Source: Massilia violaceinigra (lineage in GTDB: Bacteria > Pseudomonadota > Gammaproteobacteria > Burkholderiales > Burkholderiaceae_D). Taken from it: 64,000 bases of DNA. A program made the translations under genes and the position numbers. Every line of letters begins with the position of its first letter. The first letter of the stretch is position 1. Shown here piece by piece: positions 1 through 64,000 of this stretch. The notes beneath the pieces are model-generated. The model had not been told where the DNA came from. It saw only the letters and a list, made by a program, of their open reading frames with translations, and searched no databases. The stretch lies in assembly GCF_002752675.1 (NCBI RefSeq), contig NZ_CP024608.1, positions 1,612,001 through 1,676,000 of the forward strand, given 5' to 3'.

Positions 1-3000
1 GCTTCGCTGTAGCGCGTCAGCGCCACGACGTTGCCGAAGGTGTCGCGCGCGTAGCTTGTCACGTAACCGTTGGCGTCGATCTCGGAACGGACTCGTCCCA
101 TGACGTCATACAGCTTGAAGCTGCGATAGCCGGAGACGTCCTTGTTGGCGACGGCATTGCCGAAGGCGTCGTAAGTCACCTCGGAGACGGGCACAGCCGT
201 CACGTCGGCGCGCACGGCGTTGCCGGCCGGGCCGTTCAGCTGTGCGTTTTCGGTGGCATTGTAGATGGCTACCTGCGGGAAGATGGTCGCGATCTGGCGG
301 CCCACGGCATCGTACTGGTAACTCGTGACGCGCTGGTTGGGCTGGCCTGCCGCCTCGGTGCGGCTGGTAAGGTTGCCGAGCGCATCGTAGGCCAGCACGG
401 TCTGCGGTTGCAGCCTGATCGAATCGATCGCGTAGCCGTCCGCCGAGACTGTCAGTTCCGGTGCCAGTTCCTTGACCATGCGGCCGGCGGCGTCGTAACT
501 GTAAGTCCAGGTCGCGCCGGCTTTGTTGGTGAACGACAGCTTGCGGCCGAGTCCGTCGAATGCGTACGATTCGGTCGCGCCCAGCGCATCGGTGCTGCGC
601 ACGAGGTTGCCCTGTGCGTCATAGGCAAAGCGGCTGACGCGGGCGTCGGCCTGGTTGGCGACGGCGGCCTTGGCAAGGTCGCCCGCCAGGGTGGCATCCG
701 AGAAGACGGCGGGAACGGTGAATTCCGAGGTGGACGTGACACGGCCCAGGGCGTCGTAGATGCTCTGTGTGAAGTAACCGCCCGCGTCGACGGTAAATAC
801 CGGACGTCCCTCGGTATCGAAGACGCTGCGTTCGGTACGGTCCTGGCCGCTGGTCGCGGGCCGCACAGCCGCGTCGTCCGGCGTGGTCGCGATCGACAAG
901 CTGGCGCGCGCCGACTCAGTGAGCAAGGTTTCGTAACGGGTGGTCTTGATGGCGTTGCCCAGCGCATCGTATTTGCGTTCGGTGACAGCGCCCAGTGCAT
1001 CGATGGCAAGCACCGCGCGGTGATCGCGGTCGTAAATGGTGCGCGTGACGCGGTCGTTGGCCGGATCGGACTGCGGCGGCGTGGCCGCCGACGGCAGGCC
1101 GGCACCGGTCCAAAGGGTGGCGAACTGGGTGACCTGGGCGACATTGCCCTTGGCGTCGTAGACGCGCTGGGTCACGCTCTTCGATGGATCGATCGAGTAC
1201 ACGAGGCGGTTGGCGTTGTCGTACACCAGGCGCGAAACGCGGTCGGCATCCGACGTGGCCGTGCCCATGATCCAGTTATCGATGCCGGTCTGGTCGGCAT
1301 TGGCCGCCAGTTTGTCGGCGCCCAGCAGGGTCGCATGTTCGATACGCGACACCACATTGCCGGCCTTGTCGAGCACCTGCCGGGTGACGGCGTACTGCAC
1401 CACGCCGGCTGCGTTCGGACCCTGCGCAACGGCGCTGGCCACCAGGCGGTTGGCGGAATCGTAGACGAAGCGCGTGTGCGCATCGTTGAGGTTATTGAAG
1501 GCGCCGTTGACCACGTTCATGATCAGTTCGGGCGAGGCTTCCGCCACGCTGGCCGTCTGCACGCTGGCGGTGCGGCGCACCACGTTGCCGTTCTTGTCGA
1601 ACTGCTGGGCTACAAAAGACCAGTCGCGCTGGGCTGCGCCGTTGGCGCCGCGCATCACCGTCGCGCTGCCGACCATGCGGTTGGCGGCGTCGTAGACCAT
1701 GCGCACATCGCTGTCGCTCGCGCTGATGTTGTTGACGTCGGCAACCCATGCCGCGATCTCGGCGGCGCCCGGGTCCATCGATACCAGCTGCTTGCTGAAG
1801 CTGGTGCGGGCGATCACATTATTGTTGCTGTCGTACTTCTGGCTGCGCACGGTCCACAGGTTGGCGCTGGCGCCACCGGTCAGGGTGGCGCTCAGGCGGC
1901 CGCGCTTGTCGTACACCATGCGCTCGCGCAGGTCGACGGCCGGGTTGTCGAGACCGGCGGCAAGGATGGCTGCCTTCAGGCTGTCCGGCGTGACGCCGGC
2001 GCCCAGCGCGGCGGTCAGCGCCGTGGCGTAGGTGCGCCGTTCGGTGACCCGGCCTTCGCTGTCGAACTTGAGGTTGACGATCACGGTGCCGGATGGATCG
2101 ACGCTGCCGAATACGCGCCCATCCTTGTCGTAGACGGTGACGGTGACGGCGTCGCGGGCTGCGTCGACGGTCAGGCTGTCCTTGATTTGCAGGGCGGTAA
2201 AGATGGTCGACGGCGCTGCGGACGCCGCCAGTTTGCTCGGGTTGGCGTAGTGCGTTACCTTGACCAGGCGCTGGTTCTTGTCGTACTCGTAGCGGGTGAC
2301 CGCGCCTTCGGCGCTCATTTCGTATTCGAGCTGGTTGGCGCTGTTGTAGACGTAGCGCACGGCCGCGTTGCTGTTGGTGCCGCTCACGCGCAGGATGACA
2401 TTGCGCCCGCTGTTGTCGTAGCGCTGCAGCACTTTCTGGTTGGCGCCGGTCGGATCGGCGGTGCTGGTCTGGTCGAAATCGGTGGTGCCGTAGGTAAAGT
2501 CGGTGACGCGTCCGGACGGATCGGTCACTTTCAGGCGGTTGCCACGGCTGTCGTAGGTGTACAAGGTGGTCAGGCGCTGGCCGGCCGTGTCGACGATGAC
2601 GGAGGCGACCTGGCCGGTCTTGTCGTAGGTCGTCTGCGTCACGATCCCGCGCGCATCGGTCATGGTGGCCACGCGGCCCATGGCGTCGTAGGTGAACGAG
2701 CTGGCGAGGTTCAGGCCGGTCTTGTCGAGCGTTTTGGTCAGGACGCGGTTAGCGGCGTCGTAAGTGAACGTGGTGATCTTGCCGTTGGCATCGGTGGTGC
2801 TGGCCAGCAGGCCGGCGCGGTCATAGTCCTTCTTGAGCTCGACGCCGAGCGAATCGCTTTGCCTGGTCAGGGCGCCGTTCTTGTCGTACTCGAAGGTGGT
2901 GCTGTTACCCTGGCTGTCGCTGAGCGAGACGGTCTGGCCGAAACGGTTCTTGACGGTCGTGTGGCTGACACCTTCGGCCGTCGTCATCGTCATCGAGCGC

Positions 3001-6000
3001 AGCTTGGTGTCGTACTTGTAGGTGGTTACGCCGGTACCGATCGCATCGGTCTGGGTCATGACGCGGTTGAAGGCATCGTAGGTGATGCGGCTTGGCGAGT
3101 CGATGCCGTTGTTGCGGGTCGAAACGACGCGGCCGGCGCGGTCGTAGGCGGTGGTGCTGCCGGTGCCGTTGGCCTCAAGCAGCACGGTCGGGCGGCCGAA
3201 GGCATCGTACTCGGTCGCGCTGGCGATCGCGGTTTTGCCAAACGGAAGCGTCTTGGTCAGGTTGCCGCGGTTGTCATACTCGTAGGTCGCCGCCGTGACG
3301 TCGCCGCCAGAGAGGTCCTGGAAGGTGCGCCGCTTGACGTTGCCGAACACATCATATTCAAGGCGCGTGGTGTAGCCGCCGCGCAGCGGGTCGGTGCTTG
3401 CGCCCCTGGTGCCGTCGAATCGGGAGATGAGCCGTCCCAGGGTGTCGTAGGTGAAGGTCTGGATGCGGTCGTAGCCTTGCCCATTGACCAGCGGTGCCAG
3501 CAGGTTGGTCAGCTCGGACGTGACCGCGCCGCCGCTCAAGATGGACAACTGGGCGGTGGCGATGCGGGTGGCGTACTCGGTGATGGTTTGCACTTCGCCG
3601 AAGGTGTTGTAGACCTGTTCCTTGACTTCCCCGAGGGCGTTGATGGTATGGGTGATGCGGCCTTTGGCGTCGTAATAGAACAGCGTGCGCTGGCCGAGCT
3701 GGTCGGTCGTGCTGCTGCGCCGGCCCATCACATCGTAGGTGTGGCGCACGCCATGCGCGGTCCACAGCGCTTCGGCGCTGGCGCCGGGAGCGAGCGCCGC
3801 CACCAGTTTCGCGCCTTCGGCGCTCAATTCGGCGACGACCTGGCCCAGGTCGTTGTAGCGGATGCGGCTGTCGCGTTGGTCTTCGCTGCCCAGGTCGCGC
3901 TGGACCAGGGTCAGGCGGCCGCGTTCATCGTAGACGTACTTGGTGACCGTGCCATCCGGTGCGGTCTCGGTCAGCAGGGCGTTGCGTTGGGTGTAGGTGT
4001 AAATGGTGATCTGGTCGTCGGCACTGACGGATTTACCCACGGAAGCGAGATCGAGGCCTGTCGGATTGGTGACGGCGGTGGCGTAGCGTTTGCGGCTGAT
4101 GACATTGCCGGCCCGGTCGTAGGCAAGTTCTGTCAGGTAGTTTTCGCCGTCGATGGTACCGACCAGTTGGTTCTTGCTGTCGTACAGCTTGCGCTGGTGG
4201 ATATCCTTGAGCGCGACGGGGACCGGACGCAGGGCGTCCAGGGTGCCGGCGGCGCGCAGGGCAGGGGTGGTGACGGTGGCGTAGCCGACCGTGTCGACCA
4301 ACTGGCCGCCGGCGTTGTAGATGTTCTCGGTCAGGTAGCCGTCGGCGTCCAGCGTCGCGACCAGCTTGCTGTCCTTGTCGTAGAACATGCGGGTGCTATG
4401 GTCCAGCGGCGAGGCCACCGCGACGATGTCGATCTGCTGCGCGTACGATGCACCGAGCTTCGGCAAGATGCCCGGGGTGGCGCGCACGATCACCTGCACC
4501 AGGCGCGAGGCGCCATCGTAGATATAGCTGGTGATCTTGCCGCTGTCGTCCATCGTGGCCGACAGGCGGCCCGCGCTGTCATAGTTGTTGACCGTAGCCC
4601 GATCGTCGGCCTTGCCCAGGGCAGTGCCGTTGCGCAGCAAGGCGATGTCTGTGCCGCCCGCCACCGTGTAGCGATTGACGCGAACAATCTGGTCTTTAGT
4701 ATTGTAAAGATTCTCGGTGACCGCCCCGGTCTCGTCGACCTCCAGCGTCTTGCGGCCAGCATCGTCGTAATACCACATATGCTGCTTATTGTTCGAATCG
4801 AGGGTCCTGATCAGGTTACCGTTCTTATCGTAGTAATAACTGGTTAAGGTCGTTCCTCCACTATGGGTGACGCTGGCGCTGGAAACCCGGCCGGCCGTGT
4901 CGTACGTCTTGGTCGTCGTGAGCGATCCGACAGCGCCTGTGCTCACTTCCTGGCTCGGCTTGCTCACGGCGTCGGTCCATGTCGTCGTCGTCGCGTAGCT
5001 GCCGGCATCGGTGCTGGTGATCAGGCGGCCCAGGCCGTCGTAGACGTAGGACGTCACGTGCTGCTCGCCGTCGATGGTCTTGCGCAGATTGCCAGCGTGA
5101 TCGTAGACGTAGGTCGTCACCGAGCTGCCGGCCGCGAGGCCGTTGCCGGCCGCATCGACTGCCGAGAAAGTCGTTTCGGTGGACAGCAGGCCGCGGCCGT
5201 CATAGGCGTAATCGATGCGCGTGGTTTTGCTGCGGTCGGTGCTACTGCGGGCGACCCAATCGGCTACCGCGCTTTCGGTCGGTGCAGCGGTTTCGCCGAG
5301 CGGGGCGACGTCGTAGAAGGTGCCGTTGTAACGGATGGTGCTGGAGCGCAGACCCTGCGTGTTGTAGCGGTACTCGGTGACGCGGCCTTGCGCTGTGATC
5401 TCGAAGCGCAGGCGGTGCAGGCTGTCGTATGCCATGCGCGTGGTGAGCGGAACGCTGGCCTGTGCGGTGCCCTCGCCGTCCGGATCGGCCACCAGGAAGT
5501 GCGTCTCCGTCAGCATCTTGTTGCCGAGCAGCTCAAAGGTGCGCTTGATGGTGAGCCCGGCGCTGTCTCGCTCCAGGGTACGGTTGCCATTGGCATCGTA
5601 ACCGTAGAAAGTTTCGACGCCGTTCGTCTCTTTCATGCTGGCGACGTTACCGTTCGCGTCATAGGCAAACTTCTTCGCGATGCTCACGCCATTTACTGGC
5701 GCGGCCGCTGCCGAAGTGAGGCGACCCAAGCTGTCGTAGGTGTACACCGCTACCTTGCCGAGCGCATCAGTTACGCTGGTGGTGCCGACAACGGAATAGT
5801 CGAACGTTGTCTTATTGCCGATTGCATCGGTGATGGAGGCGACTCTTGTAGCCCCTCGCACCGAGACATAGCTGAACGTCAGGCGCGTACCATCGTCCTG
5901 CGTGACCGACGACACGCCGGAGATGCCATAGGTGTAGGTTGTCCTGTATGTCGCCGCATCGGCCACATTGTCGGGCGTCAGGTCAGTGGTTACTGTGGTC

Positions 6001-6713
6001 AGTTGCTGCTGGTCGTTATAGCCGTAACTAACGCGCGTATGCGGCGTGGCGCGGCCGGCCAGCGCTAAGCTGTATCCCGTCAACATGTTCGACGCGTTGT
6101 AGATGAAGGTCGTCGTTTCCTTGCTGGCGTCGACAATCTGGTGGATCAATTTCGCGGCATTGTAACTGTAGCTCAGTCGGATGCCGTTCTCGTCGTTCAC
6201 CGACATGATGCGGCCACCGTTCGCGGCATCGTAGACTTCGTGCACGCCTGCGCTATCGAGGCCCCCGTCGCGCCACACCCAGTTCCCATTCGTATCCATG
6301 ACAATGGTCTGGTAGGCGCCGCCGCCCTCGGTCGAGACGTACATATTGCGCGCGACGTCGAACGCGAACATGGAGTTGCTTCCATCGCCATTGATACGGT
6401 ACACGGTGCTGCCCGCAGTGTTGCGGGTGCCGCCTGATATCAGGTAAGCTTTCTTGGCCATTCCCAGCTTCCAGCCTATGCCGGCGCCATCGTGGAAGCC
6501 GGCACTGTAGGTGCGGGTTAGCGCGACGTCGGCGCCATTCGAAGCAAGGTAATCGTCCCGCGACTGCAGCAACAAATTGCCGGTGGAGACGTTGACGTAT
6601 GCGCCTTCCTTGGTCTTGCCATTCGCGGCATTGCCGAACACACCTTGTTGTCCAAGTACACCAGCCGAGCTGTTGAGTAGACCAGCATTACTACCGCTTA
6701 CAATCGCAACCAT
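1..6713 (-). CDS. giant RHS/YD-repeat protein, C-terminus beyond window
   Basis: The reading frame stays in phase at all five sampled points (about 29, 2042, 3188, 5048 and the 6713 start), giving at least 2237 residues with no stop seen. The first 60 residues (MVAIVSGSNAGLLNSS, then YVNVSTGNLLLQSRDDYL) match a prefix I know from giant YD proteins of this bacterial family. The rest is tandem YD repeats such as TTAYDRAGRVVSTRN and YVYDGLGRLITSTDA. Such repeats form a hollow shell that often encloses a variable C-terminal toxin; that end is outside the window. There is no Sec signal peptide. The ATG at 6713 is preceded by AGGA about 5 bases upstream. It is divergent from the flagellar-type operon. 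Confidence 0.9.
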   Translation of the reverse strand, partial: MVAIVSGSNAGLLNSSAGVLGQQGVFGNAANGKTKEGAYVNVSTGNLLLQSRDDYLASNGADVALTRTYSAGFHDGAGIGWKLGMAKKAYLISGGTRNTAGSTVYRINGDGSNSMFAFDVARNMYVSTEGGGAYQTIVMDTNGNWVWRDGGLDSAGVHEVYDAANGGRIMSVNDENGIRLSYSYNAAKLIHQIVDASKETTTFIYNASNMLTGYSLALAGRATPHTRVSYGYNDQQQLTTVTTDLTPDNVADAATYRTTYTYGISGVSSVTQDDGTRLTFSYVSVRGATRVASITDAIGNKTTFDYSVVGTTSVTDALGKVAVYTYDSLGRLTSAAAAPVNGVSIAKKFAYDANGNVASMKETNGVETFYGYDANGNRTLERDSAGLTIKRTFELLGNKMLTETHFLVADPDGEGTAQASVPLTTRMAYDSLHRLRFEITAQGRVTEYRYNTQGLRSSTIRYNGTFYDVAPLGETAAPTESAVADWVARSSTDRSKTTRIDYAYDGRGLLSTETTFSAVDAAGNGLAAGSSVTTYVYDHAGNLRKTIDGEQHVTSYVYDGLGRLITSTDAGSYATTTTWTDAVSKPSQEVSTGAVGSLTTTKTYDTAGRVSSASVTHSGGTTLTSYYYDKNGNLIRTLDSNNKQHMWYYDDAGRKTLEVDETGAVTENLYNTKDQIVRVNRYTVAGGTDIALLRNGTALGKADDRATVNNYDSAGRLSATMDDSGKITSYIYDGASRLVQVIVRATPGILPKLGASYAQQIDIVAVASPLDHSTRMFYDKDSKLVATLDADGYLTENIYNAGGQLVDTVGYATVTTPALRAAGTLDALRPVPVALKDIHQRKLYDSKNQLVGTIDGENYLTELAYDRAGNVISRKRYATAVTNPTGLDLASVGKSVSADDQITIYTYTQRNALLTETAPDGTVTKYVYDERGRLTLVQRDLGSEDQRDSRIRYNDLGQVVAELSAEGAKLVAALAPGASAEALWTAHGVRHTYDVMGRRSSTTDQLGQRTLFYYDAKGRITHTINALGEVKEQVYNTFGEVQTITEYATRIATAQLSILSGGAVTSELTNLLAPLVNGQGYDRIQTFTYDTLGRLISRFDGTRGASTDPLRGGYTTRLEYDVFGNVKRRTFQDLSGGDVTAATYEYDNRGNLTKTLPFGKTAIASATEYDAFGRPTVLLEANGTGSTTAYDRAGRVVSTRNNGIDSPSRITYDAFNRVMTQTDAIGTGVTTYKYDTKLRSMTMTTAEGVSHTTVKNRFGQTVSLSDSQGNSTTFEYDKNGALTRQSDSLGVELKKDYDRAGLLASTTDANGKITTFTYDAANRVLTKTLDKTGLNLASSFTYDAMGRVATMTDARGIVTQTTYDKTGQVASVIVDTAGQRLTTLYTYDSRGNRLKVTDPSGRVTDFTYGTTDFDQTSTADPTGANQKVLQRYDNSGRNVILRVSGTNSNAAVRYVYNSANQLEYEMSAEGAVTRYEYDKNQRLVKVTHYANPSKLAASAAPSTIFTALQIKDSLTVDAARDAVTVTVYDKDGRVFGSVDPSGTVIVNLKFDSEGRVTERRTYATALTAALGAGVTPDSLKAAILAAGLDNPAVDLRERMVYDKRGRLSATLTGGASANLWTVRSQKYDSNNNVIARTSFSKQLVSMDPGAAEIAAWVADVNNISASDSDVRMVYDAANRMVGSATVMRGANGAAQRDWSFVAQQFDKNGNVVRRTASVQTASVAEASPELIMNVVNGAFNNLNDAHTRFVYDSANRLVASAVAQGPNAAGVVQYAVTRQVLDKAGNVVSRIEHATLLGADKLAANADQTGIDNWIMGTATSDADRVSRLVYDNANRLVYSIDPSKSVTQRVYDAKGNVAQVTQFATLWTGAGLPSAATPPQSDPANDRVTRTIYDRDHRAVLAIDALGAVTERKYDALGNAIKTTRYETLLTESARASLSIATTPDDAAVRPATSGQDRTERSVFDTEGRPVFTVDAGGYFTQSIYDALGRVTSTSEFTVPAVFSDATLAGDLAKAAVANQADARVSRFAYDAQGNLVRSTDALGATESYAFDGLGRKLSFTNKAGATWTYSYDAAGRMVKELAPELTVSADGYAIDSIRLQPQTVLAYDALGNLTSRTEAAGQPNQRVTSYQYDAVGRQIATIFPQVAIYNATENAQLNGPAGNAVRADVTAVPVSEVTYDAFGNAVANKDVSGYRSFKLYDVMGRVRSEIDANGYVTSYARDTFGNVVALTRYSE

Positions 6714-7121
6714 GTCATTCCTAAGTGATCGGGCACATTGGTGCCCCAAAATTTGTCTAGCTAGTAAATATTGATATTTCTATAATTCAATATTCGCTTC
6801 TTCAAGTAATGTATCCACACATTTCAGGAATTGTTTAGCGATTTAGCGTAAATATTCTTTTGTGCCGCGTGTTATTGCTTAATTAACAATAATTCATGGA
6901 GTTCCCCGTACCACGAGGAAGGGTGGAAAACGTTGTTTTTTAATAATGAATTGCGCCCATTTTGTTTAGATTTAAACAAAAAACCCACTCTTTTTGTTGC
7001 TGCCAATCTACTTTCAGTAAATATACCTGTTACCTAAGGACATTTTGAGTTTCCTTAATGTTATGATTGGTCCTGCTCGTAAATATTTGCGCGCAGCCAA
7101 TAATTAACACCAGGTAACTCG
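6714..7121. promoter_or_regulatory. AT-rich divergent intergenic region
   Basis: This 408-bp spacer separates the divergent starts of the YD-repeat gene and flgF. It is clearly richer in A and T than the genes on either side, with runs such as TTTTTTAATAATGAATT and a GTTTAGATTTAAAC near-palindrome. Both promoters must lie here. I could not place a convincing sigma-54 or sigma-28 promoter or a FlhDC box. flgF has only a weak ribosome site (AGGTAA, then CTCG). Confidence 0.5.
6731..6746. repeat. short inverted repeat in YD-gene leader
   Basis: GGGCAC, loop ATTG, GTGCCC: a perfect 6-bp stem 17 bases upstream of the YD-repeat start codon. It could be an operator half-pair or an RNA hairpin near the ribosome site. 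Function is unknown. Confidence 0.4.
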
Positions 7122-7841
7122 ATGGACTTGATCACAATCGCCAGTGTTGGCATGCAAAGCGACCAGGCGCGGATGGATGGCATCAGCCACAACATCGCCA
7201 ACGTCCTGACCCCGGGTTATAAGCGCCAGGTTTCCGTGACGCCAACTTTCCAGGCGCAGATGCTGGGCGCGCAAAGCGAGCGCGCGGCGCAGTCGGCCCC
7301 GCTTCCGCGCGTGTCGATCGACCCAACTGCCGGCCCGATGCGCCACACGGGCAACACGCAGGACGTGGCGATCGAAGGCGACAGCTTCTTTGAAGTCAAT
7401 ACCGCCGACGGTCCGGCCTTTACCCGTCAGGGCAGCCTGCGGGTCGATGTCCAGGGCCGCCTGGTTGGCCCCCATGGCTTTCCCGTGATGGGCAGCGGCG
7501 GCGAGATCGTGCTGGCCAATACGCCCTTCACCATCGCCCCGAATGGCGACGTGCGCCAGGATGGCCGCGTGGTGGGCCAGCTCAAGCGCGTGCGTTTCGA
7601 GTCGGCCTCTGCGCTCACTCCGCTTGGCAACAGCCTGTATCAGCAGGGCGGGGCGCGCGTGGCCGACGCCATGAACAAGGATCCCTTGCGCATCGGTTTC
7701 CAGGAAGGCTCGAACGTCAGTTCGCCCCAGGAAATGGTGCGGATGACGGAAACGGTGCGCCATTTCGAGGCGCTGTCCAAAATTGTCCAGGGCTATGACG
7801 AGTCCCTGGAAAAAACCATCCGCAAGCTCGGGGATTTCTGA
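7122..7841 (+). CDS. flgF: flagellar proximal rod protein FlgF
   Basis: 239 residues. The N-terminus has the flagellar rod/hook signature ISHNIANVLTPGYKR (about 22-36), the middle has VAIEGDSFFEV, and the C-terminus has EGSNVSSPQEMVRMT. FlgF forms the proximal rod with FlgB and FlgC outside the inner membrane. It is called FlgF rather than FlgG because it is shorter, ends in ...KTIRKLGDF, and the next gene is a clear FlgG. It opens the operon, and flgG follows 5 bp later. This flgF-flgG-flgA-flgH order resembles alphaproteobacterial operons more than the flgBCDEFGHIJ order usual in gamma- and betaproteobacteria. Confidence 0.88.
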   Translation: MDLITIASVGMQSDQARMDGISHNIANVLTPGYKRQVSVTPTFQAQMLGAQSERAAQSAPLPRVSIDPTAGPMRHTGNTQDVAIEGDSFFEVNTADGPAFTRQGSLRVDVQGRLVGPHGFPVMGSGGEIVLANTPFTIAPNGDVRQDGRVVGQLKRVRFESASALTPLGNSLYQQGGARVADAMNKDPLRIGFQEGSNVSSPQEMVRMTETVRHFEALSKIVQGYDESLEKTIRKLGDF

Positions 7842-7846
7842 CAGTT

Positions 7847-8626
7847 ATGAACGATTCACTTTACATTGCCGCCACCGGCATGCACATGCAGCAAAAGAAT
7901 GTCGACACCATTTCGAACAACCTGGCCAATGTGAACACGCCCGGTTTCAAGAAAGGCAAAGTCAGCTTCGAAGACCTGGTCTACCGCGACATGGGTGGCG
8001 CCACCAGCGCCATCGAGGCTGGCGGCCAGCGCCTGTGGCAGGGCAGCGGCGTGGCCATGTCGGCCATCCTCAAGTCTTTCGTCGCCGGCCAGCTCAAGAA
8101 AACCGACCTGCCGCTCGACGTCGCCATCGAAGGCGATGGCTTCTTTGAAGTGGTGGCGCAGGAGGGCGTGTCCGCCTTCAGCCGCGGCGGCTCGCTGATG
8201 GTCGACAAGGATGGCTTCCTGGCCACCTCCGGCGGCCAGATACTGAAACCGGCCATCCACATCGGCCTCGATGCCAAGGAAATCAGCATCAAGCCCGATG
8301 GCCGGGTGCTGGTGCGCACGCGCGACGGCGGCGACAGTCTCGAAGCCGGCCGTATCGAGCTGGTGCGTTTTTCAGATACCACTGGCCTCACGCCCATCGG
8401 CGGCAATCTGTACAAGCCGACCGAGCGTTCGGGCGACCCGATTTACGGCCGAGCCGGCGACGAGGGCGTCGGCACCCTGGCCCAAGGCTTCGTAGAAGGC
8501 TCGAACGTCAACCTGGTCGATGAAATGGTCGATCTGATGGTGGCGCAGCGCGCCTACGAAAGCAGCGTCAAGATCATCCAGGCATCCGACGAGATGCTGG
8601 CAATGAGCAATAACCTACGCAAGTAA
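7847..8626 (+). CDS. flgG: flagellar distal rod protein FlgG
   Basis: 259 residues, the normal FlgG length. The N-terminal signature is ISNNLANVNTPGFKK, then VAIEGDGFFEV at about residue 90. The C-terminal EGSNVNLVDEMVDLM and YESSVKIIQASDEML blocks are the coiled-coil pair typical of distal rod proteins. FlgG builds the rod through the P and L rings, so the apparatus is expected to cross the outer membrane. The start follows flgF by 5 bp, suggesting translational coupling. flgA follows after 3 bp. Confidence 0.93.
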   Translation: MNDSLYIAATGMHMQQKNVDTISNNLANVNTPGFKKGKVSFEDLVYRDMGGATSAIEAGGQRLWQGSGVAMSAILKSFVAGQLKKTDLPLDVAIEGDGFFEVVAQEGVSAFSRGGSLMVDKDGFLATSGGQILKPAIHIGLDAKEISIKPDGRVLVRTRDGGDSLEAGRIELVRFSDTTGLTPIGGNLYKPTERSGDPIYGRAGDEGVGTLAQGFVEGSNVNLVDEMVDLMVAQRAYESSVKIIQASDEMLAMSNNLRK

Positions 8627-8629
8627 GGC

Positions 8630-9568
8630 ATGCAACGCTGGTGCGCCATGGTGGCGCTGGTGTTCTGGACGCCGTACGGCGCGGCCCAGCCGCTCGCGCT
8701 CGAACTGCGTCCGGCGGCCCTGCTCGCGCAAGCGCGCGTCACCCTGGCCGACGTGGCCATCGTGGCGGGCGGCGAGCCGCTGGCAACGCTCGAACTGGGC
8801 GTGGCACCGCGCATCGGCTATGTCGAGCGCCTGAGCCGCGAGCAGATCGGCCTGATGATCCGGCGCCGCGCCGGCGTGACGCGCGAGATTGCCTGGAGCG
8901 GCGCCGCCAGCGTCGCCCTGCAGAGCCAGTCGCAAACGATTGGCTCGGAAGCCCTGGCGCAGGTGGCCGTGCGCAGTGTGCTGGCAGCCTGGCAAGCGCG
9001 TTTGCCAGGCATCACGGTGGACCTCGCGGCGCCGCCCGGCGCGCTGGAAGTGCCGTTTGGCGCGATTGAGATCAAGGCGCGCGCGCTGAGCGAGCCACGG
9101 CTGGCGGCGCGCATGCCGGTGTGGATCGACATCCGGGTCGACGGCGCCGTGTACCGCTCGCTGGTGGTGGCGCTGAACGTCACGGCGCGCCAGCCGGTGC
9201 ATGTGGCGCGCCGCGCGCTCGCTGCCGGGACCTTGGCCGATGCCGGGGATTTCGAGCAGCGCGACGAGAATGTCGTCGCCCTCGACGCCATGCCGGCGGC
9301 CCCGGCTGCGGCCGGCTGGCGCATGCGCCGGGCGCTGGCGGCGGGACAGATACTGACCCAGGCCAGCTTGCCGCAGCCAGGGATGATTTTTCGCGGTGAC
9401 ACGGTGCGCTTGCTGATTTTGCGCGGCGCCGTTGAAATCGAAGCGCGCGGCGTGGCGCTGGCCGATGCCGCGCCCGGCCAGCCGCTGGCGGTCCGGTTGC
9501 CGAATGCCAGCGAGCCGGTCAATGCACGGGTCAGCCCCACCGGGGCTGTCGTGATGGAAATGGAATGA
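8630..9568 (+). CDS. flgA: P-ring assembly chaperone FlgA
   Basis: 312 residues with an N-terminal hydrophobic signal peptide (about 1-19, ending GAAQ) and a C-terminal SAF/ChapFlgA region (about 190-312) beginning QPVHVARRALAAGTL and containing FRGDTVRLLILRGAVEIEA. FlgA escorts FlgI subunits in the periplasm while the P ring is built. It sits between flgG and flgH, next to the two ring genes it serves. The start is 3 bp after the flgG stop. Confidence 0.88.
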   Translation: MQRWCAMVALVFWTPYGAAQPLALELRPAALLAQARVTLADVAIVAGGEPLATLELGVAPRIGYVERLSREQIGLMIRRRAGVTREIAWSGAASVALQSQSQTIGSEALAQVAVRSVLAAWQARLPGITVDLAAPPGALEVPFGAIEIKARALSEPRLAARMPVWIDIRVDGAVYRSLVVALNVTARQPVHVARRALAAGTLADAGDFEQRDENVVALDAMPAAPAAAGWRMRRALAAGQILTQASLPQPGMIFRGDTVRLLILRGAVEIEARGVALADAAPGQPLAVRLPNASEPVNARVSPTGAVVMEME

Positions 9569-9577
9569 GGAATTGGA

Positions 9578-10153
9578 ATGAGTCGTAAACGGATGATGGT
9601 CCTGATCTTGCTCGCGCTGGGCTGCGGCGCTCCCGCGCTTGCCGAAAGCTTGTACAAGCCGGGCACCTATCAGGCGCTGACGTCCGACCTGCGCCAGCGC
9701 AAGGCGGGCGACCTGATCACGGTGATGGTGTACGAGACCGCCAGCGCGACCAGCACCGCCGACACCCGCAGCGGACGCGACGCCGATGTCGGGCTGGGCG
9801 TGCAAACCCCGCATCGCGGTTATGCCGCCGGTATCCAGGCGCGCAACCATACCGACGGCGGCGGCCAGACCCGGCGCGAAGGCAAGGTGCTGGCGCAGAT
9901 TACGGTGGCGATCCGCGAAATCACCGAGAGCGGCGACTTGCTGGTGGCCGGCGAACAGGTGCTCGATATCAACAATGAGACCCAGCAAATTTCGGTGGAA
10001 GGGCGCATCCGGCCGCAGGACGTGTCCGACGCCAACGTGGTGCTGTCGACCCGCATCGCGAATGCGCGGATTCGTTATTCCGGCCAGGGCGACCTGGCCG
10101 ACAAGCAGCGTCCGGCCTGGTGGCAGCGCTTTCTGACCCTGTTTGGAATCTAA
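9578..10153 (+). CDS. flgH: flagellar L-ring protein FlgH (short form)
   Basis: 191 residues, shorter than the usual 220-240. After the signal sequence comes SLYKPGTYQALTSDLRQR, then AGDLITVMVYETASATS, and the C-terminal block VEGRIRPQDVSDANVV. All match the FlgH core that forms the outer-membrane L ring. The start ATG has a good ribosome site (AGGAATTGGA). The lipobox is imperfect: a Cys at residue 16 in LALGCGAP has A rather than L/V/I at -3, and ALA at about 20-22 looks like an ordinary signal-peptidase site. Confidence 0.88.
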   Translation: MSRKRMMVLILLALGCGAPALAESLYKPGTYQALTSDLRQRKAGDLITVMVYETASATSTADTRSGRDADVGLGVQTPHRGYAAGIQARNHTDGGGQTRREGKVLAQITVAIREITESGDLLVAGEQVLDINNETQQISVEGRIRPQDVSDANVVLSTRIANARIRYSGQGDLADKQRPAWWQRFLTLFGI

Positions 10154-10157
10154 GGCC

Positions 10158-11282
10158 ATGTTCAAGCGTACCTTACTCCTGGCCGGCTTGCTGGTCCTGT
10201 CTCTCTCCGCCGCCGTGTCGGCCTCGGCCGAGACGATCCGCATCAAGGATATCGGCAAGATGGCCGGCTGGCGCGACAATGCGCTCAGCGGCTACGGCCT
10301 GGTCACCGGCCTGGCCGGGACCGGCGACTCCTCGCGCAACAAGGCAACCCGGCAATCGATCGCCAACATGCTGTCGCGCTTCGACATCACCATCGGCGCC
10401 GACGATGTCCAGAGCCGCAACGTGGCCGCGGTCATGGTCACCGCCACCCTGAGCCCGTTCGCGCGGGCCGGCGACGCCATCGATGTGACGATCACCTCGA
10501 TCGGCGACGCCCGCAGCCTGGTCGGCGGCGCCCTGATGCTGGCGCCCCTCAAGGGCGCGGACGGCAAGATCTACGCGCTGAGCCAGGGCGCGCTGTCGGT
10601 GGGCGGCTACAAATACGACATGAATGGCAACGTGGTGCAGAAAAATCACCCCACCGTCGCCTCGATTCCCGGCGGCGCCACGGTCGAAGTGGGCCTGGTC
10701 AACGATATGCGAAGCGGCCGCGACAGCGTTACCTTCGTCCTGTCCGAACCCGACTTCACCACCGCCAGCCGGGTCGCCAGCGCCATCAATGCGCGCCTGG
10801 GCAGCTCCGTGGCGGTAGCCCTGGATGCGTCCGGGGTCGAGATCCAGATCCCGGCGGCGCGCCGCAACCGCCTGACCGATTACCTGACCGACATCGAAAA
10901 CGTGATGGTCGAGCCGGACCGGCGCGCGCGCGTGGTCATCAACGAGCGCACCGGCACCGTGGTGTCGGGCGGCGATGTGCGCATTTCAAAAGTGGTGGTG
11001 TCGCACGGCGAACTGAAGGTGTCGATCGTCACCGACAACACCGTCTCGCAGCCGCTGCTGGTGCGCCAGGTGGGGAGCGGAGTGCAGTCGCTGCCGGTGG
11101 CCAACAGCCGGGTCAGCGTCGACGAACGCGGCGAGACCGGCTTCGTCGCCCCCAACGATACCACCGTGGCCGACCTGGTGCGCTCGCTCACGCGCCTGAA
11201 AACGAATACGCGCGACATCATCTCGATTTTGCGCGCCGTGAAGGCGGCCGGCGCCCTGCACGCCGAACTGATCGTCCAGTAA
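10158..11282 (+). CDS. flgI: flagellar P-ring protein FlgI
   Basis: 374 residues, standard FlgI length. A signal peptide (about 1-24, ending ASA) precedes IRIKDIGKMAG and GYGLVTGLAGTGDSS, the highly conserved FlgI opening. The C-terminal NTRDIISILRAVKAAGALH is also typical. FlgI forms the periplasmic ring around the rod. The ATG at 10158 is preferred over an upstream in-frame start at 10143 because it begins the signal peptide directly and lies after the flgH stop. A perfect palindrome follows the gene. Confidence 0.95.
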   Translation: MFKRTLLLAGLLVLSLSAAVSASAETIRIKDIGKMAGWRDNALSGYGLVTGLAGTGDSSRNKATRQSIANMLSRFDITIGADDVQSRNVAAVMVTATLSPFARAGDAIDVTITSIGDARSLVGGALMLAPLKGADGKIYALSQGALSVGGYKYDMNGNVVQKNHPTVASIPGGATVEVGLVNDMRSGRDSVTFVLSEPDFTTASRVASAINARLGSSVAVALDASGVEIQIPAARRNRLTDYLTDIENVMVEPDRRARVVINERTGTVVSGGDVRISKVVVSHGELKVSIVTDNTVSQPLLVRQVGSGVQSLPVANSRVSVDERGETGFVAPNDTTVADLVRSLTRLKTNTRDIISILRAVKAAGALHAELIVQ

Positions 11283-11300
11283 GTATTTATGCAGCGACCG

Positions 11301-11318
11301 GCGCAGGCCGGCCTGCGC
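11301..11318. repeat. 18-bp perfect palindrome between flgI and flgB
   Basis: GCGCAGGCCGGCCTGCGC is a perfect 18-bp palindrome in the 66-bp gap between flgI and flgB. It has no T-tract, so it is not a classical terminator. It could be an mRNA processing or stabilising hairpin, or a protein-binding site splitting the operon into two transcripts. Confidence 0.6.
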
Positions 11319-11348
11319 AACCGTATCCGAACCGTGGAGTATTGAACC

Positions 11349-11729
11349 ATGTTATCCATTATTGACAGCAACGCCAGTGCCTTGCTCAGCCTCGCGCTCG
11401 ATGCCGCGGGCATGCGCCAGCAAGCCATTGCGCACAACATCGCCAATGTCAACACCCCCGGGCACCAGCGTGTCAGCGTCAGTTTCGAAAGCCGCATGGC
11501 GGCGCTGCGCAGCCCCGACGGCCAGGTCGCGTCCCCCTCGCTGGCCGACCTGTCGAACTTCCGTCCGGCCTTCGAGTACGCCCAGATCGGCAGCGCCGAC
11601 AACGCCGTGGCGCTCGACCAGGAAATGGCGCAACTGTCCGAAACCACCTTGCACCACCAGGCGCTGCTCAAGGCGCTCAACAAGCACTTTTCCCTGATCG
11701 GGATGGCCATTTCGGAAGGCAAGCGCTGA
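11349..11729 (+). CDS. flgB: flagellar basal-body rod protein FlgB
   Basis: 126 residues. IAHNIANVNTPGHQR (about 27-41) is the rod signature, and the C-terminus (DQEMAQLSETTLHHQALLK) matches FlgB, which sits at the base of the rod. A GGAG site lies 8 bases before the ATG. The stop overlaps the flgC start by one base, so the two are translationally coupled, as in most flagellar systems. Confidence 0.88.
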   Translation: MLSIIDSNASALLSLALDAAGMRQQAIAHNIANVNTPGHQRVSVSFESRMAALRSPDGQVASPSLADLSNFRPAFEYAQIGSADNAVALDQEMAQLSETTLHHQALLKALNKHFSLIGMAISEGKR

Positions 11730-12166
11730 TGGACTACCACGCCGCCTTCCAGATCAGCGCCAGCGGCATGGCCGTTGAAAAAATGCGCATGGACGTCACC
11801 GCCGCCAATATCGCCAACATGAACAGCGCCGGTACATCGGCCTCGTCGGTGTACCAGCCGCAGCGCGTGCTCTCGAGCCCGAATGCGCTCAGCTTCGCCC
11901 AGCAGTTCGGCCAGATGACGGCCGTGCAGGGCGGTGGCGTGCGCGTTACCTCGGTCGAGTCGCAGGCGGTGGCGCCGCGCCTGGTCTACGAGCCGGGCCA
12001 CCCGTATGCCGACCCGAAAGGGATGGTCGCTTATCCCGGCGTCAATCATAGCGCCGAGATGCTGAATTTGAATACCGCGCTGCGCGCCTACGAAGCCAAT
12101 GTGGCGGCCATGACGGCTGCCAAGGCCATGGCCGCGCGCACGCTCGACATCGGAGGTCAGCAATGA
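11729..12166 (+). CDS. flgC: flagellar basal-body rod protein FlgC
   Basis: 145 residues. The N-terminal signature is recognisable but degenerate (VTAANIANMNSAGTS). The middle VYEPGHPYADPKGMVAYPGV and the C-terminal NTALRAYEANVAAMTAAKA are classic FlgC. It is a proximal rod subunit. The start overlaps the flgB stop by one base and the end overlaps fliE by 4 bp. Confidence 0.9.
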   Translation: MDYHAAFQISASGMAVEKMRMDVTAANIANMNSAGTSASSVYQPQRVLSSPNALSFAQQFGQMTAVQGGGVRVTSVESQAVAPRLVYEPGHPYADPKGMVAYPGVNHSAEMLNLNTALRAYEANVAAMTAAKAMAARTLDIGGQQ

Positions 12167-12465
12167 GTATCGATGCCATCGCCGCGGTGGGCGCCGCGGT
12201 CCCCGCCGAAACGTTCCTGCCGGCCAGCGCACCGGCCGCGCCGGCCGCCGGCTTTGCCAACTGGTTCGCGCAGGAAGTCGGCGCGGTCAACACCAGCCTG
12301 GTCAATGTCGACCAGGAGGTCAGGAAACTGGCCGTCGGCGAGACCCAGAGCTTGCACGAAGTCATGATTCATATGGAAGAAGCGAAACTCTCGTTTCAAT
12401 TGTTGGCACAGGTACGCACCAAGTTGCTCGAGGCGTACCAAGAAGTCATGCGGATGCAGGTTTAG
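12163..12465 (+). CDS. fliE: hook-basal-body connector FliE
   Basis: 100 residues, FliE-sized. The C-terminal half (SLHEVMIHMEEAKLSFQLL, then QVRTKLLEAYQEVMRMQV) is the conserved FliE domain linking the MS ring and export gate to the rod. The N-terminal 40 residues are Ala/Pro rich. It overlaps flgC by 4 bp (ATGA) and is followed 9 bp later by fliF, the usual flgB-flgC-fliE-fliF module. Confidence 0.92.
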   Translation: MSIDAIAAVGAAVPAETFLPASAPAAPAAGFANWFAQEVGAVNTSLVNVDQEVRKLAVGETQSLHEVMIHMEEAKLSFQLLAQVRTKLLEAYQEVMRMQV

Positions 12466-12474
12466 GAGCCATAA

Positions 12475-13935
12475 GTGGGATCAATGCAAGAAAAATGGGA
12501 AGGCCTCGCGCCACGCGCTCGCACCGGCATCGTTGCCGGCGTGCTGGTGATCGTCGCGCTGATGGCGGCACTCGGCTTCTGGGCCTACCGCACCGAGTAT
12601 CAAGTCCTGTTCGCCGACATCGCCCCGCGCGATGCGGCCGCCATGACGAGCGAACTCGACAAGATGAAGACGCCGTACCGGCTGGCCGACGGCGGCCACA
12701 CCATCCTGGTGCCGAAAGAGCTGGTCTACAAGACCCGCCTTCAGCTGATGGGTACCGACGTGCCGCTGCACGGCGCGGTCGGCTTCGAAGTGTTTAACAA
12801 TGCCGATTTCGGCATGACCGAGTTTGTGCAGAAGGTCAACTATCAACGGGCGACCCAGGGGGAGCTGACCCGCACCATCCTGTCGATCGATGATATCCAG
12901 GCCGCGCGCGTGCATCTGGCGATTCCGGAGCAGGGCTTGTTCAAGAAGACCATGACCAAGCCCAAGGCCTCGGTCACCCTGACCATGAAGCCGGGCCGGG
13001 TGCTCAGCGCCGAACAGGTGGCCGGCATCCAGCGTCTGGTGGCCGCCTCGGTGCCCGACATCGCCAGCGCCGATGTGACCCTGCTCGACCAGCATGGCGT
13101 GGCGCTCACGCGCGTGGCCAATGGCGAGAACCCGGGCGAAGGCGCATCGAGCCAGCTCGACGCCAAGCGCAGCACCGAAGATTACCTGGTCAAGAAAGTG
13201 ACCCAGGTGCTCGACCGCACCTTCGGCGCCGGCCAGGCCATCGCCAGCGTGGATGTGGTGCTGAACCTGGACCAGAGCAAGGTCACGACCGAAGAAGTGT
13301 TGCCAGCCAAGGGCGCCGTCAGCGACGGCAGCCCGACCGGCGTCATGGTGCGCGAGCGCTATACGGTGCGCGAAGGCGACGCCGGCGCCAACGCCCCGGC
13401 TGCGGCCAAGGGCGGCAGCGGCAGCACCACCTCCGAGTCCGACTACAACGTCGGACGGCGCGTCGAGCAGTTGGCCGTCGCCAGCGGCACGGTGCGGCGC
13501 ATGACCATCGCGGTCGTGGTGCGCCAGGCCCTGAGCGACGAACAATTGGCCAGGCTGAAGGAAGTCGTGTCGCTTGCCGCCGGCCTGAACGGCGGGCGCG
13601 GCGACGCCATCGTGGTCAACTCGATGCAAACCCTGGTCAGTGCCAGTCCGGCTGCCGATGTTGTGCCGGCCGCGTCGGAACCGGCGACGGCCGCGCCCTT
13701 GCCGGCCAAGCGTGGACCGGACGCCGATTCGGCCGCCGTGGTGATCGGCGTGCTGCTGGTCGTGCTGGCGATCGTGCTGGCGGCGGCAGCGCTGGCCTGG
13801 CGCGCGTCGCGCCGCCGCGCGCAGCCGGTGCGCACCGCGCTGAGCGACGCCGAGCGGCGCGCGATGCTCGATAACGTGCGCAACTGGATCGACCGTCCGG
13901 CCGATGCGGCGCCTGGCCCTGGAGCGCCGCGATGA
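12475..13935 (+). CDS. fliF: MS-ring protein FliF
   Basis: 486 residues, slightly short for FliF (usually about 530-570). One membrane segment lies at about 18-38. The YscJ/FliF ring region contains GFEVFNNADFGMTEFVQKVN and the helical block TMKPGRVLSAEQVAGIQ. A second membrane segment lies at about 420-445, and a short C-terminal tail retains MLDNVRNWI, the FliG-binding end. The GTG start at 12475 is chosen because AGGAG lies 6 bases upstream; the next ATG (12484) would be 15 bases away. Confidence 0.93.
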   Translation: MGSMQEKWEGLAPRARTGIVAGVLVIVALMAALGFWAYRTEYQVLFADIAPRDAAAMTSELDKMKTPYRLADGGHTILVPKELVYKTRLQLMGTDVPLHGAVGFEVFNNADFGMTEFVQKVNYQRATQGELTRTILSIDDIQAARVHLAIPEQGLFKKTMTKPKASVTLTMKPGRVLSAEQVAGIQRLVAASVPDIASADVTLLDQHGVALTRVANGENPGEGASSQLDAKRSTEDYLVKKVTQVLDRTFGAGQAIASVDVVLNLDQSKVTTEEVLPAKGAVSDGSPTGVMVRERYTVREGDAGANAPAAAKGGSGSTTSESDYNVGRRVEQLAVASGTVRRMTIAVVVRQALSDEQLARLKEVVSLAAGLNGGRGDAIVVNSMQTLVSASPAADVVPAASEPATAAPLPAKRGPDADSAAVVIGVLLVVLAIVLAAAALAWRASRRRAQPVRTALSDAERRAMLDNVRNWIDRPADAAPGPGAPR

Positions 13936-14453
13936 GCGGCCACCGCCAGGCCGCGCTTGCGCTGTATGGCGTGAGTACCGGCGACCAGGAAGCCATCCTG
14001 GCCGAACTGCCTGCGCACGATCAGGAAGTATTGCGCGCCTATCTGGCCGAACTTGCCGAACTCGGTTTCGATGGCGGCGCCGTGCCGGCCCTGGTGTCGA
14101 CCACGGCTCCGGACCGCGCCCCCGCCAGTGCCGCCGAGCGCTTGCGCGGCGCCGACGCGCACGCGCTGTTCGAGGCCGTCGGCAATGAGCCGGCCAGCCT
14201 GATCGCCGCCTTGCTGGCGATCGAAGCGTGGCCGTGGGCGGCCGACCTGCTCGACCTGCTCGCTGCCCCGCAGCGCGCACTGGTGCGCGGCGCGATCGAC
14301 CGCAGCGGCGCCGTGGCGCCCGAACGCAGCGCATTCCTGCTCGAGGCGGTCGCCGCCGCACTGGCGCGCACGCGCACGCGCAGCGTGGCACCGGCGCTGG
14401 TGCGCTCGCCCTTGTCCGCACTGATCGCCAGGGTGTCCGCATGGGTGAAATAA
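13932..14453 (+). CDS. reduced FliG-like switch protein lacking torque domain
   Basis: 173 residues in the slot between fliF and fliH where fliG (about 330 residues) normally sits. Residues 5-50 (RQAALALYGVSTGDQEAIL) fit the FliG N-domain that binds FliF. Residues 70-145 (NEPASLIAALLAIEAW, AADLLDLLAAPQR) fit the FliG middle-domain pattern, with the EHPQ motif changed to NEPA. No residues remain for the charged C-terminal torque domain that meets the stator. The gene overlaps fliF by 4 bp and fliH by 13 bp, so it looks intact, not decayed. The FliG assignment is by pattern and position only. Confidence 0.6.
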   Translation: MSGHRQAALALYGVSTGDQEAILAELPAHDQEVLRAYLAELAELGFDGGAVPALVSTTAPDRAPASAAERLRGADAHALFEAVGNEPASLIAALLAIEAWPWAADLLDLLAAPQRALVRGAIDRSGAVAPERSAFLLEAVAAALARTRTRSVAPALVRSPLSALIARVSAWVK

Positions 14454-15241
14454 TCCGCGCCGCCGCCGTTACCGGCTTGCGCCAGTTGCGCCGTCATCAG
14501 GAAGCGCCGGCACGCCCCGCCGCGCCGGCGCCCGCAACCGCAACCGCGCTGGCCGCCACGCTCGCCGCGCCCGCGCCGCGCCCGGCCGCGCCGCCGCCAA
14601 CGGTGTTGCCGGTGGCCGTGGCGGTGGCTGCGCAACCGGCGCCCGCCGCGCCAACGGCGCCGCTGATGCCGACCTTGCCGGAAGTGCTTGAGGCCGAGCT
14701 GAAAAAACTGCGCGCGCAAAACGAGCGCGACTGCGCGGCCGCGCGCGCCGAGGCCGAACGGCGCGGTCATGCCGCCGGCCTGGAACAGGGCGAAGCCGAA
14801 GGCCGCCAACTCTTGCAAGCCCAGGTCAGCCGGGTCAAGTCGCTGGCGCTGCAGCTGGTGCAGGCCAAGCCGGCACTGGTCGAGCAGGCCGAAGACGATA
14901 TCGTCGAGCTGGCGTTCGCCGCGCTGTGCCGCATCCTGGGCGAGCGCGCGGCCAGCCGCGACACCCTGATGCAGGTGGTGCGCGAGGCCGCGGCTGCCAC
15001 GCGCGAGCGCGAACACGTCGGCATCCGCCTGCATCCGGACGATCTGGCGCTGCTGCGCCAGGGCGAAGATGGACCGGAACCGCATGTGCGCTACAGCGCC
15101 GACGCCACCATTGCGCTGGGCGGCTGCATCGTCGACAGTTCCACCGGCACCCTGGACGCGCGCCTGGAAACCCAGATCGAGCGCTTGCGCGCGACCCTGG
15201 TGGCGGTGCGCGCCGCCCGCCTGCAGCAGGAAGAGATCTGA
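14441..15241 (+). CDS. fliH: flagellar export ATPase regulator FliH
   Basis: 266 residues. An Ala/Pro-rich N-terminus (20-75) leads to a Glu/Arg-rich helix with GHAAGLEQGEAEG repeats and a C-terminal FliH/SctL domain (LHPDDLALL, then GGCIVDSSTGTLDARLETQ). FliH binds FliI and links it to the C-ring. The ATG at 14441 overlaps the previous gene by 13 bp. An upstream in-frame extension would overlap far more and has no FliH character. TGATG couples it to fliI. Confidence 0.85.
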   Translation: MGEIIRAAAVTGLRQLRRHQEAPARPAAPAPATATALAATLAAPAPRPAAPPPTVLPVAVAVAAQPAPAAPTAPLMPTLPEVLEAELKKLRAQNERDCAAARAEAERRGHAAGLEQGEAEGRQLLQAQVSRVKSLALQLVQAKPALVEQAEDDIVELAFAALCRILGERAASRDTLMQVVREAAAATREREHVGIRLHPDDLALLRQGEDGPEPHVRYSADATIALGGCIVDSSTGTLDARLETQIERLRATLVAVRAARLQQEEI

Positions 15242-16551
15242 TGCAAGCCTATCGCGACGCGCTGGCCGGCGCCGAACTGACGCGCCGCACCGGCCGGGTC
15301 ACCGGCATCGCCGGCCAGAGCATCGAAGCGATCGGTCCGGATGTGACGATCGGTGAAGTGTGCGAGGTCAGCATCGAGGGCGCGGCGCCGCTGCTGGCCG
15401 AAGCGGTCGGCATGAAGCCGGGGCGGGTGATCCTGATGCCGTACGGTGAATTGCGCGGCATCGGCGTGGGCAACAGCATTGTCGCGACCGGGCGCCAGGC
15501 CGGGGTCGGGGTCGGTCCTGCGCTGCTGGGCCGCGTGATCGATGCCTTCGGCGTGCCGCTCGATGGCGGCGCGGCGCCGCGCACGGTCGCCACGCGCGCG
15601 CTCACGGCCGACCCGATCAACCCGCTGACCCGTCCGCGCATCGCCCACCTGCTCGACACCGGGGTGCGCGCGATCGATACCTTGCTGCCGCTCGGGCGCG
15701 GCCAGCGCATGGGCATTTTCGCCGGCAGCGGCGTCGGCAAAAGCACCTTGCTGGGCATGCTGGCGCGCGACGTCAAGTCGGATGTGAACGTGATCGCCCT
15801 GATCGGCGAGCGTGGACGCGAGGTGCGCGAATTCGTCGAAAAGCAGCTTGGCGCCGAAGGCCTCAAGCGCAGCGTGGTGGTGGTGGCGACCTCGGACCAG
15901 CCGGCGCTGGCGCGCACCCGCGCCGCCTACGCCGCCACCGCGATCGCCGAATCGTTTCGCGACCAGGGCCGCCAGGTGCTGCTGATGATGGATTCGATCA
16001 CCCGCTTCGCCATGGCACGCCGCGAAATCGGACTGGCCGCTGGCGAGCCGCCAACCGCGCGCGGCTATACGCCGTCGGTGTTCTCCGACATTCCAGCCTT
16101 GTGCGAACGCTGCGGCACCACCGATTCGGGTGGCGCCATCACGGCGCTGTACACGGTGCTGGTCGAGGGCGACGACTTCAACGAGCCGATCTCGGACATC
16201 GTGCGCGCCACCCTCGACGGCCACATCATGCTCTCGCGCGAGCTGGCACACGAAGGCCACTTCCCGGCCATCGATGTGCTGCAAAGTACCAGCCGGCTGG
16301 CCTCGGAACTGTGCGGGCCCGAGGACCTGGCGCTGATGTCCTCGGTGGTCGACCTGCTGGCGACCTACGAGCGCAATCGCCAGATGGTCGACATGGGCGC
16401 CTACCGGGTCGGCAGCAATCCGGCCATCGACCGCGCCATGCAAGTGTTTCCGGCCTTGCGCGCGGTGCTGCGCCAGTCGGTGCTCGAATCGACCACACGC
16501 CAGGATGCGCTGCAGCGCCTGCAGCAGGCGCTCGGCGCAGGGCAGCCATGA
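15241..16551 (+). CDS. fliI: flagellum-specific export ATPase FliI
   Basis: 436 residues, standard length. Walker A GSGVGKST lies near 161-169, Walker B VLLMMDSITR near 246-255, with ERGREVREF and the conserved GEPPTARGYTPSVF between and after. It hydrolyses ATP at the cytoplasmic export gate to help unfold and release substrates. The start overlaps the fliH stop (TGATG) and the end overlaps fliJ (ATGA). Confidence 0.96.
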   Translation: MQAYRDALAGAELTRRTGRVTGIAGQSIEAIGPDVTIGEVCEVSIEGAAPLLAEAVGMKPGRVILMPYGELRGIGVGNSIVATGRQAGVGVGPALLGRVIDAFGVPLDGGAAPRTVATRALTADPINPLTRPRIAHLLDTGVRAIDTLLPLGRGQRMGIFAGSGVGKSTLLGMLARDVKSDVNVIALIGERGREVREFVEKQLGAEGLKRSVVVVATSDQPALARTRAAYAATAIAESFRDQGRQVLLMMDSITRFAMARREIGLAAGEPPTARGYTPSVFSDIPALCERCGTTDSGGAITALYTVLVEGDDFNEPISDIVRATLDGHIMLSRELAHEGHFPAIDVLQSTSRLASELCGPEDLALMSSVVDLLATYERNRQMVDMGAYRVGSNPAIDRAMQVFPALRAVLRQSVLESTTRQDALQRLQQALGAGQP

Positions 16552-17006
16552 GCGGCGCGCGCTTTCGCTATGCGCTCGAACCGATCCTGCTGACGCGGCG
16601 CTGGGATCACGACGCCTTGCTGGGCGAACTGGCCGAGCGCAACGTGGCGATCAGGCAGCAGCAGGAAGCGATCGGCGCGCTGCAGGCGCAGTCGGAGCAG
16701 CTGGCGCTGGAGTGGGCCGGCGTGTGCGCGTCCGGCCAGGCGCTGCCGGTCGAGCGCTTCGCGCGCACCACGCGCTACCTGTCGCAACTGGCGGGCCAGG
16801 TGCGCGCCGAGCAGGCCGCGCTGGCGCAGCTCCAGGCCGGTCGCGATGAGCTGGTCGACCGGGTGATGGCGTCGCAGCGCGCGATCGAGGCGGTCGAAGA
16901 GCACCGCGATGAAATGAAAGCCAAGTTTGTACAGCTACGCCTGAGTGGCGATTTCAAAATCGCCGACGATCAATGGAATACCCTTCATGCAGGGACGACA
17001 ACGTAA
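16548..17006 (+). CDS. fliJ: flagellar export protein FliJ
   Basis: 152 residues, almost wholly coiled coil, opening with FRYALEPILLTRRWDHDAL as in FliJ (F.Y.L..LL..R). FliJ is the central stalk of the FliI hexamer and touches FlhA. It overlaps fliI by 4 bp and the next gene by one base (TAATG), fitting the conserved fliH-fliI-fliJ-fliK order. Confidence 0.85.
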   Translation: MSGARFRYALEPILLTRRWDHDALLGELAERNVAIRQQQEAIGALQAQSEQLALEWAGVCASGQALPVERFARTTRYLSQLAGQVRAEQAALAQLQAGRDELVDRVMASQRAIEAVEEHRDEMKAKFVQLRLSGDFKIADDQWNTLHAGTTT

Positions 17007-18076
17007 TGACAGTCAATCTCGATGTGCTCAGCGCGACGGCCAGCCCGGCTGGCGCCCGCCTCGACCGGCGCGACGCCGAGGCACGCCAGGACCGCTGGAT
17101 GCAGCAACTCGAACGCGCCGCTTTCGACGCCGTGGCCAAACCGGATAATCCACGCGTCCAGCGTGCTGCCGCGCCAGGCGCGCCGGCCGCTGCCAGTCCG
17201 CCCCAGGCCCAGGTCCAGGCCCAGGCAGTGAAGCAGGCCGAGGCAGCGAATGCCCAGCCCGCCGCGCACGAGGCCGCGTCCGGCGTCGCCGCGCGCGGCC
17301 CCGCTTCCGAAGCGCCGGCCGACGCTTGCGGCCAGCCGCGCGCGAGCGCCGCCTCGCCCGCTGCGCGCGCCGCTGGCACACGCGCCAGCGGCGCGGCGCC
17401 GGATGCCGTCCAGGCCGCCCAGCCCGGCCAGCCCGACACCGACGCGGTCCCACACAGCCCAGTGCACGCCATGCTGGCGGCCAGCGCGCCGGCCACGCCG
17501 GAGGAAGTGAATCCTGCGCCCGCGGCCGTCGCCACGCCAGCCGCTTTCGTGGCGCAGGCCTACGCGCTCGCTGGCGCCGGCGCGGTGGCGCGCTCGGGGA
17601 CGATGGCCCCGGGCTCGCCTGCGGCGATGGCGGTCACGGCCGCCAGCGCGGCGCCGGCGGCTGCGCCCGCGTTCGGGTTCGGTCCGTTCGGCGCCCAGCC
17701 CGAGGCGGCGCCGGCGGCGCCCCAGGAACAGGCCGAAGCCGGCCACGGCGCGCCCGAGCGGCATGCCGCCGGCGAGCCCGAGCAGTACGCCAAGACCTTG
17801 ATGCACGTGTATCGCGACAACGACGGCGTGCATGCCTGGTTGCGCGACGCCGCGCTCAGTCAAAACCAGGTGCGGGCCGTGGCCCAGGCCATGGCGGGCG
17901 AATTCGCGCGCAGCGGCACGCCGCTGGCGGCCCTGACCGTCAACGGCAGGAAAATTGTCGCCGGCCCCGGCCTGGCCGACGATGCAGAGGAAACCCGCGC
18001 TGCGGCCGATGGCGCGCACGACGATATTTTATTGGCGCGCCGTGTCGGCATGCCAGCAGTTCAAGGAGCAGTGTAA
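17006..18076 (+). CDS. FliK-position protein, atypical C-terminus
   Basis: 356 residues. The first 250 are Ala/Pro/Gln-rich and low in complexity, as in FliK secreted rulers. The gene lies between fliJ and flgD, the usual fliK slot. The canonical FliK C-terminal substrate-switch fold is not recognisable. Instead residues about 265-330 form a compact block (YAKTLMHVYRDNDGVHAWLR, LAALTVNGRKIVAGPG). It may be a divergent hook-length protein or a different secreted regulator. The start ATG overlaps the fliJ stop. Confidence 0.5.
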   Translation: MTVNLDVLSATASPAGARLDRRDAEARQDRWMQQLERAAFDAVAKPDNPRVQRAAAPGAPAAASPPQAQVQAQAVKQAEAANAQPAAHEAASGVAARGPASEAPADACGQPRASAASPAARAAGTRASGAAPDAVQAAQPGQPDTDAVPHSPVHAMLAASAPATPEEVNPAPAAVATPAAFVAQAYALAGAGAVARSGTMAPGSPAAMAVTAASAAPAAAPAFGFGPFGAQPEAAPAAPQEQAEAGHGAPERHAAGEPEQYAKTLMHVYRDNDGVHAWLRDAALSQNQVRAVAQAMAGEFARSGTPLAALTVNGRKIVAGPGLADDAEETRAAADGAHDDILLARRVGMPAVQGAV

Positions 18077-18481
18077 ATGCCTATCAGTTCGGCAACCGCC
18101 GCCGGTTTCAATCCGGCCTCGCAATCGAGCAATATCGGAATTCAGGATTTTTTGAAGATTCTGACCACCCAGCTGAATAACCAGGATCCGCTGAAACCGG
18201 TGGACAACCAGGAATTCGTGGCCCAGATCGCCCAGTTCGCCACACTCGAACAGAGTCGTCAGCTCAACAGCAAGATCGACGAATTGCTGTCGGTACAGTC
18301 ATCGACGCAGTCGATCGGCTTGCTGGGCAAGACCGTCGACATCAACCAGAACGGCTTCATCGTCAGCGGCAAGGTCACCGCGCTGGCGCTGGCATCCGGA
18401 CAACCGATGATGACGGTCACGACCGCCAGCGGCCAGTTCCAGAGCGATGTCAGCCTGTCGCAGATTATCAATATTCGCTAG
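18077..18481 (+). CDS. flgD: hook cap/scaffold protein FlgD (short)
   Basis: 134 residues, much shorter than usual FlgD (about 220). The diagnostic N-terminal block is present: FLKILTTQLNNQDPLKPVDN followed by EFVAQIAQFATLEQ. The C-terminus keeps LLGKTVDINQNGF and a short beta segment, but most of the Fn3/tudor part is missing. FlgD caps the growing hook. It starts immediately after the preceding stop codon. Confidence 0.9.
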   Translation: MPISSATAAGFNPASQSSNIGIQDFLKILTTQLNNQDPLKPVDNQEFVAQIAQFATLEQSRQLNSKIDELLSVQSSTQSIGLLGKTVDINQNGFIVSGKVTALALASGQPMMTVTTASGQFQSDVSLSQIINIR

Positions 18482-18491
18482 GAAACTTCAC

Positions 18492-19673
18492 ATGTTCGAT
18501 TCGATCTCTATCGGTACCTCGGGTCTCTTGACCCATGCCAAAGGCTTGCGCGTTGTCGGCAACAACCTGGCCAACGTCAACACGCCCGGTTTCAAGAGCG
18601 CCCAGCTGCAGTTCGCCGAGCTGTTCGACCAGGGCAGCGGCCCCAAGGCGCCGCAGGACAGCCCTCATTCGAATGGCCTGGGAACCGGCGTGGCGTCGCT
18701 CGGCTCGAAGATCAACTTCCGTGCCGGTCTCGACCAGAGTACCGGCAACCCGCTCGACCTCAACATCAACGGCAACGGCTTTTATGCGGTTCGGCGCGAC
18801 GGCGAGATCTTGTACACCCGCTCGGGCGACTTCCGTTTCGATGAAAAGGGCATTCTCGTCAACAGCGCCGGCGACCAGGTGATGGGCCTGGATAGCGGCT
18901 CGAAGCTGACCGAGATTTCGCTCGACAAATTCAACAACAGCGCAGCCAAGGCAACCGGCACGGTCAAGTTTCGCGGCAACCTCACGATGACCACGACCAC
19001 CCCGCCGATTGACGCCAAGGTCAATGCGATTCCCGTGTTCGATGCGAACGGTGTCAGTCAGCCGATCAGTTTGTCGTTCAAGAACAATGGTGGCGGTAAC
19101 TTCACCATGACGGCGACCAATGCCGCCAACGCCACGCTCAGCACCCAGCAACTGAAGTTCGTCGGCGGCTTGCTCGACCCGGCGCAGGGGCCGCTGACGG
19201 TCAACCTGGCCGCCGCCGGCGCCCCGGCGGTGAACGTGAAGCTCGATTTCGCCGGCATCACCTCGACTTCCGAAACGACCACCCTGGCGCCGAACGCGAA
19301 CGACGGCTATGTGGCCGGGGCCAGGACCGATACCACCATCGATGCCGACGGCAGCGTCCAGGTCCACTATTCGAACGGCCAGACGGTCAAGGCCGCACGC
19401 CTGGCGCTGGCCAATTTCGAGGCCGATTCGGCGCTCGAGCAGATCGGCGGCAGCGCGTTCGCGAAGAAGGAAGGTTCGAGCGTCCAGTACGGCTTTGCCG
19501 GCACCGATGCCTTCGGCAAGCTGCTGTCGGGGCACCGCGAAGGCTCCAACGTCGATCTGGCGGAAGAGTTCGGTAATCTGATTTTGATGCAGCGCGGCTA
19601 CCAGGCTTCCTCGCACGTGATCAGTACCGCCAACGACATGATCCAGCAACTGTTCGACATGAAAGGCCGCTGA
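18492..19673 (+). CDS. flgE: flagellar hook protein FlgE
   Basis: 393 residues, standard FlgE. The N-terminus VVGNNLANVNTPGFKSAQLQ and middle NINGNGFYAVRRDGEILYTR are conserved. The C-terminus has GSNVDLAEEFGNLILMQRGY, then a helix ending in QQLFDMKGR. It polymerises into the extracellular hook. The ATG at 18492 has AGGA about 8 bases upstream; an upstream in-frame start would overlap flgD and precede the signature unusually far. TGATG couples it to the fliM-like gene. Confidence 0.95.
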   Translation: MFDSISIGTSGLLTHAKGLRVVGNNLANVNTPGFKSAQLQFAELFDQGSGPKAPQDSPHSNGLGTGVASLGSKINFRAGLDQSTGNPLDLNINGNGFYAVRRDGEILYTRSGDFRFDEKGILVNSAGDQVMGLDSGSKLTEISLDKFNNSAAKATGTVKFRGNLTMTTTTPPIDAKVNAIPVFDANGVSQPISLSFKNNGGGNFTMTATNAANATLSTQQLKFVGGLLDPAQGPLTVNLAAAGAPAVNVKLDFAGITSTSETTTLAPNANDGYVAGARTDTTIDADGSVQVHYSNGQTVKAARLALANFEADSALEQIGGSAFAKKEGSSVQYGFAGTDAFGKLLSGHREGSNVDLAEEFGNLILMQRGYQASSHVISTANDMIQQLFDMKGR

Positions 19674-20464
19674 TGTCGGTCCGCCCATTTACCCTGCTCG
19701 GCACCAGCGTGCTCGACACCGTGCGCGCGGCCCTGGCCGGCGCCGTGGCGCAGTGGGCCGGCGCCTGGGGCGTTGACCCGGCGCTGGCGACGGTCGAGGT
19801 GCTGCGCGCCAGCGAGCGCGGCGCATCCGGTTTTGCCTGGCAACAGTGCTGGAGCGATGCCGGACGCAGCGTGTGGCTGGGCTGGCAGAACGAACTGGGC
19901 GCCGACGTGCAGCGCGCCGTGTTCGCGCCCGACCCGGGCTACGCGCCGTCGCTGGCGCGCCTGGCGCCGGCCGGCGCCGAGCTGGCCTTCACGCGCTTGC
20001 AGGCGGGCGTGCGCGAGAGCTTGCTGGCCGGCGCCACGCGCGCTGCGGGCGCCATGGCGGCCGTGCCGCCGGCCCTGTTCGCCCAGGGCGGCGGCGCGCT
20101 GCTGTTGCGGGTGCGCCTGGGCAAGCAGGCGCTCGACTGCCTGCTCAACGCCGAGGCCGTCAGTGCGCTGGCCCCGGCGCCGGATCAGCCGGTCGCCGCG
20201 CTGGCCGCGCTCGACTACCTGCAGGTGCTGCGCGCCGTGCCGGTGACGCTGACGGTGCGTGCCGGCGGCGCCCGGATCGGGCTCGGGAACCTGATGACGG
20301 CCGGCGCCGGCGACGTCATTCGTCTCGACAATTCGGTCGACGACACGGTCACCCTGGTCGGGCCGGGCGGCAATGCCCTGTTCGAAGCCTATCTGGGCCA
20401 GCGCGACGGCATGGTGGCCGTCGAACTATCGAGTACTTCCTTATCATTGAATGGAGCAGCATGA
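19673..20464 (+). CDS. FliM/SctQ-type C-ring protein
   Basis: 263 residues; true FliM is about 330. The C-terminal 75 residues form a SpoA/surface-presentation domain (LRAVPVTLTVRAGGARIGLG, GDVIRLDNSVDDT, FEAYLGQRDGMVAVEL). The N-terminal LSQ.EIDALL peptide that binds phosphorylated CheY is absent, and the middle CheC-like domain is not evident. It sits directly before fliN, where fliM belongs. It resembles SctQ of injectisomes as much as FliM. It overlaps flgE by one base and fliN by 4. Confidence 0.62.
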   Translation: MSVRPFTLLGTSVLDTVRAALAGAVAQWAGAWGVDPALATVEVLRASERGASGFAWQQCWSDAGRSVWLGWQNELGADVQRAVFAPDPGYAPSLARLAPAGAELAFTRLQAGVRESLLAGATRAAGAMAAVPPALFAQGGGALLLRVRLGKQALDCLLNAEAVSALAPAPDQPVAALAALDYLQVLRAVPVTLTVRAGGARIGLGNLMTAGAGDVIRLDNSVDDTVTLVGPGGNALFEAYLGQRDGMVAVELSSTSLSLNGAA

Positions 20465-20814
20465 TGCTTAACAAACCGAACAGCACTTCCGACGCCGGCG
20501 ACAGCCATACCCAGTTCGTCGAGTTGCCCGAACTGACACCCGAGGCGCCGGCCGGTCCGGCTTTGCTGGCGGGCGGGAGCGGACTGCTCGATGGCGTCAA
20601 GGTCAGCCTGTCGGTGGTGGTCGGGCACGCCCACACGACCCTGGGCGAATTGCTGGCGTTGAAGCAATCGGCGCTGCTCAAGATCGACCGCGCGGTCGAT
20701 ACCCCGGTCGACGTCATGGTCGACGGCAATGTGGTGGCACGCGGTCAACTGGTGGTGGTCGACGATAACTTCGGCGTGCGCATCACCGACGTCGCACCGG
20801 CGCTGCGGGGCTGA
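20461..20814 (+). CDS. fliN: C-ring protein FliN
   Basis: 117 residues. A variable N-terminus is followed by a SpoA domain (about 45-115): DGVKVSLSVVVGHAHTTLGE, then VDTPVDVMVDGNVVARGQL and DNFGVRITDV. FliN rings the bottom of the switch complex and docks FliH. The start is one of two adjacent ATG codons overlapping the fliM-like stop. fliO begins 2 bp after the stop. Confidence 0.85.
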   Translation: MMLNKPNSTSDAGDSHTQFVELPELTPEAPAGPALLAGGSGLLDGVKVSLSVVVGHAHTTLGELLALKQSALLKIDRAVDTPVDVMVDGNVVARGQLVVVDDNFGVRITDVAPALRG

Positions 20815-20816
20815 TC

Positions 20817-21224
20817 ATGCGTGCCCATTTCCTGGCTGCCGCCCTGGGGCTGCTGGCCGCCGTGGCGGTGCAGGCCGCGCCGGCGGCCGGCGCGCCGGCG
20901 ATTCCGTTCAAGCAGGACCCCGGCAGCAGCGCCTCGCTGTTTTCGGGCGGCGCCGTCGGCGTGCTGGTCATGTCGCTCATTGCCATCGTGGCCGTGCTGT
21001 TCATCCGCAAGCGCCTGAACCTGACGGCGCCGGCGGCGTCCGGCACGCGCCTGCTGCGCATCCTCGAAACCCAGCGCATGGGCCCGCGCACCTTGCTCGC
21101 CGTGGTCGAATTCGGCGGTGCCCATTATCTGGTGGCACAGGGCGAACACGGCGTCAATTGCCTGGCGCAAGCGGCGCCGCCCGGCCCCGCCGCCGGCGTG
21201 GCAAGCGCATCGGATCCGGCATGA
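20817..21224 (+). CDS. fliO: flagellar export scaffold protein FliO
   Basis: 135 residues. A signal-like hydrophobic N-terminus (about 1-20) is followed by one membrane helix at about 44-64 (VGVLVMSLIAIVAVLFI) and a small cytoplasmic domain with LLRILETQRMGPRTLLAVVE, the FliO core. It assists FliP pentamer assembly. It sits in the fliN-fliO-fliP order and overlaps fliP by 4 bp. Confidence 0.82.
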   Translation: MRAHFLAAALGLLAAVAVQAAPAAGAPAIPFKQDPGSSASLFSGGAVGVLVMSLIAIVAVLFIRKRLNLTAPAASGTRLLRILETQRMGPRTLLAVVEFGGAHYLVAQGEHGVNCLAQAAPPGPAAGVASASDPA

Positions 21225-21985
21225 GCGCCCGCCGCACGCTGCTGACAGGCTGCGCCCTGGGCCTGGGTTTAGTGGCCGGCGCTGCCGCCGGCGCCGAGCC
21301 GGTGCTGAGCATGCCCGGCATCCAGGTCAACCTGGCCGGCGCCGGCCAGGGCGGCGGCGAGATCTCGTCCGCCATCAAGATCCTGCTCGGTTTGACGGTG
21401 CTCAGCCTGGCGCCGGCGATCCTGATGTCGATGACCTCCTTCGTGCGCATCGTGATCGTGCTCTCCATGCTGCGCCACGCGCTGGGCATGCAGGAAACCC
21501 CGCCCAATACGGTGATCGTCAGCCTGGCCCTGTTCCTGACCTTCTTTACCATGACGCCGGCCCTGACCGAGGTCAATACCAAGGCGCTGCAACCGTTCAT
21601 GGCGGGCAGCCTGACGGCGGAAAAAGCGGTGCAGGGCGCGATTTTGCCGCTGCGCGAATTCATGGTGCGCCAGACGCGCGAGCCGGACCTGGCCCTGATG
21701 GTCGAGCTGGCCAAGGCCGAGCAGCCGCGCACCATGGACGATATCAGCATGGTCCAGCTGATTCCGGCGTTCATGCTCTCCGAGCTGCGCGCCGCCTTCC
21801 AGATCGGCTTCGTGATTTTCCTGCCCTTCTTGCTGGTCGACTTGATCGTGTCGAGCGCCTTGATGTCGCTCGGTATGATGATGGTGCCGCCGGCCTCGAT
21901 TTCGCTGCCGCTGAAAATCCTGATGTTCGTGCTGATCGATGGCTGGAACCTGATCGTGCGGGCGCTGTTGGGAACCTTTGTCTGA
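21221..21985 (+). CDS. fliP: flagellar export gate protein FliP
   Basis: 254 residues with an N-terminal signal (about 1-25) and four membrane helices. LLGLTVLSLAPAILMSMTSF and TPPNTVIVSLALFLTFFTM are FliP signature regions, as is the C-terminal MMMVPPASISLPLKILMFVL. It forms the core of the export gate with FliQ and FliR. Unusually, fliQ and fliR are not next but 3.2 kb downstream, after fliA and three other genes. Confidence 0.95.
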   Translation: MSARRTLLTGCALGLGLVAGAAAGAEPVLSMPGIQVNLAGAGQGGGEISSAIKILLGLTVLSLAPAILMSMTSFVRIVIVLSMLRHALGMQETPPNTVIVSLALFLTFFTMTPALTEVNTKALQPFMAGSLTAEKAVQGAILPLREFMVRQTREPDLALMVELAKAEQPRTMDDISMVQLIPAFMLSELRAAFQIGFVIFLPFLLVDLIVSSALMSLGMMMVPPASISLPLKILMFVLIDGWNLIVRALLGTFV

Positions 21986-21988
21986 GGC

Positions 21989-22765
21989 ATGAAATCCGAT
22001 GCCGCCCTCATTGTGCCTGGTCCGGCCGCCGCAGCCGGCGCCGCAGCGTCGGCGACGGAGCGCCTGTGGGCCCGTTTCGTGCAGGCGCGCGAGGCATCGG
22101 TGCGCGAGCAGCTGGTCGGCGCCTACCTGGGGTTCGCGCGCATGATGGCCGCCAAGACCTACGCCCGGCGGGTGTTTTCGGAGATGGAATTCGCCGACTA
22201 CCTGCAATACGCCAGGGTCGGGCTGATCGAGGCGATCGACCGCTTCGATCCCGCGCGCGGCTACAAGTTCGAAACCTATGCGGCGGCGCGCATCAGCGGC
22301 GCGGTCATGTCGGGCATCGAGACGTCGAGCGAAATCCAGCAGCAGATCGGCGCGCGCCGCCGCGTGCTGGCCCAGCGCGTCGAGTCGCTGCGCGGCGACG
22401 CGGCGCCGCCCACCGGGCCGGAAGCGGTGTTCGCCCGCCTGGCCGAGCTGGCGGTCGGGCTGGCGGTCGGCTTTGCGCTGGAGGGCTCGGACATGCACCG
22501 CGCCGAGGATGCGCAATACGCCGACAATAGTTATCATGGTGTGCAGCTCAAACAGTGCCAGTCCAGGGTGCGCGCCATGGTGGAGGCGTTGCCCGCCACG
22601 CAAAAACAAGTGATCTACTCGCATTATTTGCAACAAGTACGATTCGACGACATTGCCGCCAGCCTGGACCTGTCGCGCAGCCGGATCGCCCAGATTCACC
22701 GCGATGCGCTGGCCACCCTGCGGTCGCGGCTGCCGCCGTCCGCACAGGTCGATTTGCGCTGTTGA
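21989..22765 (+). CDS. fliA: RNA polymerase sigma-28 factor FliA-like
   Basis: 258 residues. Region 2 is at about 72-103 (ARVGLIEAIDRFDPARGYKF, ETYAAARISGA) and region 4 at about 205-246 (LPATQKQVIYSHYLQQVRFD, then SRSRIAQIHRDAL). This is the FliA family, which directs late flagellar genes. No anti-sigma flgM lies in the window. Its presence inside the export operon suggests that the system has its own downstream regulon. The start follows fliP by 3 bp with a TGAGG ribosome site. Confidence 0.85.
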   Translation: MKSDAALIVPGPAAAAGAAASATERLWARFVQAREASVREQLVGAYLGFARMMAAKTYARRVFSEMEFADYLQYARVGLIEAIDRFDPARGYKFETYAAARISGAVMSGIETSSEIQQQIGARRRVLAQRVESLRGDAAPPTGPEAVFARLAELAVGLAVGFALEGSDMHRAEDAQYADNSYHGVQLKQCQSRVRAMVEALPATQKQVIYSHYLQQVRFDDIAASLDLSRSRIAQIHRDALATLRSRLPPSAQVDLRC

Positions 22766-22831
22766 GCATGCCGATTTCGACCCGCCAGCGGCCCATTTTC
22801 CGATTTCCCCGATTTTCTTGAGACTGACAAT

Positions 22832-23467
22832 ATGACAAGCACCACACTTTCCATGCTCGACCAGGCTGAACTGATGCAGCTGGCCCTCAATGCCAGCGGC
22901 GCCGACGATTCCGGCGCCGCCCTCGGCTACCTGAAGGAAGCGGTGTCGCGTCCCGACGCCAGCGGCATCGCCCACTACCTGCTGGGCGCCGAATACGCCC
23001 AGATCAAGATGTACGAGCGTGCCGTGGGCGAGATGGAGGCGGCGCTGGCGCTCGATCCGACCTTGTCGATTGCACGTCTGCAACTCGGCTTATTGTGGCT
23101 CACCGGCGGCGGCGTCGAGCAGGCCGCGCTGGTGTTCGCCCCGCTCGACGAGCTGGCCGCCGGCGATCCCCTGCGCCTGTTCGGGCGCGGCTTGCGCCAC
23201 ATGATCGGCGAAGAATTGGCGGACGCCAGGGCTTGTCTGCAGGAGGGCATCCGCGCGAACCTGAGCAACGCGCCGTTGAATGTCGATATGCAGCGCATTG
23301 TGAACGAACTCGAACGCATCGAAGCGGGCCAGCCGGCCGGCATGCCGGCGGGGGCCGTGGTGCCGGCAGCGGAGCCGGCGGAGCAGCCGGAAGAGCAGGC
23401 GGAAGAGGCGGCGGGCGGCGCGCACCACCTGTTCCTGTCGGCCTATACCGGCAATACGGCGCCCTGA
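22832..23467 (+). CDS. TPR protein in flagellar-type operon
   Basis: 211 residues. At least two tetratricopeptide motifs are visible at about 45-125 (AHYLLGAEYAQIKMYERAVG, ALALDPTLSIARLQLGLLWL), followed by a helical region. The tail is acidic and Pro/Glu/Ala-rich and ends HLFLSAYTGNTAP. There is no signal peptide, so it is cytoplasmic. TPR proteins of this size serve as class II chaperones in type III secretion, and that is a possible role here. It is the first of three genes inserted between fliA and fliQ. Confidence 0.7.
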   Translation: MTSTTLSMLDQAELMQLALNASGADDSGAALGYLKEAVSRPDASGIAHYLLGAEYAQIKMYERAVGEMEAALALDPTLSIARLQLGLLWLTGGGVEQAALVFAPLDELAAGDPLRLFGRGLRHMIGEELADARACLQEGIRANLSNAPLNVDMQRIVNELERIEAGQPAGMPAGAVVPAAEPAEQPEEQAEEAAGGAHHLFLSAYTGNTAP

Positions 23468-23498
23468 GTCCGGACCTCGATAGCGGACAGGCAAGCGC

Positions 23499-23879
23499 AT
23501 GAGTGCTCCGATCGGCAGCGTGAACGACCTGGTCTCCGTGATCCGGGCCCAGCTCGGCGCGCGCGTGCAGGGTGCGCCGCTGAAAAAGACGGCGGCGCGC
23601 AAGCAAGCTGGCGGCGCCGGGCGCTATGCGCAGGAAAACCTGGGGCAACTGGTTCAACTGCGCATTGCGCAGATTGGCGTCGACGATCCGCAGCGCGGGC
23701 GCAAGGCGTTCCGGGTGTTCCTGGAGGCGGTGCTGTTGTCGCACTTCGGCGAAGACCTGGTCGGCGATCCGGGCTTTTTCCAGATGGTCGAGAAGGTGCA
23801 GGATGCGCTCGACGCCGATGCCGCTTGCCGCCAGATGATCGGCAGTGCGATCGAGCATCTGTTGTCAAAAAACACTTAG
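23499..23879 (+). CDS. uncharacterised cytoplasmic protein in flagellar-type operon
   Basis: 126 residues, not recognised. The N-terminus (1-50) is basic and probably flexible. Residues 50-120 are predicted helical with YAQENLGQLVQLRIAQIGVD, VFLEAVLLSHFGEDLVGDPG and FFQMVEKVQDALDADAACRQ. No signal peptide or membrane segment. Lying between two TPR genes in the export operon suggests a chaperone, adaptor or secretion regulator. Function is unknown. Confidence 0.6.
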   Translation: MSAPIGSVNDLVSVIRAQLGARVQGAPLKKTAARKQAGGAGRYAQENLGQLVQLRIAQIGVDDPQRGRKAFRVFLEAVLLSHFGEDLVGDPGFFQMVEKVQDALDADAACRQMIGSAIEHLLSKNT

Positions 23880-23949
23880 GCGCGCCTTCGCGGGCAGCGC
23901 CATTTCATAGCACTTAATCAGCTCTTCACACATGACACGGGTAGCGACT

Positions 23950-25098
23950 ATGCAGGCAGATCACACCACACTCCAGGACACGGTTGCGCAATTGGCGCGC
24001 ACAGAAGGCTATCTGCTGGCCGATCCGGGCAATACCGACCTGCTGGCGCGCGCCATCGACCAGAGCCTGGCCGCCGGCGCGCTGGAACAGGCCCTGGCCC
24101 ACGTGCAAGACGCCATGGCGCGCTATCCGGCCGATCCGTTTTTCCGCTACCGCCACGCGCATGTGCTCAATGCCCTCAAGCAATGGGGCGAGGCTGCCGT
24201 TATCTACAGTGCGCTGCTGGAACAGCATGCCGACGTGGGCATCGCGTCGAGCCTGGCGCAGTGCCTGGTGCAATTGGGATTGCACCAGGGGGCGCTCGAC
24301 ACCATGACGCCCTGGCTGGCCGATCCCGCGCTCGATCCGGCGGCGGTGACCGCGCTGGTGCGCGCCTACCACCACACCGGCGCGCTGGACAAGGCGATCG
24401 CCTTTGCCACCGAGCACCACGCACGCCTGGCCGGCGAGCCCGCGTTCCTGGGCGCGGCCAGCCTGGCTTGCCTGGATCAGGGCGACCTGGAGCGGGCCGG
24501 CGCGTGGAGCGCGGCGGCGCTGGCGCTCGATGCGCAGGCGGCCGAGGCGCTGGTGGTGCGGGCGACCATCGCCCTGGCCCAGGCCGACAGCGAAGGCGCG
24601 ATCGCGGCCTTCAAGCAGGTGCTGGCCAGCCATCCGGCCGAAGGGCGCAGCTGGTCCGGCCTGGGCATGGCCAGCCTGCTGCGGCGCGACTTGGGCGGCG
24701 CGGTGGTGCAGCTGGAACAGGCGTTGGCCTATATGCCGGGCCACATCGGCACCTGGCACGCGCTCGGCTGGTGCAAGCTGTTCGGCGACGATCTCGATGG
24801 GGCCGAAGCCGCCTTTACCAGCGCCATGGCGCTGGACCGCAATTTCGGCGAGACCCATGGCGCGGTGGCCGTGGTCGCCGCGCTCAAGGGACAGCGCGGC
24901 ATCGCCGAGGCAGCCATCGAACGGGCGCTGCGGCTCGACCGCGAGGGCTTGTCGGCGCGTTACGCGCAGGCCGTGCTGTCGGGCGAGGCGGGCGACCCCG
25001 GGCGTTTGCGCAGTGTCGTCCTGGACGCCATGGGCGGACGGGCCGGCCCCACCGGCGAAGACATGGCCCAGATGGTGGCACGCCTCGCGCGCCACTGA
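23950..25098 (+). CDS. multi-TPR protein in flagellar-type operon
   Basis: 382 residues from the ATG at 23950 (an in-frame ATG at 23932 would add six). Tandem TPR units run through most of the protein: ALEQALAHVQDAMARYPADP, QGDLERAGAWSAAALALDAQ, HALGWCKLFGDDLDGAEAAF, GIAEAAIERALRLDREGLSA. There is no signal peptide. It probably acts as a scaffold or chaperone for the export system, since it ends 41 bp before fliQ. No close family was recognised. Neither start has a strong ribosome site. Confidence 0.7.
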   Translation: MQADHTTLQDTVAQLARTEGYLLADPGNTDLLARAIDQSLAAGALEQALAHVQDAMARYPADPFFRYRHAHVLNALKQWGEAAVIYSALLEQHADVGIASSLAQCLVQLGLHQGALDTMTPWLADPALDPAAVTALVRAYHHTGALDKAIAFATEHHARLAGEPAFLGAASLACLDQGDLERAGAWSAAALALDAQAAEALVVRATIALAQADSEGAIAAFKQVLASHPAEGRSWSGLGMASLLRRDLGGAVVQLEQALAYMPGHIGTWHALGWCKLFGDDLDGAEAAFTSAMALDRNFGETHGAVAVVAALKGQRGIAEAAIERALRLDREGLSARYAQAVLSGEAGDPGRLRSVVLDAMGGRAGPTGEDMAQMVARLARH

Positions 25099-25139
25099 TT
25101 GCGCCGCCTGAATATTGTTTAAGTAAATGAAAGACACCG

Positions 25140-25406
25140 ATGCGTGCTGATCTTGCCTTGCAATTGCTGGGCGACGTGTTATGGAATGCGCTGCTCATTT
25201 CCGCGCCGCTTTTGGCGGTGACGCTGGTGGTGGGCTTGCTGGTGAGCGTGATCCAGGTCGTCACGCAGGTGCAGGAAACCTCGCTCACCTTCATTCCGAA
25301 GATTATCGCGGCGGTGATCGTGCTGATCGTGTGCGGCCCCTGGATGCTCAAGCGCCTGGTGGGGTTTTCGGTGAATTTGATCGCCAACATCCCTCATTAT
25401 TTCTGA
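25140..25406 (+). CDS. fliQ: flagellar export gate protein FliQ
   Basis: 88 residues with two membrane helices (LLISAPLLAVTLVVGLLVSV and a second at about 55-78), joined by IQVVTQVQETSLTFIPKI, the FliQ signature. It is part of the FliP-Q-R export gate. It is in the standard fliQ-fliR-flhB-flhA order, although separated from fliP. Confidence 0.95.
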   Translation: MRADLALQLLGDVLWNALLISAPLLAVTLVVGLLVSVIQVVTQVQETSLTFIPKIIAAVIVLIVCGPWMLKRLVGFSVNLIANIPHYF

Positions 25407-25421
25407 AACGGATGCCGTTAC

Positions 25422-26186
25422 ATGCTTGTCGATGTCGATCCTTCCTGGCTGATGGCGGTCTTTCTGGTGTCGGTGCGCATCGGCGTGCTGCTGATGCTTT
25501 CGCCGATCTTTACCGGGCTGGCCGGGCTGGTGACCGTGCGCGTGCTGCTGACCCTGGTGCTGAGCGTGATGCTGGTCGGCGCCCTCGGCATCAAGCCGGC
25601 GCCGCTGGCGCTGTCGATCGGCCCGGTCATCCTGGCCGCCATCGGCGAGCTGATGGTGGGCGCGGTGCTGGCGTTCGGCGTGTACGCGGCGTTCGGAGCG
25701 TTTTCGGTGGCTGGCAAGATTCTCGATATCCAGAGCGGTTTCGGCATCGGCAATGTCTACGATCCGGTCACCCGCGCCGGGGCGCCGCTGTTCGCGACCA
25801 TGCTGAACCTGGTGGCGGTGGCGGCCCTCTTCGGCATGGATGGGCACCACGCTTTCCTGCGCGGCATTGCATTTTCGCTGCAGCAGGTGCCGCCCGGGAC
25901 CGGCCTGGGCGCCCTCGACCCCGAGCCGGTGATCCGCCAGTTCGGCCTGATGTTTTCGCTTGGCGTGGCGCTGGCGATCCCGGTCATGCTGTGCCTGCTG
26001 CTGGTGGAAGTGGGGCTGGCCGTGGTGTCGCGCGTGCTGCCGCAGATGAACGTGGTGATCGTGCTGGTGCCGGTCAAGATTTTTGCCGGCCTGGCGCTGT
26101 TTGCGCTGACGATCGGGGTGCTCGGTCCGGCGATGGGGCGGGTGTATGCCTCGATCTTTATTTATTGGGAACAGGTGCTGCGCTAA
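25422..26186 (+). CDS. fliR: flagellar export gate protein FliR
   Basis: 254 residues, standard length, with about six membrane helices. Conserved blocks include FGVYAAFGAFSVAGKILDIQ, GFGIGNVYDPVTRAGAPLF and VGLAVVSRVLPQMNVVIVLV. It forms the gate with FliP and FliQ and contacts FlhB. The stop codon directly abuts the flhB ATG. Confidence 0.95.
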   Translation: MLVDVDPSWLMAVFLVSVRIGVLLMLSPIFTGLAGLVTVRVLLTLVLSVMLVGALGIKPAPLALSIGPVILAAIGELMVGAVLAFGVYAAFGAFSVAGKILDIQSGFGIGNVYDPVTRAGAPLFATMLNLVAVAALFGMDGHHAFLRGIAFSLQQVPPGTGLGALDPEPVIRQFGLMFSLGVALAIPVMLCLLLVEVGLAVVSRVLPQMNVVIVLVPVKIFAGLALFALTIGVLGPAMGRVYASIFIYWEQVLR

Positions 26187-27272
26187 ATGGCCGAACAAGA
26201 TGCCGACCTGTCGGAACAGGCAACGCCGCACAAGCTGGACGAGGCGCGCAAGAAGGGCTCGGTCGCCAAGAGCGCCGACTTCACCGCGACCATGATGCTG
26301 TGCGCGCTGGTGGTGACGGTGTACGGCAGCGGCTGGGATGCGCTGCGCCAGACCCTGCATCTGCAGCAGCGCATGCTCACGCGCGCCGGCCGGCTCGACT
26401 GGAGCGTGGATGGCATCGCCAACTGGACCGGGCAGATGCTGATCGAGATGCTGACCGTGCTCGGGCCGCTGTTCCTCACCCTGGCGGTGGTGGCGGTGGT
26501 GGCCAATCTGTTCCAGACCGGGCCGATCTTCAGTTTCCATCCCCTGATTCCGGACATGACGCGGATCAACCCGACGACCGGCTTCAAGCGCGTGTTTTCG
26601 ATGCGCACCCTGTTCGAAGCGGCCAAGAGCATCTTGAAGCTGCTGATCCTGGGCAGCGTGCTCTATACGCTGGTCAAGAATGCCATTCCCGGGCTGGTCG
26701 GGCTGACCCTGATGGAGCCGAAAGGCTATGCGCGCCTGCTCATTTCCCTGTCGGGCGGCTTGCTGGTGAAGATGGTGATGACCTTGCTGGTGATCGCGCT
26801 GCTCGACTTCATGTACACGCGCTGGGAGTTCAGCAAGCGCATGCGCATGAGCAAGCGCGACGTCAAGGATGAATCGAAGAACCGCGACGGCGACCCGCGC
26901 ATCCGCTCGCGCATCCGCGAGTTGCGCCAGGAAGTGCTCAAGCGCAGCAAGTCGATGGCCAAGGTGGCGTCGGCCGATGTGCTGATCACCAATCCGACCC
27001 ACCTGGCGGTGGCGCTGAGCTACAGCCATGGCAGTTCCGGCGCGCCCCAGGTTATCGCCAAGGGGGCGGGGGAAACGGCGCGCAAGATGCGCGAGCTGGC
27101 CGGCAGGCACCAGATCCCCATTGTGCAAAATAAATTATTGGCGCGGGCCTTGTTCCGCGAAGTCGACTACGACGGTTACGTGCCCGAAAAGCTGTATCCG
27201 CAAATCGCAAAAATCATGGTGTGGGTGTATTCAATGCGCGAAGTAAAGCGCGCTTCTCGAAGGATTGTGTAA
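26187..27272 (+). CDS. flhB: flagellar export switch protein FlhB
   Basis: 361 residues. The N-terminus QATPHKLDEARKKGSVAKS is typical. Four membrane helices lie at about 30-210. A charged linker (KRDVKDESKNRDGDPRIRSR) leads to the autocleavage motif NPTH at 269-272, intact. FlhB switches export specificity from rod/hook to later substrates, so an active site here implies a working switch even though no filament genes are present. It overlaps flhA by one base. Confidence 0.96.
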   Translation: MAEQDADLSEQATPHKLDEARKKGSVAKSADFTATMMLCALVVTVYGSGWDALRQTLHLQQRMLTRAGRLDWSVDGIANWTGQMLIEMLTVLGPLFLTLAVVAVVANLFQTGPIFSFHPLIPDMTRINPTTGFKRVFSMRTLFEAAKSILKLLILGSVLYTLVKNAIPGLVGLTLMEPKGYARLLISLSGGLLVKMVMTLLVIALLDFMYTRWEFSKRMRMSKRDVKDESKNRDGDPRIRSRIRELRQEVLKRSKSMAKVASADVLITNPTHLAVALSYSHGSSGAPQVIAKGAGETARKMRELAGRHQIPIVQNKLLARALFREVDYDGYVPEKLYPQIAKIMVWVYSMREVKRASRRIV

Positions 27273-29320
27273 TGTTGGCATTGCGTCGTATTTTCGGAGG
27301 GAATTCAGACCTCGTCCTGGCCTTGCTGGTGGTCGGCATTCTGACGGTCCTGTTCATTCCCATTCCCGCGGGCCTGCTCGACTTCCTGATCCTGGTCAAT
27401 GTCAGTTTCGCGATGCTGATCCTGCTGCTGACGTTTTACATCGGGCGCCCGGTGGAGTTTTCCACCTTTCCATCCCTGCTGCTCATCGCCACCCTGTTCC
27501 GGCTCTCCCTGAACGTGGCCGCAACGCGCCTGATCCTGACCGACGCCGATGCCGGTCGGGTGATCTCCGCGATCGGCTCGTACGTGGTCGGAGGCAATTA
27601 CGTGATCGGCATGATCGTGTTTCTGATCCTGGTGGTGGTGCAGTATGTGGTGGTCACCAGCGGCGCCCAGCGCGTGTCCGAAGTGGCGGCCCGCTTCACG
27701 CTCGACAGCATGCCCGGTCAGCAGATGAGCATCGATGCCGACCTGAACATGGGTTTCATCGACCAGGAAGAGGCCAAGCGGCGCCGCAAGATGCTGGAGA
27801 AGGAAACCGGCTTCTACGGCGCCATGGACGGTGCCAGTAAATTCGTCAAGGGCGACGCGATCGCCGGTATCGTGATCATGCTGATCAACATCATCGGCGG
27901 ACTGGTGATCGGCGTCATGCAGATGGGCATGCGCTGGGATGAAGCGCTCAAGACCTTTACCTTGCTGACGGTGGGCGACGGCATCGTGACCCAGGTTCCG
28001 GCGCTGGTGATCGCGGTCGGCACCGGCATCATCGTGACGCGCTCGGCGTCGGACGGCAACCTCAGCTCGGAAGTGCTGCGCCAGATGACGGCCTTTCCCA
28101 AGACCCTGTTCATCGTGGCCGGCGCGCTGGCGGTGCTGTTGTTCGTGCCGGGAATTCCATCGATTCCCGTGCTGGTGATTACCCTTGGCCTGTTCGGCGT
28201 GGCCATGCTGGTGCGCCGCAATGCCAAGTCGGCCGATGCCGGCGAGGCGAAGGATGAGAAGGACAAGGCCGGCGCCGGCGGCGAGCAGGATACCTATGAC
28301 TTGCTCAAGGTCGAGCCGGTCGAGGTCATGGTGGGAACCAACCTGGCGCCGCTGGTCAGCGGCGAGCAAACCCTGTTCATGGAGCGGATCGCCGCGATCC
28401 GCAAGCAATATGCGCTGGAATCGGGCATGGTGCTGCCGCGCGTGCGTTTCCGCGACATGCCCCAGCTCGGCGCCAACGCCTATGAACTGCACGTGTTCGG
28501 CGTGCTGGCCGGGCGTGGCGAGATCATGACCGACCGCACCTTGGCCATCCATGGCGGCGGCGAGGCGCGTCCGATCAAGGGCATCGAAACGCGCGAGCCG
28601 ACCTATGGCCTGCCCGCGATCTGGGTCGAGGATTCGGAAAAAGAGATGGCGCGCGCGGCGCGCTACACCCTGGTGGACGCCAGCACCGTGTTCATCACCC
28701 ACCTGAGCGAAGTGCTCAAGCAGCAGTCCGCGATGCTGCTCACGCGCACCGAAACGGACCGCTTGCTGCAGCGCATCCGCGATCAGCAGCCGGGTCTGGT
28801 CGAAGAGCTGGTGCCGACCATCCTGACGGTCAGCGACGTGCAAAAGATCCTGCAAAATCTGTTGAAGGAAAAAGTCTCGATTCGCAATCTGGAAGTGATC
28901 CTGGAAACCCTGGTCGACGTTGCGCGCAACAGCAAGGACTTGAGCTATCTGACCGAACTGGTGCGCCAGAAGCTGGGCCCGGCGATCTGCCAGGGGCTGC
29001 TGGGCGACCTGACGGCGCTCCATGTGCTCACGCTCGACCCGGCCATCGAGCAAGCGCTGATGCAAAGCGTGCGCGACGCCGATGCCGGCAGCACGATGGT
29101 GGTGGAACCGAAGTTTGCCGAACAGTTGCTGGGACGCCTGGCGACCCAGTCGGAACGCATGATGAAGGCCAGCATGCTGCCCGTGCTGTTGTGTTCACCT
29201 GACCTGCGCCGCCATATCCGCCTGCTGTGCGAACGCGTGGTGCCGCATATGCGCATCCTGTCGATGGCAGAAATTCCGAATTCGGTCAGCCTGAAGTCGT
29301 ACGCCACTGTCACTTTATAG
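27272..29320 (+). CDS. flhA: flagellar export apparatus protein FlhA
   Basis: 682 residues, standard length. The N-terminal half has about eight membrane helices and the FHIPEP family region (ARFTLDSMPGQQMSIDADLN, GFYGAMDGASKFVKGDAIAG). The C-terminal half is the cytoplasmic nonameric ring domain that receives chaperone-substrate complexes. The ATG at 27272 overlaps the flhB stop (TAATG); an in-frame start at 27221 would lie inside flhB. It is the last gene of the operon and its tail overlaps the convergent yidD-like gene by 11 bp. Confidence 0.96.
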   Translation: MLALRRIFGGNSDLVLALLVVGILTVLFIPIPAGLLDFLILVNVSFAMLILLLTFYIGRPVEFSTFPSLLLIATLFRLSLNVAATRLILTDADAGRVISAIGSYVVGGNYVIGMIVFLILVVVQYVVVTSGAQRVSEVAARFTLDSMPGQQMSIDADLNMGFIDQEEAKRRRKMLEKETGFYGAMDGASKFVKGDAIAGIVIMLINIIGGLVIGVMQMGMRWDEALKTFTLLTVGDGIVTQVPALVIAVGTGIIVTRSASDGNLSSEVLRQMTAFPKTLFIVAGALAVLLFVPGIPSIPVLVITLGLFGVAMLVRRNAKSADAGEAKDEKDKAGAGGEQDTYDLLKVEPVEVMVGTNLAPLVSGEQTLFMERIAAIRKQYALESGMVLPRVRFRDMPQLGANAYELHVFGVLAGRGEIMTDRTLAIHGGGEARPIKGIETREPTYGLPAIWVEDSEKEMARAARYTLVDASTVFITHLSEVLKQQSAMLLTRTETDRLLQRIRDQQPGLVEELVPTILTVSDVQKILQNLLKEKVSIRNLEVILETLVDVARNSKDLSYLTELVRQKLGPAICQGLLGDLTALHVLTLDPAIEQALMQSVRDADAGSTMVVEPKFAEQLLGRLATQSERMMKASMLPVLLCSPDLRRHIRLLCERVVPHMRILSMAEIPNSVSLKSYATVTL

Positions 29321-29849
29321 GCCGGCAAGCGTTCACGTGCGCGGATCGACCTGGTCGGACCGCTCGCGCCGCAGCTCGACGGGCGACCTGTGGGACTGCC
29401 CTGGCGTCTGGATCAGGAGCGCTCGTTATCCGGGTCCGACCGCGGCGGAATGTAGATGAGCTCTTCTTCCTGCCGGGTTCGCGGCGCCCCCTCAAACCGT
29501 CCCAGCAGTCTTTCGCATCGACGCAGTAGGACGCCGTATCGCACGCATCGCCAAGGGACGGGTCGCACGAACAGTCGCACTCGCCCGCTTGATTCGGCCT
29601 GGCCAGCAGACGTGGCGGGGCGGGCGGGACAGCTGTCCGGTAACGGCGGTACGCGACGCCGCATTTTTGCAGGCGGCCCTGGAGCACGCCGATGCCATCC
29701 CAAACGCCGTAACGGCGGATGGCCCGTGCACCGAGCGCTGAACAGCTGGCGTTGCCGGTGTAGGCGCAGTAGGCGCAGCGGAAACCCTTGTAGGGCGACA
29801 GATGGCGCTGGTAAAAGCCGATGGCCGATAGCGCGAGTGTTTTCATCAT
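29310..29849 (-). CDS. yidD: YidD-like protein with Cys-rich C-terminal extension
   Basis: 179 residues from the ATG at 29849. Residues 1-70 match the YidD/membrane protein insertion efficiency factor family (GFYQRHLSPYKGFRCAYCAY, ASCSALGARAIRRYG). This family is thought to assist YidC and Sec insertion at the inner membrane. Residues 85-125 are Cys-rich (GECDCSCDPSLGDACD, YCVDAKDCWDG), which ordinary 70-90 residue YidD lacks. The last 45 residues are basic and low in complexity. The start is chosen by family alignment; the ribosome site is weak. Convergent with flhA. Confidence 0.65.
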   Translation of the reverse strand: MMKTLALSAIGFYQRHLSPYKGFRCAYCAYTGNASCSALGARAIRRYGVWDGIGVLQGRLQKCGVAYRRYRTAVPPAPPRLLARPNQAGECDCSCDPSLGDACDTASYCVDAKDCWDGLRGRREPGRKKSSSTFRRGRTRITSAPDPDARAVPQVARRAAARAVRPGRSAHVNACRPIK

Positions 29850-30193
29850 GGTGTGCTTGTCACCGTCTCTTGCAACGGTGCCTGTTAGATTGCCAAGGAG
29901 AACATTTCGCACGAAGTATGGTCGGTGAACACTTCCAGAACAAGCAGGTATTTACGAGTCTTTCCTACCGTAAACTAGGAGAGACGTCCGTGTGCCGGAA
30001 CGCTCCGATGAACCTGTGCATGACGCACCAGATTCATGCGCCGATGGAAGCGCGGCACTTGGAAGAAAGCGGGCCGAGGCTGCCGGCGAGCGTGTCTGCA
30101 GGTAAGCGGAGTCGCTGTTGGTGGATGGTGCCGCAGCCGTGCGCGGTTACTGCATCTGAACGAAGGCAGACGGTGGAATGTGTATCTGCTCTG
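29850..30193. other. intergenic region without recognisable gene
   Basis: This stretch lies upstream of the yidD-like gene and downstream of the next minus-strand gene. A plus-strand AGGAGAGACGTCC before a GTG at 29990 looks like a ribosome site, but the protein it would start has no plausible composition. Nothing else is seen. Confidence 0.4.
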
Positions 30194-30421
30194 TCAATCC
30201 GGTGCCGCTGGCGGCGGTGGATTTTTACGGTCCCGCGTCAGGAATTTCTTCCATGCCGAGAGTTCGAAAAACATGCCGAGCAGCGCAAAACCGGCTGCGT
30301 ATTCCTTCGACGGCATGGCAAAGAACAGCACAGCGGCCAGCGCGAAGCAGACCGTTGCGGTGAAGTGGGGGTTTTTCATGATGGGCAGGCTCGCAAGCGT
30401 TATCGACTGCGGAGTATGCAC
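30194..30421 (-). CDS. small membrane protein
   Basis: 75 residues, or 61 if it starts at the internal ATG at 30379. A hydrophobic stretch (TVCFALAAVLFFAMP, then EYAAGFALLGMFFELSAW) suggests two short membrane helices. The tail is basic and Pro-rich (TRDRKNPPPPAAPD). No family was recognised. Coding is supported by the hydrophobic pattern and a clean frame rather than by homology. Neither start has a strong ribosome site. Confidence 0.5.
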   Translation of the reverse strand: MHTPQSITLASLPIMKNPHFTATVCFALAAVLFFAMPSKEYAAGFALLGMFFELSAWKKFLTRDRKNPPPPAAPD

Positions 30422-30447
30422 TGCAACCTAAGGCGCATCAAGCTTGC

Positions 30448-30867
30448 TCACTTGCGTGGAAACTCATCCTCCGAGCGCTCACGCCTGCGCAGCGGACGAT
30501 ACGTACGGTTGCGCCTGGCCGGCCACACGAAGGTGGCAAACATATACACCGAGAAGCACAGCAGCGGTCCCATCACGCCCAGCACGGCCGGGTCGGGATA
30601 CAGATACACCATGGTGCTGCCCGCAACGAGCTGAAACAGCACGATCACGGCCGCCAGCCTGCGCCGCCATGCCGAACGCTGGATACGCGAGCCGGCAATG
30701 GCGAAAAAAACATAGCCGGCCGCGAAGGCAAGAATACCCGCACCCATGAGCAGCAAGGTCGCGTCGCCCGCAAAAGGGTGCAGCTGCGCGGGTGGAAGCA
30801 AGGTAAATGAGGTGGCGAACAGTGCCGCCATGCCCACCAGAAAGGCGAGCACTTGTAAAAGTAACAT
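30448..30867 (-). CDS. four-helix membrane protein
   Basis: 139 residues from the ATG at 30867, chosen because CGGAGTCCAG lies just before it. An earlier in-frame ATG (30918) has no such site. Four membrane helices are visible: residues 1-20, 34-56, 70-92 and 100-122 (LLLMGAGILAFAAGYVFFAI, AVIVLFQLVAGSTMVYL). The C-terminus is Arg-rich. Function is unknown. It is divergent from the YaiI-like gene. Confidence 0.6.
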   Translation of the reverse strand: MLLLQVLAFLVGMAALFATSFTLLPPAQLHPFAGDATLLLMGAGILAFAAGYVFFAIAGSRIQRSAWRRRLAAVIVLFQLVAGSTMVYLYPDPAVLGVMGPLLCFSVYMFATFVWPARRNRTYRPLRRRERSEDEFPRK

Positions 30868-30917
30868 CTGGACTCCGCATGATGCAACGGACCCCATGAG
30901 CGTCCGGCAAAATTTCA

Positions 30918-30936
30918 CTCGGCAAAAATTGCCGAG
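30918..30936. repeat. operator-like inverted repeat
   Basis: CTCGGCAA, AAA, TTGCCGAG: a perfect 8-bp inverted repeat with a 3-base centre, in the spacer between a minus-strand membrane protein gene and the plus-strand yaiI-like gene. Its symmetry and position suggest a repressor-binding site. No regulator gene is adjacent. Confidence 0.45.
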
Positions 30937-30995
30937 TATTTATGAAACTTGTCGAAAGATAACACATGATGCCGTGACGCGCCAGCCGCTGGCGT

Positions 30996-31001
30996 TATAC
31001 T
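30996..31001 (+). promoter_or_regulatory. likely -10 box for yaiI-like gene
   Basis: TATACT, with a weak -35-like GTGACG 16 bases upstream. It would place transcription start about 34 bases before the ATG at 31042. Confidence 0.35.
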
Positions 31002-31041
31002 GCGCGCACACACCCGATAAACCGCCGAGAAAGAAGTGACG

Positions 31042-31500
31042 ATGATGCAAATCTGGGTCGATGCCGATGCCTGTCCGGTCGTCATCAAAGATATCCTGTA
31101 CCGCGTGGCCGAGCGCCTGCAACTGAACGTGACCTTGGTCGCCAACCAGCTGATGCGGGTGCCGCCGTCGCGCTTCGTGCGCGCGGTGCAGGTGCCGTCC
31201 GGCGCCGACGTGGCCGATGCCGAAATCGTGCGCCTGCTCGCTCCCGGCGACCTGGTGGTGACGGGCGACATTCCGCTGGCCGCCGATGTGCTGATCAAGG
31301 GCGGCTTCGCGCTCAATCCGCGCGGCGAGTTCTACACCGACGACAACATCGCCCAGATGCTCACGATGCGCAAATTCATGGATGAATTGCGCGGCAGCGG
31401 CGTCGACACCGGCGGGCCTGCGCCCTTCGGCCAGGCCGACCGCCAGAACTTCGCCAACCAGCTCGACCGTCACCTGGCCCGCCACGCCAAACGCCCCTGA
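31042..31500 (+). CDS. YaiI/YqxD family protein (DUF188)
   Basis: 152 residues, family length. The N-terminus [20 protein letters not shown] and the motifs [29 protein letters not shown] and [16 protein letters not shown] are hallmarks of the DUF188/YaiI family, a PIN-like fold of unknown role. ATG at 31042 or 31045 is preferred over GTG 31036 because the family begins M-Q-I-W-V-D. It is cytoplasmic and monocistronic. Confidence 0.88.
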
Positions 31501-31507
31501 ACCGGCG

Positions 31508-31513
31508 TACAAT
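31508..31513 (+). promoter_or_regulatory. likely -10 box for small-membrane/Lgt/radical SAM unit
   Basis: TACAAT lies just after the yaiI-like stop. Transcription from it would begin about 39 bases before the first gene at 31559. The -35 is weak. Confidence 0.3.
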
Positions 31514-31558
31514 GAGCGCTCGGCCTGACAAAAAACTAAGATTACTGCAAAGGTAAGC

Positions 31559-31786
31559 ATGACGCTCTTACGTATCCTTGGCCTGCTGTTCGCCGCGGTT
31601 GCCATGGTCGGTTTCGGCTTGTGCGGAGCGTTCGGCCTGATGATCGGTATCCAGCCCGGCGCTGAACTGGCCGACCGGTTCAACATCGGCTTTGTGCTTG
31701 GCCTTGCCGGTCTGGCCATTTGCGGCGGGCTCGCCTGGTTTCTTGGCAGCAAACTGCGTAAAGCGTTCGCATCGTCCCGCGAGTGA
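31559..31786 (+). CDS. small two-helix membrane protein (paralogue 1)
   Basis: 75 residues with two membrane helices: LRILGLLFAAVAMVGFGLCG and FVLGLAGLAICGGLAWFLG. The opening LRxLGLLxA..VMVGFG.CG is shared with the protein encoded at 31834, so the two are tandem paralogues. AAGGTAAGC precedes the ATG. They lead into the Lgt-like and radical SAM genes in the same direction. Function is unknown. Confidence 0.65.
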   Translation: MTLLRILGLLFAAVAMVGFGLCGAFGLMIGIQPGAELADRFNIGFVLGLAGLAICGGLAWFLGSKLRKAFASSRE

Positions 31787-31833
31787 GCAGCCGCTCGACA
31801 ACGTCGTGAACGGACCCGTTTCGTGAGGCACAT

Positions 31834-32061
31834 ATGATCATTCTGCGCACTCTTGGCCTGTTGCTTGCCTTTGCCGTCATGGTCGGTTTCGGCGCGTGTG
31901 GCTTGCTTGGGCTGGTGGTCGGCGCGAGCAAAGGATTTGAGCCAAGGATCATGGCATTAGCGCTGCTTGGCTTGGGAATTGCCGGCTGGATTGCGCAAAG
32001 GGTTAGCCGCGGGGTGAAAAGCCGTGGCGTGCCACCAAAGTCGACGCCGCCCCGGGAATGA
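31834..32061 (+). CDS. small two-helix membrane protein (paralogue 2)
   Basis: 75 residues: LRTLGLLLAFAVMVGFGACG and LLGLVVGASKG at the N-terminus, then a second helix IMALALLGLGIAGWIA and a basic Pro-rich tail. It has the same length and N-terminal pattern as the upstream protein. Its stop overlaps the start of the Lgt-like gene (ATGA), so it is very likely co-translated with it. Confidence 0.65.
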   Translation: MIILRTLGLLLAFAVMVGFGACGLLGLVVGASKGFEPRIMALALLGLGIAGWIAQRVSRGVKSRGVPPKSTPPRE

Positions 32062-32825
32062 TCGTCCCGTCCTTGTCCCCCAGCGCCGCCCATGTCGTTC
32101 ATCTGCTGTTCGAGTGGGCCGCCATCGCCATCGGCGTGCAGCTGTACCGGCGGCAGCGCGCGCGCAGCGGCGCCAGCGGCATTCTCAGCAACAGCGGCTA
32201 CGCCGTCGTGATCGGCTGTATCCTCGGCGCCGCCATCGGCAACAAGCTGGTGTTCTGGGTCGAGTATCCCCACCTGTGGGCCGCGCATGCGGGCAATGCG
32301 GCGGTCTGGATGTCGGGGCAGTCGATTGTCGGCGGCCTGCTGGGCGGCTTGCTGGGCGTGGAAATGGCCAAGAAATTGACCGGCCAGCGCCAGTCCACCG
32401 GCGACCAGTTCGTGCTGCCGCTGATGGCGGGAATCTCCCTCGGGCGCATCGGCTGTTTTCTGGCAGGCCTGAACGACGGCACCTACGGCACGGCGACCAC
32501 GCTGCCATGGGGCGTCGATTTCGGCGACGGCATCGATCGCCATCCCACCCAGCTGTACGACATTATCTTTGTGCTCGCGTGGGGCGGCCTCCTGCTGGCG
32601 CTGCGCGCGCGCTGGCACGACAAACCGGGCCTGATGTTCAAGCTGTTCTTGTCCGGCTACCTGGTCTGGCGCTTCGCCGTCGACGCCATCAAACCGCTGC
32701 GCTACGATTACGGCGCGGGGCTGGGCGGGGTGCAGCTGGTCTGCCTGACCGCGCTGCTCTGTTATCTTCCACTCCTCGCCAGGCAGCTTGGCGGGCCGGC
32801 ACCACTGAAAGCGATTGAACCATGA
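32058..32825 (+). CDS. Lgt-like prolipoprotein diacylglyceryl transferase homologue
   Basis: 255 residues with about six or seven membrane helices. The Lgt-type region lies at about 130-175: GRIGCFLAGLNDGTYG, then DRHPTQLYD, equivalent to the RHPSQLYE of Lgt. True Lgt moves diacylglycerol from phosphatidylglycerol to prolipoprotein Cys and has GRxGNF; here the Asn essential in E. coli Lgt is Cys (GRIGC). So this is probably a paralogue with another lipid-related job. It overlaps its neighbours on both sides by 4 bp, and the radical SAM gene follows. Confidence 0.75.
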   Translation: MIVPSLSPSAAHVVHLLFEWAAIAIGVQLYRRQRARSGASGILSNSGYAVVIGCILGAAIGNKLVFWVEYPHLWAAHAGNAAVWMSGQSIVGGLLGGLLGVEMAKKLTGQRQSTGDQFVLPLMAGISLGRIGCFLAGLNDGTYGTATTLPWGVDFGDGIDRHPTQLYDIIFVLAWGGLLLALRARWHDKPGLMFKLFLSGYLVWRFAVDAIKPLRYDYGAGLGGVQLVCLTALLCYLPLLARQLGGPAPLKAIEP

Positions 32826-34288
32826 GCCGGAAAATCCGTCCCTACCTGTTTTACGACACCACCACCTCGGTGTGTTCCACCTGCCTGCATCCGGTCGAGG
32901 CCAAGATCATCTTCAAGGGCAGCGATGTCTTCATGGACAAGTGGTGCAGCGCGCACGGCGCCGAACGCGTGCTGGTGAGCGACGATGTCGATTACTACCG
33001 CCTGTGCCGCGAAGTCTTCGTCAAGCATCCGGAGATGCCGCAGACCTTCAACACGCCGATGCAGTACGGCTGCCCTTACGATTGCGGCCTGTGTCCCGAC
33101 CACATGCAGCACTCCTGCCTGTCGATTGTGGAAATCACCGACAACTGCAATCTGAACTGCCCCGTGTGTTATGCCGAAAGCGGCACCCACCGCGAGCTGC
33201 ACAAGAGCTTCGAGGACGTCATCAAGATGCTCGACGCGGTGGTGGCCAACGAGGGCGAGGCGGACGTGATGCAGCTCTCGGGCGGCGAGCCGACCCTGCA
33301 TCCGCGCTTCTGGGACATTCTCGACGCGGCCAAGGCGCGCCCGATCAAGCACGTGATGGTCAACACCAACGGCATCGTGCTGGCGCAGGACCCGGCGTTC
33401 GCGCAGCGCCTGGCCACCTACGCGCCCGGGATCGAGGTGTACCTGCAGTTCGATTCCCTGCGCGGCGCGGTGCACAAGGCGCTGCGCGGCGCCGACCTGA
33501 CCCGCATCCGCGCGCAAGCGCTGGCCAACCTGAACGCGGCGGGCGTGTCGACCACGCTGGTGGTGACGCTGAAAAAGGGTTTGAACGACGACGAAATCGG
33601 CGCCATCATCGACTTTGCGCTGACCCAGCCCTGCGTGCGCGGCGTGACCCTGCAGCCGATCCAGGATGCCGGCCGGGTAGAGCAGTACGACCCGCGCGTG
33701 CACCGCCTGACGGTGTCCGAAGTGCGGCGCAAGATCGCCGAACAGACATCCTTGTTCACCTTGCAGGATATCGTTCCGGTGCCCTGCAATCCTGACACGC
33801 TGGCCATGGCGTATGCGCTCAAGACGGCCGACCAGGTGGTGCCGCTGACGCGCTACCTCGATCCGCAAACGCTGGTCGAAGGCAGCAGCAATACCATCGT
33901 GTTCGAGCGCGACGAGACGCTGAAAAAGAGCATGAAGGAGCACGTCTTCAAACTGTTCTCGACCAATCACTCTCCCGAGTCGCAGGCCAACTGTCTGTCC
34001 GAGTTGATGTGCTGCCTGCCGCTGATCGACGCGCCCGCGGGTCTGCGCTACGACAATGTCTTTCGGGTGCTGATCGTGCAGTTCATGGACGCGTATTCGC
34101 TCGACGTGCGCGCGCTGAAAAAATCATGCATCCATTTCGCGCTGCCGGACGGGAAGATGATCCCGTTCGAGAGCTACAACTTGCTCTACCGCGGCGGCGA
34201 GCAGCTGGCCGAGATCCGCGCCAGCATCGCGCAGCAGACCGCGCAGCGCAAAGGTTCGCGCGAGGTCATCCCGATCGGCGCGCAGTAG
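32822..34288 (+). CDS. Tes/MJ0619-like radical SAM enzyme
   Basis: 488 residues. The radical SAM cluster motif CNLNCPVC has Cys 109, 113 and 116, followed by SGGEPTLHP. Extra Cys groups at the N-terminus (VCSTCLHPVEAK, DKWCSAHGAE, YGCPYDCGLCPDHMQHSC) and the C-terminus (LMCCLP, SCIHFALPDGKMIPF) match the pattern of the MJ0619/tetraether-lipid-synthase (Tes) family, which carries additional iron-sulfur clusters and joins or modifies lipid chains. Overlap with the Lgt-like membrane gene supports a lipid substrate. The exact reaction is unknown. An ordinary PqqE-type role is less likely because of the N-terminal zinc/iron-like domain. Confidence 0.8.
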   Translation: MSRKIRPYLFYDTTTSVCSTCLHPVEAKIIFKGSDVFMDKWCSAHGAERVLVSDDVDYYRLCREVFVKHPEMPQTFNTPMQYGCPYDCGLCPDHMQHSCLSIVEITDNCNLNCPVCYAESGTHRELHKSFEDVIKMLDAVVANEGEADVMQLSGGEPTLHPRFWDILDAAKARPIKHVMVNTNGIVLAQDPAFAQRLATYAPGIEVYLQFDSLRGAVHKALRGADLTRIRAQALANLNAAGVSTTLVVTLKKGLNDDEIGAIIDFALTQPCVRGVTLQPIQDAGRVEQYDPRVHRLTVSEVRRKIAEQTSLFTLQDIVPVPCNPDTLAMAYALKTADQVVPLTRYLDPQTLVEGSSNTIVFERDETLKKSMKEHVFKLFSTNHSPESQANCLSELMCCLPLIDAPAGLRYDNVFRVLIVQFMDAYSLDVRALKKSCIHFALPDGKMIPFESYNLLYRGGEQLAEIRASIAQQTAQRKGSREVIPIGAQ

Positions 34289-34290
34289 GG

Positions 34291-35046
34291 TCAGCGCGGC
34301 GCGCGCTTGCTTGCAATGACTTCGCCGATGGTATGCGCGCCGGGTGAGTACAGCGCCAGCCCGGCGCCGGCAACGGCCATGGTCACCGCAGCGGCCAGGA
34401 ACGCCCAGCCGGTGCGCCGGATGGCCGGCTCGATCCAGTGAGCCCGGTCCAGGCCCCGCAGGCGGCGATATAGGCTGGCCGAGAGCAGCCCGTCGAGCAG
34501 CAGCTCGGCGAACAGCAGCGGCGCCGAGGACACCAGCGAGAACATCATGAAGATCGCTGCCCCGAGGGCGGCGCAGATGGCCGCGAGCAGCGCCAGCGGA
34601 ATGAGCAGTTCTTCGGCGCTGCCGACCGCTTCGAGCGCTGTGTCGCTCACGTCCGACATCACCCCGCCGCCGGGCGGCTCAAAATCGGCGCTCGCGCCAC
34701 CGCCGTCGAAGCTGCCGCCCTTGCCGCTGCAAGCGACGTCGGAGCCGCGCCCGGACGGCGCCAGGTCGGGCAGGCCGCCGTCGCCGATGTCGCCGCCCCG
34801 CGAGCGCAGCCAGATCCACAGCAGAAAAAGGAAGGCGAGATAGGCGACGGCAATCGATGCCGGATAACGCAGCCACATGGTCTGCAGCCCGGCCAGCAGC
34901 AGGAGGAAGGATGCGAGAAAGCCCGCCGCGCCGGTCAGCGTGACCAGCAGGAGCATCTGCAAGCGTGGATAGCTGTCGCGTTCGAGCTTGCCGCGCAGGC
35001 GCTCGACGTCGCGCTCGCGCTGCGATACGGCGGGACGTCGTCTCAT
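34291..35046 (-). CDS. membrane protein, unknown function
   Basis: 251 residues. A cytoplasmic Arg/Glu-rich N-terminus (1-28) precedes helices at about 30-52 and 58-80. A Gly/Ser/Asp-rich linker (85-135) follows, then three further helices at about 148-172, 175-195 and 215-235 (LLIPLALLAAICAALGAAIF). No catalytic motif or family was recognised. It is convergent with the radical SAM gene, with 2 bp between stops. Confidence 0.6.
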   Translation of the reverse strand: MRRRPAVSQRERDVERLRGKLERDSYPRLQMLLLVTLTGAAGFLASFLLLLAGLQTMWLRYPASIAVAYLAFLFLLWIWLRSRGGDIGDGGLPDLAPSGRGSDVACSGKGGSFDGGGASADFEPPGGGVMSDVSDTALEAVGSAEELLIPLALLAAICAALGAAIFMMFSLVSSAPLLFAELLLDGLLSASLYRRLRGLDRAHWIEPAIRRTGWAFLAAAVTMAVAGAGLALYSPGAHTIGEVIASKRAPR

Positions 35047-35079
35047 GGGGTGATCACGCAGGGCCGGCGCGCCGCGCGC

Positions 35080-35451
35080 CTAGTGTTCGGCCTTGTGGCA
35101 TACGGCTTCGATGTTGTGGCCATCGGGACCGATGACGAAGGCGCCGTAATAGTCCGGATGGTAGTGCGCGCGGATGCCGGGCGCGCCGTTATCCTTCGCG
35201 CCGGCGTCGAGCGCGGCGGCGTAAAATTGGCGTACCTGTTCGCGGCTGTCGGCCACGAAAGCCACGTGCATCTGGCCCTGGACCGTGCCGCCCTGGCCGA
35301 ACCAGAACTCGGGCTTGCCGTTTTTACCCAGCCCGGCCCAGCCTTTTACTTCGGTAACCAAAGAGATGCCCAGCGGCGCGAGCGCCTTGCCGAAAAAAGT
35401 TTTGCTCTGTTCGTAGTCGCTTACTGCAAAGCCAAGATGGTCGATGATCAT
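35080..35451 (-). CDS. VOC family (glyoxalase-like) protein
   Basis: 123 residues. MIIDHLGFAVSDYEQSKTFF at the N-terminus and the C-terminal YYGAFVIGPDGHNIEAVCHK are typical of single-module vicinal-oxygen-chelate proteins. The metal ligands are likely His5 and the C-terminal Glu. The substrate cannot be predicted. AGGACCTGACATG-like spacing precedes the ATG. Confidence 0.85.
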   Translation of the reverse strand: MIIDHLGFAVSDYEQSKTFFGKALAPLGISLVTEVKGWAGLGKNGKPEFWFGQGGTVQGQMHVAFVADSREQVRQFYAAALDAGAKDNGAPGIRAHYHPDYYGAFVIGPDGHNIEAVCHKAEH

Positions 35452-35587
35452 GTCAGGTCCGATGAAGAGTTAACGTGATGAAAGTGTCGCCATGTGTGTC
35501 ATGGCAACCTTGCGCTTTGAATAATATCAGGATTGACGACCAGCACCAATGCCGGTCGATGCCGCGCACTACAGGCAGTAGAAAAAG

Positions 35588-36043
35588 TTATTCTTCGCGC
35601 ACCCAGACTTGGGAACGGCCGAACATCGGCATGCCGACGTAGCCGCGCACGTTGAGCTTCTTGCCGCCTTCGACGACTTTCAGCTTGCTCTTGTAGACCT
35701 TGCCGTTGTCCGGGTCGAGGATCTGGCCGCCGGTATATTCGTCGCCCTCTTTTTTCAGTCCCGACATGAACGTCAGGCCGAGGACCGGCTGGTCCTTGTT
35801 GACGCCCTCGCACTTGGTGCACTTGGGATTCTGGTCCGTGCCCTCGGGGCGGAACAGTTTTTCGAGCTTGCCCTGGATTTCGCCGTTGTTCTCGCTGATG
35901 CGGATCAGCGCCTTCGGCTTGCCGGTGACGTCATCGATGTTTTTCCACAGGCCGACCGGGGACGCTGATTCCTGCGCCGAAACCAGTGCCGGCGCCGTGG
36001 CCAGCATCGCGGCGATCAGGGTTGCTGTTGTAAGTGCTTTCAT
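35588..36043 (-). CDS. secreted DUF2147-like protein
   Basis: 151 residues. A Sec signal peptide at about 1-23 (LIAAMLATAPALVSAQ) is followed by SPVGLWKNIDDVTGKPKALI, GEIQGKLEKLF, KCTKC and YVGMPMFGRSQVW, matching the DUF2147 family of periplasmic beta-barrel-like proteins. A CxxC at about 75 could bind metal or form a disulfide. The ATG at 36043 is chosen for GGAG 7 bases upstream and because the signal peptide starts there. Function is unknown. Confidence 0.8.
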   Translation of the reverse strand: MKALTTATLIAAMLATAPALVSAQESASPVGLWKNIDDVTGKPKALIRISENNGEIQGKLEKLFRPEGTDQNPKCTKCEGVNKDQPVLGLTFMSGLKKEGDEYTGGQILDPDNGKVYKSKLKVVEGGKKLNVRGYVGMPMFGRSQVWVREE

Positions 36044-36210
36044 GGGTGTCTCCAGTATTGTTAGTTTGTCCAGCGTTGCTAGTGTAGCAAACTGGCTTTG
36101 CACTGGAGCCACAACTTTGTATCAGCCTGTGAGGGCTTTTACCGGGGCCGGGCACGGCGCGCACCGTCCCCGGATGAGGCAGCCCCGGGACCGGGGGCCA
36201 CCCGCGGCAC

Positions 36211-36897
36211 TCAGGGTGCCGTGATGATTGCGACGATCTCGTTGCGGGTGCCGGCCACCAGCGTGCCAGTGGCGCTCTGTTCTTCGGTGCGGATCCAGCC
36301 GAAGCCTTTCGCCATCCACCCCACGGCAAGCTGGCCCTGGACATCGGACGCCCCGGTTATTTTGCAGGTATTGGCAAAGATCCGGCCCGCCACGGTGATG
36401 GTCTCGAATCCGGCAAACGTAAATTCATCGCTGACGGCCTTGACTTCGGTGGTGAGCGAGTTGGCCCTGGTCACCGTCTCGGTGTAGTGCGATACGATGG
36501 CCTGGCCCGGGACTTTGTTCAAGACCAGGGCCGCCTCTTTGGAATAGACGTATTTGTCCTCGTACACACCGGCTTCATTGTGCTGGGTCAGTCCCAGCGG
36601 CGTGAAGACCTTGCCGTCGAACGCATTGTAGACTGCGGCCAGGCGCGTGCCGTTCTCGCGCAGATAGACGTCGGCATACGCCATCACGCCTTCAAACATC
36701 TCCTGGACGATCACATGGGTGTACTTGTCGGTCGTCGTGAATTTCACGCCCGGCGTGCGCTCGTAGCAGTCGGCGAAGGCGGGTGCCGCCGGCACCACCA
36801 CGGGCTTGGCCGGCGCGGTATTGTTATCGGACGAGCCGCCACCGCAGCCGGCAACGAGGACGCAGGACAGGGCGATGCCCCAGGCTGAATGTTTCAT
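36211..36897 (-). CDS. putative lipoprotein
   Basis: 228 residues. The N-terminus MKHSAWGIALSCVLVAGCGGG is a lipoprotein signal with Cys18 in the lipobox VAGC, followed by a Ser/Asn/Pro linker. The rest is a beta-rich domain with two Cys and no recognised family (KYTHVIVQEMFEGVMAYADV, TVAGRIFANTCKITG). AAGAAGG lies upstream of the ATG at 36897. The IS66 element lies 112 bp upstream of this start and may affect its promoter. Confidence 0.7.
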   Translation of the reverse strand: MKHSAWGIALSCVLVAGCGGGSSDNNTAPAKPVVVPAAPAFADCYERTPGVKFTTTDKYTHVIVQEMFEGVMAYADVYLRENGTRLAAVYNAFDGKVFTPLGLTQHNEAGVYEDKYVYSKEAALVLNKVPGQAIVSHYTETVTRANSLTTEVKAVSDEFTFAGFETITVAGRIFANTCKITGASDVQGQLAVGWMAKGFGWIRTEEQSATGTLVAGTRNEIVAIITAP

Positions 36898-37001
36898 GTA
36901 ATACCTTCTTCTTAAAAAAATCGTTGTGCGCGGCGAGTCCGTGGAAATCCATCGTGACAACGCCGCTGGCCCGGCAGACGGTGTTTGCCGCCTGTGTGGA
37001 C

Positions 37002-37009
37002 CGTTGAAT
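37002..37009. repeat. IS66 target-site duplication, left copy
   Basis: CGTTGAAT, repeated exactly at 39333-39340 on the other side of the element. Eight bases is the normal IS66-family duplication. Confidence 0.9.
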
Positions 37010-37043
37010 GTAAGCAGCCAGCGGCCCCACCTTCCATAAGCGC

Positions 37044-38564
37044 TTAGGCCTGTGTAGAGTTTGCGAACGGTAGCAGCGAGTCGATCCTGCTGTTCGGGCA
37101 GGTTGGAAGTTTTTCAAGTGTGTCGGCTAGCCAGCGCGCAGGATCGAGTCCATTCAGTTTGGCGGTCGCGAACAGGCTTTGGATGGCAGCGGCGCGGCGG
37201 CCGGCCCGTTCCGACCCGGCAAACAGCCAGTTCTTCTTGCCGATAGCGATCGGCCGTATCGCGTTCTCGACCGGGTTGTTATCGATGGGCAGGCTGCCCG
37301 AACTGGCGTAGCGCTGCAGCGCTGGCCAGCGTTTGAGGGCATGTTCAATGGCCTTGGCAGTGCCGCTGCCGGCGGCGACGCTGCGCTGCGTAGTCAGTAA
37401 CCAGGTATGCATCTCGGCCAAGGCCGGGATGGCATGCTGCTCGCGCAAGGCGAGGCGCTGCGACGACGTCATGCCTTTTGTCTGCTGCTCGATGGCGTAC
37501 AGCTGGGCGATACGGCGCAACGCTTCCTCAGCCACCGGACTGCCGCTGGCGGCGTGCACGTCGAAGAACTTGCGGCGGATGTGGGCCAGGCATGCGAGTT
37601 CGGTCGGACCCGTGGCAAACATTGCCTTGTAGCCGGCGTAGTCGTCGACCATCAGGTGACCGCGCCAGTCCTGCAGGAAGGCGCGCGCATGCGCGCCAGC
37701 ACGACTCGTCCGGTAGTCAAACACGACCACTGACGGCCCGTCGTCGAGCGCGTTCGAACGGTAGGCCCACAGATAGGCGTGCTTGGTCTTGCCGCTGCCG
37801 GGATCAAGCTGGCGTACTGGTGTTTCGTCAGCATGCAGGCAACTTCGCTCCCTGAGCAGTTCGGCCAGCCGGTCGGCCAGCGGCTGCAGGGCCACGCCGA
37901 TGCGGCCGATCCATTCGCCCAGCGTAGAGCGTGCCAGCGGCACGCCCTGGCGCGCGGCGATCTGTTCGATCCGGTATAGCGGCAGATGGTCCAAGTACTT
38001 GCAGACGGCGATCCACGCCAGCAGACCGACTGCAGCCAGGCCGCCGTCGATGACGGCCGATGGGATTGGCGCTGCCGTCACCGTTTCGCAAGGCCTGCAG
38101 GCGTACTGCGGCCTGATATGGCGATGCACGAAGAAGCGCGCCGGTTCCACGTCCAGCTGTTCGCTGACGTCCTCGCCGATCTTGACCAGGCCTGCGCCGC
38201 ATTGCCCGCACTGGCACGATTCCGGCTCATGGCGGTGCTCGATGCGCGGCAGTTCCGGCGGCAGCGGCTGACGTCCGGCACGCTTGCGCGCTTGCTTGGT
38301 CGGCGCCTGACTGTGGAGTTCCTCGTCGATGGCGGCGAGGTCCATATCGACTGTCTCGTCAAATAGCATGCGCTGTTCGCCGACCAGCGCTTCGCTGGCC
38401 TTGCCGAAGCGGACCCGTTTGTAATAGGCCAGCTCGAACGTCAGCGCCTTGATCTTAAAGTCGTTCTCGGCCAGCTTCGCCCGCTGCTGTTCGAACAAGG
38501 CCCGCACCTGCGCCAGCATAGCTGGGTCGATGTTAGTGAGGGCAAGTTCGTTAAGCAGATCCAT
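37044..38564 (-). CDS. tnpC: IS66 family transposase TnpC
   Basis: 506 residues, normal for IS66 TnpC. An N-terminal coiled-coil/leucine-rich region (FEQQRAKLAENDFKIKALTF) precedes a zinc-finger-like CQCGQCGAGL at about 130, the HADETPVRQLDPG catalytic block (first Asp), VDDYAGYKAMF, and a C-terminal PIDNNPVENAIRPIAIGKKN with the catalytic Glu. The ATG at 38564 starts MDLLNELAL, as in relatives. A perfect hairpin lies just upstream. Confidence 0.95.
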   Translation of the reverse strand: MDLLNELALTNIDPAMLAQVRALFEQQRAKLAENDFKIKALTFELAYYKRVRFGKASEALVGEQRMLFDETVDMDLAAIDEELHSQAPTKQARKRAGRQPLPPELPRIEHRHEPESCQCGQCGAGLVKIGEDVSEQLDVEPARFFVHRHIRPQYACRPCETVTAAPIPSAVIDGGLAAVGLLAWIAVCKYLDHLPLYRIEQIAARQGVPLARSTLGEWIGRIGVALQPLADRLAELLRERSCLHADETPVRQLDPGSGKTKHAYLWAYRSNALDDGPSVVVFDYRTSRAGAHARAFLQDWRGHLMVDDYAGYKAMFATGPTELACLAHIRRKFFDVHAASGSPVAEEALRRIAQLYAIEQQTKGMTSSQRLALREQHAIPALAEMHTWLLTTQRSVAAGSGTAKAIEHALKRWPALQRYASSGSLPIDNNPVENAIRPIAIGKKNWLFAGSERAGRRAAAIQSLFATAKLNGLDPARWLADTLEKLPTCPNSRIDSLLPFANSTQA

Positions 38565-38565
38565 G

Positions 38566-38584
38566 GCTCGGTAGTTTACCGAGC
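38566..38584. repeat. hairpin before tnpC
   Basis: GCTCGGTA, GTT, TACCGAGC: a perfect 8-bp inverted repeat ending one base from the tnpC start codon. An RNA hairpin here could limit transposase translation. Confidence 0.6.
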
Positions 38585-38619
38585 ATGGATAATGGTTACA
38601 AGCGAAACAGTTTACGTCC

Positions 38620-38961
38620 TCACAGGCGCCACTGCACCGGCGCTGTGGCCGACAAGCGCTGCCAGTCCACACCGGCCACCAACCACTGCCATTGCTCGGC
38701 ACTCATCTGCCAACTTGCCTCGTCTGCCTGCGGCCAGACGAACTGGCCACGGTGCAGCCGGCGCAAGCACATCCAGACGCCGGTGCCGTCCCAGCACACC
38801 AGCTTCATGCGCGTCCGGCGGCGATTGGCAAACACGTAGGCCGTGCCGTCGCACGGCGCTCGCCCTAACGCCTGCTGCACGTGCAGGGAGAGTCCGTCGA
38901 TGCCCGTGCGCATGTCCACCGCCGCCGTCGCCAGCCAGATCGTATCGGCCGACAGCTGCAT
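38620..38961 (-). CDS. tnpB: IS66 family accessory protein TnpB
   Basis: 113 residues. It contains VDMRTGIDGLSLHVQQALGR, AYVFANRRRTRMKLVCWDGT and VWMCLRRLHRGQFVWP, the IS66 Orf2 signature. It is required with TnpA and TnpC for transposition in this family. Its start overlaps the tnpA stop (TGATG). Confidence 0.95.
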   Translation of the reverse strand: MQLSADTIWLATAAVDMRTGIDGLSLHVQQALGRAPCDGTAYVFANRRRTRMKLVCWDGTGVWMCLRRLHRGQFVWPQADEASWQMSAEQWQWLVAGVDWQRLSATAPVQWRL

Positions 38962-39254
38962 CACAACGCACGCATCAATTCCGCCAGCCAACTGGCCGGC
39001 ATATCGGTCGGCAAGCTCAAGGTCCAACCGTGCTCGTTGCGCAAGCTGATCGCAACCGCCACCGGACCCGCCTGTGCCACCCGCACCGGGAGCAGTGTAG
39101 GCATCGCTTCCCGCTTGGTCAAACGCCGTACCCAGTAACCAACCTGGCGTACCGGAAAGCCTTGCTCGATTGCGTAGGCCCGCTGCGAAAGGCCGCTGGC
39201 CTGCCACTGCGCGACGCGCTCTTCCCATACCTTCTCACGTTCCGAATTTGACAC
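38961..39254 (-). CDS. tnpA: IS66 family accessory protein TnpA
   Basis: 97 residues from a GTG at 39254. REKVWEERVAQWQASGLSQR, AYAIEQGFPVRQVGYWVRRL is the helix-turn-helix-like IS66 Orf1 pattern. AGGAGG lies 5 bases before the GTG at 39254, which decides this start over the GTG two codons earlier that overlaps the ribosome site. Confidence 0.9.
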   Translation of the reverse strand: MSNSEREKVWEERVAQWQASGLSQRAYAIEQGFPVRQVGYWVRRLTKREAMPTLLPVRVAQAGPVAVAISLRNEHGWTLSLPTDMPASWLAELMRAL

Positions 39255-39332
39255 TATCACCTCCTGAAAGAATGAGCGGATAGTTTGGCTTGGGCGATCA
39301 GGAATTCATAGGTGGAGGGGCCGGACGCTTAC

Positions 39333-39340
39333 CGTTGAAT
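39333..39340. repeat. IS66 target-site duplication, right copy
   Basis: CGTTGAAT, identical to the copy at 37002-37009, directly after the GTAAGC end of the element. Confidence 0.9.
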
Positions 39341-39549
39341 GATGTTGTGCTGCGCGCCAAAAATGCCGCTCGTGCGCACACGCGCCGGACCGGGCAACAG
39401 GGAATCGGTCGACGCTGAACGCCGACGAAGCGGAACGAATCAGGAACGCGCCGGCTCGCGCGGCGCTCGCATGAACATGCCCCCCGCGCCGGGTGTGGCG
39501 CTGGCGCGGGGAGATGGAGTGCGCGACTTGAAGCGCGCTACACGGCGCC

Positions 39550-42360
39550 TTACGCCTTCGGCAGCTTGGCCAACTGCTCGCGCAATTTTTCGATCGTGGC
39601 CGAGAAATTGACCAGACGCTCTTTTTCCTGCACTACAACCGCCTCAGGCGCGCGCGCCACGAAGCTTTCGTTGCCCAGTTTGCCGTTCACCTTGGCAATC
39701 TCGCCTTCGATGCGGCCGATTTCCTTCGACATCCGCTCACGCTCGGCAGCGACATCGATCTCCACCTTGAGCATCAGCTTGGTCGCGCCCACCACCGCCA
39801 CGGCCGCGGGCGACTCCGGCAAGGTGTCGACGATATTTACTTCCGACAGCTTGCCCAGGGTCTGGACATAAGCCGCATAGCTTTCCAGGCGCGCGCGGCC
39901 GGCCGCATCGGCCGCTTCCACGATCAGCGGCACGCGCATCGACTCCGGCAGCTTCATCTCGCCGCGCAGGGTACGGGTGCCATCGGTCAGCGCCTTGAGC
40001 TGGCCCATCCACTCTTCCGCGCGCTCGTCGATGAGCGCGGGATTCGCTTCCGGATACGGCTGCACCATGATCGAGTCGCCGGCCGGGTTGAGCTGCTTGC
40101 CCGCCAGCGGCGCGACGGTCTGCCACAGCGTTTCGGTCACGAACGGGATGATCGGATGCGCCAGGCGCAGGATCACTTCCAGCACGCGCAGCAGGGTATT
40201 GCGGGTGGCGCGCTGCTGGCCTTCGGTGCCGTGCTGGATCTGGACCTTGGCCATTTCCAGGTACCAGTCGCAGTAGTCGTACCACACGAACTTGTGGATG
40301 GCCGAGGCGATGTTATCGAAGCGATAGTCGTCGAAGCCCTTGATCACTTCCATTTCGGCGCGCTGCATGGTCGACAAAATCCAGCGGTCGCCCTGCGACA
40401 GGTCGGCATCGGCCGGCACGCCGCAATCCTTGTCCTGGGTGTTCATCAGCACGAAGCGGGTGGCGTTCCACAGCTTGTTGTTGAAGTTGCGGTAACCCTC
40501 GGCGCGGCCCAGATCGAAGTTGATGTTGCGGCCCAGCGAAGCGTAGCTGGCCATCGTGAAGCGCACCGCGTCGGTGCCGTAGGCCGCGATCCCTTCCGGG
40601 AATTCCTTGCGCGTGGCCTTGGCGATCTTTTCGGCGTCGCGCGGATTCATCAAGCCGGTGGTGCGCTTCTCGACCAATGCTTCCACGTCGATGCCGTCGA
40701 TCAGATCGATCGGGTCGAGCGTGTTGCCCTTCGATTTGGACATCTTCTGGCCGGTCGAATCGCGCACCAGGCCATGCACGTACACGGTCTCGAACGGCAC
40801 CTTGCCGGTGAAGTGCGCGGTCATCATGACCATGCGCGCAACCCAGAAGAAGATGATGTCGAAGCCCGTCACCAGCACCGACGACGGCAGGAAGGTCTTC
40901 AGGTCGACCGTCTCTTCCGGCCAGCCCATGGTGGAGAAGGGTACCAGCGCCGACGAGAACCAGGTATCGAGCACGTCGTCGTCGCGGCGCAGCGGCGCCG
41001 TCACGCCGGCCGCCAGCGCCTTGGCCTTGGCTTCTTCCTCGGTCTTGGCGACAAAGATATTGCCGGCGTCGTCGTACCACGCCGGAATCTGGTGGCCCCA
41101 CCACAGCTGGCGCGAGATGCACCAGTCCTGGATGTTGTTGAGCCACTGGTTGTAGGTGGTGTTCCAGTTCTCCGGCACGAACTTGATCTCGCCCTGGGCG
41201 ACTTTGTCGAGCGCCACTTCCGCGATCGATTTACCCGGGAAGAAGGTGCCTTCCGGCGCCGGCTTGGTCATGGCCACGAACCACTGGTCGGTCAGCATCG
41301 GCTCGATGACCACGCCGGTGCGGTCGCCGCGCGGCACCATCAGCTTGTGCGGTTTGACTTCCTGCAGCAGCCCTTGCGCATCGAGGTCGGCCACGATCTT
41401 TTTGCGCGCCACGAAACGGTCCAGGCCACGGTAAACTTCGGGCGCTTCCTCGTTCATTTTCGCGTCGAGCGTCATCACGCAGATCATCGGCAGCTTGTGG
41501 CGCTGGCCGACCGCATAATCGTTCAGGTCGTGCGCCGGGGTGATCTTCACGCAGCCGGTGCCGAAGGCCTTGTCGACGTATTCGTCGGCGATGATCGGGA
41601 TTTCGCGATCCGTCAGCGGCAGCTTGAGCATCTTGCCGACCAGCGCCTCGTAACGCTCGTCGGTCGGATCGACCGCCACGGCGACGTCGCCGAGCAGCGT
41701 TTCAGGACGCGTGGTGGCCACCGTCAGATGGCCGCTGCCGTCGGCGAACGGATAGCGGATGTACCACATCGAGCCGTCTTCTTCTTCCGATACCACTTCC
41801 AGGTCCGACACGGCGGTGCCCAGTTTCGGGTCCCAGTTCACCAGGCGCTTGCCGCGGTAGATCAGGCCCTGCTCGAACAGGCGCACGAAGACGTCGGTGA
41901 CGACTTTCGAGCGCGGTTCGTCCATCGTGAAGTATTCGCGCGACCAGTCGGGCGACGTACCCATGCGGCGCATCTGGCCGGTGATGATGTTCCCGGACTT
42001 TTCTTTCCATTCCCAGACTTTTGCGACGAACTTCTCGCGGCCCAGGTCATGGCGCGAGACTTTCTGCGCATCGAGCTGGCGCTCCACCACGATCTGGGTG
42101 GCGATGCCGGCGTGGTCTGTGCCCGGAACCCAGGCGGTATTGAAGCCGCGCATGCGGTAGTAGCGGGTCAGGCCATCCATGATGGTCTGGTTGAACGCAT
42201 GGCCCATGTGCAGGGTGCCGGTGACGTTCGGCGGCGGCAGCTGGATGCAAAACGACGGCTTGTCGGCGTCGGTGGTCGCGGCGAAGTAGCCGCGCTTTTC
42301 CCACTCCGCGCGCCAGAATCGTTCAATGTCGGCGGGCTCGAAAGATTTGTCTAATTCCAT
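39550..42360 (-). CDS. valS: valyl-tRNA synthetase
   Basis: 936 residues, normal for ValRS. The class I motifs are HMGH ([18 protein letters not shown], about 40-60) and KMSKS ([18 protein letters not shown]). The editing domain has [15 protein letters not shown], the zinc-free middle [19 protein letters not shown], and the C-terminal coiled coil ([19 protein letters not shown]) that touches tRNA. It charges tRNA-Val. The ATG at 42360 begins MELDKSFEP; the longer frame upstream is not ValRS-like. A TATAAT box lies 31 bases upstream and no clear ribosome site is seen. Confidence 0.98.
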
Positions 42361-42390
42361 GGTTTGTCGTGTATTTTTGCGAAAACGTTC

Positions 42391-42396
42391 ATTATA
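42391..42396 (-). promoter_or_regulatory. valS -10 box
   Basis: TATAAT on the minus strand, giving a predicted leader of about 24 bases before the valS ATG. The -35 region is GC-rich and not recognisable. Confidence 0.5.
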
Positions 42397-42403
42397 GAGG
42401 ACT

Positions 42404-42440
42404 GCCGCCCAGCCGCAGCCGGGAATACCGGCCGGGCGGC
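42404..42440 (-). terminator. nested hairpin after START-like gene
   Basis: Outer arms GCCGCCC and GGGCGGC enclose an inner GCCGG, GAATA, CCGGC hairpin. It starts 7 bases after the stop of the START-like gene and ends before the valS promoter, so it probably separates the two transcripts. There is no T-tract. Confidence 0.5.
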
Positions 42441-42446
42441 GGACAG

Positions 42447-43052
42447 TTATTGCGCCGCGGCGCGCTGGCGCAGCGCTTCCAGGGTCTTGGGCATGCTGCC
42501 ACGGCTCATGCTGTCGACGATCCAGCCCAGTCCCATCGGCACCGGACCCGGATCGGTGTACACCATGTACTTGACGATGGTCTTGTTTTTGTCCGCGCCG
42601 TGCGGCACCAGGAGCCAGTAGCCGGTGGTGTCGGCGATCGCTTCCTCGGCCTTCAAACCTTCCCAAGGCAGCATTTTCCACGATAGCTGGCACTGTGCGG
42701 CGGAGACCTTGGGTTCCATGCGCAGGCGGTATTTCTTGACCTTCCCGAGCGGGAGCTTGAGCGTCATGTCGACCTGCGATGCGTCATCCTTGCGCAGCAC
42801 CGCCACCTTCTCGACGTTGGGCATGAAGTTCGGGTAGGCCGCGTAATCCTGGATCATCGCGCACAGCTTCGGCACGGGCGCGTTGATGATGGTGGCGGCC
42901 ATGAAGGCCTTGCCGGGCTGGCCGGCCTTGCTGACGTCGGCGATGGCGACCGCCGTCTCGGTCAGTTTGGCGGTGTCGATGCCGGCGTCCGCGTAAGCGC
43001 CGGCGCAGGCGGCGGACAGCGCCGCGCACAAGAATAGTCTGGTCGTGGTCAT
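42447..43052 (-). CDS. secreted START/SRPBCC-like lipid-binding protein
   Basis: 201 residues. A signal peptide at about 1-22 ([18 protein letters not shown]) is followed by a SRPBCC/START-like domain ([51 protein letters not shown], and a C-terminal helix [20 protein letters not shown]). Such domains bind hydrophobic ligands in a cavity. The ATG at 43052 is chosen because it begins the signal peptide. It lies 59 bp downstream of a lipid glycosyltransferase gene, consistent with a lipid-related role. Confidence 0.75.
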
Positions 43053-43111
43053 GAGGCGTTCTTCAGTGTTGGTCAGGTAGGTGGCGTTCATGGTAATCGG
43101 TCTTCGTGCAC

Positions 43112-44239
43112 TCATGCCGGCTGGCCCAGCACCTGGGCCAGGACATCGCCGGCCGCATGCGGGCGGCCCAGCGCACGCGCGCGTTCGCCCATGGCGGCCA
43201 GCTGGCCGGGATGCGCCAGCAGGTGGGCAATGCGGTATTCCAGCGTCGGGCCATCGACCGCCTTGAGCGCGACGCCCTGTTCGAGCAGGTAGTCGGCGTT
43301 GCGCTCCTCCTGCCCCGGAATCGGCGAATTGACGATCATCGGCAGCCCCATGGCCAGGCATTCCGAGCTTGTCAGCCCGCCCGGCTTGGTGATGACCAGG
43401 TCCGCGCAGGCCATCAGGCGCTCCACGTGATTGGTAAAGCCCTGCGCCAGCAGGCGTCCCGGATAGCGCGCTTCGAGCAGCTTGAGCGCGGCCAGTGCCT
43501 TGGCGTTCTTACCGGCCAACACGATCAGCTGGAAGGTGCCGTCGAGGCTTAGCAAGCGTTCGGCCACGGTCTCCAGGCTGCCCAGGCCCGCGCCGCCGCC
43601 CATCAGCAAAAAGGTGGTGGTGTCCGGATCGAGCCCGAATTCGCGCGCGCACGCGGCGCGATCAGGCACCTGCCCGAACGCGGGCATGATCGGAATCCCG
43701 GTGACGTGGATGCGTTCCGGCGCAATGCCGCAGCGCCGCATGCGGTAGGCGACTTCCTCGTTGCCGGCGAAGTAGCCGGCCATGTTCTCGTGCACCCACA
43801 TGCGGTGCAGGTCGAAGTCGGTCACCTGCACCCACACCGGGCAGGTGAAGCCGCGCTTGCGGATCGCACGCGCCAGAATCTCGGCCGGCAGGAAGTGGGT
43901 GCAGACGATGGCGTCCGGCCGGGCGTCCTCGATGGCCTGCATCAGCGCGCGCGTGTTGAGGCGTTCCAGGCCGCGCCGCAACTGCTGCATGGTGCTGTCC
44001 GGGCGCGCATCGTTGCTGGCCTGGTACAGGTAGCCCCACAGCGCCGGCGCCTTGTTGACCAGCTTCAGATAGAACTCGGTGTACATCTTGCGAAAGCCGG
44101 ACGTCACGTAATCCATGACGTCCAGATGGGTGGCTTCGATGCCGCCCGGCGCCGCCGCCGCGTGGGCGCGGATCGCTTCGGCCGCGCGCATATGGCCGGC
44201 GCCGGCGGAAACGCTTAACAGCAAAATCTTTTTCGTCAT
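43112..44239 (-). CDS. MGDG-synthase/UgtP-type glycosyltransferase
   Basis: 375 residues. The N-terminal ILLLSVSAGAGHMRAAEAIR and DVMDYVTSGFRKMYTEFYLK are typical of monogalactosyldiacylglycerol-synthase-type GT28 enzymes. The C-terminal donor-binding half has FLLMGGGAGLGSLETVAERL, ADLVITKPGGLTSSECLAMG and PIPGQEERNADYLLEQG. It probably transfers a sugar from UDP to diacylglycerol at the inner membrane. The ATG at 44239 begins MTKKILLLS; its leader holds nested inverted repeats. Confidence 0.85.
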   Translation of the reverse strand: MTKKILLLSVSAGAGHMRAAEAIRAHAAAAPGGIEATHLDVMDYVTSGFRKMYTEFYLKLVNKAPALWGYLYQASNDARPDSTMQQLRRGLERLNTRALMQAIEDARPDAIVCTHFLPAEILARAIRKRGFTCPVWVQVTDFDLHRMWVHENMAGYFAGNEEVAYRMRRCGIAPERIHVTGIPIMPAFGQVPDRAACAREFGLDPDTTTFLLMGGGAGLGSLETVAERLLSLDGTFQLIVLAGKNAKALAALKLLEARYPGRLLAQGFTNHVERLMACADLVITKPGGLTSSECLAMGLPMIVNSPIPGQEERNADYLLEQGVALKAVDGPTLEYRIAHLLAHPGQLAAMGERARALGRPHAAGDVLAQVLGQPA

Positions 44240-44246
44240 ACTTGCC

Positions 44247-44308
44247 CGGAGATGGTAGGGGCGCCAGGCGCCCCGGATAAACAAAAGTCTACCAGCGTAC
44301 CATCTCCG
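44247..44308. repeat. nested inverted repeats in glycosyltransferase leader
   Basis: Outer arms CGGAGATGGTA (44247-44257) and TACCATCTCCG (44298-44308) match over 11 bp. Inside, GGGGCGCC, A, GGCGCCCC (44258-44274) forms a second hairpin. The outer arm ends about 8 bases from the glycosyltransferase start codon and the structure follows the S8 protease stop. It could be a terminator, an attenuator or a translation-blocking leader. Confidence 0.6.
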
Positions 44309-44325
44309 CAAGGTCCCGCGTCAGA

Positions 44326-45891
<1,566 letters not shown>

Positions 45892-45966
45892 GGCAGTTCT
45901 CCGGAATGATCGTTTCAAGGGTGCCGCAGGCGTTGTTGACTGGCGTGCCCATGGGACCAGAGATTA

Positions 45967-45996
45967 AGTGTATTGGGAAACGATTAGAGCAATCAA
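45967..45996 (-). promoter_or_regulatory. possible promoter of S8 protease gene
   Basis: On the minus strand TTGATT (45996-45991) and TACACT (45972-45967) are 18 bases apart, in an AT-richer stretch about 75 bases before the start codon. Confidence 0.35.
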
Positions 45997-46234
45997 ACAA
46001 GTTATTTTGCGCGTCAGGCAACTGTTGTTTTGTACCGAAAGTCACGATTTCCGCCGTGTGCTCACTGCCGGATGTGAGAATTGGTGATATTGTTTTGCGC
46101 CTTACACGGGATTCATGTGGCCTGAACGGCAATCGTGCCAGGCATGCCATCCGCGCTCCACGATTGTTCAGTGTCCCACTCCGGTGCGCGCGGGTCTTGT
46201 GGCAGATCACTGCGCCGGACGTGCCGAAAAAGCC

Positions 46235-46263
46235 ATCTTGTCCGGCCGATCAACAGGTATAAT
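46235..46263 (+). promoter_or_regulatory. thiC operon promoter
   Basis: A perfect TATAAT (46258-46263) has ATCTTG (46235-46240) 17 bases upstream. Transcription would start near 46270, about 18 bases before the riboswitch. Confidence 0.55.
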
Positions 46264-46287
46264 TACGCTCGCTGCCGCAAGGCGGCA

Positions 46288-46380
46288 CACGCTAGGGGTC
46301 CTGCAAGTCGCAATGCGATGCGCGGGTGAGAAACACCCTCTGAACCTGATCTGGATAATGCCAGCGAAGGGAAGCCAGTG
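46288..46380 (+). promoter_or_regulatory. TPP riboswitch (THI box)
   Basis: The conserved cores GGGTGAGAAACACCC and CTGATCTGGATAATGCCAGC, then GAAGGGA, match the TPP aptamer. CAC-GCT at the 5' end can pair with AGC-C-A-GTG at the 3' end to close P1. Thiamine pyrophosphate binding should shut down the downstream thiC-thiS-thiG-thiD-thiE operon, probably at the level of thiC translation or leader transcription. Confidence 0.96.
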
Positions 46381-46381
46381 A

Positions 46382-48385
<2,004 letters not shown>

Positions 48386-48387
48386 CC

Positions 48388-48594
48388 GTGATCGAGATCG
48401 AGGTGAATGGCGAGGCACGGCGCGTGGCGCCGGGTGCTTCCTTGCTCGACCTGGTCGAGGAACTTGGCCTGCCGCCCGGGCAGGCCATGGCGCTGGCGGT
48501 TAACCGCCAGGTGGTGCCGCGCCAGCAATGGCCGCAACGCGCGGTGCTGGCGCTGGACAAAATCGAGATCGTGCGCGCCATCGGCGGCGGCTGA
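48388..48594 (+). CDS. thiS: sulfur carrier protein ThiS
   Basis: 68 residues from the GTG at 48388. [41 protein letters not shown] and the C-terminal Gly-Gly (IGGG) are typical. The C-terminal glycine is thiocarboxylated to carry sulfur for the thiazole ring. An AAGG 7 bases upstream favours the GTG at 48388 over the one at 48382. It follows thiC closely and precedes its partner thiG. Confidence 0.93.
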
Positions 48595-48611
48595 CAGATA
48601 AGGAATCGACA

Positions 48612-49418
48612 ATGAACATGAACGATAACAACGGGGCCGGCAACGACGTCCTCACCATCGCAGGCAAAACATACCGTTCGCGCCTGCTGGTCGGCAGCGG
48701 CAAATACCGCGACCTGGCGCAAACGCGCGAGGCGACCGACGCTGCGCAGGCCGAAATCGTCACCGTGGCGATCCGCCGCGTGAACATCGGCCAGGACCGC
48801 AACGCTCCCAGCCTGCTGGACGTGCTGCCGCCCGACCAGTACACGATCCTGCCCAACACGGCCGGCTGCTACAACGCGAAAGATGCGGTGTACACCCTGC
48901 AAATGGCGCGCGAGCTGCTGGGCGGACGCAATCTGGTCAAGCTCGAAGTGCTGGGCGACGAAAAGACCCTGTTCCCGCACATGCCTGAAACGCTGATCGC
49001 GGCCGAAGCGCTGGTCAAGGACGGCTTCGACGTCATGGTCTACTGCAGCGACGACCCGATCCAGGCACGCCTGCTGGAAGAAATCGGCTGCGTGGCGGTG
49101 ATGCCGCTGGCGTCCCTGATCGGCTCGGGCATGGGTATTCTCAATCCCTGGAACCTGTCCCTGATCATCGAGCAGGCCAAGGTGCCGGTGCTGGTCGACG
49201 CCGGCGTGGGCACCGCGTCGGACGCGGCGATTGCCATGGAACTGGGCTGCGACGGCGTGTTGATGAACAGCGCCATTGCCGGCGCGCGCGATCCGGTGCG
49301 CATGGCCGGCGCCATGCGGCTGGCGGTGCAGGCCGGACGCGAAGCCTTTTTGGCCGGACGCATGCCCAAGCGCTTCGCCGCCGTGCCGTCCTCGCCGGTG
49401 GCCGGCAAAGTCGCGTGA
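48612..49418 (+). CDS. thiG: thiazole synthase ThiG
   Basis: 268 residues. [78 protein letters not shown] and [20 protein letters not shown] match the ThiG TIM barrel; the catalytic Lys is in KLEVLGDEK. It joins DXP, a glycine-derived imine and ThiS sulfur into the thiazole. The ATG at 48612 follows AAGGAATCGACA. Confidence 0.97.
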
Positions 49419-49435
49419 CAGGGCAGGGCGCGTTC

Positions 49436-50173
49436 ATGCCGACGGTGCTGGTGTTCGCCGGACTCGATCCGTCGGGCGGCGCCGGCATCGCCGCCGACCT
49501 GACCGCGATCGCGGCCCAGGGCGCGCACGCGCTGCCGGTGGTCACCGCGCTGACGGTGCAGGACCATAACCGCGTCCACGACGTGGTGCCGGTCGATTGC
49601 GCCCTGTTGACGCGCCAGGCGCAGGCGCTGATCGACACGGTCGAGGTCAAAGCCGTCAAACTCGGCATCCCCGGCAACCGCGCCAACGCCGAGGCGATTG
49701 CCGCGCTGGTCAATCAACTGCGCCAGCGTCATCCCGCGCTGCCGGTGGTGCTCGACCCGGTGCTGGCCAGCGGCCATGGCGATGCGCTGGCGCGCGGCGA
49801 CGCCCTGGCGGCGCTCATGCCCCTGCTGGCCGTGGCCACGCTGGTGGTGCCGAACCTGCGCGAAGCGGAAGCGCTTGGCCAGGTCGCATGCCCGCATGTG
49901 CTGGTCACCGGCGGCCATGGCGACGGCCCGGATGTCGTCAACCGCTGGCGTGGCGGGAACCGGGAGCACGAGTGGCGCTGGCCGCGCCTGCCCGGCGAAT
50001 TTCATGGCAGCGGCTGCACCCTGGCAGCGGCGATTGCGGCCCGCCTGGCGCTGGGCGAATCGATGTTCGACGCCCTCGAACGCGGCCAGTCCTATACCCA
50101 TCAAAGCCTGGCGCAATCGTTCGCGATCGGCGCCGGGCAGCGCATTCCACAGCGCTTACCTTCCTTACTATGA
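49436..50173 (+). CDS. thiD: HMP / HMP-phosphate kinase ThiD
   Basis: 245 residues from the ATG at 49436. LVFAGLDPSGGAGIAADLTA, VTALTVQDHNRVHDV, LPVVLDPVLASGHGDAL and the anion-hole motif FHGSGCTLAAAIAA match the ribokinase-fold ThiD, which phosphorylates HMP-P to HMP-PP. A GTG at 49415 overlapping the thiG stop is an alternative start. Its end overlaps thiE by 4 bp. Confidence 0.93.
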   Translation: MPTVLVFAGLDPSGGAGIAADLTAIAAQGAHALPVVTALTVQDHNRVHDVVPVDCALLTRQAQALIDTVEVKAVKLGIPGNRANAEAIAALVNQLRQRHPALPVVLDPVLASGHGDALARGDALAALMPLLAVATLVVPNLREAEALGQVACPHVLVTGGHGDGPDVVNRWRGGNREHEWRWPRLPGEFHGSGCTLAAAIAARLALGESMFDALERGQSYTHQSLAQSFAIGAGQRIPQRLPSLL

Positions 50174-50841
50174 AACTGAAAGCGACACTCCCCATGCGCG
50201 GACTTTACCTGGTCACCCCCAACTGGGACGATACCGAACGCCTGCTCGACTGCACCCGCGCCGCCCTCGATGGCGGGGTGGCGCTGGTCCAGTACCGGCA
50301 CAAGGACGCCAGCCCGGATCTGCGCCGGCGCCAGGGCGCGGCATTGCTGGCGCTGTGCCGCCGCTACGGCCGTCCGCTGGTCATCAACGACCACCTCGAC
50401 CTGTGCCTGACCTTGGGCGCCGACGGCGTGCACGTGGGCGGCACCGACGCTTCCGTGGCGCAGGTGCGCGCCGCCCTGGGACCGGGCAAGATCGTCGGCG
50501 CCTCCTGCTACGGCGACCTGGAACTGGCGCGCGCGGCCGAACGCGATGGCGCCACCTACGCGGCCTTCGGCGGCTTCTATCCCTCGCCGGTCAAGCGCTA
50601 CAGCTTCACCACCGCGCCGGATATTCTGCTGGAAGCGCGCAGCCAGATCGCGCTGCCGCTGGTCGTCATCGGCGGCATGACACCGCGTAACGCCGTGCCG
50701 CTGGTCGAACGCGGCGCCGACATGGTGGCGGCGATTACATCGGTCTACGGCAGCGCCGATCCGACTTGTGCCGCGCGCCAGTTCGACGCCTTGTTCGGCG
50801 CACAGCGGAAAACGTGCGCGAACGTGACCGGGGCCGTATAA
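50170..50841 (+). CDS. thiE: thiamine-phosphate synthase ThiE
   Basis: 223 residues. RGLYLVTPNWDDTERLL, GGVALVQYRHKDASPDLRR, LVINDHLDLCLTLGADGVHV, IVGASCYGDLELA, GGFYPSPVKRYS and LVVIGGMTPRNAV are ThiE blocks with the pyrophosphate-binding and Asp/Gly-rich phosphate sites. It joins thiazole phosphate and HMP-PP to thiamine phosphate. It ends the operon. The ATG overlaps the thiD stop. Confidence 0.96.
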   Translation: MKLKATLPMRGLYLVTPNWDDTERLLDCTRAALDGGVALVQYRHKDASPDLRRRQGAALLALCRRYGRPLVINDHLDLCLTLGADGVHVGGTDASVAQVRAALGPGKIVGASCYGDLELARAAERDGATYAAFGGFYPSPVKRYSFTTAPDILLEARSQIALPLVVIGGMTPRNAVPLVERGADMVAAITSVYGSADPTCAARQFDALFGAQRKTCANVTGAV

Positions 50842-50842
50842 T
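50837..50842 (+). promoter_or_regulatory. -10 box for ANTAR response regulator
   Basis: TATAAT straddles the thiE stop codon. It would start a transcript about 30 bases before the GTG at 50878. The -35 is weak. Confidence 0.35.
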
Positions 50843-50877
50843 CTTTTCACACTTCCTCATAGCGTAAAAGGACTTCC

Positions 50878-51513
50878 GTGCCAAATTCCGCCCCTGTCGC
50901 GAAACGCCGCATCCTCATCGTCGACGACGATCCGCTGCTCCTGCAGTTTCTCAATGAAGTCATCGGCCACGCCGGCTACGACACGGTGACCGCGTCGTCC
51001 GGCGAAGAAGCGCTGCAGCAGATCGTCGCGGGGGAGCCGGACATGGCGCTGCTCGACATCACCATGCCCGGCATGACGGGGCTGGAACTGGCACACCACC
51101 TCAAGACCCACACCACGGTGCCATTCATGTTCCTGTCGGCCATCGGCGACAGCGAATCGAGCAAGCAGGCCGCCGCCTACGGCGCGCTCGGCTATCTGGT
51201 CAAGCCGGTCGACGCCGAGCGCCTGATGCCGGCCTTCGAGGCAGGTCTTGCGCGCGCCGACGATATCCGCCAGCTGCGCCGCACGGAACTGAACCTGAAC
51301 GCCGCCCTGGCCGCCGGACGCGAAACCAGCCTGGCCGTGGGCCTGTTGATGGGCAAATTCCAGACCGACCGCAACACCGCCTTCGAGGTGATGCGCGACC
51401 ACGCGCGTTCGAGCCGGCGCAAGATCAACGAAGTGGCCGACCAGCTGCTGGCGGCCGAAGAAACGTTGAACAGTTTGCATGCCGGTTTTGCCAGTCGTCT
51501 CAAATCGAAGTGA
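50878..51513 (+). CDS. response regulator with ANTAR RNA-binding domain
   Basis: 211 residues from a GTG with AAAAGGA just upstream. The receiver domain at about 10-125 has RILIVDDDPLLLQFLNEVIG, the phosphoacceptor in DMALLDITMPGMTG, and the conserved Lys in GYLVKPVDAE. A helical linker leads to an ANTAR domain (about 145-200: LAVGLLMGKFQTDRNTAFEV, RRKINEVADQLLAAEE). ANTAR proteins bind paired hexaloop RNA hairpins and prevent early termination. No partner kinase is adjacent. Confidence 0.88.
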   Translation: MPNSAPVAKRRILIVDDDPLLLQFLNEVIGHAGYDTVTASSGEEALQQIVAGEPDMALLDITMPGMTGLELAHHLKTHTTVPFMFLSAIGDSESSKQAAAYGALGYLVKPVDAERLMPAFEAGLARADDIRQLRRTELNLNAALAAGRETSLAVGLLMGKFQTDRNTAFEVMRDHARSSRRKINEVADQLLAAEETLNSLHAGFASRLKSK

Positions 51514-51813
51514 TATGACGCGAAGGCGTTGCGTGTTGCGGACGCTTTCGAAATAAAAATCTTGCACACTGTTCCCGTAGAGCAAAACTTTGCTACACTT
51601 GGTGCTGTGACTTGCATTTCTTCATATGGTTGTTGCGCGACTGAGCCCTGACCCGCTCCTGTCCGCCCCTTTTCAGCGCCGCCTTTCCCCTGCGGCCGAT
51701 AGATGTTTTCGGCCCAACTCCGCCGATTGTTCCCCTGATGCCGCCACGCTTGCGCTATTGCCGCGCCGTGCGATGCAGGATGTCGATCGAAACGGTTCAG
51801 AAAGGAGGTCGTC
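51514..51813 (+). other. leader region before receiver-domain genes
   Basis: This 300-bp stretch holds an AT-rich part (51551-51600) with a TACACT -10-like box at 51594-51599, and ends with the strong ribosome site AAAGGAGG at 51800-51807. A 63-codon open frame at 51626 has no protein-like character. A long leader of about 205 bases is implied. I looked for tandem hexaloop hairpins (ANTAR targets) and could not define a convincing pair by eye. Confidence 0.45.
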
Positions 51814-52398
51814 ATGAAAGCGACCGCTAATTACAAACTCTGCATTTCCGACGCTGGCCCGCAAGTGGTGGCCAAAGAGCGTCGCACCCTGTTTTCCCAC
51901 ACCCCGCGGCGGCGCGAGGTCGGTTTTGCCTTTCCCCTGGACGACGAGGCACCGCGCCTGACCGCGCCCTTGATGGACGCGCCGCTGGTACTCGGCTGCG
52001 CGGCCGATGCCGGCCCGGGCGACCATGAGGGCGGCGCTCGCAGTGTGCCGCGCGTGCTGCACATCGACAGCGATGAAAAGACCGCGCTGGTGCTGGCCAC
52101 GCTCCTGCAGCCGGAAGCGCGCGTGACCCACGTGGCCACCATCGCCGAGGCGCGCCGCCTGCTTGGCACGCAACTGTATTCGCTGGTGGTGCTCGATCCC
52201 GGCCTGTCCGACGGCGACGGCCGCGCGCTGCTGCCGGAGCTGCTGACGACGCCCCTGCTGGTGTACTCGGCGCGCCTGCCCGACGCGCGCGACCCGGTGC
52301 GCGCCTTCCTGCCCAAGCCATGGACCTCGCCGCGCCAGTTGTGGAGCACCATTTCGACCATGCTCGGGATTGCACCCGGCCTGACGGCGGGAGATTAG
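51814..52398 (+). CDS. receiver-domain protein with unknown N-terminus
   Basis: 194 residues. Residues 1-78 match nothing I recognise. Residues 79-185 look like a receiver domain: VPRVLHIDSDEKTALVLATL, phosphoacceptor in LVVLDPGLSDGDG, then LLVYSARLPDA and the Lys in FLPKPWTSP. No output domain follows, so it may be a phosphate sink or adaptor. It starts after a strong AAAGGAGG site. The next receiver gene follows after 2 bp. Confidence 0.7.
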   Translation: MKATANYKLCISDAGPQVVAKERRTLFSHTPRRREVGFAFPLDDEAPRLTAPLMDAPLVLGCAADAGPGDHEGGARSVPRVLHIDSDEKTALVLATLLQPEARVTHVATIAEARRLLGTQLYSLVVLDPGLSDGDGRALLPELLTTPLLVYSARLPDARDPVRAFLPKPWTSPRQLWSTISTMLGIAPGLTAGD

Positions 52399-52400
52399 GC

Positions 52401-52811
52401 ATGGACACCGGCATGAACAACGGCCTCAAGACCATCCTGTACGTCGAAGACGACCTGCATGTGCGCACCACGGCCAAGCTGGTGCTGGAGGTGATCGGCA
52501 AATTCGAGGTGCGCGACTGCGGCTCCGGGCGCGAAGCGCTGCTGGCGGCCTTGGATTTCAAGCCCGACCTGATTTTGCTGGACGTGATGATGCCCGAACT
52601 GGACGGCCTCGCCACCCTGGCCATGCTGCGCCGCATGCCGCACCTGGCCGAGACGCCGGCACTGTTCGTGACGGGCCTGACATCGGAGGCGGACGTGCGG
52701 CGCTATGCCGAGGCGGGCGCGATCGGGGTCATTCCCAAGCCCCTGATGCCGCTGCGCCTGACCGGCCAGCTGCACTCGCTGTGGGAGCAGCACGCGCTTG
52801 CCGCGGCTTGA
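52401..52811 (+). CDS. single-domain response regulator
   Basis: 136 residues, receiver only. TILYVEDDLHVRTTAKLVLE, phosphoacceptor in DLILLDVMMPELDGLATLAM, Thr in LFVTGLTSE, and Lys in GVIPKPLMPL. It resembles CheY-like regulators with no DNA-binding output. GGAGATTAGGC gives the ribosome site. It probably shares a transcript with the preceding receiver gene. Confidence 0.88.
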   Translation: MDTGMNNGLKTILYVEDDLHVRTTAKLVLEVIGKFEVRDCGSGREALLAALDFKPDLILLDVMMPELDGLATLAMLRRMPHLAETPALFVTGLTSEADVRRYAEAGAIGVIPKPLMPLRLTGQLHSLWEQHALAAA

Positions 52812-52900
52812 ACGGAAGATGCACGCTTGGTTCCAGCTTGATATGATGGCGGAAGTGCGCCCGCGCGGCGCGATCCGATCATCTGAGGGACAGGAACAAC

Positions 52901-54007
52901 ATGAAAACCAAGGCAGCGATTGCATGGAAGGCGGGCCAGCCGCTGACGATTGAAGAAGTCGACCTGGCAGGCCCGCGCGAGGGCGAGGTGCTGGTCGAAA
53001 TCAAGGCCACCGGCATCTGCCATACCGACTACTACACGCTCTCGGGCGCCGATCCGGAAGGGATTTTTCCCGCCATTCTCGGACACGAAGGCGCCGGCGT
53101 GGTGGTTGACGTGGGTCCGGGCGTGAAAAGCCTGAGCAAGGACGACCACGTCATCCCGCTGTACACCCCCGAATGCCGCCAGTGCAAATTCTGCCTGTCG
53201 CAGAAAACCAATCTGTGCCAGTCGATCCGCTCGACCCAGGGGCGCGGCCTGATGCCCGATGCGACCAGCCGCTTCTCGATCGACGGCAAGCCGATTTTCC
53301 ACTACATGGGCACATCGACCTTCTCGAACTACATCGTGGTGCCCGAGATCGCGCTGGCCAAGGTGCGCTCGGACGCCCCGTTCGACAAGATCTGCTACAT
53401 CGGCTGCGGCGTGACCACCGGCGTGGGCGCGGTGCTGTTTACGGCCAAGGTGGAAGCGGGCGCCAATGTGGTGGTGTTCGGCCTGGGCGGCATCGGCCTG
53501 AACGTGATCCAGGCGGCGAAAATGGTCGGCGCCGACAAGATCATCGGCGTGGACCTGAACCCCGAGCGCGAAGCGATGGCGCGCAAGTTCGGCATGACCC
53601 ACTTCATCAATCCGTCCAAGGTGGAAAACGTGGTCGACACGATCATCCAGCTGACCGACGGCGGGTCCGACTACAGTTTCGAATGCATCGGCAACGTGAC
53701 CACCATGCGCCAGTCGCTCGAATCGTCGCACAAGGGCTGGGGCCAGTCGATCATCATCGGCGTGGCGGCGGCGGGGCAGGAGATTTCGACCCGTCCGTTC
53801 CAGCTGGTCACGGGCCGTGTATGGAAAGGCTCGGCGTTCGGCGGCGCGCGCGGGCGCACCGACGTGCCCAAGATCGTCGACTGGTACATGGAAGGCAAGA
53901 TCAACATCGACGACCTGATCACGCACCGCCTGCCGCTCGAACGCATCAATGAAGGTTTCGACCTGATGAAGAGCGGCGAGTCGATCCGCTCGGTTGTGCT
54001 GTACTAA
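52901..54007 (+). CDS. frmA: S-(hydroxymethyl)glutathione dehydrogenase (class III ADH)
   Basis: 368 residues, exact family length. MKTKAAIAWKAGQPLTIEEV, ICHTDYYTLSGADPEG, ILGHEGAGVVVDVGPGVKSL, the structural zinc cysteines in TPECRQCKFCLSQKTNLC, and the Rossmann motif VFGLGGIGLNVIQAAKMVGA are typical of AdhC/FrmA. It oxidises the formaldehyde-glutathione adduct with NAD+. A TATGAT lies about 54 bases upstream. A terminator-like hairpin follows. No frmB or frmR is adjacent. Confidence 0.96.
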   Translation: MKTKAAIAWKAGQPLTIEEVDLAGPREGEVLVEIKATGICHTDYYTLSGADPEGIFPAILGHEGAGVVVDVGPGVKSLSKDDHVIPLYTPECRQCKFCLSQKTNLCQSIRSTQGRGLMPDATSRFSIDGKPIFHYMGTSTFSNYIVVPEIALAKVRSDAPFDKICYIGCGVTTGVGAVLFTAKVEAGANVVVFGLGGIGLNVIQAAKMVGADKIIGVDLNPEREAMARKFGMTHFINPSKVENVVDTIIQLTDGGSDYSFECIGNVTTMRQSLESSHKGWGQSIIIGVAAAGQEISTRPFQLVTGRVWKGSAFGGARGRTDVPKIVDWYMEGKINIDDLITHRLPLERINEGFDLMKSGESIRSVVLY

Positions 54008-54019
54008 GCAAACCGCGTC

Positions 54020-54038
54020 GGCCCGCGCCTTGCGGGCC
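54020..54038 (+). terminator. terminator-like hairpin after class III ADH gene
   Basis: GGCCCGC, loop GCCTT, GCGGGCC: a perfect 7-bp GC stem 13 bases after the stop codon. The T-tract is missing, so termination may be partial or Rho-aided. Confidence 0.55.
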
Positions 54039-54247
54039 ATCGTCAATCGCGAACATGGGCCGTGGAACATTCACGGCGCGTGGCAATTCGCCCGCCTCAT
54101 CGACCACATACGTGCCAGCCACGGCTTTTGGTCGCCTGTTCCCCCGAATCGACCGCCCATCGCCTGCCGGTGGAGCATGGTCCGCCTGTTCTCTACAGTA
54201 CCGTCAGCACTCCGCGCCCGCGGCTGCCCTCGAAGTAGAAAAATAGT

Positions 54248-54267
54248 TCTAGACAAAAGTATCTAGA
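54248..54267. promoter_or_regulatory. possible operator upstream of M56 gene
   Basis: TCTAGA and TCTAGA are separated by 8 bases in an AT-rich stretch about 60 bases before the first M56 gene; the second lies inside the 10-bp palindrome TATCTAGATA. This differs from the ATTACACGTGTAAT sites before blaI, so it may bind another regulator. The rest of 54039-54323 shows nothing clear. Confidence 0.35.
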
Positions 54268-54323
54268 TATTTTATTCTACATTGGCCCTTTGACGGAGAG
54301 ACCATGCACGCAGGAACCCACCC

Positions 54324-56252
54324 ATGAACGACATGCTCGCCGTTATCGTGCCCAGCCTGGGCTGGGCGCTGCTCGATTTTGTGTGGCAGGGATTGCTGAT
54401 CGGCTGCCTCGCCGCCATGGTGCTGGGATTGCTGCGCGGCGCGCGTCCCCAGCTGCGCTACGCGGTCGGCTGCGCCGCGCTGCTGCTGTGCGCCGCCTTG
54501 CCGCTGGCCGGCACGGTGCAGCGCGTGCTCGACGCGCAGGCGGTCACGACGATGTTGCCGCTGGCTGCGATCGGCATGCCGGCCATGCCCGGCGACGCGC
54601 CGATGCTGGCCGCGCAGGTCGCCACCTGGGAGCCGGTGCTGCAGCAGCGCCTGCCCCTGCTGATGTTTTTCTGGAGCTGCGGCGCCGGCCTGCTGGCGCT
54701 GCGCCTGATGTTGGGCCTGGCCTGGGTGCGGCGCCGCAGCCAGCCGGGCCGGTATGCGCACAACGCCGCCTGGCAGGCGAGGGTGGACCGGCTGGCGCTG
54801 CGTTTCGGCGTGGCGCGCAAGGTCGCGCTGGGGCTGGTGGACGACTTGCCCAGCCCGGTCACGGCCGGCTGGTGGCGCCCGGTGATCCTGGTGCCGGCGT
54901 CGCTGGTAAGCGGCATGCCGCCCGACCTGCTGGAAGCCCTGCTGGCGCACGAAATGGCGCATATCAAGCGCTTCGACTACCTGGTCAACCTGATTCAAAG
55001 CGCGATTGAAATCGTGCTGTTCTATCACCCGGCGGTGTGGTGGCTGTCGCACCGGGTGCGGATCGAGCGCGAACAGATCGCAGATGATTTAGCAGCAAGC
55101 ATGCTCGGCGAACCGCGGCGTCTGGCGCTTGCATTATCCGAACTGGACCAGTTCCAGTTCTCCACACCTCAACTCGCCCACGGGGCTCACGGAGGAAATC
55201 TTATGTCCCGCATTAAACGCCTGGTACGCCCGGATACCGAACCGCTCAACTGGAAAATGGCGCTGCCGATTCTCGGCCTGTCGGCCGCCTGCGCCGCCTT
55301 CTATGCAAACGCGCAGACAGCGCCGCTACCGCTTGCCAAAACCGCGCGCGTCGATAGTGCGCCGGCGATCCCTCCGGTGCCACCGGTGCCCCCGGCGCCG
55401 CCCGCCACCCCGGCCCTTCCCGCGGCATCGATGGATGTGCCGGTGCCGCCGGTACCACCCATGCCACCGATGCCGCCGCGTCCTCCCGTGACCATCACCA
55501 AGGGCGCCGGCGAGATGTCGTATGCGCTGGTGCAGGGCGCCGAGCGCAAGGGCATGCTCAGTGGCGACAGCCGCGATTTCGACGACATCGACGCCGCCAA
55601 GCACACCGTCAAGGGCGATTTCCTGTGGTTCCGCCAGGGCGGCAAGGCTTACGTGGTGCAGGACCCTGCGCTGATCGCCAGGGTGACCGACGCCTATGCG
55701 CCGCTCAAGCGCCTCGGCGAGCGGATGGACGTGCATGGCAAGGAGATGGAAAAGCACGGCAAGGTGGTTGAACAGCTGGGCCGCGACATGGAACGCACTG
55801 TGGGCGCCAATCGGCCCGACGACGCTGAAACGCAGCGCATCACCGGTCTGATCGGGGCGCTGGCATCTCAGCAGGGCCGCTTGCAGCGCGACATTGTGCT
55901 GCTCGAGCGCCAGATCGACGACGCCAGCGGGGCCGCGCGCGCCCAGTTGTCGGGAAAACGCGACCAGCTCAACGTCAAGCTGGGCGACATCGAACGCCAG
56001 CTCGACCAGCAGCACGCGCAACTGGAACGCCAGCACAGCAAGCTCGCCGATGCGCGCGCTCCGATGGATGCCATCGGCAAGCAGATGAAAGAAGCCGGCA
56101 AACCGATGGACGCGCTGGGCAAGCAGATGAATGTACTGGGACGGGAAATGGACCAGCAAGCCAAAGCGGCCGAGCGCGTGATGCGCGAGGTGCTGCGCGA
56201 TGCGGTCGCCAGGGGCCTGGCGCGGCCCGTGCGAGGGGACCGCGCGGGCTGA
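54324..56252 (+). CDS. M56 family (BlaR1-like) membrane metalloprotease sensor
   Basis: 642 residues. Membrane helices at about 10-30, 35-55 and 105-125 lead to the M56 protease domain with the zinc motif HEMAH at 209-213 and a fourth helix at about 310-325. A Pro-rich hinge follows (PPVPPVPPAPPATP, MPPMPPRPP). The C-terminal region (410-642) is a long charged coiled coil (MDVHGKEMEKHGKVVEQLGR, DIERQLDQQHAQLERQHSKL) instead of the penicillin-binding sensor of BlaR1. It probably cleaves a BlaI-type repressor on sensing an envelope signal. Confidence 0.88.
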   Translation: MNDMLAVIVPSLGWALLDFVWQGLLIGCLAAMVLGLLRGARPQLRYAVGCAALLLCAALPLAGTVQRVLDAQAVTTMLPLAAIGMPAMPGDAPMLAAQVATWEPVLQQRLPLLMFFWSCGAGLLALRLMLGLAWVRRRSQPGRYAHNAAWQARVDRLALRFGVARKVALGLVDDLPSPVTAGWWRPVILVPASLVSGMPPDLLEALLAHEMAHIKRFDYLVNLIQSAIEIVLFYHPAVWWLSHRVRIEREQIADDLAASMLGEPRRLALALSELDQFQFSTPQLAHGAHGGNLMSRIKRLVRPDTEPLNWKMALPILGLSAACAAFYANAQTAPLPLAKTARVDSAPAIPPVPPVPPAPPATPALPAASMDVPVPPVPPMPPMPPRPPVTITKGAGEMSYALVQGAERKGMLSGDSRDFDDIDAAKHTVKGDFLWFRQGGKAYVVQDPALIARVTDAYAPLKRLGERMDVHGKEMEKHGKVVEQLGRDMERTVGANRPDDAETQRITGLIGALASQQGRLQRDIVLLERQIDDASGAARAQLSGKRDQLNVKLGDIERQLDQQHAQLERQHSKLADARAPMDAIGKQMKEAGKPMDALGKQMNVLGREMDQQAKAAERVMREVLRDAVARGLARPVRGDRAG

Positions 56253-56285
56253 GCCGTCTGACTATTTTTGGCAAATAGCCAAATA

Positions 56286-56308
56286 TGTCGAATGTGCAAT
56301 GGTTTAGA
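56286..56308 (+). promoter_or_regulatory. shared upstream motif, copy A
   Basis: TGTCGAATGTGCAATGGTTTAGA-like element (given in parts: TGTC, TGTGCAATGG, TTAGA) matching copy B at 56812-56834 in about 20 of 23 positions. It ends about 44 bases before a secreted-protein gene; TAGAAT at 56305 could be its -10 box. Confidence 0.5.
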
Positions 56309-56352
56309 ATGGCGCCTCCGGCGATGCGCCGGGGTTGCCGCCCCATCTGACC

Positions 56353-56769
56353 ATGAAAGCAAAAATGAAAAAATTCATCAGCGTTTGTCTCGCGGCCACT
56401 GCCGTCTTGTGTATCGCTCCATCGCATGCCGCGCCGGTCGATATCACAGGTCGCTGGATCATTGACCTTGCGCCCATGGTGGCGGAGATGAAAGCGAAGA
56501 AGGCGCCGGCGAAAGCGATCGCGTCGATGGAGGAGACCTTCCGCGGCGGCATCATGACCATCGATGCGAAGGCGGTCAAGTTGAGTGTCGCCGGCTATGA
56601 CGGCCAGCAGGCCGTCACCCTCAAATACAAAATGGTGTCGAGCACGGATAACTGCGCCACGATGCTCATGGATGGCTCACCGCGTCCCATTGCGTACTGT
56701 CTGGTGGCCGGCGGCATGCAGGTCAAGGACCCCACCGCCGGCATGACCCAGTTCTACCGGCGCCATTGA
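56353..56769 (+). CDS. small secreted protein (paralogue 1)
   Basis: 138 residues. A signal peptide (to about 28, FISVCLAATAVLCIAPSHAA) is followed by PVDITGRWIIDLAPMVAEMK, a helix, and a beta-rich C-terminus with two Cys. The pattern P-V-D-I-x-G-x-W-x-I-D-L-A-P-M is shared with the protein encoded at 56907. Family unknown. It probably acts in the periplasm. It lies between two M56 sensor genes and may be an output or a ligand of that system. Confidence 0.7.
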   Translation: MKAKMKKFISVCLAATAVLCIAPSHAAPVDITGRWIIDLAPMVAEMKAKKAPAKAIASMEETFRGGIMTIDAKAVKLSVAGYDGQQAVTLKYKMVSSTDNCATMLMDGSPRPIAYCLVAGGMQVKDPTAGMTQFYRRH

Positions 56770-56811
56770 TCGCGCAGCGCCGAAGGGCTGCAATATGTTA
56801 ACTTAATTGCA

Positions 56812-56834
56812 TGTCTATTGTGCAATGGATTAGA
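56812..56834 (+). promoter_or_regulatory. shared upstream motif, copy B
   Basis: Parts TGTC, TGTGCAATGG and TTAGA recur here as in copy A at 56286-56308, about 72 bases before the second secreted-protein gene. Either a common promoter/operator or a remnant of the duplication that made the two genes. Confidence 0.5.
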
Positions 56835-56906
56835 TCCCCGCTTGCGGTCACGCTTCCGGTCGCGCGCAGGAAGCGCTACCTCCATCGACTCACCGTTAAG
56901 GAAAAC

Positions 56907-57317
56907 ATGAACAAAGCTCTACGCGTTGGTTTTGCCGCCATTGCCGTGCTGTGCGCCGCCCAGTCGCACGCCGCCCCGGTCGATATCAAGGGGAGCTGGG
57001 AGATCGACCTGGCCCCGATGCTCGAACAGGCGAAGAAAAATAACGCCCCGGCCGAACAGCTTGCGCAGCTCGAGCGCAGGTTCCAGGGCAGCCAGATGGT
57101 GATCGATGCAAAAACGATCAAGCTGTCGCTGGCCGACAGCGTCGCCCAGCCGATGACCTATGAATACAAGATCGCCAAGACCGCCTCGAAGAAGGCCAAC
57201 TGCGTCAGCCTGAGCATCGATGCCTTGCCCGCGCCGCTGGACTACTGCATCAACGATGGCGCCCTGTCCGTCAACGATCCCACCAGCGTGCTGGTGTCGG
57301 TCTACCGCCGCAAATAA
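56907..57317 (+). CDS. small secreted protein (paralogue 2)
   Basis: 136 residues. Signal peptide to about 20 (VGFAAIAVLCAAQSHAA), then PVDIKGSWEIDLAPMLEQAK, a helix, and a C-terminus with two Cys (ANCVSLSIDALPAPLDYC). It is clearly paralogous to the preceding protein. The ATG at 56907 is preferred over an in-frame ATG at 56811 because AAGGA lies 5-6 bases upstream and the signal peptide begins there. Confidence 0.72.
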   Translation: MNKALRVGFAAIAVLCAAQSHAAPVDIKGSWEIDLAPMLEQAKKNNAPAEQLAQLERRFQGSQMVIDAKTIKLSLADSVAQPMTYEYKIAKTASKKANCVSLSIDALPAPLDYCINDGALSVNDPTSVLVSVYRRK

Positions 57318-57331
57318 GCAAATAAGCAATG

Positions 57332-57350
57332 AAGCCCGCAACACGGGCTT
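57332..57350 (+). terminator. rho-independent-like terminator
   Basis: AAGCCCG, loop CAACA, CGGGCTT: a perfect 7-bp stem 14 bases after the stop, followed by GACCTTT. It isolates the secreted-protein gene from the blaI operators. Confidence 0.65.
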
Positions 57351-57360
57351 GACCTTTGCG

Positions 57361-57374
57361 ATTACGCGTGTAAT
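57361..57374. promoter_or_regulatory. BlaI-type operator 1
   Basis: ATTACGCGTGTAAT, a 14-bp palindrome with one mismatch, resembling the TACA/TGTA dyads bound by BlaI/MecI repressors. It lies 26 bp (centre to centre) from a perfect second copy. Confidence 0.7.
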
Positions 57375-57386
57375 CATAAGTGATCG

Positions 57387-57400
57387 ATTACACGTGTAAT
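57387..57400. promoter_or_regulatory. BlaI-type operator 2
   Basis: ATTACACGTGTAAT, a perfect 14-bp palindrome 18 bases before the blaI-like start codon. With operator 1 it suggests cooperative autorepression. Confidence 0.75.
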
Positions 57401-57418
57401 TAATAAGGGGAGTGGCGC

Positions 57419-57805
57419 ATGGAACAACAAGCGGGCGCGATCAGCGACGCCGAGTCGAAGGTCATGGAAGTGCTGTGGCAGGCTGGCCGCGCCATGCCGG
57501 CCGAGGATATCGTGGCCGCGCTCGTGAACGGCCACCAGTGGCAGGAAGCGACCATCAAGTCGCTGCTCAACCGGCTGCTCAACAAGGGTGCGGTCAGCGC
57601 GCAGAAGGAAGGCCGCCGCTATCTCTACACGGCGGTGCTCAAGCGCGAGCACTGGCTCACCAGCGAAAGCAAGGGCATGCTCGATCGCCTGTTCGGCGGG
57701 CGCATCGCGCCGCTGGTGGCCCATTTCGGCAAGCACCGCAAACTGAGCAAAACCGACATCGCCGAGCTGAAACGCCTGATCGGAGAGCTCGACGATGATC
57801 AATAG
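57419..57805 (+). CDS. BlaI/MecI/CopY family repressor
   Basis: 128 residues. The winged-helix DNA-binding domain is at about 8-80 (ISDAESKVMEVLWQAGRAMP, WQEATIKSLLNRLLNKGAVS, KEGRRYLYTAVL) and the C-terminal helical dimerisation region follows (LLNRL...IAPLVAHFGKHRKLSKTDI). Such repressors are cut by a partner M56 protease. The ribosome site GGGGAG precedes the ATG. It overlaps the downstream M56 gene by 11 bp, the usual blaI-blaR pairing. Confidence 0.92.
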   Translation: MEQQAGAISDAESKVMEVLWQAGRAMPAEDIVAALVNGHQWQEATIKSLLNRLLNKGAVSAQKEGRRYLYTAVLKREHWLTSESKGMLDRLFGGRIAPLVAHFGKHRKLSKTDIAELKRLIGELDDDQ

Positions 57806-59012
57806 CCTGCCCGATCTGCTGCTGCGCCTGACCATCTCCGCCAGCGCGGCCATTGTGCTCCTGCTGCTGGTGCGGCGCCCGCTGCGCCAGCGTATCGACG
57901 CCCGCCTGGCTTACCAGGCCTGGCTGATCGTCCCGCTGGCCATGGCCGCCGCCGCGCTGCAACCCTTGTTCGCCGCCCCGGTAAAGGCGCTGGTGCTGCT
58001 GCCGGCGTTCGGGCCCGCGGGGAGCGCGACGGAGGCGCTCAGCGCCGCCAACCCTGGTTTCACCGGCTGGCTGCTGCTGGCATGGGCTTGCGGCGCGCTG
58101 GCCACGCTGTCCCTGTTCTGCCTGAGCCACCGCGCCTTCGTGCGCAGCCTCGGCACACTGACCGAGCGTGGCGGCCTCGCCTACGCCGCCCATACGACTG
58201 GCGGGCCGGCCCTGCTCGGATTGTGGCGCCAGAAGATCGTGGTGCCGGCCGATTTCGAGCAGCGCTACAGCGCCGCCGAACAGGCGCTGATCATCGCCCA
58301 CGAGCAGGTCCATGCGCAGCGCGCCGATGCCGCCGCCAACATCTTGCTGGCGCTGATGCAATGCGCCTTCTGGTTCAATCCCCTCGTGCACCTGGCCGCG
58401 CCGCGCTTTCGCTTCGACCAGGAACTGGCCTGCGACGCGCTGGTGATGCGGCGCCATCCGGCACAGCGCCGCACCTATGCCGGCGCGATGATGAAAACCC
58501 AGGCCGGCGTGAGCGTCACGCCGTCCGTCTGCCACTGGCAATCCTGCCACCCACTCAAGGAGCGCATCATGCATCTGCAACAAACCTCACCAACCCCTTC
58601 GCGCCGCATGGCAGGACGCATGCTGGTAGCGGCGCTGGCCGCCGTCACCGTCTTCGGCGCCCTGGCCGCACGGGCCGAGTCCACGCCCGGTTACGCAGTG
58701 GCCATGACGCTGCGCGTTGGGAGCGACGCGGCGCCGCAGAATGTCAACATTCTCACGCCGGCGGACTTTTCGGTGCGCTCGGGAGCGGGCGAGAGCGTGT
58801 GGAGCGGCGATTTTTCGATTACCGCGGCCGGCACCGACCAGGTGTTCATCCGCAGCAAAATCAGCCAGAACGGCAAGCTGGTGAGCGAACCGGGCATGCT
58901 GACACGGCTGGGCGCCAGCAGCGCCATCAAGATTCCCGGCGCCGAGGGCAAGCCCGGCCTGGCGCTTGAATTGACGGTCACGCCCGCGGCCCAGGCCGTC
59001 CCCGGCGCCTGA
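57795..59012 (+). CDS. M56 family (BlaR1-like) membrane metalloprotease sensor
   Basis: 405 residues. Helices at about 8-25, 38-60 and 95-115, with the zinc motif HEQVH at 169-173 in LIIAHEQVHAQRADAAANIL. A membrane segment at about 275-295 (AGRMLVAALAAVTVFGALAA) is followed by a beta-rich periplasmic domain of about 110 residues (VNILTPADFSVRSGAGESVW). It is not a beta-lactam-binding domain, so the signal is different. It is translated with the overlapping blaI-like gene. Confidence 0.88.
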   Translation: MINSLPDLLLRLTISASAAIVLLLLVRRPLRQRIDARLAYQAWLIVPLAMAAAALQPLFAAPVKALVLLPAFGPAGSATEALSAANPGFTGWLLLAWACGALATLSLFCLSHRAFVRSLGTLTERGGLAYAAHTTGGPALLGLWRQKIVVPADFEQRYSAAEQALIIAHEQVHAQRADAAANILLALMQCAFWFNPLVHLAAPRFRFDQELACDALVMRRHPAQRRTYAGAMMKTQAGVSVTPSVCHWQSCHPLKERIMHLQQTSPTPSRRMAGRMLVAALAAVTVFGALAARAESTPGYAVAMTLRVGSDAAPQNVNILTPADFSVRSGAGESVWSGDFSITAAGTDQVFIRSKISQNGKLVSEPGMLTRLGASSAIKIPGAEGKPGLALELTVTPAAQAVPGA

Positions 59013-59034
59013 CAAGGCCCGTTCGCCAGCGAAA

Positions 59035-59054
59035 CCGCCGCCGTCCGGCGGCGG
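59035..59054 (+). terminator. GC-rich hairpin after M56 gene
   Basis: CCGCCGCC, loop GTCC, GGCGGCGG: a perfect 8-bp stem 23 bases after the M56 stop and just before the uvrD promoter. No T-tract. Confidence 0.55.
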
Positions 59055-59062
59055 CGCGCCGG

Positions 59063-59068
59063 TATAAT
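59063..59068 (+). promoter_or_regulatory. uvrD -10 box
   Basis: TATAAT ends 6 bases before the uvrD ATG at 59075. With normal spacing the transcript would begin at or next to the A of the start codon, giving a leaderless message. No ribosome site is seen. Confidence 0.55.
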
Positions 59069-59074
59069 CACGGT

Positions 59075-61387
59075 ATGCAAAATCTCCTCCACAACCTCAA
59101 TCCCGAACAACTCGCCGCCGTCACCCTGCCACCGCAGAGCGCCCTGATTCTTGCGGGCGCCGGTTCCGGCAAAACGCGCGTGCTGACGACCCGCATCGCC
59201 TGGCTGATCCAGACCGGCCAGGTGTCGCCGTCCGGGATCATGGCGGTGACGTTTACCAACAAGGCAGCGAAGGAAATGCTGACCCGCCTGTCCGCCATGC
59301 TGCCGGTGAGCACGCGCGGCATGTGGATCGGCACTTTCCACGGCCTGTGCAACCGCTTCCTGCGCACCCATTACCGCGACGCTGCGCTGCCGCAAACCTT
59401 CCAGATCCTCGATTCCCAGGATCAGCTGTCGATGATTAAACGTTTGCTGAAAGCGAACAATATCGACGACGAAAAGTATCCGGCCAAAAACCTGATGTAT
59501 TTCATCAACAACGCCAAGGACCAGGGCTTGCGCGCCAACCGGGTCGAGGCGCACGACCCGATCGAACGCAAGATGGTCGAGTTGTACGAACTGTACGACA
59601 ACCAGTGCCAGCGCGAAGGCGTGGTCGATTTCGCCGAACTGCTGCTGCGCGCCTACGAACTGCTCGAACGCAACCAGCCGCTGCGCGAGCATTACCAGGC
59701 GCGCTTCAAGCACATCCTGGTCGACGAGTTCCAGGATACCAATGACCTGCAATACAAGCTGCTCAAGCTGCTGGCGGGGCAGGGCCAGCAGATCGCCGGC
59801 GCGCTGTTCGCCGTGGGCGACGACGACCAGAGCATTTACGCCTTCCGCGGCGCCAATGTCGGTAACATGAGTGCCTTCGAGCGCGAATTCCGGGTCGAGA
59901 ACCTGATCAAGCTGGAACAGAACTACCGCTCGCACGGCCACATCCTCGACAGCGCCAACCATTTGATCGCCAACAACAGCAAGCGCCTGGGCAAGAACCT
60001 GCGCACCGATGCCGGCCACGGCGAGCCGGTGCGCATCTACGAAGCCTCGTCCGACCTGGAAGAGGCGCAGTGGATCATCGAGGAAGCCAAGAGCCTGATG
60101 GCTGAAGGCTCGCTGCGCCGCGAAATCGCGATCCTGTACCGCTCCAATGCGCAGTCGCGCGTGATCGAGCACGCCCTGTTCGCGGCCGGCCTGCCGTACA
60201 CCGTGTACGGCGGCCAGCGCTACTTCCAGCGCGCCGAGGTCAAGCACGCCATCGCCTACCTGCAGCTGATGGACAATCCGCACAACGATTCGGCCTTTTT
60301 GCGCGTGGTCAATTTCCCGACGCGCGGCATCGGCATGCGTTCGATCGAAGCGCTGCAGGCGGCCGCCGAACAGTACGGCATTTCGCTGTACGCGGCGGTG
60401 CCTTACGTGGCGGGCAAGTCCGGCTCTTCGCTGAACAGTTTCGTGAAACTGGTCGAAGGAGCCCGCTTCGAGACCCAGCAACTGGCGCTGCCCGAAACGG
60501 TGCGCGTGGTGCTCGAGGCCAGCGGCCTGCTGCAGCACTACCAGAACGAAAAAGAAGGCGCCGACCGCATCGAGAATCTGGAGCAGATGGTCAATGCCGC
60601 CACCCAGTTCGTGCAGGAAGAAGGCTTCGGCCAGGGCGCCCCGGCTTACCTGGGACCGAAGGCGCAGGCCAGCGCGGGCGAACTGATTTTGAATGGCGAC
60701 GGCACCGAGATCATCGACGCCGACATCCCGCTCAACACCATCATGTCGCCGCTGTCGGCGTTTCTGTCGCACGCCTCGCTCGAAGCGGGCGATTCCCAGG
60801 CCCAGGCCGGGCAGGACGCCCTGCAGCTGATGACGGTGCACTCGGCCAAGGGCCTCGAATTCGACGCGGTGTTCATCACCGGCCTGGAAGAAGGCTTGTT
60901 CCCGCACGAGAGCAGCTCGCGCGAAATGGATGGCGTCGATGAAGAACGGCGCCTGATGTACGTGGCCATCACGCGCGCGCGCAAGCGCCTGTACATGAGC
61001 TTCACGCAAACGCGCATGCTGCACGGCCAGACCCGCTACAACATGAAATCGCGCTTCTTCGACGAGCTGCCGGAAGAGGCGCTCAAATGGATATCGCCGC
61101 GCGTGCAGTCGCACTGGTTCGGCAACAAGAAGTCGGCCTGGGATGACGCCAAATTCAGCAGCGGCGGCTCGGACAACAAGATCGCCCAGCAGATCACGCA
61201 GAAAGCGGCCAGCAACGGGCCCGGATGGCGCATCGGCGAATCGGTGGAGCACGCCAAGTTCGGTGAAGGGGTGATTGTCAATATCGAGGGAGGCGGCAGC
61301 AATGCGCGCGCCCAGATCAATTTCGGCAAGGCCGGCATGAAAGTGCTCGACCTGTCGGTCGCCAAGCTCGAACGCGTGGCGCGCTAG
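59075..61387 (+). CDS. uvrD: UvrD/PcrA-type DNA helicase
   Basis: 770 residues. SF1 helicase motifs in order: LNPEQLAAVTLPPQSALILA (Q motif), Walker A GAGSGKT at about 28-34, FTNKAAKEM, VDEFQDTNDLQY (motif II), FAVGDDDQSIYAFRGA (III), NYRSH (IV), TVHSAKGLEFDAVF (V) and YVAITRARKRLYM (VI). It unwinds DNA in excision and mismatch repair. A C-terminal Tudor-like tail follows (EHAKFGEGVIVNIEG). Standalone gene. Confidence 0.96.
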   Translation: MQNLLHNLNPEQLAAVTLPPQSALILAGAGSGKTRVLTTRIAWLIQTGQVSPSGIMAVTFTNKAAKEMLTRLSAMLPVSTRGMWIGTFHGLCNRFLRTHYRDAALPQTFQILDSQDQLSMIKRLLKANNIDDEKYPAKNLMYFINNAKDQGLRANRVEAHDPIERKMVELYELYDNQCQREGVVDFAELLLRAYELLERNQPLREHYQARFKHILVDEFQDTNDLQYKLLKLLAGQGQQIAGALFAVGDDDQSIYAFRGANVGNMSAFEREFRVENLIKLEQNYRSHGHILDSANHLIANNSKRLGKNLRTDAGHGEPVRIYEASSDLEEAQWIIEEAKSLMAEGSLRREIAILYRSNAQSRVIEHALFAAGLPYTVYGGQRYFQRAEVKHAIAYLQLMDNPHNDSAFLRVVNFPTRGIGMRSIEALQAAAEQYGISLYAAVPYVAGKSGSSLNSFVKLVEGARFETQQLALPETVRVVLEASGLLQHYQNEKEGADRIENLEQMVNAATQFVQEEGFGQGAPAYLGPKAQASAGELILNGDGTEIIDADIPLNTIMSPLSAFLSHASLEAGDSQAQAGQDALQLMTVHSAKGLEFDAVFITGLEEGLFPHESSSREMDGVDEERRLMYVAITRARKRLYMSFTQTRMLHGQTRYNMKSRFFDELPEEALKWISPRVQSHWFGNKKSAWDDAKFSSGGSDNKIAQQITQKAASNGPGWRIGESVEHAKFGEGVIVNIEGGGSNARAQINFGKAGMKVLDLSVAKLERVAR

Positions 61388-61560
61388 TCTGGTGCGTCAT
61401 GAAGAATAAGACCTATCCATTGCAAAGCATAATATGGCACCGCAACCATCTATCTGGACCGTGAAAGTGACCGGCATTCTGGCCAAAGTCACGCGCGCCA
61501 AGCTTAATAAGCGTCCATCTGTATGACGCACCACTCACCGCTATAGAATCGATCCCTTCG

Positions 61561-62121
61561 ATGCCGTTTTCTGTCAATGATCGAGAAATACTTCGCGCAG
61601 TCAAAGGGGTCGGGCCGACGGTCATCGCTCGACTTGAGCAGATGGGATATTCGGATCTGGAGCAACTGGCCGCCGCAGACGCCCAAGGCATTGTGGAAAA
61701 GGCCGCCGCACTTGTTGGTTCGACCTGTTGGAAGAATAGTCCTCAGGCGAAGGCGGCGGTTCAGGCCGCTATCATCGCCGCTGCTCGTGCCAGTAAGACG
61801 ATGGTCGAGTCTGGACTGGTCCAGGAGTCGCTCCTGCCTGGCCATGCCATCCGCGAACTCGAGCGCATGGCAAACCTCGGCCCCAAGTCAGCAGCCATCC
61901 TCGCGGCAGCAGGAATTCACTCCTTGGACCACCTTACAATGCTTGGATCAGTTGCTGCCTTTGCGATGGCCAAGCGCTCCGGAGCACGTGTCAGCCTCAA
62001 TCTCTTGTGGGCGATAGAAGGCGCCCTGACTGGCGAATCCTGGCAAACCGTAGCGCGTGAGCACAGGGCCAGCCTTTTGCTGGCGCTCGATTCATATGGG
62101 ACTGGCGCTCAGCGGGAGTAG
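61561..62121 (+). CDS. HhH plus TfoX C-terminal domain protein
   Basis: 186 residues. Residues 8-45 hold a helix-hairpin-helix-like motif (LRAVKGVGPTVIARLEQMGY, SDLEQLAAADA). Residues 95-180 match the TfoX_C domain (MANLGPKSAAILAAAGIHSL, AMAKRSGARVSLNLLWAIEG, ALTGESWQTVAREHR). In Gammaproteobacteria TfoX/Sxy promotes competence, but the N-terminal TfoX domain is missing here. The frame is open upstream of the ATG at 61561 and no clear ribosome site is present, so the true start may differ. The base composition is a little less GC-rich than its neighbours. Confidence 0.7.
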   Translation: MPFSVNDREILRAVKGVGPTVIARLEQMGYSDLEQLAAADAQGIVEKAAALVGSTCWKNSPQAKAAVQAAIIAAARASKTMVESGLVQESLLPGHAIRELERMANLGPKSAAILAAAGIHSLDHLTMLGSVAAFAMAKRSGARVSLNLLWAIEGALTGESWQTVAREHRASLLLALDSYGTGAQRE

Positions 62122-62179
62122 CACCAGCTCCGGCTTTCTTCCTCGCAGCGCCGACCAGCTTGCGTCCGTATTTGCATTC

Positions 62180-62953
62180 CTACTTGAGCGCCGCCTCTTT
62201 CGGCAGCAGCGACGGGTCGCCGAAGATCTGCCGGTAGCTGCAGAAAATCGCGCACTGCAGCAGCAGCACGAACTGCAGCATCAGCCAGATGACGGCAATC
62301 CGCCCGCCCTGGCTGTCGCCGAGCAGCAGCATGACCACGATCGACGCGCCGAAAAACATGGCGCTCCACGCCAGCAGCATCACCATGAACGGGCGGATTG
62401 CCCCGAAGATGCCGAAGACGCTGTAAAAGATCGCTTTGCCCGGTGACATTTGCTGCCAGTACGTCAGTGGCGGTGCGAAGCACAGCGCCAGCAGCGCCAG
62501 GCTTTGCAGCAAGCCCGTCAACAGCACCGCCTGCATGTCGGCCGCGCTGATCTTTTGCGCGGCGCGCTCGGCCAGCGGCACGCTCATCTGCTTGATGAAT
62601 TCGGGCGAAATCATCAGCGCCAGCATCACGCCGAGCAGGATCGACAATCCCAGGTAGATCAGGCCCAGCTTGCACAGGCGGCGTAAGGCCGGCTGGCGAA
62701 ATCCCGTGAGCAGCACGCCGGGCGTGACCGGCTGGTCCTGCCCGATCAGGTTGCAGGCCTGCAGGATCGCCATGCTGAACGAGGGAACCAGCACCATCGT
62801 GATCATCTGTCCGAGCAGGGGAATGGCGCTCAGGGTCAGGCTGAACAGCAGGGTGGCGAACAGCAGCATCGTGAGGATCGCCGGCTGCTTGCGGAACAGG
62901 GCGAACCCCTGCTTGATCCAGAGCCATCCGGTGATGGCGGGAAGGCGGCTCAT
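62180..62953 (-). CDS. BPSS1780-family membrane protein
   Basis: 257 residues with six membrane helices. The N-terminus [20 protein letters not shown], then [20 protein letters not shown], matches the family found across Burkholderiales next to thrB. The C-terminal [20 protein letters not shown] is also typical. Function is unknown. It overlaps thrB by 4 bp and so is translated with it. Confidence 0.85.
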
Positions 62954-63909
62954 GCGAACAATTCCGGGGCAGGGGTGGCGATGCGCTCGCGCAGGATACG
63001 CTCGAAATGGGTCGGGTCGTGCGGGGTCAGCATTTCGGCTTCGCGCGGCAGGTAGAGGTCGTACAGGCGCGAGAGCCAGAAGCGCAGCGCGGCGGCGCGC
63101 AGCATGGGTTGCCAGGCAGCCTGCTCGTCGGCCGTGAACGGGCGGACCGCGTGATAGGCGTCGAGCAGGGCGCGCACGCGGGAGCTATCGAGCACGCCGG
63201 TAGCGAGGTCGATGCACCAGTCGTTGACGGTGACGGCCACGTCGAACAGCCAGGTGTCGCAGCCGGCGAAATAGAAATCGAAGAAGCCGGTCAGGCGCTC
63301 GCCGACGAACATCACATTATTGCGGAACAGGTCCGCATGGACCGGGCCGCGCCCGAGCCGGTGGTAATGGTCGCAAGCGGCGAACGCGCTCTGGAAATGC
63401 ATCTCGGCGCGCAGCAGGTGGGCGTTGCGCTCGTCGAGGAAGGGCAATACCAGCGGCGTGGTGTCGTTCCACCAGTCCAGGCCGCGCAGGTTCGGCTGCT
63501 GCAGCGGGAAGTCGCGCGCGGCCAGATGCATCCTGGCCAGCATCGCGCCGACGGCCGCGCAATGGACCGGTTGCGGCGCCATTTGCGACGTGCCTTCGAG
63601 TTTGCTGACGATGGCGGCCGGCTTGCCGTGCAGCGGCACCACCAGCTCGCCCGACTCGTCCGGCACCGGTGCCGGCACCAGCACGCCGCGCTCGGCCAGA
63701 TGGCGCATCAGCTGCAGATAAAACGGCAACTGCGCAAAACTGAGGTTCTCGAAAATCGTCAGCACGTACTCGCCGCGCTCCGTCTCGATGAAGAAATTGC
63801 TGTTTTCGATGCCGGAACTGATCCCTTTGATGGCGATGGCATTTCCTAATGGAAACTTCTTCAACAACAAGGTGAGGTCATCCAGGCTGACCGCGGTAAA
63901 AACTGCCAT
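62950..63909 (-). CDS. thrB: homoserine kinase (APH-fold ThrB)
   Basis: 319 residues. [51 protein letters not shown], the catalytic Brenner-type block [20 protein letters not shown] and [20 protein letters not shown] identify the ThrB2 (aminoglycoside-phosphotransferase-fold) homoserine kinase that makes O-phosphohomoserine for threonine. The ATG at 63909 is used; a TTG two codons upstream is unlikely. It overlaps the BPSS1780-family gene. Confidence 0.93.
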
Positions 63910-64000
63910 GTGCAAGCGAAGGGTAAGGTGAGTCGATCGATATCGGTGCGCGCGCGCAAGGGCATGCGCGCGGGCGGATGGGGCGGATTACTTGGCTGGC
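63910..64000. other. end of window, no assignable gene
   Basis: GC-rich spacer upstream of thrB. A TTA at 63988-63990 could be the stop of a minus-strand gene ending Pro-Ala-Lys, but three codons are too few to judge. Confidence 0.3.

Follow-up and report, generated by a model that had tools for sequence, protein, structure and literature searches.

The question raised by this locus is what a flagellar-type gene cluster may do when its products appear to form neither a motor nor a filament. The window analysed here is a 64,000-nucleotide stretch of the Massilia violaceinigra genome, in which 28 ORFs (7122 to 29320) encode rod, hook, P and L rings, MS ring, export gate, ATPase and a FliA-like sigma factor, as judged by Pfam scans (Table 1). 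A first-pass annotation, made from the letters alone, had read the cluster as a horizontally acquired, non-rotating hook-basal body used for secretion or surface attachment. Pfam scans of all 28 ORFs bore out its flagellar gene content and its coordinates, but the system reaches further left, to a giant gene divergent from flgF that was overlooked; this gene starts at 6713 on the minus strand and continues beyond the left edge of the window.

A reduced flagellar machine

The families of the stator, flagellin, FlgJ, FlgK, FlgL, FlgM, FlgN, FliD, FliS and Che proteins gave zero Pfam matches among the 28 ORFs, as the first-pass annotation had claimed. No secretin family was matched in this set either, and FlgH and FlgI are present. 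At E<=1, Pfam left three of the 28 ORFs unmatched: the ORF at the FliG position, the ORF at the FliK position, and the small conserved protein at 23499-23879. The last has 189 relatives, and among the 120 listed there is neither a Pfam domain nor an informative name.

Table 1. Features of the flagellar-type cluster and its surroundings (window coordinates; C1, genome contig; L015, locus stretch)
Feature	Position	Strand	Basis
Giant RHS/YD-repeat protein, N-terminal part	1..6713, on to genome C1:1597309 (L015:5309, stop included)	-	open frame
Conserved N-terminal leader + DUF6531-like entry, giant's first 75 codons	6489..6713	-	conservation among giants
Promoter-like motif TAAAC-N16-GGATACATT before giant gene	6808..6837 (whole motif C1:1618808-1618837)	-	motif search
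FlgF-like rod protein	7122..7841	+	FlgE/F/G domains; FlgF by position
FlgG distal rod	7847..8626	+	Pfam
FlgA P-ring chaperone	8630..9568	+	Pfam
FlgH L-ring	9578..10153	+	Pfam
FlgI P-ring	10158..11282	+	Pfam
FlgB rod	11349..11729	+	Pfam
FlgC rod	11729..12166	+	Pfam
FliE	12163..12465	+	Pfam
FliF MS ring	12475..13935	+	Pfam
Probable truncated FliG, N + middle domains, without FliG_C	13932..14453	+	hhalign alignment to FliG
FliH	14435..15241	+	Pfam
FliI ATPase	15241..16551	+	Pfam; Walker A motif
FliJ-like	16548..17006	+	weak Pfam match, below cut-off
FliK-position ORF	17006..18076	+	position only; no Pfam or NCBIfam match
FlgD, N-terminal part only	18077..18481	+	Pfam
FlgE hook	18492..19673	+	Pfam
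FliM-like, FliMN_C domain only	19673..20464	+	Pfam
FliN	20461..20814	+	Pfam
FliO	20817..21224	+	Pfam
FliP	21221..21985	+	Pfam
FliA/WhiG-like sigma-70 factor	21989..22765	+	Pfam; below FliA/WhiG NCBIfam cut-offs
TPR protein A	22832..23467	+	Pfam
Small conserved protein travelling with system, function not assigned	23499..23879	+	conservation in relatives
TPR protein B, weak SycD/LcrH-chaperone similarity	23932..25098	+	Pfam
FliQ	25140..25406	+	Pfam
FliR	25422..26186	+	Pfam
FlhB with NPTH motif	26187..27272	+	Pfam
FlhA	27269..29320	+	Pfam
Right copy of 430-bp direct repeat (82.6%)	29563..29988		repeat comparison

The protein at the FliG position aligns only to the N-terminal and middle domains of FliG (hhalign, E 2.2e-4, probability 45%), and ten decoy alignments gave E values of 0.13-0.77. 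The number of members matched by MgtE_N and RskA_N is about as high. When the alignment of this protein was searched as a profile against the PDB, the matches were nucleoproteins at chance level, and FliG was not recovered. At these modest scores, the ORF is probably a truncated FliG that lacks the torque domain. FliG_C has two matches genome-wide, both outside the window in two other flagellar clusters, and neither a stator nor a FliG torque domain was found in the cluster. Together, the alignment and the location of FliG_C make the absence of a torque domain, as first proposed, probable; they support a non-rotating machine, and the C ring encoded here is a reduced one. The C-terminal helix of FliF, of the kind that binds FliG_N, is retained in most relatives.

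The two other clusters are canonical, with flagellins and stators. The first-pass annotation, which would have counted its reading as refuted if this were the sole flagellar export locus of a motile strain, had proposed a search for just such a second cluster and for flagellin and stator genes elsewhere; with two canonical clusters present, the locus is not the only one. Genome-wide, flagellin has 10 matches and MotA/ExbB 6, all outside the window, and FlhA is present in three copies, one of them in this cluster. In the FlhA tree that it had also proposed, FlhA sequences from 22 loci of this system grouped into a single clade (100/100) that excluded the 11 flagellar rows and the two rows taken as injectisome SctV, which come from unannotated records and were labelled by 31-35% identity.

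Giant proteins, their leader and their promoter-like motif

The product of the divergent giant gene has 7,134 aa in all. Its in-window part matches RHS_repeat (Pfam, E 9e-133), its part left of the window contains 11 stretches of DUF4214 together with RHS repeats, and no PAAR or VgrG match was found in it by Pfam. Across the system, giants measure 3,400-13,000 aa and share an N-terminal leader that begins MVAIVSGNGLGL. They are poor in cysteine: the window's giant has one Cys after the ATG, and among 62 relatives from the database the median is 2 Cys at a median length of 4,874 aa. The C-terminus of the window's giant has no Pfam match. Among the nine C-termini scanned from 14 giants, Muramidase (E 2.4e-63) and PT-HINT (E 8e-26) lie above the cut-off, and Colicin, ParB_N, HNH and Tox-SHH below it; a toxin-type family is above the cut-off in two of the nine and only below it in three. 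Of the 11 giants with readable downstream sequence, 9 are followed at -17 to +27 nt by the start of a small ORF (84-218 aa), a possible cognate immunity gene, at a GC content where chance ORFs are common.

Within the family, the leader was found in all 42 genomes that carry this FlhA type versus 10 of 350 that do not (Fisher 2.6e-47, relatedness not corrected), and in 28 of the 42 the leader and flhA share a contig and lie no more than 60 kb apart. Comparable giants with the leader often adjoin related clusters in Burkholderiales, among them clusters on three plasmids. The leader from its first residue onwards is encoded on only three of 72,556 plasmids, which are also the three with this FlhA. 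In other families, seven of nine system genomes have a leader match, one of them partial, and G415 and G463 have none. At eight other-family system loci, where 26-60 kb were read, the leader lies in the stretch only for G564, G639 and perhaps G411; seven named loci with short flanks yielded it once. In G228, G060 and G251 the adjacent leader frame spans only 97-160 aa. System genomes also contain giants that are not linked to the cluster and yet have this leader and the motif described below. Massilia forsythiae carries the cluster together with two giants.

Conversely, G348, G009, G079, G240 and G357 have a leader and no cluster was found in them, the leader frames of G079, G240 and G357 being 401, 657 and 147 aa; in G633, a one-contig genome, a leader giant was found and no cluster detected. 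Databases also hold leader proteins from Ralstonia, Achromobacter, Pseudomonas, Microbulbifer and sphingomonads. The match in G001, one of the 10 in 350, covers residues 40-72 only (E 9.8e-4) and is probably not a leader.

The motif TAAAC-N16-GGAT precedes 29 of the 37 giant starts read, always with a spacing of 16 when 12-19 was allowed; block-shuffled controls gave a mean of 0.27 and at most 3. This spacing is that of flagellar sigma-28 promoters. The fuller motif (Table 1) occurs three times in the strain's own 7.53-Mb genome, two of these directly upstream of its two leader genes, and the reversed pattern not at all. The third match, at C1:5501659, falls within a long ORF of the opposite strand and was taken as chance, as were matches of a looser pattern away from giant starts in L030, L034, G411 and G463. 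The looser pattern also occurs upstream of the minus-strand tprB in G153 and in L036, whose stretch has no giant. Comparison of genomes shows that the cluster is inherited together with giant RHS-repeat proteins, which have a special leader in common and, mostly, a special promoter-like motif.

Proposed function and alternatives

Of the two roles first suggested, secretion is suggested by the association with giants, and no finding favours attachment over it. We infer that the giants are exported, and consider the cluster likely to be a type III secretion system of flagellar descent, non-rotating and filament-less, that is dedicated to the export of giant Rhs polymorphic toxins. The leader giants of genomes with no detected cluster, and the leader proteins of Ralstonia and the other taxa named with it, speak against this reading. 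In such a system, the C ring would act as a sorting platform, and rod, rings and open hook as a conduit across both membranes. The giant would be a late substrate, recognised via its uncleaved N-terminal leader, with possible help from the TPR proteins. The cluster's own sigma factor would drive transcription of the giant gene, and the giant's variable C-terminus would be a toxin aimed mainly at other bacteria. TPR protein B is a weak candidate for the giant's chaperone: tprB precedes a giant on contig 11 of G232, and tprA/tprB do so in G017, but at 20 further loci, mostly with unlinked giants, tprB was found nearby in none, tprA in one and the sigma gene in one, and this near-absence keeps the assignment weak.

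It is unlikely that the hook-basal body serves attachment and the giant is exported otherwise, the two lying next to each other on one mobile island as aids to life on surfaces. Retention of hook and rings would fit such a structure, as would giants in some genomes with no detected cluster; the co-occurrence in all 42 genomes, the leader and motif shared by unlinked giants, and the conservation of export gate and ATPase across relatives argue against it. Ordinary flagellar export machines might also export leader giants generally, this cluster being one of several able machines. The sigma-28-like motif spacing agrees with this, as do G348 and G633, genomes with leader giants in which all FlhA or FlgI detected was of the canonical type. 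It is nevertheless improbable, since FlhA matches occur in 370 of the 392 family genomes and leader matches in only 52, so that canonical flagella alone do not accompany the leader. The missing stator, filament and torque domain could be signs of a decaying flagellar relic, a very remote prospect given that all 28 frames are intact and that divergent relatives in one clade repeat the same reduced gene set and the same short FlgD. A secondary motility flagellum that borrows the flagellins and stators of the two canonical clusters is scarcely credible, as this cluster lacks the FliG torque domain and the FlgK/FlgL junction proteins.

Returning to the dedicated secretion system, we lean slightly towards a broader view, in which it would be a second, independent conversion of a flagellum to dedicated secretion, after the injectisome: a hook-basal body spread among Burkholderiales by plasmids and islands, equipped with a sigma factor and promoters of its own and firing giant Rhs toxins (3,400-13,000 aa) through an open hook at neighbouring cells, the several unlinked giants of a genome forming one regulon.

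Relation to known systems and mobility

Like the flagellar type III secretion system (T3SS), the cluster has rod, hook, P/L rings, MS ring, export gate, ATPase and an FlhB NPTH motif. Unlike it, the cluster lacks stator, torque domain, FliM middle domain, filament, junction proteins and chemotaxis genes, and has its own sigma factor, TPR proteins, giant partners and a separate FlhA clade. With the injectisome it would share ancestry and the character of a dedicated non-rotating export machine; it differs in retaining rod, hook and P/L rings, in having no secretin among its 28 ORFs, and in an FlhA that stands apart from the two SctV-labelled rows. Rhs polymorphic toxins, T6SS-linked and others, combine RHS/YD repeats with variable C-terminal domains. 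The giants share the repeats and perhaps also the variable C-terminal domains and the small ORF that often lies right behind; they differ in their size, their own leader and their link to a flagellar machine; unlike T6SS-linked Rhs toxins, the window's giant has no PAAR.

The flagellar T3SS of Lysobacter enzymogenes is reportedly the subject of work by Fulano et al. in 2020. Non-flagellated L. enzymogenes keeps flagellar export genes (PMC7277350); those are components retained after loss of the flagellum, whereas here a separate, mobile third cluster is accompanied by giant leader proteins. The enterobacterial flag-3 locus is likewise a supernumerary flagellar cluster, but it is described as coding for 46 of the 47 primary proteins of flagellum and chemotaxis, including flagellin and Mot/Che, which this cluster lacks (PMC7526173). 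No account of such an exporter was found among the listed titles and abstract openings, a coverage in which subscription papers are mostly absent. If the proposed function is true, a transition from flagellum to weapon occurred separately from injectisomes in soil and water bacteria, and giants whose annotation says no more than 'YD repeat' or 'LysM' protein have a likely export route. It would also test whether a flagellar channel passes chains of >7,000 residues, and leader and promoter motif could be used to find further substrates.

The GC content of the cluster is 66.8%, that of the giant gene 61.7% and that of the flanks 63-64%, values not decisive for foreign origin. Horizontal acquisition, as first proposed, is supported by the patchy presence of the cluster (42 of 392 family genomes), by the three plasmids that hold its FlhA, and by the direct repeats, whose left copy is found past the giant gene, ~16 kb outside the left edge of the window, so that the two copies flank giant and cluster together.

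Gene content of the cluster

In a Pfam scan of all 28 ORFs, the cluster is found to encode the rod proteins FlgB, FlgC, FlgF and FlgG together with FliE, the P- and L-ring proteins FlgI and FlgH with the FlgA chaperone, the MS-ring protein FliF, and a hook set consisting of FlgE and the N-terminal part of FlgD alone. The export families FliH, FliI, FliO, FliP, FliQ, FliR, FlhB and FlhA are matched, FliJ weakly, as are FliN and a FliM-like protein in which the C-terminal FliMN_C is the sole domain; the cluster further encodes two TPR proteins and a FliA/WhiG-like sigma factor. No stator, flagellin, junction, cap, rod-cap, anti-sigma or chemotaxis family was matched among these ORFs. The scan agrees with the first-pass annotation, which had described a rod, hook, P and L rings, MS ring, export gate, ATPase and sigma factor in 28 genes, free of stator, filament, junction and che genes. 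The FlhB cleavage motif NPTH is kept in 10 of 14 loci, with NPTR in three and NPVH in one (genomes G235, G323 and G304 and locus L014), and the FliI Walker A pattern matches in 12 of 14.

The M. violaceinigra genome (7.53 Mb, two contigs) contains three FlhA genes, and every match to flagellin (n = 10), MotA/ExbB (n = 6) and FliG_C (n = 2) lies outside the window. A genome-wide check for other flagellar clusters found two ordinary ones; the cluster is thus a third flagellum-type system beside them.

The ORF between fliF and fliH encodes 173 aa and alone has no Pfam match. Among 38 relatives, six touch FliG_M (best 4e-4), four FliG_N (best 0.009), 11 MgtE_N (best 0.012) and five RskA_N (best 0.0012). 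Profile-profile comparison with 15 canonical FliG proteins gives E 2.2e-4 (hhalign probability 45%); the aligned template columns, 13-194 of 341, correspond to the N and middle domains. Ten decoy families taken from these loci gave E 0.13-0.77 under identical options. Orthologues are 169-210 aa long in 11 of 12 cases and 289 aa in one. The ORF probably represents the N and middle domains of FliG and lacks the torque-generating C-terminal domain, for which the first-pass annotation had seen no room; the assignment goes no further than probable because the scores are modest and FliG was not recovered when PDB sequences were searched by profile.

The giant proteins and their association with the cluster

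The window's giant, a very long RHS-repeat protein, also contains eleven DUF4214 stretches, and a LysM-like stretch and DAFGNALG-type motif ahead of its last 433 residues. It has one cysteine after the start codon, and no obvious Sec signal is seen by eye. The leader, the conserved N-terminus common to the giants, aligns in 14 sequences as MVAIVSGNGLGL...LGQ.G...G...G...YVN...GNL..Q..D..L...G.D....RTYNSQG. Its second half, which resembles the DUF6531 entry of Rhs proteins, gives a weak Pfam match in the window's giant, and its first 30 residues look specific.

The cluster is co-inherited with leader giants. FlhA of this type (60-100% identity; next values only at 42%) occurs in 42 of 392 family genomes, and the leader profile matches 52, namely all 42 of these and 10 of the 350 others (Fisher 2.6e-47, relatedness not corrected for). 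Among these ten, G001 has a partial leader match (E 9.8e-4), G044 an FlhA fragment at 76%, G034 an FlgI at 63%, and G031 and G017 the system's TPR or small-protein genes beside the giant; the leader frames of G079, G240 and G357 are 401, 657 and 147 aa, the G009 assembly is 80% complete, and in G348, which has a 5,694-aa leader protein, the system was searched for and not found. The leader lies at most 60 kb from flhA on the same contig in 28 of the 42 system genomes (short frames near flhA, of 97-160 aa, are seen in G228, G060 and G251); in the remaining 14 it is off flhA's contig in 11 and 95-122 kb distant in three. Among 300 genomes of the order, a set that overlaps the family set in some genomes, this FlhA type occurs in 11 (nine outside the family), and the leader profile matches 12: nine of the 11 (G620 partially; G415 and G463 have no profile match) and three of the 289 others (G079, G633 and, partially, G603). 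At E<=1e-175, this FlhA is present in four of 398 phylum genomes, all of the same order. Of 72,556 plasmids, exactly the three with this FlhA match the leader from residue 1, and three further records match its second part only.

A partner protein of this kind accompanies each of the three plasmid copies of the cluster. A protein with the same N-terminus also lies within the stretch (40-80 kb read each) in eight of ten other family genomes; in G287 the first frame of this protein is just 738 aa, in G304 the giant runs beyond the stretch and its start was found by leader profile, and in G258 no leader protein is seen in the stretch, which is cut short on the fliQ side by the contig end. Leader proteins occur in two (G564, G639) and perhaps a third (G411) of eight loci of other families (26-60 kb read), and in one of seven named loci, which were read only to about 3 kb past flgF.

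C-terminal pieces were scanned for nine of 14 giants. N-acetylmuramidase (E 2.4e-63) and pretoxin-HINT (E 8e-26) matched above the cut-off, and colicin pore-forming (1.5e-4), ParB_N (2e-4), HNH and Tox-SHH below it; four of the nine, the window's own among them, match no family. The giants of G235 and G323 have close N-termini and different C-termini, a pattern that polymorphic toxins would be expected to show. Behind nine of the 11 giants with readable downstream sequence, a small ORF begins at -17 to +27 bases, and the one behind the muramidase giant starts with a signal-peptide-like stretch, which would fit a periplasmic target.

Coordinates of the cluster, giants, motif sites and neighbouring features
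Feature	Location	Strand	Observation
Cluster, 28 ORFs	window 7122-29320	plus	overlaps or gaps of a few bases between most ORFs
Window giant	window, start 6713; extends 14.7 kb past window	minus	7,134-aa frame, divergent from flgF
flgH	window 9578-10153		by eye, seems to have no canonical lipobox, which is unusual in L-ring proteins
Direct repeat, right copy	window 29563-29988
Direct repeat, left copy	about 16 kb left of window
TAAAC-N16-GGATRNNTT, site 1	before window's giant
TAAAC-N16-GGATRNNTT, site 2	before second leader gene, near 5.73 Mb
TAAAC-N16-GGATRNNTT, site 3	inside long opposite-strand ORF
Second leader giant, own genome	G000:C1:5709601-5733042		7,814-aa frame far from cluster, same promoter-like motif; further partial leader-like match inside
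Tandem giants, genome G018	C1:1175098-1189490		two, near-identical leaders, different C-termini, one a muramidase
Relative of cluster's sigma gene, genome G097	G097:C8:77336-78055		directly upstream of unlinked giant
Motif, genome G153	site 64099	minus	just upstream of minus-strand tprB, a TPR-protein gene; faces away from giant, which has its own copy
FlgI, Undibacterium YM2 plasmid	L013:25309-26441		annotated as two ORFs
Giant, Undibacterium sp. YM2 plasmid			12,948 aa
Giant, Burkholderia ubonensis conjugative plasmid			4,897 aa
Giant, Variovorax sp. PDNC026 plasmid			6,182 aa

A promoter-like motif and a proposed export route

The motif TAAAC-N16-GGAT stands ahead of 29 of 37 giant starts (near-copies included), and its GGAT is located 54-117 bases before the start. 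Although 12-19 was allowed, all 29 have a spacing of 16; shuffling in two-base blocks yielded 0.27 matches on average and 3 at most. The extended form, TAAAC-N16-GGATRNNTT, has three sites in the whole M. violaceinigra genome, and its reversed control none. A looser form is absent from 175 kb surrounding the genome's own canonical clusters but has matches at some other places in relatives. Since the TAAA-to-GATA distance is that of flagellar sigma-28 promoters, the cluster's sigma factor would be the natural, if unproven, reader of the motif.

The cluster has the parts of a rod, hook and export apparatus and lacks those of motor and filament, and the giants share a motif and vary in their C-termini. 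We propose that a giant could be exported through the rod and open hook, with the leader serving as recognition signal and the cluster's sigma factor controlling the giants, and that exported giants may act on neighbouring bacteria. Lysobacter enzymogenes is described as retaining flagellar export genes without flagella, and a foreign flagellin is exported by them (PMC7277350). Excerpts of a polymorphic-toxin survey name a flagellar-operon RNase in Firmicutes and describe no pairing of a flagellum cluster with giants (PMC3482391), and enterobacterial flag-3 loci are reported to encode 46/47 primary flagellar and chemotaxis proteins (PMC7526173). Compared with these, the cluster and its giants may constitute a new class of flagellum-derived secretion system.

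Spread of the cluster and of the leader

The FlhA tree that the first-pass annotation had proposed places 22 cluster-type loci in one clade (support 100/100). Outside this clade fall both canonical copies of the M. violaceinigra genome, nine further flagellar rows and two rows taken as injectisome. A 430-bp direct repeat (82.6%), named by eye as a yidD-like gene, flanks the giant and cluster on both sides. This repeat, the plasmid copies and the patchy presence make horizontal spread of giant and cluster likely, as the earlier reading of a horizontally acquired cluster had it. Genes named by eye as purH and ruvCAB adjoin the bounded region, beyond the left repeat copy.

One giant's leader was searched against 5.8 billion proteins, with candidates restricted to 0.55-1.75 times its length, and gave 62 matches of 3,389-7,402 aa, 58 of which start with MVA(I/V). 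Their sources include Massilia, Variovorax, Ramlibacter, Ralstonia solanacearum, Achromobacter xylosoxidans, Pseudomonas, Microbulbifer, Andreprevotia, Novosphingobium and Flavisphingomonas. In G633, a one-contig genome with leader proteins, no FlhA passed the limit applied, and FlgI reaches only 41%. As far as seen, the leader is thus more widespread than the cluster, and some giants may use canonical flagellar export or another route.
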